Below, in pieces: positions 1 to 64,000 of a stretch of 64,000 bases of DNA. The notes beneath the pieces are model-generated. The model ran no database searches, had not been told where the DNA came from, and was given only the letters and a program-made list of their open reading frames with translations. The first letter of the stretch is position 1. Each line of letters opens with the position of its first letter. Where the stretch lies: contig NW_003158724.1 of assembly GCF_000003605.2 (NCBI RefSeq), forward strand, positions 1,222,824-1,286,823, in the 5' to 3' direction. A program made the position numbers and the translations under genes. The stretch comes from Saccoglossus kowalevskii. Taxonomy: Eukaryota; Hemichordata; Enteropneusta; Harrimaniidae.

Positions 1-32
1 TTTACATACATACATACATACATACATACAAA
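1..32 (+). repeat. (CATA)n microsatellite
   Basis: About seven units lie at the window edge. Confidence 0.9.
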
Positions 33-302
33 AATGATTTACTTTTGCTTCAACCACTGCTACATAAACTATAAAAAATCATCCTGTAATTTCTGAAACG
101 AACTGTGAAACAAACTCCAGAGTGTTTCCAATGCGTGATGAGAAATTATTGGTAAATGCAAAACAGATGTGGACTTCATTCAAGTAAATTTATTGTATTC
201 AGTCACTGCATCTAAAAGCGTGAGACCAGGTTCGTACAGATAGCGCCCATCTAGTTATAATTTGTTAATATGTTGATGCTAGTGACGCATGTAAGGACAT
301 TA

Positions 303-408
303 ATGAACAAATGAATCAATAAATGGATGGATGGATCAATGAATAAATGATTGAACCGATCAACCAATCAATCAATCAATCGATCAATCAATAAATCAAT
401 CATTGATG
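303..408 (+). repeat. (AATC/ATGG)n degenerate tetranucleotide tract
   Basis: AATC, ATGG and AAAT units are mixed over about 100 bp. Confidence 0.8.
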
Positions 409-3400
409 GTATTCAAATCGTGTTTCGACTCGCTGTGTGCATTCTTTAACGCTGTCTCGATGGACATATACTTATTTCGGGTTATTTGTCTTATTCCTAT
501 AGTGCTGTCCATAACATCACTTATGCGAGCACGGGAATAACACGAATATTATGGAGTTGTGTATATGTGTGTTCTATCTTACGCCTCATTGACACCAATC
601 TACGTGTATCATTATTATAATGTATTCACAATGACCCACTGTTGATATGCCAAGTCATATGTAAAGAAATGAACGCCAAGTTACGCAGGTGTTGTCACGT
701 ATTAATATCACGATGTGTTATCGACCCAGTCAGATCAGCTGATCAGCCAAGCATGTGTGTGTGCGTGTGATATACGATACATTGTATACATGACCTCTAA
801 CTATCGCCTGTCGTATTGAACTGATTGCGATCACTTCAACACTTGTTCCATGCAAACGACATAGGGAGTTGTTGCGATTGTGAATGCATTAAACAATAAC
901 TAAATATTTTTTTTATTTTTTAGAATATATATTTATTGTTTTGGGGTGTACTGGTGTACTGAAAGTATGTGATGGCATATACATGCTGCGCGTACTTTAG
1001 CAAATCTTAAGACAAAAATTCCGTGTTTTTACGAGGTCCCCTAAGCTTCAAACGAATCTCAGCTCACTGAGGCGTGGTAGAAATGTTCGGCATGTAATAA
1101 TAAGTTCGCAGTTGGCAACTATGAATACGTCGTCACGCCCATTGTAATGTACGTGTGTTGATCATAGAATGCACGTGTTATACCGTCTATAATCCAGTAT
1201 TTAATTTAATGTGTGAGATGTAACGTTTTTCATTTCCTAGATTTTACAGTCTTCCCCGACCGCGACGTCCACAACTTCAAGTTCATGTTGATTGTAGTAA
1301 AATCTCAAATCGCTGTAAGCGTGTTTCTTGCGCCAACCTCGGTCGTAATTTAAAGACGCTCTATGATTGAGAATTTGTAAACTATAATATGATTGTTTTA
1401 TTTTCGTTGATTCATCGGATTCTGATGCATCATGATCCAAACACGTTGCACTTATAGACCACGATTTAGTATTTGATTCAATAAATATCAAATACGCATG
1501 CGCGCTGATTGAACGTAAAATAACAATTACTGCACGTAATAGTGTTTCTTTCACCGAACGAATGCTATACACTGTGCTACAAAGACAACATTCCCCCCGT
1601 TTACTCGTCAGCCATCAGTATCAGCAGCAATATTAAAAAATATATAATTTCGTCCATATCGCATCTTTAATTAATTGTTTCATGTATATTGCAGATTTGT
1701 CACAGAGTTGATTTGGATATCAATTAGATGTAATATATTCTGTTTGTCACATTCGGGAATCGGTGGTATATTTTAATTTAAAACGCTAAAACGCATCCTA
1801 CGAGTAATGAAACTGTCACACAATGTTGTATAGTTGGAATAGTTAGTAATCTATACCACAATATTCAGAATTTCTGAAATAATAATATAAAAAGGAATAT
1901 AACATTTTTTTTCTTAGATTGTTTATTCGTGCCTCTGACTTGTTCGGGAGAGGAACAAATATTTTTAATCCCAAATTGGTTTTTCGGCCTAGTATGACGT
2001 CATTTTCTTTTGTTGAGTAACATACTTACATATTTGAAAACAATATTATTAATAACTCAGTCAGTCTTCGTATTTATAGTTTTTCGGCGACAAAAGCAGT
2101 GTAGTTTTATTTATTTTGCAATAGCTTCTGTTTTGTTGAAATATCAGTTATATATGTGTACTTATTTTTAGATAGCTTCATTTTGTGCATATAACATAGA
2201 CTAGAGGAAAACAAGGTAACAATACATGCCTCGTAAGCAACGGTTAAATAATTTGTTTTTGACTTGTCAACAATAATGTTGTTATTTCCAAATAGTACGT
2301 ATATACATCACACTGATAGTTGTTATTTCGTGTTTTTTTTTTGTATTAGTTTTAGTTAGTAGTTTTATTGAACACATTTAAATAATTATCTTGAACGCGA
2401 TGACGAGAAAGATTTGAACACTAATCGATGGACTCGTAAATATTGCCGACTATTCACGTATAAGGGGCCGTCCATTCGATAACTAATGGGTAGATCAGCT
2501 GGATTCTTGTTTTTGTTATAGTGTTGACCATCATACCAAGCAGAGTCCCTACAGGATGTTGTTCAGTTGAGCGCATGGCAGTCAATTAGAAACAGCGGCG
2601 TTGTTTAAATAATATACAGGGCCTTTATTCGTGTGACACTTTCTTCAAGAACATGCAGTGGACATTAAACGAGTGGAAATTGATCATTTCTTTTGACGAG
2701 GGCATCTATACTGCCACGTGACCCGGAAGTTGTATTACGGTGACTCGCTTAAGAAGACAACTTCTGAAATTCTGAAAGTACGATTTTTTTTATTCAAAAC
2801 GTCGAACTAGAATAACAATTTGACGAGTTAGCACTTAGAATCATAATAATCCACGAACCAAAACAACTGACAAAGTTAGAAACTGAAATGAAAATTTATT
2901 GTAACTGTGAATGTGTGCGTCTCTTCTTTGAATAAGAACAAATGCAAACGCGAAGGAATCTCTTGCCATGTTTTCGTGCGTCTTATTTATCCAATGATCG
3001 ACCCCTTGGATAGAATAATTAATCATGTGTTCAGCGATTTCTCGGGTGTGGCAATGTAAACATGTAATGCATTCATTTGCAGGTTGCTACGTTCCGACAC
3101 ATTATGAATTACATTTAAATGCAACATAGTCGCATAGTACATAGTGTTCTATTTACGTCATGATAACAAATAACATAATCTAGTGAAATAGGAATGACAT
3201 TTGCACTACGAGGTCATGTATGTCAAGTCATCACAAGAACACCATAGAGTATGCACGAAAGCAGTACGGTGATCGTATCTGTTGCAGTATTACTCATGAT
3301 AACCCTTTTTATTATTACTTGTTTTTCCTGTTTTCAGTGATAACAGCCCGACATGTCAGTAAAATACCTTTTACGCAAGTCATGCTACCAAGGGTTTTGC

Positions 3401-5639
3401 CATCGTCTGCTTTCACGCGCTATTAAACCGCCGTAATTTACGATAAATACAGTAAAATGATTCATTCATATTCACCGATTGCTTATTATATCATGTGTTT
3501 TTCGTGATGCGAGCAAAGAACATTTTCGAAGGAATAAAAATATTTCTTCGTATGGAAATTAAAACCAAAAACCTGTGGGTAATACAATGCCACAGCATCA
3601 ACTTTGAAGTTGTTAAGACTGTGATTATCATTACTAGAACTTCACGTGGTCATATCAATGCTATCAAAATAATCTTTTAGTCGATATCGTTCAGTCAGGT
3701 TATGAGCATTTTTTTCAATTCGGCAAATATGCAGTAAGGCCGTTTCAAACATTATAAAATCATGTTTTTATGTTTATAAAAATATCTGAATAGTTTTGGT
3801 TTCTATATCTTTATTAATTGACATAGTATATGAAGTTAGACAACTATGTGCACATGCTAGGTCGTGGCCTTTGCTATACGCTCTGAATTAGTAAAACACA
3901 CTGTTTATTGTTGTTCTTGTATTATCAAGAATCAGAAAGCTAGCCATAGTTTAGACTGACGTGAAACAACAACGATTCAACAATAATTATTGCAGATCGA
4001 AAATATTCTCAATCGACAATTGTAAGACTGTCATAAGTAAACTTTTACGGGAGGTTCTCTACATCGTGACCTATAAAACATTTGACAAGTAATTTATGCA
4101 TTGTCTGAACTTGGCTTGTTCGAATATATTTCACTATTAATTTTGTGATTACCCTAATATACACCTAGCTACGTCATCTCATTATGCGGTACTGGTACTT
4201 AAACTCAATCTCGCACGATGTGATAAACCGTAGATGGAGGGTATTTCAGTAATAAAAACACCGTGGCAGCAAGCTTCAAACAAGATGAACAGGATAGAGG
4301 ATTTGACGACGTACTGAAACTAAATATCACATCAAACTAAAACCTACAACTCTTTGTTTTCCTCCATATGGGTATAGTAAATTTGATCGTTAGCTTTTAT
4401 ATTTTCACCAATGGTCATTCCACAATACAATCTGTCGTGTCAACAATAAAAACTATTTCATAAAAGGGAAAATCAACTAACATAAAATGTGTTTCCAGAA
4501 TTAAAATACATGTACTCTTCTATTAAAAATCAGTATGCCAAATGTATGTTAATAATCATAATCTTTGTCACGGGTAAGATCAATGTAGACTCCAACTAGA
4601 TAATACTTATGAATCATATGGTTTTGCATAGATTCAAACTGCTGCGCTTTAACGTAAGTTAGGAAGTATTATTTCTCAGGAGGCAATTTTTCTTTAGTTT
4701 CACTATGTTTTATAATTGGGTCGTCGTACTTTTGAAACTATCCAGCATAATCTCAATACCGAAACGAGCGTCCATAATTTCAGCGTAAGGAACTGCTCCC
4801 AACGTAAAACACTAAAGCGTTGTTCAGAATACAGCAGTAAAATGTAATTGCTTTGTATTATTTGACAGATTTAGATGATAACAGTATAATAGCAATCATC
4901 AATTTGATCCACTCTGAGAATGTTAGTTAGCTAAGTAATTCAATTACTGAAATCGTTGGTGAATCAAACCTTTCTCTCCCATGCACACACATTTTAATTG
5001 CCAGTTGCAATGGAAGTGTATTATATATTTACGACGATTCTCGTGCTAGTTCTGCAAATCCAAAATATCGCAATTTCAATCGTCCAACGATTGAATAAAC
5101 CCGTTTCACTGTTTGTTTAGGAAGAACGCTAGAGTGGGAGGAAATAGAGAGACTGTAATACGATACGATTCGACCATAGCAGTTCAAAACACAGGGAAAT
5201 CTACCGAAATGTGCTGTGGTTTTGTTGCACATGACAAGAGGCGTGCTTGTCACGGTGACACGTATTTTACAGCGTGTGTGTTATGAATCGCTTTCAAAGC
5301 GATTCAATGAATTAAAGTGTTCAACCATCTGTTAATAGGCGCAAAAGTTTGTAACAAAAAGTCACGTGATCTAACATGTGAAAAATAAAACTGCACACAA
5401 AGCAACACATCTTTTATCTTACATTCACCGAGCAGTAAAGCTGATTATATTTTTCAGTATTGTTCAATCTGAATATGTTTGGTTCTGTCCATCAGAGATA
5501 TGCGTAAACCGGATATGACGATTACTATAATTAACTCCGACTTGATTGACTTTACACACGGGAATGCAGCTTTTACAGTTGGGGTCAATGGTACAGTGAC
5601 AATTGATCGTAACCTTTACCGTGATGTTTGATACGGTAG

Positions 5640-5835
5640 AGCACATTCTGGTTTTTATGAAAAAAATACGTATCGTTACTGGTGTCTTATAATAGTCTGT
5701 AAGATTATTGTTTCCCGTTATTCAAAGCCTTCCGACTTCTTTGCCAAAAATAATAAAAATTACATATTTATTTTTAGTGATTTTAGTCTTTATTTTGATG
5801 TAAGTATTCTTCTGTATATCGACGCATAAGTGACG
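5640..5835 (+). repeat. dispersed repeat, copy 1
   Basis: It shares GCACATTCTG at the left, then ATTGTTTC, GTTATT, CTTTGCCAAAA and TATCGACG in the same order with 6588-6855. It is AT-rich and non-coding. Confidence 0.5.
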
Positions 5836-6587
5836 TCACGAGCGAATCCACGTCATCAGATCTGCTGTTCAGCTTAAATGGGAGTGACATGTTAACATAA
5901 ATTGAATAGCTTTCCTATGCCACAGTCTGTCTGGTGGGTTTGAACTTCATAAACGGGTTCATGTTACCGAATTGCATCGCGGATTGAGCGAATATCACAA
6001 ATACCACCATGAGACATAGCGAAAGGTGAAGGGCGATTTGATTTCTCTGGAGACTAAACTATATTCGATGCTTCCAAGGATATCCCGGACTTAAGGGCAA
6101 AATATGCAATCTATTCAAAACTACTTTGCATCTACCATATGGAATGTAACAATAACTTTTGAATACAATATCTACTACTGAAAATAAAAAAAATGCGACC
6201 CATTGTGGGGGAAATCACAAAATAATATAACATGGACCCGTGAACATAATACAAACATAAAATTACTCGTAATTGTATATCAATGGAAAATTTGATATAA
6301 AAAAATACCACTCCCCTTTGATTCACCAAGGTTACTCACAGAGCAAATATACACTCAATAATAAAGCGATGTGAACTCGTGAATATATGGTATTATGGTT
6401 GATCACATCTATGCACATGTTTTCAGATGTTCCACGGAATTTAATACTTTCAAATAATAAATCAACGCTCAATTTTCTCATAGACCTTAAAATACATATT
6501 CTAAGGTCTATAATTTTCTCTAACATGGCCGTATACTGAAATTTAAACTAGCATTGCGGAACATTGATAAGAAAAGTGTGTGGTAGT

Positions 6588-6855
6588 GCACATTCTGATT
6601 GTCATGAAACAAAATTACTTACAATTACGGGTTCTTAGTTTGTGGGATTATTAGTTCTTCTGAATGGTACACTTGCACACATAGAATATAACGACTATTC
6701 GTAGTTTGAAAGGTGCTTTAATTCAATGACAATATCACAATTCAGTATTATAATAAACGTTTTATTGTTTCGCGTTATTTAAGGCCCTCGGACTACTTTG
6801 CCAAAATTAACAAATTAAATATTTCTCTGTGTATCGACGAATAAGGGACCCCATT
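6588..6855 (+). repeat. dispersed repeat, copy 2
   Basis: Blocks are in the same order as in 5640-5835, with an extra insertion of about 70 bp. It could be a local duplication or two copies of one element. Confidence 0.5.
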
Positions 6856-9074
6856 ACGTCACGCCATTATGAAAACTTTAGCTAAATCAATAATGGACAA
6901 TTTAGGGTAGCCAGGCATTCTAAGTTATTATTTATTATTTAATAATCGTGAGTTCCATGCTCATGCATGAAACAGTTCACATGGTTTTACTGACGTTTTC
7001 ACAAATAACACTTATACCAACTTTTTACAGTTAATTATAGTTTGTTGAACACCATTTGTAGTCACGTGTAGCTCGTTAAAAAAGTTTTACTATGACAAAA
7101 TAATTAAATTCAAACGCGCGCTGCGTCACGATGACGACAATGGCCTTGCTATCTGATTCATTCGCCATCATTGATTCTTAATCTGTATCCGTTCTTTTAC
7201 TCATACTTGTTTTGGGTATGTAAACATAAATTAACAATTGTAATGATACCACAATGTGTATGTAGAACCGGATTAATTAAACACCGGGTAATAAGTCATG
7301 TTTGGTGAGCCCCGTTCGTAAAATGGGAAACAAATTATTCTCTTGATATCCGTTGCCATGTCATCAAACATTACCTCGTTATCAACAGATAGCTTAATTC
7401 GGTCCAGCGTTTCTGCTTGGGGTGTTCATAACGTAGTTTGTTTGTATGCCGTGACACGATCAGGATGAGTAATAAATTTTAATTTAATAGGAACTTGGTT
7501 TAAATATTTTTGAGTAAGTACATTGGAATTTAAACATGTGATACGGTAGTAGGTTTTTGTAACATGGGCAAATAAATGTTTTGTTTTATTTCCCCACAGT
7601 CTGGTGGTATGTTTCTCAAATATAACACATTCCTCTTTTAGGGTCGGTTCTTCTCATTATTTTCTCCTTCAGAGTTCTCGTATTTGTAAATTCATTTCAT
7701 GTGGCAGCTATTACGTCCCCATTCACCGTGTTTTCCTATGAAACCCTGTATTTTTTATTCAGATGTCCGCCAAGCTTTCAATCGCGTTTGATTAGAAATG
7801 TACCAACTTCAGTCAAAGAAACGCAAATGTGTAAACAAGTCAGAAGATAAATAGTCCTGCTGGTTTGTCTCCTAGCTTATTCGGGTGCGAACATTTGCCA
7901 CATTTGACATATCATAACAAGAGTTATCTATATAAACAGATTGGCTGAACGACTATGGTCATGAAAGGAATTGTGTAACTAAAATAATAGTTTATTCGAG
8001 AATTTAGCTGCCAATAAAGATCGTTAAAACCATGATTGATGACTAGGTTATTGCACGATAACACAGTGATATCGCGCCGTATCACTCTTTCCAAACATCA
8101 ATATTCCACTGTCATTACACATCCGTGAAACCGTTGAGTACAATATACTGACAATTTTTGTTGCATTCATGCCCGGTGAATTTGCCCGACCACAATATTA
8201 TATATGTTTGAATGTTGTTCACATACATACTTATTTATGTAATTCTTGTTCTTTCTGATAATTAAAGGGCGCTAATGGTGGTAAACAGCCTGATTAGGGT
8301 CGAATCTCCAGTAAAGGTCCGAGGCCATGCCTCTTATTTTAATAATAGAACCTTGACCCAAAACAAGCCGGAAGCATCAAAGTTGTTGTACACTAATGAA
8401 GTAATATTGAGAATTTGGCGAATGTCAGATGTTTTTTTTTCGGCAGCTCTACCGAGGATTGAGTCTATTCATATCGTGTGTGTATGCGAAATGGCCAATG
8501 TCCTGTAGAAATGTATTCATGTATATCGTGAACTACATGTTGCTTTCAATCAAATCACCTGCTTAACTCATTAAGTAGAGTTACTATCTATTCGCACAAC
8601 TCGTCGACCTGGAAACCAGGCTATTGTTATTCAAAAACTGTCCTGTTTCTAAATAGTGACGGGGGAAGTTGTACTCTCAACTTGCATCATGTGAAGACAG
8701 CCTCGGAAATCTATTTTAAATCACAATATTTCTTGAAATATTTGCACATTTTAAGCTACGGGTTTTAATATATTTCAGATTCATTCCTGCTGATTGGTGT
8801 TTATTCTTAAAATTGTACCCCTTTTACCGAAATCGACGATGCGACGATTGAGACATTTCTAGAAATCCCTGATCGATTTCACTACCTGTTCAAATTTACA
8901 TATTGTATGGCTGAAAATAGCGTATTTTGTAGCCATTTTGTGTACATTGAAGTGACGTGCTGATACGTGCATGTGTAATCATGGGACATTCCCTCACAGC
9001 TCAGTCAGTAGAATTGTCGATCCTTGGCTTTTATGATCGAAGAGAACCGATTTTTAGCCCAGGGTCTTACTAAT

Positions 9075-9260
9075 ACCATACAGTGAACTCAGATAGCATG
9101 CCAATAGCACATATAATGAAATCTCAGATGACATACTGTTATAACACATTGAACTCTCTCTACAGTGACTAACAGATGGCACACCAATAACACAAGTAAA
9201 CTTTTCAACAGTGACTCAGATGACATACCATCACCTTGAACTCTCTCTATAGTGACTATC
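9075..9260 (+). repeat. imperfect tandem repeat, period about 85-89 bp
   Basis: TTGAACTCTCTCTACAGTGACT near 9147 recurs as TTGAACTCTCTCTATAGTGACT near 9236. CTCAGATGACATAC recurs at a similar distance. Confidence 0.6.
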
Positions 9261-10441
9261 ATAGTGAATGCCACACGTTTCCTTGTGAAAATACTAGTAA
9301 CATTTGATTATATGGGTATTTCATGCGTTCTTTTCAATGAATCGACAAAGTCCAATTCAGTTTCCTTATGACGACTCAATACAATTTCTTCTCTAAATTC
9401 ATATTATCACGTAGGGCTGTCCTACGACATTTTTAGTGAGGTGGTATCTCAATACTGTGATAGCGATAGCATTTTAGTAAGCACATCTAACCCAGAGTTA
9501 CGGAAATTGTCTCTGTATATGTACACTTCATGCTGCAGGCCATGTGTGTGTATGTCTGCAACGTGATTCGCTCAAGGACAAATGCAACAGTAATGACAGT
9601 AACATCCTATCATGGATTCAATAAAAACATATGATAGTGTTTTGAGATAATGTGACATTTTATGAATGAGGGTGTTCACTGAATACATCATAGTGTGTGT
9701 ATGAAATACGCCACTGTCCTAGTAATATATTAGAGTTGTTTCATGATAATAGTACCTCTTATTGCCTTTTGTGTGGATACAAACCATACGTGCTTTTCTT
9801 GTGTTGAAAATTTTAAATTACAATGATGCGTACTATTAGAATCACGCCAGATAAAGTCCTATAATAATTATCCAGCAATCCCTTAAGCCATGTCTAATTT
9901 TATTTGAGAATTGAATTAAATGATGTTTCAAATCAAATAAACATGAAAAGATCAGAGTAATATATAAGTTATTATCTGTTTTGTAACGAATATAAACATT
10001 CACTTAGTACTTTGTAATTTTTGTCAGGACAACTGTTACGTCATTCTCAATTAGGTATTTTGGCGTTCTGCCGGTTGTCACCAGACGACGTCGAACGTTT
10101 AGCGAATGTCTTGCAAGGACCTTATATTTAATGTGATTTATACCCCATTGTATGGAGATGTCGATAACTACCACATATCTGCCACCGTATGTAGGTTAAT
10201 TATAACACATTATAGATACAGCATTACATAGAAGAGTTTGATTCAGTAAACGCCAGTACTGGACAGTCCGTGCAAGTGTTGACATGGCAGTCGTCCGAAT
10301 TTATTGCAGGTAAAGTTCGGAAACCGGAATTTGTGAATTGATCTCCGATCGATCGCGCGTTCACAAAATACTGGATTTCATAATATAATACTTACATGTT
10401 CAGCAACTTTTACGCAATTTTCTTTGATTTTTTTTTTACAG

Positions 10442-10581
10442 AAGTGAGGGGTAGTCTTTACCATTACAAACTGATAGAAGACCTGTTTGAAATTTACAGC
10501 CCATTAGTAAGACCTGTCAAAGAATCTACCACAGTTACCAACGTACATGTCGAGTTTTTCCTGTCACAAATCATTGAAATG
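10442..10581 (+). CDS. plus-strand nAChR exon 2
   Basis: This 140-nt exon has a polypyrimidine-rich acceptor ending TTTTTACAG and a donor G|GTAAGA. It encodes the N-terminal helix and first strand ([11 protein letters not shown], then LVRPV, ending QIIEM). It begins with two bases of a split codon, so exon 1 must end in phase 1. It ends in phase 0, as the next exon needs. Confidence 0.93.
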
Positions 10582-13500
10582 GTAAGATTTTTCAAGATAT
10601 TATATAATAATTCTCAGATTTGTATTTCAAAATTGTCACATACATTTACAAGGCTGTAGTGAGCGTGAAACACAGATTGGATTGGAAAGGTTGGAAAAGT
10701 TTGGAATAACCCCGAACTCGTAGACTCCATATAACTTTATTTCCGTGTATATTTCACTTTTCTAGGTGTGGCCAAAGAATAACAAAATTTCGTGGTAAAA
10801 AAAATAATATCTGGAAAAAAAATTCTGATAGAAGAACTGTTCTTATTGTTTCCAAACACAGTAAGATGGACATCCAAATATGTGTTTACATGTTTTGAAT
10901 TCACGTTTTAACCAGATGAATTATATGGATTCGTCTATAAGGGCCATTATATCAACTTATTTCCCAGTACCTGCTCTAGTAATACGTGTTATATAAGTCA
11001 CCAAAATGATTGATTCCCATAACGATACTAATGCGTGTCGGTGTGACGTCTTGCCTTCTGTGTGATTATTTATGGTGTGGAAAATGTGTACACTTGGTGA
11101 TGTTCGTTAGAAGACAGCTGCCCTATTACCACACATGATAAATCTTACAGTCGAAAGATCGCAGGATTCTGGTAGACACCTCGGCTATATATGACATTAC
11201 ATATAAACGACGTACTCATAGCGTTTAATTCAGACTTTCCAAATGTGCGAGATAGCATGAACTGAACAATGTTGAGAATATGGATGGGTAATTAGAAATT
11301 AACTGAAGATTATGTATTCTGCACTGAATTATATTAATTGTGGAATCAGTAGACATTGGTGGCTATGTGAGGCTAAGTTTGTTCTTGAAAGTTAATTACA
11401 TTGTAGCTATGTTTATCTACGTAATGCGTGGAATGGGAATGACAGGATATCTACTTTCAATATATCATATTGTTATAGCAAATCAACGTGATTGTGACAC
11501 ATGTTATGTTGTTATCTTGCCCTGGGAGTGGTCTTCCGCAAAAGGACAATTCACCTGCCCCCTACAGGCAGTTACGCAACGTGTAACAAAACTTGCAACA
11601 TGGTAAAAACTTAATCTAGGATGCCACTGCTAATCTGTTCGAAAACTACATAATTGTATTATAAAATTAACATTAAATGACACTAAATCAGTTGATAGTG
11701 GTTGCTTTGTTACAAGTTTCCAGGTCATATTGAATGGTTCAAATCGCGAGAAAAACACTGGGAAAAAGACTTTGTACAAATGCGCTCATTTTATTGGTTA
11801 AATAATGATTTGTACTACCTTGAACGCCATCGGATTGAATGGCTATGCGAATAGGCCTTCGTTTACTGAATGGTCTCTCGTGAATACAGACTGGACAATG
11901 GAGAATATTCGTCACAGAAAACTTATTTGTGGAATGTACGCTTTAAAAATACTTGCAGTTAACAGAAAATAACATACCTAGAACATATAGAGAAAATAAA
12001 TTATTGTCGTAAAATCTTATATGGGATAGATTATATTGCTCATCGGTCTGGGGTTCATAATACAAAAAATAACACCATCAAATGATATTGTTAAAATAAA
12101 ATTTACATTATTCTGATGTAAGACAACGACATGAGGACACATACCTATTGGAAGCTAACAATGTGTCTACCAATTCAATCAGGACACTTAGATTTTATCG
12201 ATATAAAACCTTACGACATCAACATTTATGACAAAACCTGAAGGGTGAATCCGAGTAAAGGTGTTTCCAGTAATCTAAACTGTTCCTCAAAACTCGTTAA
12301 ACTATATATTGCACACATAGTGATGGAATAGGGTAGAAATATACACTACTTTGACATCTCTGATCGATATCTCATGATAGATGACCTCAATTATATGTAC
12401 TACTCCGTGGTATGTTTCTGTACGTGTACCCGTGATAATCGGAAATACACAGCTGTTAAAGTTGTATAGGTTCTTAGTTTACTCGTCGTGGCGTTTGGTT
12501 GTTTTCTCTGTGCATCAATATTGTGCACGTACAATAACGTCAGATGACTGATACGGGGAAATCGAAGCCTAAAAACAATAAACATAGTTCAACACTGACA
12601 CTTGCGAAGGTAGAAGTGACAAATAGTGTAATGTGCAATAGTGCTAATCTCTTGTTTCGTAAACGTGAGAGTTCTGGTACCATATAGTCTGACAAGTAGT
12701 TGGATTCTAAACAAATGCATTATGAATGGTTTGTACACTGAATGTTTTTGTACTTCTTAACGAGAAACATGTTTATAAATGTTTTCGCCCCAATTAAACT
12801 TTTGAATGTGTTTTTGAATAAGTATATTATGATAAAAGAGTTTGTCCAGTGAATCTTTAGAATAGCTTGCACTTCGTGTATTTGGTCAAGTACAACGGGG
12901 AAAACTAATCTGGAATAACTTCGTCGAGTAGGAGATGTTTATTTTCCCTTGCGACGTGTAATGGTATTTTGGCAACACGTCTTTAGAATATCATACAGAA
13001 ATATCACCATTCCACATTGATCATCTCCAAATCTTGCCTGTGTCACGGTGGGTAATCTTGACATATCTGCAATAGATCAAACGTACACAATGTAAACAGT
13101 AATGGGTGTATTTATCTGTCACTGGCACTACTGCAATTCTTCTGAGATTGCTTCTAGAATCCTATGAAATCTTGAAAGATCAAAGGTTCTTGACTTCAGG
13201 TTTAGCCATCTGCTGTCAAGGGCAGCTCTTCGTTATAACATTGTTATATGATTTATCTTTTACATTTTTTCAACCTAGATCTGAATGTTAGATATTAGCA
13301 ATTATTTTTGTATAACTTTGTGGTGTTGGCATGTCGCCAGATGCTATATACATCGCTTGTAATAATAGTAAGTTGCAATGGTATATATATTCGCTGGGTT
13401 CTATTGTGTATTTCAAGACAGAGCTATAAGCGACATCACGTTTTAAATTACCTAAAATTAAATCGCTAATAATATTTATTCATAGTACGTGGGATACCAC

Positions 13501-14508
13501 CCATATTCTGAAAATGAGGTATATAATCATATGATGCGATGAAATACTACAAGTGTCAACAACATATATTTCTGAAAAGTGCCTTATTCGTGTCTGTCAT
13601 CAAGCCTGGTCCTGTATGTGTATCGTGTTCTTTGTCTAATATCACAAGCTATTACTAATTAAACCTGTCCAAATACTGGTCACGCACTCAGAATGGATAA
13701 TATGAAATGATAAGCATGGTGCATATATTGCACTGTCGACATGGGATGCCTTAGATTCTCTTGCACGGTACGATGAAACTAAGAGACCGCCACCTCCCGA
13801 TCGACATGAAGCAAACACAGATTCATAGTTCATTCCTACATGACACAACACAATTCGACACCAGCAACATAGAGTAATCGTTTATGCTGTCGCTAACAAG
13901 TTTGACTCGGGAAAAATATTTTGTACAAAAATAGTAAAAATATTTGAATAAATTTGTAAGTAGGATAAAGAAAATGCACATTTCTCGATAGATCATATGA
14001 TGAGTTATACTAATTAATTTAAGAAACTCATACGATAAAAAGTATTATTATGTAATGATGTTAATAGTATATCGTTAATGTTAATGTTAATAAGATTTCA
14101 GTAGTGTGTCCAGTCGAACTGATTATATATTCAAATACTTGATTTGCTATCAACTTTCCGTTAAGTCGTCAGGTGATTTTTATATCTGTTAAATAGCCAA
14201 CAACAAACAAACGAACAAATGTGGCGCAGACCATTTCCCGAAATGTTTGGTCTGTGTAACATATCACAGTACACTGTCATGCAATGGCAGAAGCAAGAAT
14301 GTTATAAGTGATGGACATTTCCCACATTCCAGTATAATATCGGATATATCTATGTATTGTTCATAGGCTTAATGTGTCTTTTATCAGGCGACCCCATTAG
14401 CAATTAACTTTGAAATCATGTACTGAATCCACAGTTGTCTCTATTCAATTTAAATACCNNNNNNNNNNNNNNNNNNNNNNNNNNNNNNNNNNNNNNNNNN
14501 NNNNNNNN

Positions 14509-14557
<49 letters not shown>

Positions 14558-17500
14558 TTTTATGATTTGCTATGCTGCATTTACTCGAATTCCACATTGT
14601 TTGTGTTGATGGAGACACGCAGACGATACTTAGTATACCATATCGCAATAAACCGACACGCATGTCGACATGAGATTGTTACCATGTGCTACTGCTACTG
14701 TATTCCGATGAGCAATGATAAATACCTAACAGTAAATCCTGTCGTTTGTAATGAGGACGATCACTTTCATTCATTTCTGCTTTTTGAAGGTAATTACTGT
14801 GAATGACACGTTAAATGATTTTTGTAATATTAATCTTTCTCGTTCTAGATGGTAGACATTCCAAGTTGTACAAGTTGTTTATACGAGGACATTTTCCCGG
14901 CAATGTCCCATTAACTGTCCCTAATAATGGCTCGTAATATAATGGAAAATGTTGAACGTGTTCATTCAATTATATCGAACCCAATTTGAAACTCCGTCAT
15001 GACTAAAAGAAAAAACGTTTGATAAATATTTGCGCAGGGCAACAATGGATAACTAACAAACAATGGACTCGCACGATTATATTGTACATAATCCATATAA
15101 GATGTCACAATGAAAAAATAACAGCACTATATTACACACATACATGTGGGATTTTACTTCCTGAAAAATCATTGTTTGTATTTTGTTGTGAAACATGTGA
15201 AAAAGTGTCGAATGTGCTCCTATAACAGAATCTTATATTGCTATGGACATAGACAATGTGCTTCACGAGAAGTTCTTATATACCCAGTGTATGTCCTTGG
15301 GGTTCGAACAGTGATTACCTTCCCATATCGCCTCGTGATGCAATGCTGACAGATGCATTATTACGTTTCCAATTAAATTACTTTGATATTCCCACGCTGA
15401 CATCCATGTAATAGCATGCACACGACGGGTTATCTTTGTAAAATGTAACATACAACTTACATCACCACCAGGCACTGCTTTCATCGTGATCTGCATCGTG
15501 ATCGTGTCTGGTCACTGTCAGCGCAATCAGTAATTAGATTTATGATGCTACTTGTTCTGTAAAGATGTCTTGAAGATTTGGGGGTGAGGAAAATATACTG
15601 TAAATACAGTTTATAGAAATACATGGAATGTAAAAGTTGGGTCTATATTTGATGCTACTTTGATGGAAAAATACACATACATATCTATATCTATATACGT
15701 GTGTATTTAGTAGTGTTTCATTGCTGTTCGTTTCTTCTGCGTCGAAGAACAAATCTGACCTCTGTTTGAATCACGAAGTGTAGGAGTGGGTGTCCCATAA
15801 AAATATATGTAACTAACAAACAGGTGTCAATTAGGAATTCAAAGTATCAAAGTATCTATTTGATAGTATATTTTGTTTAAATTTGGATTACATCTCCGAT
15901 ATTGCTGCAATTGTATTCGTAGTTGTTATAATACCTTGTAGTGTATCTGTGCAGTATGGGCGTGCCCTGTGATACGTTTTACTCACGTGCACATGAATGC
16001 GGATAGCCGTGTGGTACGGCAGTGTTTTCTTTAGTACGCCAAACGAGAATTGCCGTCAGTGGAAGTTACATTAATCGCTTTAATATTTGTTTTTTGATGT
16101 GATTTTTATAATAGCTCCCCAATTTAGTGTTCAAGCTTTATGAGTAAGTTTTTTTCTATATTTCCACTCAGTTTGTGATTTTTTTATCTCTTTCTGACAG
16201 GATGAAAAGAAACAAACCCTGAAGATCAACGCATGGCTGACATTGGTAAGCCAGGTCACTATACTGTGACGTAGATCAAATCCCAGCTCTGCCAATATGT
16301 AGTTATGCATTCATATTTAATGTAGTTAAGGTTTCGGTTACTGGATAGGAAAAACACTACACGGTATTAGTCATCAAAATGCCGTAGATATTCCTTTGGG
16401 AAAATTGCTCTGCGACACGGATGCATTGAACATACGGTGACACCCCTTTAGCAACATGGTATAGTCTAATTTACGTGTCAATTTAAAAAAAAAACGTCAG
16501 CCTGCGTTCGTCGCGTGACTTATGCGACGTGCGCTCACCGTTGTCTTAATCCGCTAAACCGTGTCGAAAGGTCAACATTAAAATTTAAAATTAATCAATT
16601 AAGTGTAATTTATTTCTACAAAGAATTATAAATTCATGGGCGAATACGACGACGCTTTATATCGGGTGCGTGACAGGGCGCGTGGAAACAGCGATAGAAA
16701 TGCCGTGATAAAACCGGATATGACCTCATTTTCCAACAATTTCAGTTATATATGTACTTACATGTGAAAATTGAGAACTCGCTTCACAAACTCAAGATAA
16801 ATATTTCCCATATGTATATTACACAAAAACGTCAAAATAATAATATTCGTCGTCGCCTCAACCCTTAATCTTACATCGACCAGCGCACACAGCCGGAAAT
16901 TACTTCTGTCAAATGCTAGTATCGTGAATACGGAGGTCAGCAGTACCTCGTTACCCAATAACCACCAGTGAAATATTGATTACAACTGAATAATACGACG
17001 TTGATATGCAGAATAAAAAGTTGTTAGACTACTGACCTACTCAACACACCCGGCATTTATAATTTTAGTGACACTGAGTTTATATTCTTTTCCCTTGTTG
17101 TCATAGCTACCGTGTATAATAATTGTATAATATTAGCTATAGCCTAAACAAGTGTTCCAGCTAAATATCATTACAATTATTTGACATTACAGATTAACAT
17201 GATGCGTCTAGGAATATAATAAACCGATATACACTCATTTTATAACATATCCCCAGCGTGAACATTCCCATCATTACGTCATTGCACCAACCATTAAAAA
17301 TATACATGTTTCCGTTTAAATAAACACGGTAGTTTATTTTCTTTTACCACGTGATGAATGATGGATCCGCCATGACTGACGTGTTTACTTCACTATTATG
17401 ATTATTTATCTCACAACTCATATTGAAATAATACATTACAAAAAAAAAAAACTACTAAAATACTAAAACAGATTATTTGAGTTGTAATGGCCCATGGAAG

Positions 17501-20337
17501 CAGCAAATCTGCTTGTAGGGTACGGGTCGCCATCAGTTATACATACGATAATAAATAAATAATTATGTAGCTATTGGTGGAAGAATGAAAGGAGAAAGAA
17601 TAAATTACATAACTGAGGAAAAATCGATAAAGTAAAGAATAAGTACGACATTGTTGATTCACCCTCCCCACATAGGTTATTGATTAATGAGGACATTTAT
17701 GTTAATTGCATTATATTATGTAAACATAGATGTATACAATTACATATTTTGCAATGAGAATTGATTTGTATTGCGATTTAAATTCGTTTATTTTTTTTTG
17801 TACAACTTTCAGAGATGGATTGACGAGTACCTTACTTGGAATACCACAGACTATGGCGGCATTGAAAATATTAAATTGCCCTCCGATATTATGTGGATGC
17901 CCGACGTTGTCCTTTACGACAAGTAAGTATCGCGAAAGGCAGAATTCTCGCACACTGTGTGATTTAATACGCCATCTTTGTTTGTGTGTGCGTGAACTTT
18001 TGAAGAAATGATTCAAGCTATTTTAAACTCTGCTGTGGATGGGGAGGGAGTTGAGAGAGAAATGCAACTGTTCCCACCCAAAAGTGGCATTGATGTTGGA
18101 AGTTAAAGTAGGGGAGTCGTCACCTGCGCATGCGTCAGATGTCCATAGCGTGTCATTGTTTACAAACACTCGACTCTCCATGAACCTTTGCGTATGTTGT
18201 TATCGTCGCTTGGGGCTCAATAACGCGCGTGCGCAGGTGACAATTATGTCAATTTATAATGAAAATTCTACCCTACAATTTAATATTATTTTACACGTTT
18301 CAGTGCCGATGACAAGTATATAAATTTTCTACGAGACAAAATCGCTGTGGTCTACCACAATGGTGACGTCATGTGGGCATCTCCCGTCATTATGATTAGT
18401 CACTGTATGATTGACGTCACATATTTTCCGTTTGATAATCAGCAATGCCGTCTAAAATTCGGCCCTTGGCAACACGAAGGAACCGAAGTGAATGTAACGG
18501 GTGGGGGTAAGTATGTTTACTTTAAAAGAACTGCTATTGATTTTATATATTATTTCATATGATGACGGAACTTAATGTGTGTGTATAAGGAAAATAATAG
18601 ACCACTTGTACAATATATAAACTCTAATGGTCTCTTGAGTAAACTGTCTGTTGCATTTCAATGTAAACTATAGCGAATGTGACAAGGGGTCGGCAAGAGA
18701 CTCGCATTACATTTTAAACTGGAGTTATCTCCAAGTGATGTTTATGTTAGGAACGTTGGAAACATTTATCTACGACGATGTTTTCAGCTATGTAAAAATT
18801 AAAAATAGTCAGTATAGTAACATATATTCAGAAAAAAATGCGGGAATTCAACCATTGTCGCGTTTTATTAACATTCCTGTTATTCACCGTGACTGTGTTA
18901 TGCCTATTGTGTGCACTTATTTCCTGGATATTGATATCAATGTAATGTTATCGTCATTGATTTATTAATTGGTAGCATGTTTCAGACATGTTGTAACATG
19001 GAAGTTCAGTCATAGTTAATAACATTGGCAATTACAAATATTTGCACGACTCGGATGTCACGCGAGATGCTGAGTGAGAAAACAGGTTGCATTCATCAAA
19101 ATATGTACGTTTAAGAAATATTCATTTGCAGGTGACAAGTCTGTGTTTATCAGTGACGGCGAATGGGACATGACAGGCGTCGAAACTATCAACAATATAC
19201 AGTACTACCCAGACGCTCCCGGCATTCCTTACACGGATGTGACGTATTACATACATCTTAGACGCCGTTCTTTGTATTATGTCTTCAATCTCATTATGCC
19301 CTGTGGACTTATATCTGCGGTTACTATATTGACTTTTTTTCTCCCGCCTGAATCCGGGGAGAAAATCAGTCTGGCAATAACAGTGTTGTTGTCGCTTACC
19401 GTGTTCTTGTTGCTCGTGGCAGAGACAATGCCTCCCTCTAGCGTCGTTCCAGTCATAGGTATGTTTACTTTGTTTTTATGGGTCTACCTTGTACATCGTT
19501 CGTTGTTAATGGCAGATGCATTCAATAAATTAGCTAAATCATGGGTGACGTAACATACACACGCAACATACATACAATTTCACTCAGAATATGTGTGATT
19601 ATACTACTGTATACGATTATACTACTACTATACTACTCGCTCAACTTATGTGACTAATATTTAGAGAAATGACAGTCACAAGATTCGTGGATGTATATGC
19701 TCAACAAGCTTCGGAAATTTCCCGTACACTGATAAGTTGTTTTTTTTTCTTTGCAATTCTTATTTTAGGACAATACTATGCAAGTACCATGGTGACCGTG
19801 ACCTTATCGTTGGCGATGTCCGTTGCCGTACTCAACGTCCATTACAGAAGTCCCGAAGGAAGCCAAATGCCTAAATGGTTAAAAAAATTAGTATTCGGTC
19901 GAGTTGGGAGGTGTTTTGGCATTGATAGTAGCGAGATCAAAAAAGCCAGGGCAAAGCTTCCACGAAAAGATGTTTTCGGGATGTCTCATAAACTTAACGT
20001 CGAGGCAGGTATATGTAATATTGTGCGCCGTTTGGAGGGTAGTGATAGCCCCATATTTGGACGTAGCAGCCAGAATGGATCTGTGCGCTCAGGTACTAAG
20101 CGGAAAGAGCGGACCAATGCACCGACGTTGTGCGAGGAGAATCCCATTCTTCATCATTTGTTGGCAGAGTTCCGACGAGTGTCCACGTACTATGAATGGA
20201 AAAACAAAGCAGAAGAACTCCAAAATGAGTGGAGATTGTGTGCTATGATGTTGGACAGGATTTTTGTAATAGTTTACTTTTGTGGTTCTCTTTCTACCAT
20301 TCTCATTATATGTATTCAGCTGCAGTATCAGTCGTAG
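10442..20337 (+). CDS. nAChR non-alpha subunit gene, exons 2-7 (exon 1 not found)
   Basis: This is a pentameric Cys-loop receptor subunit, expected in the plasma membrane as part of an acetylcholine-gated channel. Six exons (140, 45, 110, 203, 327 and 569 nt) join in one frame with GT-AG introns and give about 464 residues after the missing signal-peptide exon. Visible marks are LVRPV near the N-terminus, a loop D Trp in NAWLTL, loop [10 protein letters not shown], a 13-residue Cys loop ([15 protein letters not shown]), loop B FGPW, and M1 with IMPCGLIS. M2 starts GEKISL, so the cation-selecting Glu at -1' is kept. M3 begins after VPVIG, and a basic amphipathic helix precedes M4. Loop C has IQYYPD instead of paired cysteines, so it is a non-alpha subunit. 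N-glycosylation sequons occur at NTT (exon 4) and NVT (exon 5). It lies tail-to-tail with the minus-strand receptor cassettes. Confidence 0.93.
10582..16200 (+). other. intron 2 of the plus-strand nAChR
   Basis: About 5.6 kb bounded by GTAAGA and TTTCTGACAG. It holds the 14.5-kb gap with its poly-A run, and I see no exon in it. Confidence 0.85.
14459..14555. other. 50-base assembly gap followed by a 47-base poly-A run
   Basis: N occupies 14459-14508 and A occupies 14509-14555. The gap lies in intron 2 of the plus-strand nAChR. The assembly probably failed at the homopolymer or at a retroposed poly-A tail. Confidence 0.95.
16201..16245 (+). CDS. plus-strand nAChR exon 3 (45 nt)
   Basis: The exon encodes [15 protein letters not shown], including the loop D tryptophan of the complementary binding face. 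The acceptor is TTTCTGACAG and the donor GTAAGC. The 45-nt length and phase-0 ends match the exon conserved across nAChR genes. Confidence 0.95.
17813..17922 (+). CDS. plus-strand nAChR exon 4 (110 nt)
   Basis: It starts [10 protein letters not shown] and ends at loop A, with WMPDVVLYD. The length of 110 nt is the classical nAChR exon-4 size. The acceptor is ACTTTCAG and the donor AA|GTAAGT. NTT is a glycosylation sequon. Confidence 0.95.
18103..18246 (+). mobile_element. TTAA-type MITE, copy 1, in intron 4 of the plus-strand nAChR
   Basis: The left end is TTAAAGTAGGGGAGTCGTCA, followed by CTGCGCATGCG. The right end carries an eroded inverted version (GTGCGCAGGTGAC). The body (GTTTACAAACA, then CTTTGCGT, then TGTTATCGTCGCTTGGG) is shared with the copies at 25.3 kb and 32.2 kb. 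It has no coding capacity, so it is non-autonomous. Confidence 0.75.
18304..18506 (+). CDS. plus-strand nAChR exon 5 (Cys loop)
   Basis: This 203-nt exon encodes the rest of loop A, the WASP segment, the 13-residue Cys loop with YFPFD and loop B (KFGPW). The acceptor is ACGTTTCAG and the donor G|GTAAGT. NVT is a glycosylation sequon. Confidence 0.95.
19132..19458 (+). CDS. plus-strand nAChR exon 6 (loop C, M1, M2)
   Basis: This 327-nt exon encodes GEWDM, a loop C without paired cysteines, the RRR motif before M1, M1 with IMPCG, and the pore helix M2 from GEKISL to LLLVAE. It ends in the M2-M3 loop at VPVI. The acceptor is CATTTGCAG and the donor G|GTATGT. Confidence 0.95.
19769..20337 (+). 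CDS. plus-strand nAChR exon 7 (M3, cytoplasmic loop, M4)
   Basis: This terminal exon begins GQYYASTM (M3) after the acceptor CTTATTTTAG. It runs through a cytoplasmic loop of about 120 residues, the amphipathic helix ([10 protein letters not shown]) and M4 ([18 protein letters not shown]), and ends at TAG. Confidence 0.95.
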
Positions 20338-20896
20338 AACCACCGCGTTGCGCCACACACACGGCGCTGAACTGGGAATGCATTGCCACGGTAACGCGAT
20401 GAGATGGATACACAATGTGGTTTGGATTATTTGCTGTTTTTCTTTACAACAATGTTCATGTCTGTGTTAAACGCGTATACGTTTGCGTTATCACTTGAAA
20501 TACTGTACTGTTCAAGTTCACGACCATGTGAAATAGATATCAAACCACTACAGATTTACAAATACCGAGTTTGTCATCTATAGTATGTCGTGTTTGTAAA
20601 GTTGGTTCAGTTTAAATTCGAGTGAACGTCCTTTTTACAAGAGACTGTGCGATGATGGGAATGCTGTAGGGCTCATACCTCTAATTGAAACTCCATACAC
20701 GACAATGTTAACATGTGACGAGATTGCTATATGAAAATGTTGAACAAAGTTAAAAACATGGCCCAAAAATGAAAAACCAACATGCCAGTAATCAACCACA
20801 TGTTGGCCAGCTCAAACTTTTGCAATTCTTGGATTGGATTGCCCCTAAAGAAATCACTGGAAAAACACCAAGATTAGAACATCCAAATACACACAG

Positions 20897-20902
20897 AATA
20901 AA
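20897..20902 (+). other. possible poly(A) signal of the plus-strand nAChR
   Basis: AATAAA lies about 560 nt after the stop codon. It is the first plausible signal I noticed downstream, and its use is an inference. Confidence 0.3.
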
Positions 20903-22470
20903 CTCACAGGTTAACAGTCGCTAAGTAGTAAACAAAAGACCACATGTTGGTCGCACCTTTGACCCAGGTGATCAAGCCCTCAAACAGGGAGCAGCCATTG
21001 GTTGATTTGTGGCATGAGACATGTATGTCGCAGTCTCATCGGAGTGTTTCAGGATTATAGAGCATGCGCATGGATGTAACTGACAATAGGTCTTACTCAG
21101 CTGATTGAAGAAATCGGTCGACGACCAGATGTATGTTTTAATGATCAAAAGCGATATGTGTGTATGTTTGTTTTTAATATTTGGTTTCATTTTCAATTTA
21201 TATTGTATTTTATTTAACTATTTTCAAGCCTAACCATTTATTATTTAGATCGAGAAAGTTCAGACATGGACTTGAATATATATTTAACATTTATTTTATT
21301 ATGAATTATTTACATAGACATATAAATTCATCGATATAAATAAGCCACGCAACACATCGTTGATTAAAGTCACGCCCTTTCGTGGTACAAATGTGTCGTC
21401 AATTTTAAGAAAATTGTTACGTCATGTTGACGTCACACGGGGCGCGGATAATTGAAAAGGTGCATTCGATGGCAAGCTGTGGGGTTTTGAGAGCCGCTAA
21501 CTCACTGGCAATCAGAAGGATTACGTCATTTTATTTGTATAATCCATAATTTAAATACAAATATCGATAGTTGCACTATTTTTTGAAACTAGCTTCCAAG
21601 AATATTCAGTCGACATTTGTATTTACTTTTCATCGAGAAGTTGATCAGAGTAAATGTTCGAATCCGGTTTTTTTGAGCATTTATTTTTATTATTTGTAAA
21701 TAATTAATACATTTTATGTATTTTTGTTTGTTTTTTGTTTTGTTTGTAATGTATTTTTAGTTTTTAGTTTTTTTTTTAAATGTATGATGACTAGTATTGA
21801 AACGGGTTTGAGATAAACTCGCCCTGATGAGTTTGTTTGAATTGAGCTTATACCTCAGTCTGCACATGCTTCTTATCACGTGATATGCGTGGAACGTAAA
21901 TCCGACTTAAATCAACTCATGCGATGGTTGTCATCATTTAGGCGGTAACCGTCGCGGTGCCAAACCCTTGCCTTTTATCCTATCGGCATTTGTCTCATTG
22001 TTTATAATTTTACTTTAAGGTTTGTCTTTTATTTCAAATGAAATGTCAATCTCTAACTGTCTTTGTAATAACCACAGTCTCGCTATAGACTTTATTCTAT
22101 CAATGTTTGTGTAATGATTTATCATCAGCAATGCCGTGACTTGAAAGTTTTTTGAGACGTAGTGCGCCACCAAACGACTAGTATCACGTGTCAATGGGTC
22201 ACGCTCTCACCGGGTTATGCGTTTTAATGCAATTTTTATCGTTCTCGCCTTACCTAATGAGGATAATGTGATCACATCCTATTCCATTTATGATACTTTG
22301 ACCACATCGAAATAAAATTATTTCTGGATCTTAAAATTTCATCTTTCTGGGAAAAAACAAGTGTGTCACTGTGAAATGTGATCGCGGTCCTGTAAAAATA
22401 ACTCACATCAATGTCAAATTTAAACCAATGAAACACCAAAGTTCCACATTGCCCGTAAGTTCGGTTATTA

Positions 22471-22532
22471 TTCGAGTTACGGGAAACATTAAACAAGACA
22501 ATGCTGGCTGACAATGTTGGCCGTAACTCGAA
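22471..22532. repeat. 12-bp perfect inverted repeat
   Basis: TTCGAGTTACGG at 22471-22482 pairs with CCGTAACTCGAA at 22521-22532. CGTAACT recurs near 22588 and 22605, which suggests an eroded small element. Confidence 0.5.
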
Positions 22533-24839
22533 GCTCAGTTACAATTTGGGCATGGTTTCGCAAAAGTGGGAATTGTTTCCAAAATATGGGCGTAACTAGA
22601 TGTTTTCGTAACTCGATTTCCGTATCTCAAACAATGCAGCATCTCACTTTTTCCAGTAGATTATGTAACCCATTTAAAAAAAAATACATTTTACCAAATA
22701 TGTTTACAATAGACTATTTTTGGTTATTTTTCTGTTCAGGTACTATGACATAAAGTTGTTCTTGTTTGAAAATCGACGCGTAACAATGCCGTATTATTGT
22801 TTACTTGCATCGAGTCACAAAGTACAACAGATATCCCAATACGCACTCAGGTGCAATATGCGATCGTTTTTGGGATAAATCTGGTGATCGCATCGCTGTT
22901 GGAACGTAATCTCGCATCTCGAACTTTCGAATTCACATTCAAGATATTAATCAAAGAAAAGACCGCAGTTGAATGTTCCAGAGTCTTCGGCTTAGCACGA
23001 CGATTACCAAATATTATCCACTGCATATAACATCTAGGCTGGTCTTTGACTAACTAAACTACGTTCAAGATGCGATAAACATCGAGATATTAAGATTTAA
23101 TTTACAACTTGAAATTTACATTACTGCTGCTGCATCTCCAAAAAAAGAGGTTTCAATGTGAACACGTGACCCTAAAAAGATGATGACGATAGCACTGAAG
23201 TGTACAGATTGTTCATTCTTGTCGATTTTCTATTTCGTATAACTATTTTGATTGTGTTAATACTGAGCGACAGGATATCCTCTGCTCGAGACTGCCTCAA
23301 ACTGTCACGGAACTCTTTCGTTTAATGTTGAACCATTCGACTCCGGCTCAGCGAAACATATATATTCCAAAATTGACGGGGGTTCTCCATTTTTACGCTT
23401 TGTTAAACAAAAAAACAGGAGGGGTATACCATGTGCTTTTTAATGTTCTCTGTGTCATACAACTGTGTTGCGGCAATTTTAGGACCATGAATAACAATTT
23501 CCGATAATCGTCTGTTGAGATAATAAGAGACAATCTGTGATACGCCCCTGTACCAGCTTTAGATATTTTGCAAGACTGTACTTTGTTTTAATGGAACTTA
23601 TTTTGGTTTATTCTTACTTCACTGACAAATTCATGCAAGAATTCCAGTCTTCACCATTGCCACTTCACGTTGTCATTGTGGTGTCCACCATTACGTCTAC
23701 GTTAACGTCCGCTCTAAAATTGCGATGTCTTCAATGCACAGCACACTGACAAGACTTTACAAAACTCAATGCATCTAGCTAGTAGATCACGGTAAAAGAA
23801 AAATACAATAATAATAATGATTACTAGTAAAATTAAAACGATTTTGCATTTGCACAAAGACATTGCATTTCAATCAGTTCTATAGCTGTGAACGCAAATT
23901 CTGACATGTTGCCATGCCTGCGCCTGTATGCCACAGTCACTGGTCAACGATACTACACACGTTATAAACAATAAACGTTTAAAGAGTTGTTCGTCTTGTG
24001 GCGCTGTTTATGTCAGTGTTTGAAATTGTCATCTGCACGATAACATCACCACAAACAGGGGAAGCTCTATTGAGTATATTTAGTTACAAAAAAGTCAGTC
24101 TTCCAAATTATATTATTATATTCATCATGCATGTTTCACTTTCCGTGTCAACGGCTAGAAACATCACACAGCCACTTATCCTCTATTTATTCAGTTCCAT
24201 CGCTTGGCGATTAAGATGATATCCGATGAATGTTCCTTCTTTTTAATAGCTCGGTATTTGGTGCCCATATAGATTCCGCGGATAGCAACATTTTTAATAA
24301 TTTGTAAAACAACAACTGGCCGGGTATCTATCTAGTATGTTCGGAATATGAATACATTTGTTGTTTCACAAGACGATCGAATATCGCGTACATTTTATTT
24401 TTGCCAGTTTTTGTCTGCGTCTCAAATATGGTTGTCATTTCATAGTATTCTCAAGCGGACATCCGGGTATTGTCACCGCCTAGCAACCATCACGGTGAAA
24501 ACAAAGGCAGAATAATCTCAGAAAAAGGTACTATGGGATAGTTCAGAGGTGGAATCGTGCATGAGGGCGCCCTTCTTTCAACGGAGTGTATTCTGTTTCA
24601 TTACCGATTGCGTCGTGTTGGGGGTAACAGCCGGTCCACACGTACATCTGTCCACATCCGGTATGCACAACTTCACTGGCGTTTTCTACAGAAGTATTAT
24701 TTAAATCATCGAGTACCCTTCTTCACTTTTCTCCTCGTTAAGGGTTTTCCTGATGGAAAGCTAGGGCAAACTTTACTATTGGATCCATTTTGGGTCAGCG
24801 TTTTAGGCGTTGTTATTAAGGAGTATAGACACAGCAAAG

Positions 24840-25002
24840 GCGGCGATAGCCCCTCGAAAAAATGTTGGGGGGCTTCGACCTTCCAAGATCAAGCTGAAAC
24901 CCTTTGTGTCAGCAAAATATGCCCCTCAAAATGCAGGAAATAGCGATTCAGAGGGTCTAGATTTCAACATTTTTAAGGGAGAGCATGCCCCGGACCCATA
25001 GT
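24840..25002 (+). repeat. dispersed repeat ending GAGCATGCCCCGGACCC
   Basis: The segment includes GCCCCTCAAAATGCAGGAAA, CAGAGGGTCTAGATTTCAA and GAGCATGCCCCGGACCC. From memory this closely resembles a very common dispersed repeat in marine invertebrate genomes. I cannot name its class. Short open frames across it are by-products. Confidence 0.5.
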
Positions 25003-25287
25003 AATGTTGCGCCTTACATGCACAATGTTGTGCCGCCGCCTCTGACCAGATCTTCCATTCCCATCGTACATCTCGACGATAAACTACACCACTAAACTAA
25101 ATAAAAAATCAAAATTCTTGAAAAAAATAATATCGCCAATATTAAAGAAAGAAACGGATTTTCTTTACAAGTGACCTGACCCGTAGGACACGTGACACCT
25201 AATTGTGTATATTCGTGGTATATGAATACAAATTAGGACTCACAAATGCTATTTACAACCGTTTTTAACACCATTTTTTAAAAACAC

Positions 25288-25446
25288 TAAAAGCGGGAGG
25301 GTTGTCACCTGCGCAAGCGCGGGAATTGAGTCCCACAAGCTACGATAACAACACACGCTAAAAACGCAAAGGCTCATGAACAGACGCTTGTTTGTTAATA
25401 ATGACACGCTATTGCCACCTGACACATGGGCAGGTGACGACTCCCC
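25288..25446 (-). mobile_element. TTAA-type MITE, copy 2, reverse orientation
   Basis: The ends AAAAGCGGGAGGGTTGTCAC and GGGCAGGTGACGACTCCCC, and the body with CGTTTTTAGCGTGTGTTGTT on the minus strand, match the copies at 18.1 and 32.2 kb. The TTAA flanks are degraded. Confidence 0.72.
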
Positions 25447-26123
25447 TGAACAGTGTAACAAGATTACCCCATCATATATAACATGTATAAATTTGGTTGC
25501 TCAGGATTACATCAAAGTTGAGTTTGTGCTGTTTTCTCGACTTAAGCCGCTGTTTTCACTAGTTGGTGTGCGTAATAGCAACGTAGAGCGTTCTGTTACG
25601 TAGCTCCGCCCCGCGTACTCTATTGACCATATCTGGTATTAGTTGAATATCGCCGCATCAATATATGCATCAGTAGAGGTTATGAGATCGACGGTAAACG
25701 CGGTGTCTAAATACAAAATGACCTGGACCTTCAGGTCAATGCTAAGGAAAATTACAGTAATAGCAATTACATATAGCAGCCCTGCTTACGTGAGTTACAC
25801 ACAATGAACAGAAAGTAAACATAATCGATACAAAAATATTTGACTTGTGAGGATCGTAAAACCAAATAACCGAACGTTTCCTATTATTTACTATTATATT
25901 ATATTATAGCATTGTCAATACCAGTGGATTTTATGACGTCATTGCAGCAGATTATTCGCAATAATGTATCTGTGTATCCCATGATTATTAAGCATAGATA
26001 TGAATACAATGTTGTTTTCAAAAACGAATAAAGGAGAAACTATTGAAAAAAAAAGAGAAATTGTTAGATAACAAGTATTCAATACTAAAATCGGCATCAA
26101 ATAAAACGACCCATTACCAGTGA

Positions 26124-26297
26124 CAGCGGATTTCAATATCGAAATACAATTTTGTGAGGGCATCGTCGTCTGCTCTGTACGCTAAAGCGCGTTCGGTCGA
26201 AGCGTTCCATCAAGTACGCGCACTTCTAGATTCCGCGATTGGTGCCGCTGTCCTGGTGGACTCCCGACGAGTTCGCCCTATCGTGTTGATGAAGTGA
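26124..26297 (+). CDS. GC-rich ORF remnant without start codon, unknown
   Basis: The open frame ends at a TGA at 26295. Its last 45 codons have coding-like composition (ALYAKARSVEAFHQVRALL, then RPIVLMK). There is no ATG near its beginning and no clear acceptor. It could be the end of an exon or a relic of a mobile element. Confidence 0.22.
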   Translation, partial: QRISISKYNFVRASSSALYAKARSVEAFHQVRALLDSAIGAAVLVDSRRVRPIVLMK

Positions 26298-26461
26298 GGT
26301 TAACCGACGGACTTGTATTTTCTCAACGTCGGTTCTCGGTAAATGTCACAGTCCGGGCACAGTTTGCAAAAGCAAAAACAAGTATCCGTATTTTCAGGTG
26401 TGTTTTTTATTTTTTTTTGTTTATACAGTGAGATTAAAATCGCTGTTGGTTCTCCTTCTAG

Positions 26462-26509
26462 GATGGCACCCACTAGCTTTCCTGCCATGCTCGTTCGCTC
26501 GCTGCATCT
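26462..26509 (+). other. possible 48-nt exon
   Basis: A strong acceptor (TTGGTTCTCCTTCTAG) and a strong donor (GTAAGTTTTG) flank this segment. One frame reads MAPTSFPAMLVRSLH from an internal ATG. I see no connected exon that keeps the frame. Confidence 0.2.
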
Positions 26510-26631
26510 GTAAGTTTTGTTTGGCTTTAAAGTATTCGTCAAATCACCGCCCTCCCGTAAGATTTAAAATATCAATTACACAAACAGGACAGTTGACATT
26601 AACATCTACCTCGATGGTTTGAAAACACGGG

Positions 26632-27160
26632 TGGGATGCACAGGGACTCGTCGACTGACCGCGAAAGCCCCTAGGCGAGAACGAAGTTCAATTATTAATG
26701 AAAGGTGTCAATTCTACATAAAAATATACAGTTTGCTTACCAAGAAACCAATGAAAACTTGCCAGAATTCACCCATTCCATAGTGCTAGCAGCCATAGTA
26801 CACAAAATTTTGAAATAAGCGGTCTTGGACACGCCGACATTATTAGCCAATCAGGACCAAGCATGCATTTAAGATGGCTGCGCCCGGCAATTGACATACA
26901 ATGGTAGTCATTCAGACTCGGGAAAACGTGTATTTTGTCGCTAAATTGTCGAATTTGATCGTGATGGTGGTGTGAATAGGTTATCACTTAACTGTATTCT
27001 GTCTGTGTGTTGATTTTTCTAAGGTAAATGATTGATTACTGTTTAAATTCGAATAATTGTGAAGCTATGACGTCACTCTGGTGGTAGAGTGTCCCCCCTT
27101 CTTGAACTTCGTTCTTGCCTAGGGGATTTCGCGGTCAGTCGACGAGCCCCTGTGGTGGGA
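26632..27160. repeat. about 530-bp segment flanked by 58-bp inverted repeats
   Basis: The arm at 26632-26690 and the reverse complement of 27103-27160 share CTCGTCGACTGACCGCGAAA and AGAACGAAGTTCA. This is either a small element with terminal inverted repeats or two opposed copies of a dispersed repeat. No coding region is recognised between them. Confidence 0.6.
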
Positions 27161-27265
27161 TGGGGTAACGATACAACTACGTACATGAACCCCGGGTACA
27201 CACCCCTGCGCACAGTCGATCCAGCTGGACCACGGAAGTGATCGAGCGTAGCGTAGTGCAAGGCC

Positions 27266-27427
27266 ATGGCGGACACCGATATGACGTACCAATCACGGTG
27301 TGCCGTGCGCTCGGACGATCACTGCAACTTCTTGCTGCAGTTTATGCAGCTCTCTTGGTCGTGGTATACGTTGCGGGCGACCAGAGAGCTGCAGTTCCCT
27401 TCCCTAAAGAAATGCACAGATTTTTAA
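27266..27427 (+). CDS. small ORF of 53 codons, function unknown
   Basis: ATG lies in an ideal initiation context (GGCCATGGCG). The protein starts MADTDMTYQSR and ends KKCTDF. It is in the GC-richer island, and an AATAAA follows at 27463, 36 nt after the stop. I recognise no domain. A near-perfect hairpin (27345-27361 with 27378-27393) lies inside it, so it may be non-coding or part of a repeat. Confidence 0.3.
   Translation: MADTDMTYQSRCAVRSDDHCNFLLQFMQLSWSWYTLRATRELQFPSLKKCTDF
27345..27393. repeat. hairpin (17- and 16-nt arms)
   Basis: TGCAGCTCTCTTGGTCG pairs with CGACCAGAGAGCTGCA with one bulged base and a 16-nt loop. Confidence 0.7.
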
Positions 27428-27462
27428 ATATGCCAGTTATGTATGTTATGTATTGTGATTGT

Positions 27463-27468
27463 AATAAA
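27463..27468 (+). other. possible poly(A) signal after the small ORF
   Basis: AATAAA lies shortly downstream of the 53-codon ORF. It is only meaningful if that ORF is transcribed. Confidence 0.2.
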
Positions 27469-27694
27469 ATTACCTCGACTTGTAGGAAAAAATAGACAAA
27501 TATGTTCTCAGAAATATATCTGTTACTGATTACAGCAAGCTTTAAGCAAATTTGCCCGTGTAAATGAGACTATTTCACGTTAAAACTGTGCCGAAGTGAA
27601 ACCTCCGATTGAACGCCGCCATTTTGAAGCCGACCTCTATCACGTGACTTGGCTCTTTTAGTGACGAGTGTAATCACGTGACTACAGCAGACGG

Positions 27695-28545
27695 NNNNNN
27701 NNNNNNNNNNNNNNNNNNNNNNNNNNNNNNNNNNNNNNNNNNNNNNNNNNNNNNNNNNNNNNNNNNNNNNNNNNNNNNNNNNNNNNNNNNNNNNNNNNNN
27801 NNNNNNNNNNNNNNNNNNNNNNNNNNNNNNNNNNNNNNNNNNNNNNNNNNNNNNNNNNNNNNNNNNNNNNNNNNNNNNNNNNNNNNNNNNNNNNNNNNNN
27901 NNNNNNNNNNNNNNNNNNNNNNNNNNNNNNNNNNNNNNNNNNNNNNNNNNNNNNNNNNNNNNNNNNNNNNNNNNNNNNNNNNNNNNNNNNNNNNNNNNNN
28001 NNNNNNNNNNNNNNNNNNNNNNNNNNNNNNNNNNNNNNNNNNNNNNNNNNNNNNNNNNNNNNNNNNNNNNNNNNNNNNNNNNNNNNNNNNNNNNNNNNNN
28101 NNNNNNNNNNNNNNNNNNNNNNNNNNNNNNNNNNNNNNNNNNNNNNNNNNNNNNNNNNNNNNNNNNNNNNNNNNNNNNNNNNNNNNNNNNNNNNNNNNNN
28201 NNNNNNNNNNNNNNNNNNNNNNNNNNNNNNNNNNNNNNNNNNNNNNNNNNNNNNNNNNNNNNNNNNNNNNNNNNNNNNNNNNNNNNNNNNNNNNNNNNNN
28301 NNNNNNNNNNNNNNNNNNNNNNNNNNNNNNNNNNNNNNNNNNNNNNNNNNNNNNNNNNNNNNNNNNNNNNNNNNNNNNNNNNNNNNNNNNNNNNNNNNNN
28401 NNNNNNNNNNNNNNNNNNNNNNNNNNNNNNNNNNNNNNNNNNNNNNNNNNNNNNNNNNNNNNNNNNNNNNNNNNNNNNNNNNNNNNNNNNNNNNNNNNNN
28501 NNNNNNNNNNNNNNNNNNNNNNNNNNNNNNNNNNNNNNNNNNNNN
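27695..28545. other. 851-base assembly gap
   Basis: N occupies the whole stretch. The flanks are GC-richer than the rest of the window, with ATCACGTGAC repeated on the left and a 20-bp palindrome on the right. Confidence 0.98.
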
Positions 28546-28552
28546 TAGCGTG

Positions 28553-28572
28553 CGCCCCGGGATCCCGGGGCG
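28553..28572. repeat. 20-bp perfect GC palindrome at the gap edge
   Basis: CGCCCCGGGATCCCGGGGCG lies 7 bases after the gap. Confidence 0.85.
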
Positions 28573-29174
28573 GCGAACTGTGCGGTTCTCAATGGACGCG
28601 ATCTGCAGCTCTATGGCCGCAACGTAATATCAAAATAGCTTAAGCGGCCAATAAGAGCTGCTAAACTGCAGCAATGCAACTTCACACATCAGTCACTCAT
28701 TCACTCGCAATGTAAATGAGTTCAATGCGATAACATTTGATGGATTAAAACTAGTTTCTTTCTTAGTTTGCCATGTGAGAATGTGGAAACAATTTCCAGA
28801 AAGACATTTTAAATTATTCAGATTCATGGGTCAGTGACTGTGAAACTATTCTGTTCACTGTGGATTTATCCCCAAATTTTCCGCTTTTTAGAGGCAGCAA
28901 ATCAACTGGTATTGGCAACGCTACAAAATAATTAAGTCGCGTGTATTTAATATTAGCTCTTGTTCCAATATCATTGGATAAGCTTATCGGAGGAACTCAC
29001 TTGTCTCGAATAAAATCCCATGGAAACTTATCGACATAGATAAGGATTTTTCTAAATATAGTTTTTCCTTAGTTTATTCTGTTCTACTTTTAAGTTTTAA
29101 GTTTCAATTTAAAATCACCTAAATTATGTACTGCACATTGAAGACGTCTCTAAGTCATTCATTATCTCTCGTAG

Positions 29175-29246
29175 GTATTGAGCATCCTTCTTCACAACTA
29201 ACAAACAAGAGAGTCAAGCTCATCGAGCAGAATCCGTCTAGTTCAG
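29175..29246 (+). CDS. possible 72-nt symmetric exon, unknown gene
   Basis: The acceptor CTCTCGTAG and donor CAG|GTAAGT enclose 72 nt, open in phase 1 on both sides (IEHPSSQLTNKRVKLIEQ). The product is not recognised and no neighbouring exons were identified. Confidence 0.3.
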
Positions 29247-31379
29247 GTAAGTACTGTTTAAGTGACATTGTCGTTCGCCTAGTCTGGACGTTTTGTCAGT
29301 CATGGACGAGCTTGTGAATACTAGTTGGTGACAGTTCTGGAAACTTGAACCAGAAACTCTTTGGCAAGTTACAAACGCCCCTGGACTGGTGCGGGAACAC
29401 ATTCCTCGATGAGTTTTACTGCTGAAAAAATCGCCTATTCTCACGAGATATACAACAGCCCAATATGTTCCGATAGGTGTGTAGTCGCGGTTAATGAGAA
29501 ATGTGTTTTTCAGTTCTCCGTCAGCACCGTGACATCTTCATGTTCAAATGCAGGCACCATTATCCACAGCTACTATTTTTGATTACGGTTACCATAACAC
29601 CATTGTCGTCATGTCATTGCGCATTGAATTATTAACCAATCAGAGAGTGCTTTATAATTACGTTTCATTTGAATAATGAGCATTTTCTCTCTGCCTCTAG
29701 ATTATCTTAAGAACATATTAACATAAAAATATAAGTGAATCGATTAAAAGTAAAGTCAAAACAAAGTAATGTGCTATATGACCACTGATGGCGCTCTGCC
29801 AAACCTGTCACATTCCTATAAATTATACATTGTACATCAAAACTGTATGTCCTACAACCACTTGTATTCCCAATGCTTCAATAGAAGCTATCACGGCGAG
29901 GCCCTATTCACTAGTTACTTAGCTTGACAGGAGAAAATGAATTCGTCGTAGTGACATTTCATCTCTGCATATCAAAGCAAACTATTCGTATTGGACCCTT
30001 ACAACAAAGTAATTAAAATACTCTTGATGACGATGAATGTTGAACCTATAGTAACGCTAAGCTAACTATCTGTCTATGGTCAGTGATCAACATTCATATC
30101 AAAGTCTATATCACTGCATTTATTGACAATAACGTAAAATGTGTGTGTGTATGCTGCCCTCTATGTGTCCATGCTAAGTACTTTCCTTTTCGCCCGGTCA
30201 TGCCAGTGTTTTATAAGAAATCCGTTGGAAGTAGTCTCACAAATAGGGTCGGACAAATAAAGAGTTCTCTTCTTATAAGCTATACATGTAGCATAAGTAA
30301 TTGGTTTTATTTATTATGGTTTGACATAACGTGAGGGTTGACGACGTTGCAATATCAGGAGCTGATTATTTTAGTTAGTGTTGTCATGGGTCTGAGCGGA
30401 TTTGTACATTTTTTTCATTTAACATGGCTGTCTTTTACTTAAAGGTGTGTTGGATTGTTTCCAAATAGGTTTGAATGGAAAAGCTAGTTACACAATATTA
30501 TTTGCTAAATTTCCAAGTACATTTTTCATAAATAAATGATATCAATCATAAATATAATGACCCTCAATCGCGAATGTAATATCAACCACCATGTAATATG
30601 CTTGGTAATGCGTGTGACATGCCGAAATGCTTGGTTTTGATGAATATTTAGTACAAAAATAACTGACATTCGGGCATCTTGAACCATACCGTGAAACAAA
30701 TGGATGTGAATTGTGTACCCTAATATGTATGTGTGAAATATTAATGTGATCGCAGACCAGCACCGTGTCGTGTGTCTATGTTCGCTAACCCTGAATTCAA
30801 ACCAAGATCAGCAAAAACACTATTAGTCTTTTCTTTCTGGTGTCACGTAACATGTATAAAATGTCCCAGAACAATTTATCAGACCAAAGGAATATAAAAA
30901 TGGAACATTCTGTGATTTTTTGGCCGAGAATCTCTAGGTGGGTTTTAATGTATAGCGAATGACATGAATGTCCCTTCATAATCGCTTTATGAAACCACAT
31001 TTTTGAATACCTGTACAATTTTGCAAATTATTTGCTTCTAATTTCAATGTATGTTTAAATTGTTTTGTTTGCCCACGGACTATGCATCTGTAGCTTAATA
31101 TAATATTTACAGTGATTGGGTGGGGGTGGGGGTAAACACTCACTTCTCCTCCCAGATACAGCAACGTAGTCGGTTGGCAGTCTAACGGTGGTTATGACCT
31201 TTATGGACCTAGACAGATTATGACGAACTCAAGAAATATTATAAAAAAGTGAATTTGATGATCCTAACTTCACTTGAGTGTTCGCTATGTACATACATCT
31301 GACGCATTCGTACTGGTATGTGTTTTCGTATGTTTCCATATGCAGTGTGAGATTAAACATCTAATCTGTAAAGGATTTT
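29247..31379. other. intergenic, no gene seen
   Basis: AT-rich sequence with only short frames and an isolated TGATGGCGCT motif near 29786. Confidence 0.55.
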
Positions 31380-32146
31380 AGAGTTCTTTAATATAATAAT
31401 GTTAATAAACTGTTTATATACAATTCTTGACTGTAACAAATAATATACACATTGAACGATACGATATTGGAGTAGTACGATTACAGTTCACTACAACACG
31501 GTTAGCAATTAGTTACGTCAGGTAGTGTGAAATGTACAATAAAACTTTAGCCATTCTGAAAAGCGTTTCGCCAAAGGCACAAGGTTGTTAAATCTTACGT
31601 TTTCGATTTTACCAGTTAGCATTGTCTTCATGCTTTCGATCAAGAAGAATGTTGTATGAAATATTCGTAAATTTGGGATAACCCTGTCATTATATACATT
31701 TGGGAGTTCCATACTTATGATACAATTTTCACAGCTATGTATTACCAAATTGATAGAAAAAATGCCAACATGATATCAAGATAGAACTTATAAACCTATG
31801 TTCTCAAAGTTGGGCCACCATTTTAAGGGTATTCATAATTTTTGGGAATTATAGTACTGTAAAGTTTTACATCAAAATTGGCATTTGATTTCTAAACCAC
31901 ATTGAATACACAAACAGAAAATACACATCTTACCACCTAACAGACTACGGGAATATTCGCAGTTTGTTAATATGTTTTGTTATTAAATTCAGACAACTAA
32001 AATTTATAAATAAACTAAATATAATATATGTTATAACTGAACTGAATGAATCCACACAAACGAAGAAATAAATTTAGGATAAATATTGTGTGGTCTGAAC
32101 AGAAGGCGATGATTTGACAAAAAAATACAATTATTTAACTCTTATG

Positions 32147-32310
32147 TTAAAGCGGGGGAGTCGTCTTTTGCGCATGCGTCAAATGGCCATATCATGTCAT
32201 TGTTTACAAACAATCGTCTACCCATGAGCCTTTGCGTTTTAGCGTGTGTTGTTATCGTCACTTGGGTCTCATATCCCGCACATGCGCAGTTGACGACCCT
32301 CCCGCTTTAA
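32147..32310 (+). mobile_element. TTAA-type MITE, copy 3, best preserved
   Basis: The 164-bp element has clear inverted ends: TTAAAGCGGGGGAGTCGTC at the left and GACGACCCTCCCGCTTTAA at the right, with TGCGCATGCG-like inner arms. The TTAA ends suggest a piggyBac-like integration preference. I saw no matching copy at the corresponding place in unit B, so it probably inserted after the duplication. Confidence 0.8.
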
Positions 32311-33348
32311 AGTACGGTATCATTTGCAATCTTCTGGTTATTTGGAATAACATTAGGTTACGTCTAAATTAAATTTCAATAATTGAAATACGGAATGAAA
32401 TGCGCAATAACATAATCAAAGTTATCATTAAGTCTGCCGTTTGCATATGGTTTTTTTTATAAAAGTAAATCATGCATAAATAATACTATTTGAAAAAAAC
32501 TAATACACTGTACACTTCAAACTTGAACTCAGCACATGACACGCCCATGTAACTTCAAATTATCTGCGTAATGGAATTATATTTCGTCTGTTGATATTTG
32601 TGTTAAATAGTCGTGTTAGCCGCAATGCGCGTACATGAAAATACTGTAAAAGCATTTATTTTCACTGTCGTTGAATTTCACTATATTTGCTGTTTTAAGT
32701 GATTTCACTGGGTTTCAATTTCACAAACTTGGCAGGGAAACAATGAGTGTTAATGTTATCTTACACACTTGTTCACGTGGATTTAATTTAATGTATTTTA
32801 CTTTTTGGCAAAAAAGGCGAAATTAAAAACTTCATATTTAATATGTTTACGGTATATCCAAAATAGCAACATAATTGTTTTGTCTTTTAAAAACTCGGCA
32901 TATCCTGAATTCCAGGTGCGACTTTTACTCTAACGTCTTCAAATTCAGACATATTAGCCAATCATTTTAGGCGGTTCTCAAAACAGCAGCAGTCATAAAC
33001 ATTGTTTCAAATAACACAGGCCATGGTATTTTAGCACTGAGTGACTCGGGATTTCCGCAAATAAATAATATTACCACAGTCTGGTTCAGACGGCTAGTAA
33101 TTCTGCGCGAATCACAAATATACACTAAGGCAATCATGCATAATAAAACAGCTGATTTGAATAAAAACTAAAACGTCAATAAAATAAAAGGTAAATCGAT
33201 TACATGAATAGATGATTACAATTACATTAGTTAGTCTGACATTTCAAATCGTTCACTGTATTATCTTGGCAAACGTAAGTACAGATCGCCGTATGGGAAG
33301 TTTCGTTGATATATAACGTATATTATAACGATGTAACGTCATCGGTTG

Positions 33349-33941
33349 CTACCATGGGATCTGACAAACCATCAACATGACGGTAAACACAGTCCCACAA
33401 AGATAAGCTATTAAGCACACTCTATCAGTCACTTTAGCGATACGCTTCCATTCTCGCTGGATGCGTTGTTTCTCCGCCATTCTGTCGTTGTAATTATTAA
33501 GCATCCTCAACTCTCGGAGAATCTGTTTTAACAGGGCTATATTTTCGCCAGTCGTTGGGCTAGAAGTCAGATTTGAAGACGTATATGTTGTCCTATTTCC
33601 ATCAATCTCACTCCGGTATGACGGACTCAGCCGTAATATCGGTATCGGTGAGTCTGGACATGTACGCGAATGATTGAGGTCCATACCATTCATGCCAGTA
33701 AGGGGTATGAATTCTGCGCCTGCCTTCGAATGGCGAAGATTTGAGACGGCAGGTTTTTTGCGGCGCTGCTGGTTGATATTTACATTGAGAAACCAGCCAA
33801 CGTATCCAATTATGTACTTTTTTGCCCAATTCGGTACCGGTAAACTGTCCTTCTCAGGTCCCCGGTAGTAAATATTTACCACAAGTACGTTCATGGCGAG
33901 CGATACAGATATAAGTATCATGGTCGCTGCATAGTACTGAC
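33349..33941 (-). CDS. cassette A exon 7 (M3, loop, M4, stop)
   Basis: This 593-nt terminal exon starts GQYYAATMILIS (M3) after the acceptor TTTTTTCTACAG. It carries a cytoplasmic loop with SPIPILRLSPSYRSE, an amphipathic helix (LLKQILRELRML) and M4, and ends CQIPW then TAG. Cassette B's exon 7 has exactly the same length. Confidence 0.95.
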
Positions 33942-36900
33942 CTGTAGAAAAAAGAATTGTTGAACTTTTTAGTCTGTGATTTGACATGTAACACACTCGG
34001 AGTATTCCATGGCCACTCGGTATGACTCGGTACCACTCGAGATGCTCCGGAATTTTGTCCGATAAAACACTTTCTCCAATGTCAATCGGGAGAATTGTCC
34101 AATACAAATATGCACTGAAGCATTTCCCAATAATTGTCTTTCTTGGAATAACTAACAGTTGGCATGGTAACCACAAGGGTCTTTGCCGCTATTTTACAAT
34201 GAAATAAATAAAACCTTGCAAGAGAATTGATACCGTTTATGTAAGTCTCTAGCGACGAAGCCCTTTTGTGAAATGTAGATAGATGATAGATGACATTGTC
34301 GTTCAAGTCGATGTTTGTATGTATATTTAGCCGTTCGTTATTTGGAATATAATGTATTTTTTGAAAGCAGATTATTTAAATTAATGAAACACGACGACAT
34401 TTAAATGCCAGATTGAACCTTATGCCCAGTTACGCCAATGAGGCACGACTTATAGGACAAGTATATATCAATACTAACATGACTGAATAATTACCTATTA
34501 CGGGAACCGCATCCGAAGCAGGCATCACCTCAGCAACCAGCAGTAAGAACACGGTAAGGGAGAGCATCACTGTAACCCCCAGGCTTATTTTACCCTGTGA
34601 TTCCGCGGGCAAGAAGAATGTCAAAATTGTCATGAGTGATATCAGCGTGCACGGCATGATAAGATAAAACACGTAGAATAAACACCTCCGACGAAAATAG
34701 ATTGTGTAACTAATATCAGTGTATGGAATTCCAGGGGTGTCTGGGTAATATTCCTTGTGCGCTTGCGCTGTTAAATCTTCTAGATCCCATTCGCCATTGC
34801 TTACAAAGACTGAGGTACTGCCTGTAATATGAACAGATGAGAAAGTGACAAAAAAGTGACGCATTTCTCAATTTTATATATACGTACATGCATTTGTTTG
34901 CTGAGCAAAACTGTGCAATACACAGTAAATGTTACTTTCAGCAGTGTGAATCACTTTATCGGGTATAACGTTATTAGAATGAATTGAGAATTTATCAAAC
35001 GCAAGTTATTTCACCACTCGCCAGATAAAAATGTCAGAACGCCACCACACCTTCTATCTGCATTCACAAGTCACTCAGCTCAGAGCGTTCTCGGTGAGCA
35101 TCGGTGTAGCACGTATAGAACGCTCACATTGTAGAGCGCCCCACAGCGATCCCGGATGCGACGTATCAGTGGAAACTACGCCGTAAATATTAGCTTCATA
35201 TTAAGAATATTTCAAACACCAAAACAGTAGTGTCGTGAACGACAATTTCTTATGCGCATTATCGCTGCGCAGTAGTTTCAGTGACGTCATTCATATGACA
35301 TAACATGTAATATCCAATTGGTAGGCAATATACCATATACTAGTACTACACATTTTGATTCAAAATCTGATCTTTACTACCAAATTCTATTGCTAATAGC
35401 ATTCACGCATTTCTCACGTTGAACGTTCCACGGAAAGAGGCATCTTCATGTCACTGTACCCAAGAAAATTATTGTTTGGGAAAATTATTGTTTCTACGCT
35501 AGAGCAATATACATTTACGTGGACTTTATATTATTTCTGTAAAATAAAGTTTAATTTATTCAAAACTTTCTAACTACAATATATTTACCTTGCCTAGTGT
35601 CTAATTGCTGCTTTACGACATCCTGATCTCGAATTAAAGCAGTATTAATATAGTCACATTTTGTTAATATTAGTAAATGCTAGACTAATCACAGGCACAG
35701 CAAAGCACGCGGTATTTGTTGTCAGTATTGTACATCTATTCACTTTCATATAATTAAACTTTTTTTCATTTCAAGCAATAATGGCCCTAAGATCCAATTA
35801 CTTTCGTACCGTATATATACACAAAAGAAACTAAAAAAAACATCTTCGTAAATTAAGTAAATGCTGTGCTGCCTTACGTCACGGTTGTACGGATTAAAAG
35901 GTTTCTGTTAATTGCATGTAGCCATATCAGTAATTAACTGTCATTCAATTTGTATATATGATGAGGTAAAACAGTGAAAGCAAAAACGACTGCGCGCAGT
36001 AATGCTCTTCTTGTTGACAAAATGGAACTAATCACGAAAATAGTCAATCCAGAAAAGTAATTAATGATAAGGGATTACCAAAGAACATTGTCACATATGA
36101 GTGACATTCAATATATGTTTGATTTCAATGAAACATTGATCAAAATCTCAAAAATAAAAACCAACCCGATGTATGAAAAATAAATTACCCATACATGAAC
36201 CCAGAGTGATTCTGATTACTTATTCATTATATATTTTAAGTGATAAAGAAGTGTTGTTGTGCCATAAAATTTTGTCTACACTAGATGCATGAATATTTAT
36301 AGAACCATGTATAAAATTCATGTCACTGTACATTGTGTAAGTTGAAGAACGTCAACTGGTGCTGCAATGAGTATAGTCGAAGGTGGCCAGGCCAGAGGTA
36401 GGTGCTTTGAAATAGAGCGTGTTTACAATGTTTTACGCTAGTTATTTGGAGGTTGCAATGTTCATGGACCTGCATAAGTCAGTCATCCTTGATGAATACA
36501 ATGAATACCATTTTTACGACTATATCGGAGTAAAAAAAAGCTTTCCCGAACTAACATACTCGAAAATGATAATCTTTTTTGTTGTTGGGATTCTGGTTAA
36601 CGGACAAGGGCATCTGACAACGCCGATTGTAGGGAATAAACGAATCAATGGGGGATTCTACTTAGACCAGTTGGTGCAAGATCGTTTATGCATCCACTTA
36701 CCTGAACCATTCAAAACCACTTCGAATCCGTCGTGCTGCCATGTTCCAAACTTCATACTACATCTCTGTTCATCAAAGGGGAAATACTTGGGGTCGATTT
36801 TACAGTGACCTCGAAATATAACTGGAGCTGTCCAGCCGACCGAGCCGTCGCTGTACACAACGACTAAATGGTCGAGAAGAAAATTCTCGTATCCGGTGGC

Positions 36901-37508
36901 AGCGCTGAAAAAATAAAATGAATGATTATTGGTGGCAGTTTTCCGCTAATCGCTCATACGTGTAATAGATCACTTGAAATTTCTGAATATCCGTTTTTTC
37001 TAATAAGTTTTAATTGTTGATGGAAGATTATTCAACATATAAATATGAATATAACATTATATTAAAATATTACACAGTGGCAAATAATTAATTAATGAAA
37101 TACTTACTTCTGGTAAAAATAAACATCTGGTAACCACAACCTCTCAGCAGGTACTTTAATGCTCTTAATGCCACCGTAGTCTGTCTGGTTCCAAACAAGG
37201 TATTCATCTTGCCAATTCTGTTGGACAATACACGTGCACTTATACGATCAATTCGACCCCGAACATTTCCCATACCAAAACCGAACTTTTCGATACAACT
37301 AAACCAATTGTAATCCGTTTCGGAAACCGGACCTTGTTATATTCTATTTTCTTTTACTTTATATATTGCATCAAATTTGGTCTCGAACAATCGACAATAG
37401 GTTGTTCAGCTTCGATACTTTGCATTAAAATGTGAATATAGCAACAACTAAAAAAGAACTTACTAGCGCCACCCAGCAGTTACTAGTCAATGTCTGTCTT
37501 TTTTCGTC
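33349..37508 (-). CDS. nAChR non-alpha cassette A, exons 3-7, no exon 2 found
   Basis: Five minus-strand exons (37508-37464, 37217-37108, 36904-36702, 34821-34495, 33941-33349; 45, 110, 203, 327 and 593 nt) join in frame with GT-AG introns and no internal stop. They cover loop D to M4 of a nicotinic subunit: SNCW, loop A LWLPDVYFYQ, Cys loop C-KIDPKYFPFDEQR-C, loop B FGTW, loop C KEYYPD (no paired Cys), M1 with IMPCT, M2, M3 and M4 ending CQIPW. M2 is preceded by ESQGK where family members usually have SGEK, so the -1' Glu is absent. The start of the extracellular domain (LVRPV exon) is not found between 37.5 kb and cassette B. The product is either spliced to the shared exon at 55.6 kb or truncated. 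Exon 7 protein differs from cassette B at about 30 of 197 positions by eye. Confidence 0.9.
34495..34821 (-). CDS. cassette A exon 6 (loop C, M1, M2)
   Basis: This 327-nt exon encodes GEWDLEDL, loop C without paired cysteines, RRRCLFYVFYLIMPC (M1), ESQGKISLGVTVML (start of M2) and LLLVAEVMPASD. The acceptor is ATATTACAG and the donor G|GTAATT. Confidence 0.95.
36702..36904 (-). CDS. cassette A exon 5 (Cys loop)
   Basis: This 203-nt exon encodes GYENFLLDHL, WTAPVIFRGHC, the 13-residue Cys loop, FGTWQHDGFE and a terminal NGS sequon. The acceptor is TTTTTTCAG and the donor G|GTAAGT. Confidence 0.94.
37108..37217 (-). CDS. cassette A exon 4 (110 nt)
   Basis: It encodes NWQDEYLVWN to LPDVYFYQ. 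The acceptor is CCAACAG and the donor AA|GTAAGT. NQT is a glycosylation sequon. Confidence 0.93.
37464..37508 (-). CDS. cassette A exon 3 (45 nt)
   Basis: It encodes DEKRQTLTSNCWVAL. The acceptor is ATTCCAG and the donor GTAAGT. A cysteine precedes the loop D Trp where most subunits have Val, Ile or Ala. Confidence 0.93.
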
Positions 37509-38419
37509 CTGGAATTATTTGACAAGAAAACGAGAATTATATACAGAATATAACAGCATGCACTTCTTCATCGTAATAATCAGTTAACCCTGTCATCGCC
37601 GACTTGTTGCATCTTGATTGTTGTTGTACTTTAGGGGAATTCACATGATATACTGAACCGTAGATGGCGCTGTCACAAACACAGATTCATTACAGAAATC
37701 TCCCGCTTGCGCTTTTTTTCTTATTCAAAGAACAAACGCTCACATTCACAATGGGCTTTCATTTCAATTCGCAACGTTCTGATTTGTTTCGAATCATGGG
37801 TTATTTTGATTCTAAATGCCAGCTTCTCAAATTTTATTCTGGTGTTTTTGTACGTCCAGTATTTCTGAAGTTCTCTGTCGTTTCCTTAACTGTTCCACCT
37901 TAATGCAAGTTCAACTCCCGAATCACATAACCGTATGGTGGTCTTTGTCAAGACAACAATATTTAAGTGAAATGCCAACTCTATTTAACATTGCATGTTC
38001 TAGTTCTTCAAATAAATGTTCAACCAAAAGGTCCTCGATAATGTTACAACGTTGTTTTTGCTAGTTGACTGTCATGGGCTGAGCTACGTATAGTAACGAT
38101 TTGATGTGAATGCTGTCAATATAAACTACGTCGAGATCAATTTTCTGTAGGAGGTATGATTGGCATATTGATATCGACTGATGCAAGTGTGCATATAACA
38201 TTTGATTGCACCGGCTTCGAATACAAAGTAATCACGCAAACGTGTGGGAATTTGTAGAAAATGAGAGTACAAATAAGATTGAATTAAGAATCTGATTAGC
38301 ATGTTCCCCCGACGTTGTCTTCTGAGAGATTCAAAATTGAGGCTGTAGGTCGTCCAATTCTTCCACTCAGTGTCATAGTTTTTGATTGCATTGACGTGTA
38401 AGCCATTAAGGTAATTCTG

Positions 38420-38425
<6 letters not shown>

Positions 38426-38471
<46 letters not shown>
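38426..38471 (+). repeat. (TA)n microsatellite
   Basis: About 23 dinucleotide units sit near the end of duplication unit A. The matching place in unit B has none, so it expanded after the duplication. Confidence 0.9.
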
Positions 38472-38475
<4 letters not shown>

Positions 38476-38791
38476 CAATGGACGGTAGACCAATTAAAAG
38501 AAAACAAATGGGCGATGACTGTATTGACATTCACTGGCTAAATATAAAATCACCAGAATAGAACATATTTAAAATTTACACACTGAACGGTTTAGCGTTA
38601 TTCAAAGAATTTTGGGCTCGTTTGATTATCAATCCATTTATATAGTTATTTGCTCTCAGGATATGGTGCAAAATGTTTAAACACTTCAGTAGACTTGATT
38701 TTATGCAAATATTACGATTGTTACTCTGATGCATGAGTACACAATATAATATCTAAAACACAGACGCTCTTGTGTTGATATACTAGCAACC

Positions 38792-38813
38792 AATAAATAA
38801 ATAAATAAATAAT
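38792..38813 (+). repeat. (AAAT)n microsatellite
   Basis: Five tetranucleotide units are visible. Confidence 0.8.
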
Positions 38814-38959
38814 ACAGAACAAATTATAGTCAAAGTCAAAGCGTTCGAAATTAACAGCAGTACAAGTATTTGGATTGTGTTTTTAGTATGTTCCACTTGT
38901 AGCATGGCTTCAGAATTTTAACAATATAACACCACACCTGTCTGAATATAAATACAATT

Positions 38960-38971
38960 GGGGGGGGGGGG
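38960..38971 (+). repeat. poly-G run of 12
   Basis: A homopolymer run, comparable to those at 52651-52659 and 53783-53795. Confidence 0.9.
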
Positions 38972-40789
38972 TACTTGTGTTGGTATATCTGTGCAGATAT
39001 GTGTTGATTTGTACTGTCAACGATTCACACTCTTAGGACACTGTTTTTGTTGTCAATGCCTTTCGTGGTTTTACATGCCCAACCATCTGAGTCATGTTGC
39101 CTTGGTTGTTTAACTAGCGAACGCTACTCCTCATTATGTACTGTGTGTTACATGATGGCATTTAACATTGACGTAACAGACCACAGTTCATCCACTAACG
39201 TGCTCTTCAGCATACTAGTACATTTGGAATGGGGCCCAAAGGATCAAAAAATAGAATTTGGAAGCAACAGAATTTGAACACAATTGCCACAGAAATAAGA
39301 ATTCGTTTCAACACGTAAAATACATGAACAAATGAAACCACAATTATATTAGTGATCGCTTTTCTGTTTTTCCCGGCTAGCGATTAGTGCACTTTCAAAA
39401 ACCATGTTACGTGGCGGCACCAAAATACCAGCATGCATCTGTGTGGTCTGAATGTATGTTTTACAGTAAACATTGTCTACAATTGTTTATTACAAATGAT
39501 TTGTGCATGTACTCAACGATTTGTGTAGGTCATTGAACACGTGACCCTGGTCTTTTAACCTAGTAGATGAAAATACATCTTGGCCGTACATGTTATTGTT
39601 ACTTATTTTGCTCCGGTAAACCTACCGGATTGATTCTATTATCCGTGTTTGTCCAATATACGTTTAATTCAAATATAATGAGTAAAACGTTTAAAAACAC
39701 ACAAATGGACACACAGAAACACGTTGTATGAGCTGGCTTGGTAAATCAAAGTAATTCATGGCGAAAAACCAACTGAAAAATAACGGTTAGAAGTAAAATG
39801 AAAATCCCTTCCTCCCAATTAAACCAAAAGATAGTAGCAGCTTGTTCTCTCTTGTCTGCAGACTATCTCACGGTGATAATGGAATTCGCCTTATGTGCAT
39901 ATGCAGCATATACGATGTAGCAAACCTTAACTCAATAAATAGGTTAAAAATATACATTAAGAAGTTACAATAAAACAAAATAGAAATAACATATCCAAAC
40001 AAAGGTTGTTTAACATCCAACAACACAAAAAAACAAAAAACAAACAAACAACAACAAAACAATTAACTGACAGGTACACAACATAGTAAATCAGTAAGAG
40101 AAAGATATATAGAACTTATGTTTTGAGAAAAAAGGGCAGACCCTGTTCCATATGTGGCCCCGTATTAAACACATGGTTTAATAGTTTAGACGAAAGAAAA
40201 CAATGTCTTTTTGAAAAGTCTGCATATGTACTACAGGCATAGAGGACGAGCTATATTGGGATATTGCTCTGAAGGTGTGGACAATCAATTATAGAATAAA
40301 AATCATATCACTTGTCATATAGTCAAAAGCAGACCCCTAGAATCAAATATGAAGCAGAATAGTAAGATTCTGTAATCTCAAGTTCTTATGCTCAAGTTCA
40401 ACTGGATCATTCGTTGCAATTTAATCAATAAATTTAGTATTGGTGATGCTAAGTATATCATCAATATATTCAAATATAAAATTAAAGGACTAGTATAGTA
40501 GAATATAAGTTTAAAACATTTTAATTGAAATACAGTGTATACAGTATTAAATGAACGCTAGTCTTTTTACAGACGTGATGAATTTATTGATGAAATATGT
40601 GCATATTTCCTAATTAACATACATTAGGCATTGTTAACTGTTCTGTTTTAATATCTCAAGATCCATTCATCACATTTCAATGTATACAAGTACTCTGAAG
40701 TGAGACACAGACTCAATAGTGCAGGGCTGAAATTCGTGTATAGTAATTATTGAATTTAAATAAATAAGCAAATTACTACAGATCTACTA

Positions 40790-41560
40790 CAGATGTCTCT
40801 AGTACCAATCATCAAATTGCAAATAAACTTGGCACATATATGCTGCGACATAAAAAATACACCTAATTAGTTTTGGGTTGAAATACGTGCGTATTATCTA
40901 ATTTCTGATATTCCAATAACCATTTAGGTAGCAGCCTGAGGATATCCGTTTGCAAGGAAAATGGCAATGATGACCAAAACCTATCTACATATTTAAAAAA
41001 ATATATTTATTCAGAAAACCCAGCCTTGTTTGCTTTAAGGTCACGTGACTCCTGAAATAGACAGTGGCGATAAATGAATAATATAAACAAAAGAACGATA
41101 ATAGTATATATACGGTTATTCTTGATATAACAAGAAATATACCATTGTAGAGTTAGTGTGATGTATTAATTACTATTTTGCTTATTCTGTTTCCATAATT
41201 TGGTAAACTGTAACAATTATTTTTAAAGGAAATAAAGAGGAATGATTTTAACATTTAAGAATAACCAAACTGCGACATTGTAATGCTTCTAAATCAAGTC
41301 GCTGCATGAAATTTAGCACATCCATCAAAATGTTTCCACCATTTTCTTGCAAACATACTACCAGGCTACACTTCAGCTTATACAATTTGAATAAAACTTG
41401 GTACGTGATTGGTATTGGATACTCCACAGACATAATACGTTTATTGTTGGAAAAAACGGCGCGCATTAATTACCTAAATTACAATTGGATATGTCAACTT
41501 CATTCACAAGATTTAAATAAAACTTGGAACATATGTGCCCTTGGACAATAGAGTTGATAT
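40790..41560 (+). repeat. three diverged copies of an AATAAAACTTGG-containing repeat
   Basis: CAAATAAACTTGGCACATAT (near 40820), GAATAAAACTTGGTACGTG (near 41391) and AAATAAAACTTGGAACATAT (near 41515) occur in the same orientation in the single-copy spacer between the duplicated units. Confidence 0.4.
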
Positions 41561-43137
41561 GTTTTTGTAATAATAACCCAATTTAGATAATTATGTCAAC
41601 TCGTTTCAGCTCTTTCACAGATATCCCAATAACCACTTATCAAACGTAAATGATGCTTGAAAATAAGTTCTTTGAGTTACTGCACAGACCACTGTGACAA
41701 CTCACATATTGTTTTCATTTGCTATAATATTTTACTATCAAATTCAAGTCAAAGCAAGGACTTCTTGTGTAATAAGCTAGTCCCAAGTTTATAATTTATC
41801 TTAAACATTTCTTTTATATATTTCCTCATGCTTGAATACTTTTATCACACGGAGTTCTTTGTAAGCCTTCTTTGATATTTATTATAATGATGCCAATAAA
41901 AACTTTTATATACAATTCTTCACTGGAACAAGTAGTTTACATATCACACAAGTAAATGATTACAGTTCACAATAACAAGCTTAAAAATTAGTGACGTCAC
42001 TTGGTGTGAAATGTGTATACATATAATAATTTTAGCCATTATGAAAAGCGGTCCGCCAAAGGCACAGCCGTGTAATGTGTAACTTTATAAATTTTAAATA
42101 TTACGAAAAAGTATTGTCCGAAACGCTGCCGATCTGGCTGTGTGAAATATTAATAATGTTATCGATGATAACCATATCAATATACATTTGCGTGTACCAT
42201 AATTACGATACGGTTTTTACAACTAGGTGTAATAATAAAACAGAACAGGACAACTGATTACCTGTGACCACCGCGATGCACACGTAAACATTCGTATTTC
42301 ATTTTGTCGGTGCGAAAAATAGTACTGATGATAATGTAAATCATCTAAAACTAAACATTGTAAAAATAAACATTGTGCTGTTAAAGCACGTTATGAATCG
42401 GTATTTTAAATGTGCAGCCAGAATTCTGAAAAGCCGTACCCACGACAAAATAATTCTGATTATTCGTTTTTGATCTAAACACAAATAAATAACATATTTA
42501 AAGTTAAACTATGTTCAGTTCATATCGATTTAAATATATTTTTTGATTTGATTTTTTGATTTGGGTGCGATATGGCCACTTTATTAGTTGTAATTCTAAC
42601 TGTGTCACTGAATGACTCCACGCAAAGACATCATCTATCAGCCATAGTGGGTGGGCTGCACTTAAGGTGATGTATAGACCAAATATTACAATAAACACAT
42701 TACATATACACGTGGATAAATTGAGTGCAGTGCAATATTGAGTGCAATATTCTGGTCATTTGCAATTATGTTATTTTGTAATTAAATCTCAAATATGAAA
42801 TATTGGAAGCCCACTACTCACGTAACTACGCATTCTGTGGAGCCCACAGACAAGAACCTAACACTTATACTTTCCCTTGAGGGCGCCGCGCATGAAGTTG
42901 TTGATGAAATAAATGAGCACTACCGATGAAATGGTAGTTTTGTCTGTAAGGCGCCTATTTGCACTTAAAAGACAATCTGAGTTATCATTGAGTCTATCGT
43001 TTGCATATTTATCATAATAGTTAGCTTTTTTTATATAAACAATAAATACATCCTGCATAAGTAATACTATTACACAATACAATACTACCTCGGCACATTG
43101 CACGATCACTCGACTTCAATCCTATTGCCGTCAATGC

Positions 43138-43410
43138 GTGAGGCCACTAGTAAAGAATTTGACCGCAAATGATTTAAATGTAAAATCGTACCCCCTAGTT
43201 GTCACATGGTCGTTTGGTCCGTTGATACTTCGGTATCAACTTGAAGTGTTAACACGTATAGTATACGATTCGCCCAATAATCTATACGGGGAAGTTTTCA
43301 AGGTTGATTTTGCCTCCATTCCATCAACTAAAGGCACAGAGTATAAAGAAATATACAACAATTTGCGTGGAATACCCTCTATATCAGTCCTAAATGGCGA
43401 CATTCAATAA
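43138..43410 (+). CDS. 90-codon ORF, unknown, downstream of cassette B
   Basis: The plus-strand frame from ATG to TAA includes WSFGPLILRYQLEVL and YKEIYNNLRGIPS. It is antisense to the region just after the cassette B stop. It has no counterpart that I could see in unit A, so it may be inserted sequence. No domain is recognised. Confidence 0.2.
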   Translation: MRPLVKNLTANDLNVKSYPLVVTWSFGPLILRYQLEVLTRIVYDSPNNLYGEVFKVDFASIPSTKGTEYKEIYNNLRGIPSISVLNGDIQ

Positions 43411-43682
43411 ATAAAGCATTTTTGTAAGTACTATGCGCAGATATGCAGACTTCAAATAATATGGCCCCGAGTAAATCGATATCAGTTAACGTGGTCGAAT
43501 GAAAAACTTGGTCCACGAATTGTCTTTTTCTTTAAAATAATAAATTCCTTCTATAATAATAGTGCTTGGAAATATAATGGTCCAGTCAAAGTTCGCCATT
43601 TTGGAAGTTTTGTTATTGAGTCTCATGGCATGACGACAAGTGATATATGACGTATATGGCAGCGACGTCACGCCACTGACTG

Positions 43683-44275
43683 TTACCATGGTATCTGACA
43701 AACAATCACCATAACCGTGGACACTGTCCCACAGAGGTAAACTATCAAGCACAATCTATCTGTCACTTTGGCGATACGCTTCCATTCTCGCTGGACGCGC
43801 TGTTTCTCTGTCAATTTGTCATTGTGTTTATTAAGCATCCTCAACTCTCGGAGAATCTGTTTTAACAGGGCTATATTTTCGCCAGTCTCCGGGCTAGAAG
43901 TAAGATTTGAAGAGTTATATTTTGTCCTGTTTCCATCCATCTCACTCCGGTATGACGGACTGAGCCGTAATATCGGTATCGGTGAATCTGGACATGAGTG
44001 TGAATGATTGACGTCCATACCATTCATGGCAGTAAGAGGGATGAGTTCAGCGCTCGCCTTTGAATGGTGGTGATTTGAGGCGCTCGGTTTTGTGTGGCGG
44101 TCCTGGTTGATATTTACATTGAGAAACCAGCCAACGTATCCAATTATGTACTTTTTTGCCCAATTCGGCACTGGTAAACTGTCTTTCTCAGGTCCACGGT
44201 AGTAAAGATTTACCACTAGTACGTTCATGGAGAGCGATACAGATATAAGTATCATGGTCGCTGCATAGTACTGAC
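43683..44275 (-). CDS. cassette B exon 7 (M3, loop, M4, stop)
   Basis: This 593-nt terminal exon starts GQYYAATMILIS and ends CQIPW then TAG. The M3 end and the start of the cytoplasmic loop are nearly identical in DNA to cassette A, including an unbroken match longer than 50 nt around PNWAKKYIIGYVGWFLN. Confidence 0.95.
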
Positions 44276-47200
44276 CTGTAGAAAAAGTAAAAAAAAATTG
44301 TTTAGAAGTACGATGCGAAAACAGCGATAACATGAAGTCCTAGCGATGCTCCGAGACCTTATTCCACACAACGTCTCAAATGTCAGATTCGATGAGCATG
44401 ACGAAGCCATCCCAGATGTAGTAAAGCATCTCCGCATCGAAACAATTGAAACAATGACGATATTTATCACTCATTTATTGTAAAAAAAATATCGGGGAAA
44501 TATGCCGTATTATTTGCAGTAATTCCAAAAAGACCAATATTTAGTAAAACAAAAACAATGTGTTGAACATACCACAGTAGATAGTGTAACGCAATTCCTA
44601 TAAATCGCGCCCTCTACCGACCATGCGTGTTGTGACGTAACTATGAGGTAGATATTTGACGAATCAACGACTGTGTTTGGTTTGTCTTTCAGAATAGAGT
44701 AAATCACTCACAAAATTTAGAGGTTATTCGCAGCAAATTAAATTACCGCGGTAAATCATAAATGTTGACATACGACATTCTGCGGCGACCGGCGAGTCAG
44801 AATATCAAACCTAAAGTATTTTCTGTGACTAATCTCTTGGAACTTCTTTATTTTTAAAGAGTAGCATTTGTTTTTGACAACTTCGAAGTCTTGGTGGGCT
44901 ACTTTAATGCTATACAGTCTATAGACTGCCTTTAATACGTCATGGAAGCACTTTGTCGGTAGAAAGTTCGACTTATATCACAATGCATATGACTTTGTAC
45001 TTACCTATCACAGGAACTTCGTCCGAGGCAGGCATCACTTCGGCAACCAGCAGTAAGAACACGGTAAGGGAGAGTAACACTGTGACACCCAGGCTGATTT
45101 TACCCTGTGATTCAGCTGGCAGAAAGAATGTCAAAATTGTCATAAGCGATATCAGCGTGCACGGCATTATAAGATAAAACACGTAGAATAAACACCTTCG
45201 ACGAAAATATATGGTGTACGTAACATCTGTGTAAGGTGTCCCGGGGGTGTCTGGGTAATATTCCTTGTGCGCCTGCGCCGTTAGATCTTCTAGGTCCCAT
45301 TCGCCATCACTTACGAAGACTGAGGTGCTGCCTGTAATGACATAAATAAGCTGAGAACGATACACTGACATATTCAAATAAATAATAAGTCCAATGAAAA
45401 CATAATAATGAACTTGAGTTATGTTATGTCGTGGTCGTCGAGTATTTTAATTTGTAATTCGACATAAGCTTCATCTTAGTATTGATGCATACAATACACA
45501 CTCATTTCAAACAAGTTTTTTAAACACTCAAAGAAATGAACGTATCCGCAATGATATCCCATATGCAGGTGATAACTTTAAGGTAAAACGTTCTTAAAAT
45601 TGTCAAATGAGTTGAGTGTACAACTGACATCAAGAATCAACACGATTTAAGTTAGTCTTTTTCACAATTTTCTTGAACTCGTTAGTTGTACGGCATATAC
45701 CAGACAGGTCACGGTTCAACCTGTGGTTAAGAACTGGTCTTAATCACTGCCTGGTTCTTATAAGCATGATTATTATACCCAATCAAATCACACGATATTT
45801 TCATTGCTAACAACAATGCCAGAAACCATAATATCGATATTAGCATTTTTTTTTAATATTAGCAAATGGTAAATTAAATACAGGCACAACAGATTACGAT
45901 CTATTCGTTTTATTTTTATTGTATTTATATTCGCTCTCAAATTCAATTCGTTCATTTCGGACAACAATGACCTTCATATCTTATATACTTGTACAAATGA
46001 AAAACAACTGGATGCAGTGCTTTACGCCTTATTATTACCGGTTAAAATGTGTCTGTTAATTGCATGTAATAATTTCAATATGTAGCTATCTTTCAATGTG
46101 TATATATGGCGATGTGCAAAAGCAAACACAGGAATTATCTTCACATATAACAACTAAATTAGACAAATAAAAACAAATCACCAAAAATCACTAACACGTA
46201 ATGCCAATATTTAAAGGCGTGTACATGACACGGGTGTCTTATTTTCAAAAAATCTTCAAACACAAACTTGGAAGTAATCCCCCATCTCGATGTATGAAAT
46301 AATGAATAACCTATTATCAAAGTTACAAGCATAAAGTGATTCTTATTAATTATCCATTGCATCTCTTAAGTGATCGAGCAGGGTTGATGTGCTGTGTGAT
46401 TTGCTATATATACTCTATGACGTGGATATTTGATGAACTATGTAAAACATGCATACAATTGTGTATATTCTTAGAGCCGCTGAGTGTGTATCTAAACGGA
46501 TCCGGAATAAATTGAATTTATTTCATAAGGCAATGTACAAGTTCATACTTGAAAACAAAGAATGGCAAATTTTGGCGAGAAACAAAAGATGTCGTGACAA
46601 CAAATGTTCCAATTTGCCATACTCGACAATAATAACCTTCCTGTGAGATTACTGGTTTACGTACAAGAGCAACACACTGTGGACTGTAAGGTATATATAC
46701 TAATTCTGGTTCGTGCACGTGGAGGATTTTACTTAGACCATCATTTGGTGTGAGGTCATTCATGCATCAACCCACCTGTGCCATTCAAAACCACTTCGAA
46801 ACCATCGTACTGCCATGTTCCAAACTTCATAGTACACCTCTGTTCATCAAAGGGGAAATACGTGGGATCTATTTTACAGTGACCTCGGAATATAACTGGA
46901 GCTGTCCAGACCACCTCGCCGCTGCTGTACACAACAGCTAAATGGTCGAGGAGAAAATTCTCGTATTTTGTAGCCGCGCTGAAAAAAGAAAGAAATGGTT
47001 ATTGGTGGCAGTTTTCCCTTAAGTTATTGAGATGTACTTGATCACTGATGTTAGCTTTCGGATGTTATGCTTCTAGATCTTTTATTATTATTGATCTGCT
47101 CCTCTTTTTACTGATAGGTTCGAATGGTAGATGGGGGAGTATTCGGCGTGCCTGATTATTTCCATAAAACTTTTAATATTCAGAGTTGGCGAAATATCTG

Positions 47201-50200
47201 TAAACATCACAAAAGATTGCGTGGTCTCAATTGTCATTCACACACAGATGGTCTTAATATTTGAAAATCAAAAAAGCGGTTGGAATTTGTTACTCATGAG
47301 GGTTTTTATTTATCGAAATCGTTGTTACTGTCGGTGAACTTCGTTGTAAGTGAAATATTGTTCGTAACACTAGTAAGTCAAACGGACAGTACATGTAACT
47401 GGGTGCTCGTAACCTTTACTATTATTAAAAAATTATATAATCACGTAAATAAATGTAATTAATTAATGAAATACTTACTTCTGGTAAAAATAAACATCTG
47501 GTAACCACAGCCTCTTAGCTGGTACTTTCATACTCTTAATTTCACTGTAGTCTGTCTCGTTCCAAATAAGGTATTCATCTTGCCAAGACTGTTGGATAAT
47601 GCACGTATAGCTGAACGATTAGATGACATCGATCGATCCAAAACTCGTCAATATTGTCAAGCCATATCCAATTCATCATGAACATAACGCATTTTCATAG
47701 ACAACCATGCTCTATCATTAGCATCTTGAGTTTTTTTTCAATACATTTGCACCAAGTTTGGCCTCGAATAAATATTGACTTTCCACTGTTAATCTTTAGC
47801 AATAGTTGAAAACGAGTCAAAACTGTTTGTTTAAAACAATATTTAATAACAAATAAACGTGAACTCACCAGCGCCATCCAGCAATTACTGGTCAAAGTCT
47901 GACTTTTTTCATCCTGGAAAAAAATAGTTGACGACTAAACAACAAATATACGAAATACAACAGCGGCAGATTGGTTGCGACAGAGGGTGTCTGGATTTCA
48001 TTCTAATCAACAACGACGCCCATTCCAGCTTATGTGATTAGTAATTTAGAATACCGAATATGTTCTTTGATTTGTTTTTATGTTCTTTGTCTATATTCTT
48101 CTTTAAATAAAAAGGCCTCGCTTCTTCATTATAATATTTGTTCAACCACTGTCGTCACCGACTTGTTGAATGCTGCGTGTTGTAGTTGGTATACTGAACT
48201 GTAGATGGCGCTCATTAATATGACATTGATGGATGAATTCTCAGCAAGTCTATACAAAATGATGTTAACGTATGATTGCGCAAAGCAATCATTAAAACAT
48301 ATGGGATTTTGTACAAAATTAGAGTAGAAATAAGATTGAATTAAGAATCTGATTAACGTGTTCCTTGGCGGTATCTTCTGCGAGATTCAAAATTGGGGTC
48401 GTAGGTCGTCCGATTCTTTGAATTTGTTTTATGTAGTTTCATTCTAGTATGAGCCGACACGGTAATTCTAACAACAGAGCGTATACAATGGTCGCTACAG
48501 TATAGTCCACATACAAAAAAAACTAATTACTGATAGTGGACGCAATGCGCGCATTAGTGCTTTATTGGATATCGCGCAGTGGCTAATTGCAATGTACAAT
48601 ACAACATCACCGAAATGGACTTGTTGTGTTTGTCGCATTACAGTGAACATATTAAAAACATCGACGCGTAAGTGAATAATCTCCATAATGTTATGTACTG
48701 AACGGTTGAACGCATTAATTCATATATCGCCGTCCAAACAGTTACCACCATTAAGATAAAATCAACATTTTATTTTATTTAGTTTAAAATGTATGTTATT
48801 TATTCAGTCTTTTGGCCGTTTGTGTTTAGGTAATTGCCAAATTTGGAAGTAAACAACGATTACAGTGAGCGGAATGATAAAAGAAAATCCTCAAACAAGA
48901 CACAAAAACAACTTTCTGACGCCGCATGTTGCTACACTACTTCAGACTGATAGAGAGTACGATTCCATGTTGGCGACACGATGCAGCACTTGTGTTGCGT
49001 AAACTCTTGAAATTTCATCAAAAATTGCTCAAGCCTTTCCCGTATTCCGAATTAGTAGTGATATGAACATGTGGTTTTTGGTTATGAATTATGATCAGTG
49101 TATGTGTTAGCTCACAGGAATTTAATGACAGATGATACGTGTTTTGCCAGTGATCTAAGGATGTATTTGTCTATAATTAGATGGGATGTCATTTTAGTAT
49201 ATAAAAGTCATATTTTCGTGTTTGAACAGTCGTAACCGTGAAGGCAACAAAAGTCCCCAAAATATATTGATAATTAACTAATGGATAAAATAACCGAAAT
49301 TAGGTGTTGTTTCTTTTCGTGTTCTTAGACCAATCATCGCACATATTTTAAATACGTAAATTTAAAGATACTTTTGTGGAACACACTGGACAACGTGATG
49401 CACAATTAACATAAACGCCAAGATAAAGCGCATGCATACCCGAGCACGCGAACTATACAATTAGTTTACTCCTAACGGGCTGTTTCATTTTACTTCATAT
49501 GGTACTCAGTCTTTTAAATTACGTTTCGAGCTCAGTCACTCGTAACCTGCCTTAATTTGATTGACTCATTAGCGGATATCGCCCTTTAAATCAATCGCAA
49601 CAGGACGCCGTTATAGGATGATAACTATCCAGATATTGGACGTCTCAATAAATCTCGTTACTTGTAAATTTCATTGCATTGTCTTATTCCGCCAACATTA
49701 GACAGCCATCTCGAACAGCCAAGGGACATTGAAAAGCTTTTAGTTTTAACTAGCGATATTGGTCATGCGTGTTTGGTCTATTCGGGAATCTCATTAGGAG
49801 GAATTGAGTTGATATCGACAGATAGTAACTTCAATTTCCGTATACGATGAAGAACTACTTCGTTAAACGGCACAAAACAGGAATTTGTATGAATTAAATG
49901 ATGGTTAGGCAGGTTAAAAATCACCAACACAAACACGCTCGGGATACTTACTAGAACTTTATGATCGAATTATCGTGTCTTTATCGTGCTATGTATGTTC
50001 GGTGGTAAAAATGTGTATTGTTTATCTTCAGAGGATCACACTGGATCGAAAATAAATGGAACCGCAAAATGTGATAGGAACATTAATGTAGAATGAAAAA
50101 TTGCTACTCATCAATTATTCAATACGATTGCATAACGATTTATGTATCTGCCATACACAGATAACATCCATCAATGCCTGAGAGTGGTTTGGAATTAGTA

Positions 50201-53200
50201 CATGGTATTGGTATATTTGACTATTAATATGGCTGCCTGTCACATGGAATTAAATCGCGAAACTTAGTTCACATGTGACATGTTACGTGTATATGTGAGT
50301 AATTTGGCGGTCCAGGAATGTATAATATGTTAGCCCATATTTTGGGAAAAAAGTGTTAATAAATGACCCCAACATTTCCATTTACACCATTTAGTAATCA
50401 CTGTATTTTTACTTAATGATTATCGGTCAAAAACGTTTACTCTACTGTGTTATGGCATTTATGTTATGAAAAATCACCGTATTTAGAATGTGACTGATAT
50501 TATCAATTAGAAACAAAAGTCTCATACGGAAAAGTTATTTTCTTATGATACCACTCAATTTTAATACATCATCATTATTAGCCACGATGGAGAAAACACT
50601 TTACAGTGGTTGCTTTACTTGAACAACGACAAGACAGGTGTCACTCTGTGTTTAGAATATGTGTGGGGTACAGATTCGATGATTTTATACGACATGCTAG
50701 TTAACTTAACCAATAAACAGGGACGAAAGGTCATACTAGTCTCCCACGAGACAAACAGTGTTTGATCACCATTGAAGTTGCTCCCTATGTCCCCATTCAA
50801 ACCATTCCCTGCATAACGCACCATGAATCGATTATAACGTACACCCGTACAGGATTGTTAGCTTTGCAGTAACGTTGTAAAACCCCACAAAATATGTTTC
50901 AAAATGAGGTGTACAAATTATGGAAGACGCTAGTAAAATTACCTGTCTACTTTCATCACCGCCATCATGTATACTAGTATATCACCGCGATACATGAAAC
51001 ACAAATCGTCACGTGTCTCTGCGGGCTCCTCGGATACCCGAGATATCGAACGTAGCAGTCAAGTATTCAACATAAATATGATGTTTTATTGATCAATGTG
51101 AGCAATCAATCCAGACAGACTATTCACTGATCGATGGCTTATATTGTATAGTTATTATTTTGCAAACTGTAAAATGATTAATTTTCACTGAGTTTAAATT
51201 TCGTTGATTTAGCATCTCAGGCATATTCAGTTGGTTTTAAATTCACGGTTTTATTATCATGATTTAGACAATGTGTTCTATGCTAAATTTTACATATTCA
51301 CTGGGTTTCAATTTAGCTCATTTTCCTGTCAGCGAAATAAGCAAAATTAAAAGCCAGTGAATAATTAACCCTAAAACAGTATTATTCTAAGTCAGCAGAG
51401 AAAATCGTGAAGGACTCGGAAGATTTGAGGGAGATAAAACACTTTTACCCCGTGTGATAATTACTACCATCACGGTGATACCGCAATGGCATGGGGAGAA
51501 GTATGAATAAATGATAATACAGAGCCAATCAAAGTAGTCGATTTATTCCAACCATCAAATGTTTCTCACGTGACTGACCATCAACCAACCAGTAAGCGTT
51601 CTCCGATACCACTGCTTACTAATTTGCGTGAGCGCATCATTAGTGTTTTCAGCCCAGGCGGAAATGAACTAGAAAGTCGAGTCCAAATTCAATGTCACTG
51701 GGCAACCTCAATTTTACATATTTTAGAGGTACATCTTACGGTTGTGTATGTAATTCACTGAGTCTTACTAGATGGTTATATTTATCGTGACTCACTGTGA
51801 AGTCTTACTTACAATTGATTTAAGAAAATCATTATTAGTGATAAGCCGTCACAGTTAGGATACCAGACTGCATTTATCGGAAATATGTTGGTATTCTATA
51901 CGATCTGTAGTAAATGGGGAATCACTATATTGACTTGCTCAACATAATGGAGTGACAATGCTTTCTGATGTAAAATGTATATTGATGTGGGTACAATCCA
52001 AAGCATACGTCAGTCGAAGATGTTATTGAAATGAGTACTAGTAACAGCCTCGCTGTCACGTTGTCTTCAGTATACCTCATCCTGAAGGACTCGAACAATT
52101 TGAATTATTGAATTACTGGTTAGCGTTTTCCTCGAATGATGATATTATTCCATTTTACAGCGATCGACATAAAGCCGCGTGTCCAGTGGAACAATAAATC
52201 GAATCTCACACCAAGAGGGACAATGGTGATCGTTCGAGGGAAAAGCATCACCTCGTATACACCACTTAAGATAGTTGGAAACACAGATCAGCGTCGTTGG
52301 CGAGGGAGCAGAGCTGTTCAAGCGAGAATAGAGTAATAGCGTATATCATTATTCTATAGCATGGGTTCGGTGACCCATCAGATCAATTTCGTGTAAAAGT
52401 GACAGAAGTCCAGTTAATAGATATGATCATAATTGAGTTTCTTTCACTACCATCGATCAGAAATGTCAGATGTATCAAAAGAATGCACCAAGCGATGACA
52501 TTCCAAAGAAATCACGACTATATGTGATAGTTTTAACCACATAAAATATCCTAATTCAATTATGTTATTAATAGCTATGGGATATGTTAGTTTAAGAAGG
52601 AATAAAATAGTTCATCACATCGACATACTGATAACGTTTTCGGCTTTATTGGGGGGGGGAGTAAATAAGTAACAAAGCTATATCTTGTATATGCATCTTT
52701 CCACAATCACAGGTTTTCTTATATAGAATACCGTTGCTAAGCCGACAATGTGCAAGTCTAAATGATATGAAAGTATGAGCGCCGTCTCGCAACATACACC
52801 CACGGCGTGCTAATAACATATTGAAATCGCAATTTTGTCTCAATATTTAATAGAAAAAAAAAACCAGCAAAGAGTTTTATGATGAACTGCTGCCATGCTA
52901 TTAGTCGGACTTCTATTCGAATCATGACGTCGCGTGTGGAACTCGGTGAAAAGTTCAAGTGCCAAGTGAATCCCGACATTTTCCGTTTTATAAGAGACGG
53001 TGCAACAACAACAATAATTCAGGCTCCCGGCAGAATCATGATCTAGCAATAAATGATACTTGCGAAAGTTATGGACTTACAATAAATGCGAGATTCTTGG
53101 ACGTGTTGCTAGTTGGCCTAGCAACGAAAGGATGAGAAACGTGATATGTGTGGAATGAGAAAGTGAGATGTATGGACTGAGACTGGCAAGGAATGAGAAG

Positions 53201-55723
53201 CGCGCGATGTCATGATGATGAATCTCGAGAAATTGACATTTGGACTAACATCGACTACTGATGAACGGCGAATCATAATCTGTGGATTGCATAGTTCACT
53301 GTTTCAGCTTGATAAAAACGAAGAAAATATCTTAGATGTTATTTCCCTGCACTCCTGATCTCACCACCTTTTTTTCTACGGACGATATTCTGAAGATAGA
53401 ATTAATGCCCGCCGACGTTTTAATTTAATGTGTTTACCTCGTAATTGAATTAACAAAATGACCTTTCCAGAGACCTTTTAACTGCGTCATAGTTACCCAT
53501 GGGCACTCGGTAGAGTCAAGCTGGTATATATTGCTGATCAGTGCAGTTATCATAATGAAAAGCCATGTGAGGTAATCATGAGCTGCCAATATTCTTCTAT
53601 GACCAAGAGCTGAATCTTAGATGCCATTACGAAAATTAACGTTGAGTTTTGACCCAAAATTAAAAGAAGTAATGATTTTATTGAAGGAAATGAAAAATAA
53701 ATCTGCGCTAGTGTTACCTTTTTATATATATTAACTGATTAAAGTGGTGGACTAATTTCATGTGATTCAGTTTACTTGCCATGGGGGGGGGGGGGTAATA
53801 TATTTTACCCGGATGTTGGCTTTCATATTTGCATATAAGCAGATTACTATATTCTTTATAGTCCATATATCAGTATTAATAATAATCGTTCAGTCTACAT
53901 TTTAAATAATCCATCTCCCAATTATCGCAATAGCCAAGTTCATGACCCCTGTAATTCAGTTTGTGTATATTCCTTCGCCACTTTGACACTCATCTGTACT
54001 ACGCACGCGCATAATACTGGATGTTTTGCATTATGAACTGCTTAGGCCACAGTTATGAGATACTGTTTTCATTTCATTTTTACAATATTTTGACAGAAAC
54101 CAGAAAGGAAAATCGAGAGCTGCCCGTTTGAACGGACGCGTGCGCGCTGACCAGAACCAAATCTTTTTGTTTGGCCTTACTTTGAAACCAAGCCAAATTG
54201 GCGTTTTGTGCATGTCAGCCATTGTTTATATTTCATAGTCGTTCTTCAGCATCGATGTATTCCTTGTGTCACAATGGTAATGGTACATAGACAAGCAACT
54301 AACTTCAGTACAGATGACGTCATAGATGATTGTACGGTTTGCATTAGTATCGTGTTATTTCCCCATAACAACATTTCTTACTAGACGTTCTTTATATAAG
54401 CATGGTACATTTGGTATTTAATAAATTAAGAGAACGCGGACAGCCAACAATAAACGTGCATTCCTATACATGTTAATTTACGTAGCAATCTATATTCATT
54501 TTCTACATATCTGGAAATTTACAAGTAAATTCACGCAACTGTAATTTCGTGTGAAATTGACCAGTTCTACTACAGTTAAATTTAATAGTAATTACATAAT
54601 AATTACTATTATTTGTTATGGTTTAGTATATTTGATTCGAGTATCTGGATATGCCTGTGACATTACCGAAATGAAATTTTTTTTTTCATTCGACGATTTA
54701 CACACGATATGCGACAGGAAATATGTCAGTGTTTTCAAATGCCATGCATCGCAATGATTACTCGGTTAAGTAAAAGTTGTGAATGCAGAACAGTACATTA
54801 GGTATGCTAGCAAGGTTCGATTACGTCAACACTAGGCGTTGGTGGAGTGATTTGGGGTCCTAATGGCTGTGCATATTTGATATAGCCTTCTACTAACAAC
54901 AATTAAACGTAGATTCCCTTTTGAAAGATTTGGTTCCTGCATTGATTTATATTTCCATTGAACATATGCGTCAGATAAAACACTGCATAAATTATTGTAG
55001 AACATGCAGACAATGAAATGGACCTTTTCTGATCAAACAACTGATGACTCACGAACATAATTCACACAACATGCACATACATTGTGAATGTTTCTACGAA
55101 AAGGGCGTAATGCACATTACCTGTAAGTCGCGCCCTCTAGTGGCGGGGCGCTTTAGTGACGTCGAAATGACGTATATGGTGAAGGCAATGTCGTTCAAGC
55201 TGACAAATGTGTCTGGCAGTTGAGTCGTTCGTCATCTAAAACATAGTAACGTCTCTCCAAAATATAATCTTCATTACTGACAACAGCAGTTAAAAACTAT
55301 GTCGATGCTTTGAACGACATTAGTGTCACCCAGGTACGCGCATCGCCGCTAGAGGGCGCGGGGTTATAGGAAAGGTGTATTGGATGTTTAACCACTTTGA
55401 AATATGCATGCGTAAGTCTTTGACTTCGCAATAGCATGTTTGTATACAACAACCTGGAACTAACTACTTCACTGGGTTAAGTTTCCCACATGTAAACAGA
55501 AAACACACACATTACACACATACGAAATCAAATTAGATTGGCAACACGTTACACATATATTGATGAATTAGTATATGACTCACCATATCCAGCACCAGGT
55601 TAAGGAAGAACACCATATCGACATACGTCGGCGTCGAAAGGTCCATAACCGGTCGCACAAGGTTACTGTAATTCCCCAACTTGTCGTTAAAAAGGCGATG
55701 CAGATCTGCATTGCCGAGAATAC
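43683..55723 (-). CDS. nAChR non-alpha subunit gene (cassette B), exons 2-7; exon 1 not found
   Basis: Minus-strand exons at 55723-55584, 47913-47869, 47588-47479, 46978-46776, 45331-45005 and 44275-43683 (140, 45, 110, 203, 327 and 593 nt) join in frame. They give about 472 residues after the missing signal-peptide exon. Order of parts: LVRPV strand, loop D SNCW, loop A LWLPDVYFYQ, Cys loop C-KIDPTYFPFDEQR-C, loop B FGTW, loop C KEYYPD, M1 IMPCT, M2 preceded by ESQGK, M3, cytoplasmic loop, amphipathic helix and M4. It is a non-alpha subunit that lacks the -1' Glu. Sequons are NYS, NET and NGT. Intron 2 is about 7.7 kb. Cassette A lies downstream on the same strand and is a tandem copy of exons 3-7 only. 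Confidence 0.92.
44607..44620 (-). promoter_or_regulatory. CTCF-like half motif in intron 6 of cassette B
   Basis: GCGCCCTCTACCGA occurs after ATTCCTATAAATC. The same arrangement is found at 55.1 and, inverted, at 55.35 kb. The core is weaker on its 3' side. Confidence 0.25.
45005..45331 (-). CDS. cassette B exon 6 (loop C, M1, M2)
   Basis: This 327-nt exon encodes GEWDLEDL, a loop C without paired Cys, M1, ESQGKISLGVTVLL (start of M2) and LLLVAEVMPASD. The donor is G|GTAAGT. It keeps Gln-Gly at -2'/-1', as in cassette A. Confidence 0.95.
46776..46978 (-). CDS. cassette B exon 5 (Cys loop)
   Basis: This 203-nt exon encodes KYENFLLDHL, WTAPVIFRGHC, the 13-residue Cys loop, FGTWQYDGFE and an NGT sequon. 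By eye about 9 of 68 residues differ from cassette A. The donor is G|GTGGGT. Confidence 0.94.
47479..47588 (-). CDS. cassette B exon 4 (110 nt)
   Basis: It encodes SWQDEYLIWN to LPDVYFYQ. DYSEIKSM replaces the DYGGIKSI of cassette A. The donor is AA|GTAAGT and NET is a sequon. Confidence 0.94.
47869..47913 (-). CDS. cassette B exon 3 (45 nt)
   Basis: It encodes DEKSQTLTSNCWMAL, with a donor GTGAGT. It shares the unusual Cys before the loop D Trp with cassette A. Confidence 0.94.
52879..53046 (+). CDS. 55-codon ORF, unknown, inside intron 2 of cassette B gene
   Basis: It starts MMNCCHAISRTS and continues RVELGEKFKCQVNPD. The composition is coding-like but the length could arise by chance. 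It is antisense to the receptor gene. Confidence 0.18.
   Translation: MMNCCHAISRTSIRIMTSRVELGEKFKCQVNPDIFRFIRDGATTTIIQAPGRIMI
54031..54222 (-). CDS. 63-codon ORF, unknown, inside intron 2 of cassette B gene
   Basis: The frame starts MADMHKTPIWLGFK and is rich in basic and aromatic residues. It is on the same strand as the receptor. I see no splice sites that would link it to the receptor and recognise no family. It is probably chance or repeat-derived. Confidence 0.15.
   Translation of the reverse strand: MADMHKTPIWLGFKVRPNKKIWFWSARTRPFKRAALDFPFWFLSKYCKNEMKTVSHNCGLSSS
55130..55148 (-). promoter_or_regulatory. CTCF-like motif upstream cluster, reverse orientation
   Basis: The plus strand reads GCGCCCTCTAGTGG, whose complement CCACTAGAGGGCGC fits the animal CTCF core. 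It is part of a roughly 45-bp repeated module (see also 44607 and 55340). It lies about 440 bp downstream of exon 2, within intron 2 of the minus-strand gene. Binding is inferred. Confidence 0.4.
55340..55360 (+). promoter_or_regulatory. CTCF-like motif, forward orientation
   Basis: CCGCTAGAGGGCGC differs by one base from the core consensus and points away from the motif at 55130. It lies about 230 bp from exon 2, in intron 2. Confidence 0.35.
55584..55723 (-). CDS. only minus-strand nAChR exon 2 (140 nt)
   Basis: It encodes ADLHRLFNDKL, NYSNLVRPVMDL and FFLNLVLDM. The acceptor is TTATTTATAG and the donor ATG|GTGAGT. It has the same length and phases as exon 2 of the plus-strand gene. Its phase-0 end can be joined in frame to exon 3 of either cassette. 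Confidence 0.92.
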
Positions 55724-56313
55724 CTATAAATAACAACGATAATACTCATAAAAAATGTGCTCAACACTCTAATCAGTTTTACTTATTGAATTAAACATTT
55801 AGAGGGATCAAAGTTATTTAATTTGTCAATGTTTGTCAGTGGTAGTCGGCGACGACGTATACGGTTATCATCAATGCCTAGAAGGAACATACTTTCCCCA
55901 TCATTTCAAAATGTTCGTTTCACTAGAACATTTAAGCTGGTATTGTAATAATATGCGTGGTCAAAAACGGGTCTAGTCATATCAGTACGTTACTAGAGCT
56001 TCCCTCAATATAAGAAGCGTGAGTGATGTGTTGTACTCGAACAACACAAATTTACTTTTTTGTTACGTTTTGCGGGCTATAGTGTAAAATACCATAGTAT
56101 ACGCCCTCTATTGTTTGCATCATAAAGTGTCCCTATTGTATAACCACAGTTATTATTCTTTCGTGCGTACGGATGACACGTTCTCTCCACGTAATCATTT
56201 TTTTTATTTCAACTCGAAGCTATTAGCTTTTTTCAACGGGGCTTGTAAATTTACTGTGAATACAACGGATACCCTTGATAACTACGTCAATTGTACAGTT
56301 ACATTATCATGGA

Positions 56314-56576
56314 TTATTCCGGCTTAGAAATCGAAAATATCTGTACAGGAAAGCCGACATGACAAACACACATGAGGGAAAAAGCACTGTAAGGCACATC
56401 TGGGTGATAAACGAGCAACAATTCTGAAGAACAAGTCTGATAACGCCCCTTGAACGCCCCGATGTGAACACCGATAGTTTCAGGCTCAGTAACGCGGGAA
56501 ATGAGTCCGAGATCACATGTATACAGTGATGGCGTGTGATTACGAAACTCAATAGAGTTCCATTCAGGCAGGTAAT
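56314..56576 (-). CDS. possible terminal exon, unknown protein
   Basis: The acceptor TCCCAATTATTTTAG precedes an 86-codon open frame on the minus strand (YLPEWNSIEFRNH, CDLGLISRVTEPETIG, YHPDVPYSAF) that ends at a stop. It lies about 590 bp 5' of nAChR exon 2 on the same strand. I recognise no family, and a second frame is also open here. Confidence 0.25.
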
Positions 56577-58864
56577 CTAAAATAATTGGGAAGAAAAAGT
56601 GAAGCCTTTGTTGAGTACAAAGCCACATTTATCGGACTTTGAGAGCAGTTGTTGTCAACTGAATAGCCAGAAGTAATTTTACTTCAGCGATGACGTTTTT
56701 TCCTGACACTCCTGAGAAACTGCCATTTTATTCGGGATTATCAGTGCTCACATTCACGAGTATTACAGTTTGGGTGGGAATCTATACGGGACTGTAGTAT
56801 CGGCTTTTGTGCAACGATGATTCTACAATTTATAAAATGTCGTTGAATGAATACGCGAAAACCGGAACATCATTTACGCAATGTTGCACTCCCGGTCAGC
56901 TGACGGGGAAATTGTACGAAAGCAGCATATTCTCACGTTCGAAGTTTCAGGGGTGGCGTGACTCAGCGGAAGCTATCGAGCGCTTGGCGCATACGATCTA
57001 ATCAGTATTATGTTGGAAAAATCAGATAATTTACTTCCAACTTATCAAGGTGAAATGATATCTTATCATCATAAAGTATTGTGCAATTGTGACAGGAGAT
57101 GCGGCAGACAAAATATGTTACGTCAAACAAATAGTTACGTCTTCCGATAACATACATCCGATGGAAAGATACGATTGTATATCATGCTACAGTTTGAATG
57201 TTCACTTATTCGACAACACGTGTGACGAATAACATCTGAATAATTTTTATCTTATTGCACACGTAAGGTCGTTCTTACCCCAATAAACTGGTTGCGTTTG
57301 CGCACAATAGTAAAAATATTTTTATTTAAACAGCGACATATGGATAATTATTTAGGTATTATTGACTTGAAAAAATATTATCATGCACGACGAAATAATA
57401 TAACACAAGTTTGCTATAAAAAAATCCGCCAAATGATTTACACTGGGATATATTGTTGCGTCTTGTTTTGCCATAGGAAACAATATAAAAAAGTTAAACC
57501 GATTAAACCTGTTGCGATGACCATTTTCTGTATATAATTTCTTCATTAACGAAACACGAAAATTAAAACAAATATAGTTTGGAGCAGAGTAGTGTCGGTT
57601 ATTATTAAAACTACGAAAGAAGGGGCCAAAAGGTGACATCAGTATGCAGGAATAAAGGTGTAAACAAGAAACACCTCGATGGGAAATGACTTTCACGCTA
57701 ATCCCAAACAAATCACGCAAAAATTTGAAGATACTTTCAATTTAAAAAACAAACAAAACGTGACCATCGCGTAGCATGATATTTCGAAAATATTTTGATT
57801 CATTCACGATATTTCAAATGATGAAAATCCCGATACTCAAACAAATCACGACTTTCGTGATCCACAAACAAACAAGTTTACCAGCTTAGAAATTGACTAT
57901 TCTATCGATTCTCGACCATAAAATGAACATCAGTGATTTATCAATCTGTCATCTAAAAAGCCGTAGCACAGTTTAGTAGAGTGCATATGAAGTCAAAAAG
58001 ACTATAATTGACGCGTTTGACGTTACGCCTGAGTTGTGTTTGACATCATTTCGAACCTTAATGTGGGCGAATGACACAGTGCAATTATGACTGCGACTTC
58101 GTCCACGTGTTTTTGACTGTCGCTGTTGGAAGCTTTGATGCATGACACTTTCAACAAAGACAGACCGATTAGGAAGATAGGACTATCTTAAAAGCCATTA
58201 AAATACCCGAATTCTCGTTTAATTGCCTATATACTCTTGCTCATGGTAATATGTTTTTTTGTATAAAATCCTGTCGAAGATTCGGTTATTAATCGATTAA
58301 ATTAAAAGGCGGTTTAAAGATGCGGTCGATATACACATTCTCAATTTGCTTAATTCTGAAAATGAATATGAATTTCACCCAAAAGAATTTATCCGAACAT
58401 ACAATCCAACTGTTTTACCGAAACACACACACAAGTCAAATATATCGATTTTTTAAAGAAAAAAAAAAACATGATTGCCGCAATAATAAGGTTAGCCTTC
58501 TCGATGTCAATGGTGTTAACTGAGATCATGTGACCCGAAATTAAAATCCAACGACACTTGTCAAACTCGTTCGTTTTATTTAATTCTATAACGCAATAAC
58601 CATTTGGGAGGTCATATGACCGGAAAGAAATCTCACAGAGTTGTCACTTTTCATTTGCCTCCCATTCTTGCTTAGCAAATTATGATTGAAACGTACTCGT
58701 ACAATTCTGTCACTCGATCAACTGGATTTAGTAAGCTCCAGTTCCATTTCATGATTCTGTATTAAAACTACTTGTGCGCGATTACCAAAGCGTCAATAAG
58801 CACTGTGTGACGTCACGGCACCCAAGTGGCAACTTATACATGTATTGTAAAATCCTAACATTAT

Positions 58865-58915
58865 GATTGGCTAAACTATTAATCTTATAGCCAATCAGGT
58901 ACGATTGTATAATTT
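58865..58915. repeat. imperfect inverted repeat around TGATTGGCTA and TAGCCAATCA
   Basis: The arms TGATTGGCTA and TAGCCAATCA are perfect and the flanks match weakly. Each arm contains a CCAAT box, but no gene start is visible nearby. Confidence 0.4.
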
Positions 58916-60436
58916 ATTACCAACTTAAAGTAAATCAACGCGTCGGACTAAACAGCTCCTTTGATGGAGCACTGCAACTTGTCACCGAGAGCACTATATG
59001 CAAAGAGAACGGTTCTTACCAACTTATTACACTGGAGACATAATACTGGCTCTACTACAACACAAATAACTTTACAGAAATGATTCCTGTGAGGTGTTTC
59101 AATTTCTGAACAACTTTGAGTGTCAACTAATCAGTAATAAATAAACTATCGCTAGAAGTTCCTGCAGTACGCCGAGGGGATTCATGCATGCGCAAAAAAC
59201 ACAGCATGGCCGTGATCTTGATGGACAGAACCCGTAGCTCACATACGTAATTAGAAAGATGGCTAGAAACATGTGCGTGTGAAGTTGATCCTCTTTCTAA
59301 TATCAATTAATCCACCGCGTCGTAACAGCTGCTTCTAAAATTACAGATAAGTCGGCGATCGGATGAGTGGATGTGTTATCAAGTTGTTTTTCGGCAACAT
59401 GCGTTTCTCGTATGCAATGAGTATTTAAGTACATGATAACATTTAAACAGAATTTGAAAATTATAATTTTTATAAAACTTGTGAATTTTGTTATATAAGG
59501 CTGTTAACATTCTTTAAAAGGAAATATACTATAGCAGAATAATCTGGAACCGAATACACACTGAGGATAAACAAAATATTGACATTTAGTTACGATAATC
59601 GGTTCTAGCAACCCCTTTGAACATCTTTCATAAAATAAACCTACATAACTTTCGAGATATATTTTTTAAAATTTGGATTACAACTGTAGCTTATGAAACA
59701 TTGTGACCATCTGATCCACAATTAACAAAATTATAGAAAAATGCATACAAATTTGCAAAATGTTGCACGACATTTTCTGGCGGGAAGAATTATGTCGTTC
59801 AAAACGAAATGCGATGAATTAAATGAAATGTACTAGTATTTTCCACATTCTAATTTCATTATTTCATATCAATGAAATGTGTTGTGAATAGAAGTTCGAT
59901 GTACTATTCATGAATTCAGCCATGACAGCTAATGTCCTTGGATACTACCTAAGTTGAGACGCACGTGCTGAGACAACGAACAATTCTAGCCTCCTTGCTC
60001 AAAGGTCTGGACCATAGTTATAAACAGGTAACTACTGTTCACGGAGTGATTATATATGTATCGTTGATATTGTAGTACCACTATACGCGAATACGTGACA
60101 TCACACTCGAATCACGTGAGTGCGATATACTCGCGTTGAGGTGGACAATATACATGCACTCATAGCCATCATGAAAGATACTAATATCTTCCATATACCG
60201 AATATTAAGACAATGCCTATCACGGCAGATGTTCGGGGCCAATGATTTATTTATAAGAAATAAAATAACTTCGTTAATACCAACTACCATCTCATTATCA
60301 CACGGTATTCTTAAGGAATGTAAGACTGTGCTTGGTTTTAATACGCTAGCGATGAAACGAAAATAGACACGAGATCGTCAACCACATTTCACGCGACCAT
60401 GTAGAGAACAATTGGGGAATGTATTAGATTCATCCC

Positions 60437-60466
60437 ATCATGGAAGGAATTAGTACCTTCCATGAT
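60437..60466. repeat. 11-bp perfect hairpin
   Basis: ATCATGGAAGG and CCTTCCATGAT are separated by an 8-nt loop. It lies in an otherwise featureless region. Confidence 0.65.
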
Positions 60467-63400
60467 CCCATGTATGTTATATTAAGGTGTCGGAGCAAGG
60501 CAAGTCAAACAAATTGTCGTATTCTGGTAATTCCCCCAAAATACTTGGGAATTTGTCGTTGACAGATACATTCGACTTAATTAACAACAGCACTATGAAA
60601 TAAAAAAAAACAACAAAGTTAACTGAAAATATGATCCAGTAAATGAACGAATGATAGACATTGAGAGTGAATTTCTAAGTTCTAGGAATACTACATGGTG
60701 ATACGTAACAAATAAATAGATTGAAACCAAGCGTTGGTCAGACAAGATAGAAAAATATGTGGCATCTAATTTAACACTAGCACTGTGTGCGGCGCATATA
60801 ATCTCTAAATTAAAGCGTTTATTGGAATACAATGTGATGAAAATGTGATTATTTTCTAGCGTGACAACTGAGAGATTTCTCGTTCGGCAACTCTTTCTAT
60901 TATATACAGTGATCCGTGAAATCATTACAGTAACAAGTCTAATTATTAAGTATTTTATTTGAATTGTCGAACAATCTCTTCAATATATTGGGTCACGACG
61001 TGCTAATTTTGTCTCGAACTATTATGGAATTAGATATCAAAAATATATCCAAGGATCAGAGGCGTGACATGTACGTGAACGCGCAGGCAAGCGTGTCAGT
61101 TTATGGACGGAAAAACGTGACGTGAGTAATATCAGACGAAAACACGAAGCGAACCATTGAAACCATTGAATTCGCGTTCAATTCACGAGAAAATATTTTT
61201 TGAGTCAGGTACGTTGTACACCAAACGATATAAAGGTAAATGTTATGATTGAACCAATTAAACGTTATCAATATGGGAATCTTGCTTGAATAGAAAGACT
61301 ATTGCATCAAATGTTACATGGTTCAATCGTACGTAGTTAAAGGCCCATGTCAGGCGAACCGATCAATAATCGTTGTTAAATCATAGGTGGTGCATGTTAA
61401 TTTTGACTTGTAATGGACAATCAGTACGCATAGGCAATTTATTATCATAATTAAAGAATGAAATGAGTGCTGTAATATTCTTAAGCAAAACAATTTGCCA
61501 AGAAGTTGGTGGAGATGTTTACAACATCGTGACTCCAAGTTATTAGGGATTTTAATGCAAAGTAGTGAATTATCTGTCCTCGATTTTCCAAGTATTATGC
61601 ACCTTTAACATATACGTAAATTGAGGCCATGATAAACGGCTGAATGTGCACTGGATGCATTCTTGGGGAGAATGCATTAATTTAAAAATACACATTCGAT
61701 GTTCACAGTCTTTGTCATTAACACTAAAGTACACATCTTAAATTACACATTGGTGTGCATATTTCCAGTCAATCATATACACTGAGGACCAGCAAAACCT
61801 GATATAAGCAGCGTAAATGGGTACAAAGCGTTGATAACCGACAGGTAATCAATATTATTCATGCTTTTTTTCATTAATTAAAATCACATTTCTTCTTAAA
61901 CATCCAATAATTATCAAAATAACGTACAGAAATGCATTCCGGTTTAAATGTATCGCGTACATTGTACCCTTTGTGACGTTCACGTACTTTAAAAGTAGAA
62001 AAGACATTTTTTTTCTATAAGTGGTAAAAGGGAAAAAAAGAAAACAAACCGACGTTTTCTTTTGATCAACAGATATGACTCGCGGTTAGAAAAGAAATCC
62101 CAAACGAAATTCAAAACTCTGATTGATGTAGATTTCTCATTCAATTCTTAATTGAGAAATCGACAATAACCACGGAGAAGGAGAATAAACAGATACTCCC
62201 ACGTGGACGGTACGAATTAAAGCTTCCATGTAATGCGCTTTTACCAATTGAAATGAACCCTCTACTGGATTCGAGAGAAAGGGGGAAATCTGTTGATCTA
62301 ATCTTGATAACAGCTTTACTTTAATTCATTAGAAGATTAACGATACCTTCTTGACAAATTCATTACTTTGATTACAGAGAAATGATGGCATTGACCTTGA
62401 ATTGATCTTGCAGGCATCCTCTCATTCCAGTGATGGTATGGACGCGATCTGGATAGGATAACGCATATTTATTCAAACAGTTTTTTTTTTCATTTTTCAT
62501 GCATGCCACACGATGTATTGTCTCTGGTCAGCAGGTAACGCTAGAAAGTACAAACTGTGCTGCTATAGTCAATTTCCCATGTGATAATAACATCCTTGTG
62601 GACGTCAAGTTGAGTCTTTGACGACACATTTATCAGTCATGCGATTATCGTCTTGCAAGTTGAACTACGTGAAGCTACATAGCCTATTTTAATATATAGT
62701 CGCTGCTTGCTCACGTACCGGTATCACCTCTGTCAGACTGAATCATACTGTCGGTGACCCGATGAAGTATCTATAGCTTACGCGCCGTTTCTCAATTAAC
62801 GTCTTCAAGATGCGAAATAGCAGGGACGTCAGAGCACGCTACAACGTAATATACGTCTATGGTTATACTTACCCAGACTTTATAAACAGAATTATAAACA
62901 GAATGGAATATGACTTAAGAATACTGCTTAACTATGCAGGATTCGCAACAAATTTTATTAAATTTTAGTCGCCATCCTCTTCATATAATTTTGCATGCAG
63001 AGAATGCATTAGCTATGTTTTTTTTCAGACCATATGTTCACATGATAGTGGTTCGACACCCGTGTAAAAAATGAGCCATGATAGTGCTTATATATTTGGA
63101 TAAATTAAACACTGTTTAGATTTCTTGATATGTTTCTGTTGGTTGTTGGCAATCCACGTACTGTTGTGTTCAATAAATTGCCGTGTTCACATCTGTTTTT
63201 TGTTTGCTCCTTTACAACGACAAAAAATACAGCGGCAAAAGAAAACTGACGTGTAAACGTTACACAGGCGGAATGAAGGTATCATCCCGGCGTAAATATT
63301 ACTCAATACTTATGCTGGCTTAAGAAAATAGAGATGGACACGTTATGCTGGTGTAAAGAGGATTAACTATGACGGAGTTTAAACCTCATCGGAAAGGGCA

Positions 63401-64000
63401 ACACCGGCCAATATTCCCAAATGACGTTGTAAGTGCATTGTAAATCCACACATGAATGTGTGTGCCGCTGTCAACTTTATTTATTAATAAGTTTTTCTTA
63501 TTTAAAACTAGATAATCGCAATATGTGTCGAATTGCTAGCAGTTTAGATTTGGTTATATTGACCTGTATGCGTGGCTAAACTCAAAATATTTGTTTTCTA
63601 CCACCAAGAAAAATCAACCTGGCGGACCTACTTCATTTCATTTTCAGTTGACTCACCTAAAGAATAAACAACGCCATGTAGACTACGATATGCAACTAGT
63701 TGTATATATATATAAAAAAAAAACAATTGACAAATCGCGGAATTCGCGATTTAAAAATATAGTCCAAGACTTCAAATGTATACAGCGGTGGTTTATTTTC
63801 ATGGCTTAAAAGTTCAGATGGTAATAATGAAAAGTTAATCCCCGTTCTCTAGATTACAATTAAGCGCGTTTTGTGAACATAGAATGAAAATGGTACTGTC
63901 ATGTCATGCTCACAGTTCTAAGTAAGCTGGTATCCGAGAGGAAAAGATATAATAAAGAAAAAAATAACTGTAGTAGATCGATTATTTCTCTCACTTATCA

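Follow-up and report, generated by a model that had tools for sequence, protein, structure and literature searches.

Two tandem nicotinic receptor bodies downstream of one close exon 2 in Saccoglossus kowalevskii: a possible alternative 3' cassette locus

Partial copies of nicotinic acetylcholine receptor (nAChR) genes are represented by CHRFAM7A, in which exons 5-10 of CHRNA7 are fused to FAM7A (PMC11176066, PMC7949125). In lophotrochozoans the nAChR genes form a large set with tandem arrays and intron-poor copies (PMC6896357). Use of a whole 3' nAChR body as an alternative cassette was not found with the terms searched in the titles and abstract openings of open-licence PMC papers. Here we describe a locus of the hemichordate Saccoglossus kowalevskii, analyzed as a window of 64,000 nucleotides (NW_003158724.1, positions 1,222,824 to 1,286,823), in which two nAChR bodies lie downstream of one close exon 2, and we consider how the second body might obtain its 5' end.

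Cassette anatomy and the search for exon 2

The two cassettes, A and B, each comprise exons 3-7 and are arranged in tandem on the minus strand, with B at 43683-47913 and A downstream of it at 33349-37508 (Table 1). Corresponding exons are identical in length (45, 110, 203, 327 and 593 nt for exons 3 to 7) and all internal exon boundaries checked in both cassettes are GT-AG, which bears out the description of two intact cassettes with good splice sites in an earlier sequence-only reading of this DNA. The cassettes match at 371 of 425 residues, so chance resemblance is of no concern, and A is a well-preserved copy of most of a receptor with no recognisable 5' start of its own. Exon 2 is 140 nt long and encodes 46 residues; its start at 55723 is preferred over an alternative acceptor at 55705 (the one used in the scripts of the analysis) because 140 nt matches exon 2 of gene C, a third nAChR gene in the window (plus strand, 10442-20337; own exon 2 at 10442-10581, 140 nt). 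The end of exon 2 and the start of exon 3 are in phase 0 in both B and C. Either cassette can thus follow exon 2 in frame, as the sequence-only reading had stated, but this phase belongs to the gene structure of the family and the agreement is no independent evidence of sharing.

Table 1. Positions in the window of the exons, duplicated blocks and candidate signals of the locus.
Feature	Position	Strand	Basis or remark
Exon 2, first part of ligand-binding domain	55584-55723	-	only close copy among the genome matches listed
Cassette B exon 3	47869-47913	-	exon rebuild
Cassette B exon 4	47479-47588	-	exon rebuild
Cassette B exon 5 (Cys-loop)	46776-46978	-	exon rebuild
Cassette B exon 6 (loop C, M1, M2)	45005-45331	-	exon rebuild
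Cassette B exon 7 (M3, cytoplasmic loop, M4, stop)	43683-44275	-	exon rebuild
Cassette A exon 3	37464-37508	-	exon rebuild
Cassette A exon 4	37108-37217	-	exon rebuild
Cassette A exon 5 (Cys-loop)	36702-36904	-	exon rebuild
Cassette A exon 6 (loop C, M1, M2)	34495-34821	-	exon rebuild
Cassette A exon 7 (M3, cytoplasmic loop, M4, stop)	33349-33941	-	exon rebuild
Duplicated block, B copy	41878-48476	-	A/B homology; its 5' edge is 7.1 kb downstream of exon 2
Duplicated block, A copy	31387-38425	-	A/B homology
(AT)25 microsatellite at 5' edge of A-B homology	38426-38475		breakpoint or weak assembly point
Most conserved non-coding stretch of intron 2, A copy	38224-38362	-	139 nt, 83% to B
Conserved intron-2 stretch, B copy	48281-48418	-	A/B alignment
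AATAAA, candidate poly(A) signal at 3' edge of B block	41878-41883	-	12 such hexamers lie between B and A, this one included
ATTAAA, candidate poly(A) signal, homologous position of A block	31387-31392	-	hexamer search

Pfam profiles PF02931 and PF02932 matched A, B and C far over their cut-offs, and the best PDB matches of B were human alpha-7. The ligand-binding domain (LBD) profile starts at position 2 of 216 in B and at position 41 in A; B and C are complete including the exon 2 part, and A alone is incomplete, with that part absent. An nAChR subunit of the alpha type is defined by a vicinal cysteine pair in loop C. Loop C of A, B, C and a further gene, D, reads YYPD(T/A)PG(T/I)PYTD and has no such pair, making all four non-alpha by sequence. 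The S. kowalevskii assembly holds at least 159 matches to the LBD family, with 150 of 247 candidates scored.

Among the matches listed by tblastn over the window there were two exon 2s, those of B (E 7.7e-22) and C (E 6.5e-6), the next match being at E 0.46; in the 6.2 kb upstream of A the best listed match, at 42900-43010, reached only E 0.97. A profile built from seven exon 2 sequences, B's and C's included, was run over 220 kb of the contig (C4771), of which ∼65 kb is N; two intervals 3' of A, 1146000-1184435 and 1197622-1222823, contain 63.6 kb of this. It returned C (E 6.8e-24) and B (E 1e-22), as expected by construction, and next a match at E 0.28. Against the 572-Mb assembly (4830 contigs), the matches listed were exon 2 itself (E 1.7e-24) and then five at 38 to 42% identity, including the two exon 2s that belong to genes D and C; no second close copy was among them, although this search scores the best candidates only and may miss distant exon 2s. 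The claim that exon 2 occurs once, upstream of both cassettes on their strand, is thus upheld by the contig profile and, for the matches listed, by the assembly search. Upstream beyond the window we found no further nAChR pieces in 39 kb at E 5 or better than chance level, and none in 79 kb at E 0.05. Use of the gene C exon 2 by cassette A is ruled out for cis-splicing, since C lies on the plus strand.

Edges of the duplication and selection on cassette A

The homology between A and B stops at 38425, and exon 2 lies 7.1 kb past the matching edge of B, which fits a duplication that never held exon 2. Several very short matches are listed near the duplication diagonal upstream of the edge of A. 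A word count there gave 30 nine-mers; in 56 other bands the mean was 22.5, and 11 of these bands held at least 30. For eight-mers and ten-mers, 9 and 13 of the 56 bands reached the count of the duplication diagonal. In intron 5, used as a positive control, the count was 30 against a maximum of 16. The short matches thus do not demonstrate homology upstream of the edge.

Within the blocks, non-exonic A/B columns comprise 1722 gap columns and 4687 aligned columns, and one stretch of intron 2 exceeds all other non-exonic sequence in conservation (100-nt windows reach 0.86, the median being 0.51). An exon was rejected for this stretch on account of an indel in the alignment and stops in its readings (judged by eye), and a structured RNA by shuffling, in which 185 and 198 of 200 shuffled sequences equalled or bettered the folding of the two copies. 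A search of the window for Rfam families gave no match at the gathering score. A scan against viral contigs gave 11 pattern matches and no relatives.

Cassette A runs for 1278 nt without an indel or premature stop. Its dN/dS against B is 0.165 (bootstrap 0.11-0.24), and 0.143 for the LBD part. Amino-acid changes assigned to A and B number 11:8 with C as outgroup, 10:7 with human alpha-7 and 10:13 with the closer outgroup D; A is slightly more changed with the first two, not significantly so (p 0.65 for C), and against the three outgroups no excess in its rate is detectable. Were A neutral and B evolving at 0.13, the probability of A taking at most 11 of the 19 changes would be 7e-4, and the counts with outgroup C limit the neutral share of the A branch to at most about 6 to 19%. 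These sequence comparisons support the view that cassette A is under purifying selection and does not look like a relic. A neutral pattern in A, which the sequence-only reading had named beforehand, in combination with lack of expression, as counting against its proposal, was not seen.

A second orphan cassette and the routes to cassette A

A similar arrangement was found on contig C2237, where exons 5/6 and 7 are duplicated downstream of their parent and the orphan copy starts at 58895. Both frames are open (388 and 393 aa) and both copies retain the CC of loop C; synonymous sites are saturated between them, with dN of 0.157 in exons 5/6 and 0.292 overall. No exons 2-4 were found between parent and orphan; exon 4 at this locus lies near 52229. 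The best exon-2-like match there covers 17 residues (58347-58397, E 0.13) and is not counted as an exon because a stop lies just upstream in the same reading. Of the parent, only part of exon 2 is visible (48600-48653, E 0.006) because 47500-48599 is N, and no exon 3 was recognised; the orphan may have arisen without its 5' exons. In the assembly, 43 of 52 exon-5 matches are preceded on their strand, within 20 kb and without another exon 5 intervening, by an exon-4 match, a count that was not blind, 18 exon-4 rows chosen by eye having been added. A and B both have exon 4 and are among the 43. Of the nine exon-5 matches with no near exon 4, only that at C2237:58881 has a farther-up exon 4 with another cassette between; the remaining eight are not called orphans, as their exon 4 may be missed or fused. 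A similar orphan elsewhere in the genome makes a one-off accident less likely.

For the locus in the window, we propose a tandem duplication that took in exons 3-7 with the 3' flank and left out the first two exons, after which purifying selection maintained the downstream copy A as an alternative receptor body. A 5' module, made up of a predicted signal-peptide exon 1 (72350-72410 in extended coordinates) and exon 2 (55584-55723), would be spliced either to cassette B or to cassette A. Cassette A could be joined when transcription passes the poly(A) site of B and exons 3-7 of B are skipped, or, alternatively, by trans-splicing of the mod(mdg4) kind. Two subunits would result, with the same start (signal peptide and the 46 residues of exon 2) and a different rest of the LBD, pore and cytoplasmic loop. 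That one 5' module feeds both bodies is, in our estimate, just short of an even chance. The sequence-only reading had proposed shared 5' exons feeding two 3' ends; the single listed exon 2, the constraint on A and the second orphan add to that proposal, while a junction of exon 2 with A, by read-through or trans-splicing, and a function for its product are what we infer. In its anatomy the locus has the layout of alternative 3' cassettes, one common 5' part and two 3' parts in compatible frame. Against sharing, B has candidate poly(A) signals before A, exon 3 of A scores below that of B at both acceptor and donor (pyrimidine tract of the acceptor 0.62 versus 0.75), and the 5' edge of the A homology falls on a microsatellite, where the assembly could err. 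Docking/selector pairing of the exon 2 region and its intron with the conserved element 5' of each exon 3 was rejected, its best combined energy of -107.5 being worse than that of 12 of 12 shuffled pairs (-108.4 to -124.7).

The predicted exon 1 lies outside the window. It was the sole first-exon candidate over strict limits in 103 kb (both strands, all phases) and with loose limits in 220 kb it headed a list of 28, several of the rest being pieces of nAChR coding exons; within the window, just one weak signal-peptide candidate for B was found, at 61603-61660. The same search gave no signal-peptide first exon in the 15 kb upstream of gene D, so the method misses true first exons.

Alternatively, cassette A could be a gene in its own right, with a separate promoter and private 5' exons that are non-homologous or very diverged, perhaps encoding a truncated or dominant-negative subunit. 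CHRFAM7A provides a precedent within the receptor family, the conserved 139-nt stretch of intron 2 could hold control elements, and in the 3.45-kb spacer (38426-41877) no homology to the flanks of B was detected. However, 37509-43682 contains no exon-2-like stretch over chance and no convincing signal-peptide first exon (none in phase 0 or 1 within limits and one weak phase-2 candidate, in a search that would not recognise a non-signal exon). A protein without the first LBD strand would also be hard to reconcile with the strong LBD constraint. We consider an independent gene unlikely.

It is similarly improbable that A is complete in the animal and that its exons 1-2 are absent from the assembly, through a wrong join at the AT array or the omission of a stretch. 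The homology does end on that 50-bp array and the scaffold carries N runs elsewhere; in the window, however, these are just 14459-14508 and 27695-28545, and 28546-79251 (extended coordinates) is gap-free, in agreement with the earlier statement that no gap lies between 37.5 and 43.7 kb. No spare close exon 2 is among the matches listed from the 4830 contigs; the orphan on C2237 would need a second such error.

Recent loss of exons 1-2 from a former whole gene, making A a pseudogene in the making, is very unlikely. A very recent loss is compatible with past constraint and with the share of the A branch that could be neutral, but the coding sequence is undamaged, with outgroup D the rate of A does not exceed that of B, and exon 2 seems to lie beyond the end of the duplicated block. 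A long-standing pseudogene or neutral copy is ruled out by the constraint, the lack of damage and the lack of a detectable rate difference from B.

Comparison with known systems

If one 5' module does serve both bodies, two pentameric-channel subunits differing in most of the protein would come from one 5' end, an unusual route, and the choice of cassette could be set by splicing or termination and not by separate promoters. Counts of receptor 'gene' copies in expanded families would then be off, as one 5' end serves two receptors. A wider possibility, which we hold with clearly less confidence, is that orphan bodies are a repeated device, with one 5' module and alternative 3' cassettes at two or more independent nAChR loci (the present one on C4771, and C2237, where the switch would follow exon 4) long kept by selection. 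Together these loci allow the idea that new receptor genes arise through partial duplication to be tested.

CHRNA7 and CHRFAM7A resemble B and A in being a partial duplication in the same receptor family that omits the first exons. CHRFAM7A is fused to part of FAM7A and occurs in direct or inverted orientation, whereas A follows its parent immediately downstream, in tandem and with the strand unchanged, and the searches yielded no substitute 5' exon for it. The lophotrochozoan expansion is likewise a large receptor set built by tandem duplication; shared 5' exons are not described in the portions consulted, and the words 'alternative', 'incomplete' and 'partial' are absent from the main text (PMC6896357). 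Drosophila mod(mdg4) and lola have a comparable layout of common 5' exons joined to alternative 3' parts, and mod(mdg4) differs in that its 3' exons are joined by trans-splicing from independent promoters (PMC12692577); at the present locus the alternative part would be a five-exon ion channel body, joined by read-through or perhaps trans-splicing. Chelicerate sDscam also uses tandem multi-exon cassettes alternatively with a constant part, but as a mirror image, with variable 5' cassettes that generally have their own promoters and a constant 3' part (PMC4835542). Finally, in mutually exclusive exons of insect nAChR genes and tandem duplicated exon substitutions in human, duplicated exons serve as alternative protein segments, nAChR alpha6 included; these systems swap single exons or small groups (PMC1919356, PMC5111602, PMC9741552), whereas here no part following the switch would be shared by the two products.

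Exon structure and constraint of the tandem cassettes

The exons of cassettes A and B (tandem nAChR bodies, B upstream of A) and of gene C, the third nAChR gene in the window, were rebuilt using splice sites and reading frame, and the intact exons 3-7 that the sequence-only reading had ascribed to both cassettes were recovered in A and B, exon by exon equal in length. Pfam analysis finds LBD and transmembrane domains in A, B and C alike; the LBD match starts at profile position 41 in A versus 2 in B and C, so the portion missing from A is that encoded by exon 2. The closest solved structures to B by sequence are those of human alpha-7. Vicinal cysteines of loop C, the defining feature of alpha subunits, are absent from A, B and C. 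Between M1 and M2, the linker sequence is SQGK in A (34495-34821), B (45005-45331) and gene D, a closer outgroup on the same contig, C4771 (C4771:1127972-1128298), and SGEK in C; loss of the acidic residue from the linkers of A, B and D may alter ion selectivity. A first-exon candidate for gene C lies at 4510-4573.

Features of the nAChR loci (window coordinates, carried on past the window end where marked extended; contig C2237 has its own numbering)
Feature	Position	Strand	Remark
B, predicted exon 1 (signal peptide)	extended 72350-72410	minus	phase fits exon 2
B, exon 2	55584-55723	minus	140 nt
B, exon 3	47869-47913	minus	splice sites, frame
B, exon 4	47479-47588	minus	splice sites, frame
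B, exon 5	46776-46978	minus	splice sites, frame
B, exon 6	45005-45331	minus	splice sites, frame
B, exon 7	43683-44275	minus	splice sites, frame
A, exon 3	37464-37508	minus	splice sites, frame
A, exon 4	37108-37217	minus	splice sites, frame
A, exon 5	36702-36904	minus	splice sites, frame
A, exon 6	34495-34821	minus	splice sites, frame
A, exon 7	33349-33941	minus	splice sites, frame
Gene C, exon 2	10442-10581	plus	140 nt, same length as B's exon 2
Gene C, exons 2-7	10442-20337	plus	tail to tail with A
C2237 parent, exon 4	52122-52229		
C2237 parent, fused exon 5/6	54755-55305		
C2237 parent, exon 7	starts 55517		
C2237 orphan, exon 5/6	58895-59442		same strand as parent, downstream
C2237 orphan, exon 7	starts 60653		same strand as parent, downstream

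Cassette A is constrained. A neutral pattern, which the sequence-only reading had named, together with lack of expression, as grounds for rejecting the alternative-cassette gene, was looked for, and dN/dS between A and B is 0.165 (bootstrap 0.11-0.24; LBD 0.143, M1-M3 0.06, cytoplasmic loop 0.30). The copies differ at 87 synonymous positions (dS 0.401) and 63 nonsynonymous ones (dN 0.066), with 371 of 425 residues identical. About 199 nonsynonymous changes would be expected were A neutral, against the 63 seen on the A and B branches summed. The exons align with 0 gaps over 1278 columns; in introns and flanks, 1722 columns are gapped against 4687 aligned, at an identity of 0.475-0.73. Changes fall to A and B as 11 and 8 with outgroup C (28 unresolved), 10 and 7 with human alpha-7, and 10 and 13 with the closer outgroup D (30 unresolved); for synonymous changes, D gives 17 and 10 (23 unresolved). 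The A/B rate split was not significant where tested (p 0.65, outgroup C; p 0.68, outgroup D). Very recent loss of function in A could still be accommodated, since the C counts allow a neutral share of at most ~6-19% of its branch.

A single exon 2 and the extent of the duplication

The claim that exon 2 occurs once for both cassettes was borne out by tblastn in the window, a genome search and a profile scan. Among the matches listed, tblastn finds two exon 2s in the window, B's and C's, and the 6.2-kb region preceding A yields nothing better than chance level (best match E 0.97). Against the 572-Mb assembly (4830 contigs; window at C4771 1222824-1286823), exon 2 matches itself (1.7e-24) and then, among the matches listed, five sequences that share 38-42% identity with it; two of the five belong to genes D (C4771:1120848) and C as their own exon 2s. 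Seven exon 2s, including B's and C's, whose matches thus hold by construction, were combined into a profile that was run over 220 kb of C4771 and gave C (E 6.8e-24), B (E 1e-22) and, beyond these, a best match of E 0.28; N within this region occupies 1146000-1184435 and 1197622-1222823, both on the 3' side of A. Upstream beyond the window, no further nAChR pieces were detected in 39 kb, nor in 79 kb at E 0.05. Among the matches listed, B's are the only close relatives of A's exons 5 and 7 (83% and 85%), followed by gene D's (63% and 46%).

No convincing signal-peptide exon for B was found inside the window. The predicted exon 1 beyond it was the sole candidate passing strict limits (103 kb, both strands, all phases) and ranked first of 28 under loose limits (220 kb); applied to gene D, the same method returned none in 15 kb upstream.

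The A-B alignment spans 31387-38425 (A) and 41878-48476 (B) and goes no farther. Short words are in excess on the A-B diagonal in intron 5, unlike upstream of the edge, where the excess is not significant (nine-mer count reached by 11 of 56 control bands). The 3' edge coincides with a hexamer at a homologous position, ATTAAA at 31392 (A) and AATAAA at 41883 (B), a candidate poly(A) signal; with 12 hexamers of this type between the stop codon of B and cassette A, they are frequent in this region, so the notable feature is the shared position alone. An (AT)25 array (38426-38475) sits at the 5' edge of A, and exon 2 lies 7.1 kb beyond B's homology edge. The simplest history is that exons 3-7 and the 3' flank would have been duplicated, with exon 2 never included. 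For the 3.45-kb spacer (38426-41877), which is AT-rich with several weak short internal repeats, no matching sequence was detected in either flank; it is possibly an old insertion.

A stretch of intron 2 (38224-38362 in A, 48281-48418 in B) is 83% identical, with 100-nt windows up to 0.86 versus a non-exonic median of 0.51; apparently non-coding and unstructured, it is possibly a control element. A stretch of the presumed 3' UTR is likewise conserved in both cassettes (31465-31577 in A and its counterpart within 41878-42228 in B; 0.82 in 100-nt windows), shortly ahead of the shared hexamer. A dispersed repeat of ~150 bp, its copies 79-82% identical, occurs in both orientations at 18102-18243, 25290-25447 and 32146-32308; past the window, visual inspection suggests a related peptide reading (extended 65149-65274).

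A second orphan body on contig C2237

Another two-body locus (C2237, 52122-61232) consists of a parent gene and an orphan body. No exons 2, 3 or 4 were detected between them; the best exon-2-like piece, 17 residues at E 0.13 with a stop directly before, was rejected. Positions 50000-59999 are free of N, and N at 47500-48599 masks part of the parent's exon 2. Both copies have open frames, of 388 and 393 aa, in which the CC pair is preserved. Synonymous differences have reached saturation, at 0.93 per site, and dN is lower (0.292 overall, 0.157 in exon 5/6), which indicates from sequence comparison that the orphan is an old body, also retained. It may have been born without 5' exons or have lost them later. 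In a genome-wide table, its exon-4 list completed by hand, 43 of the 52 exon 5 matches are preceded by an exon 4 of their own; among the nine without, only C2237:58881 has another cassette between exon 5 and the nearest exon 4.

Proposed use of the two cassettes and known systems

Lacking the start of the LBD yet constrained as tightly as its parent, A requires expression with some 5' end. Only exon 1-2 of B was found to fit, being in frame and located upstream of A on its strand, which favours one 5' end serving A and B as alternative 3' cassettes. Transcription could read through past B, with B's exons 3-7 skipped, or trans-splicing could join the two. The in-frame junction of exon 2 with either exon 3, put forward in the sequence-only reading, holds as a frame match, but is inherited within the family and adds no support for sharing. 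Against sharing, B's candidate poly(A) signals precede A, and A's exon 3 has a weaker acceptor (pyrimidine fraction 0.62 versus 0.75 in B) and donor (score 3.6 versus 6.2), so A would be the minor form. No pairing element for cassette choice was found in comparison with 12 shuffled pairs.

Like A, CHRFAM7A is a partial duplicate of an nAChR gene, described as CHRNA7 exons 5-10 fused to FAM7A (PMC11176066, PMC7949125). Molluscan nAChR expansion is attributed to retroposition and tandem duplication (PMC6896357). The logic proposed for A and B, common 5' and alternative 3' exons, is that of mod(mdg4), where trans-splicing links the two; it also contributes at lola (PMC12692577). The tandem cassettes of chelicerate sDscam are 5', generally each with its own promoter ahead (PMC4835542). 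In the A/B layout, partial duplication as a familiar source would meet the familiar logic of common 5' and alternative 3' ends, here in a receptor channel; it is, pending RNA, a variation on known themes.
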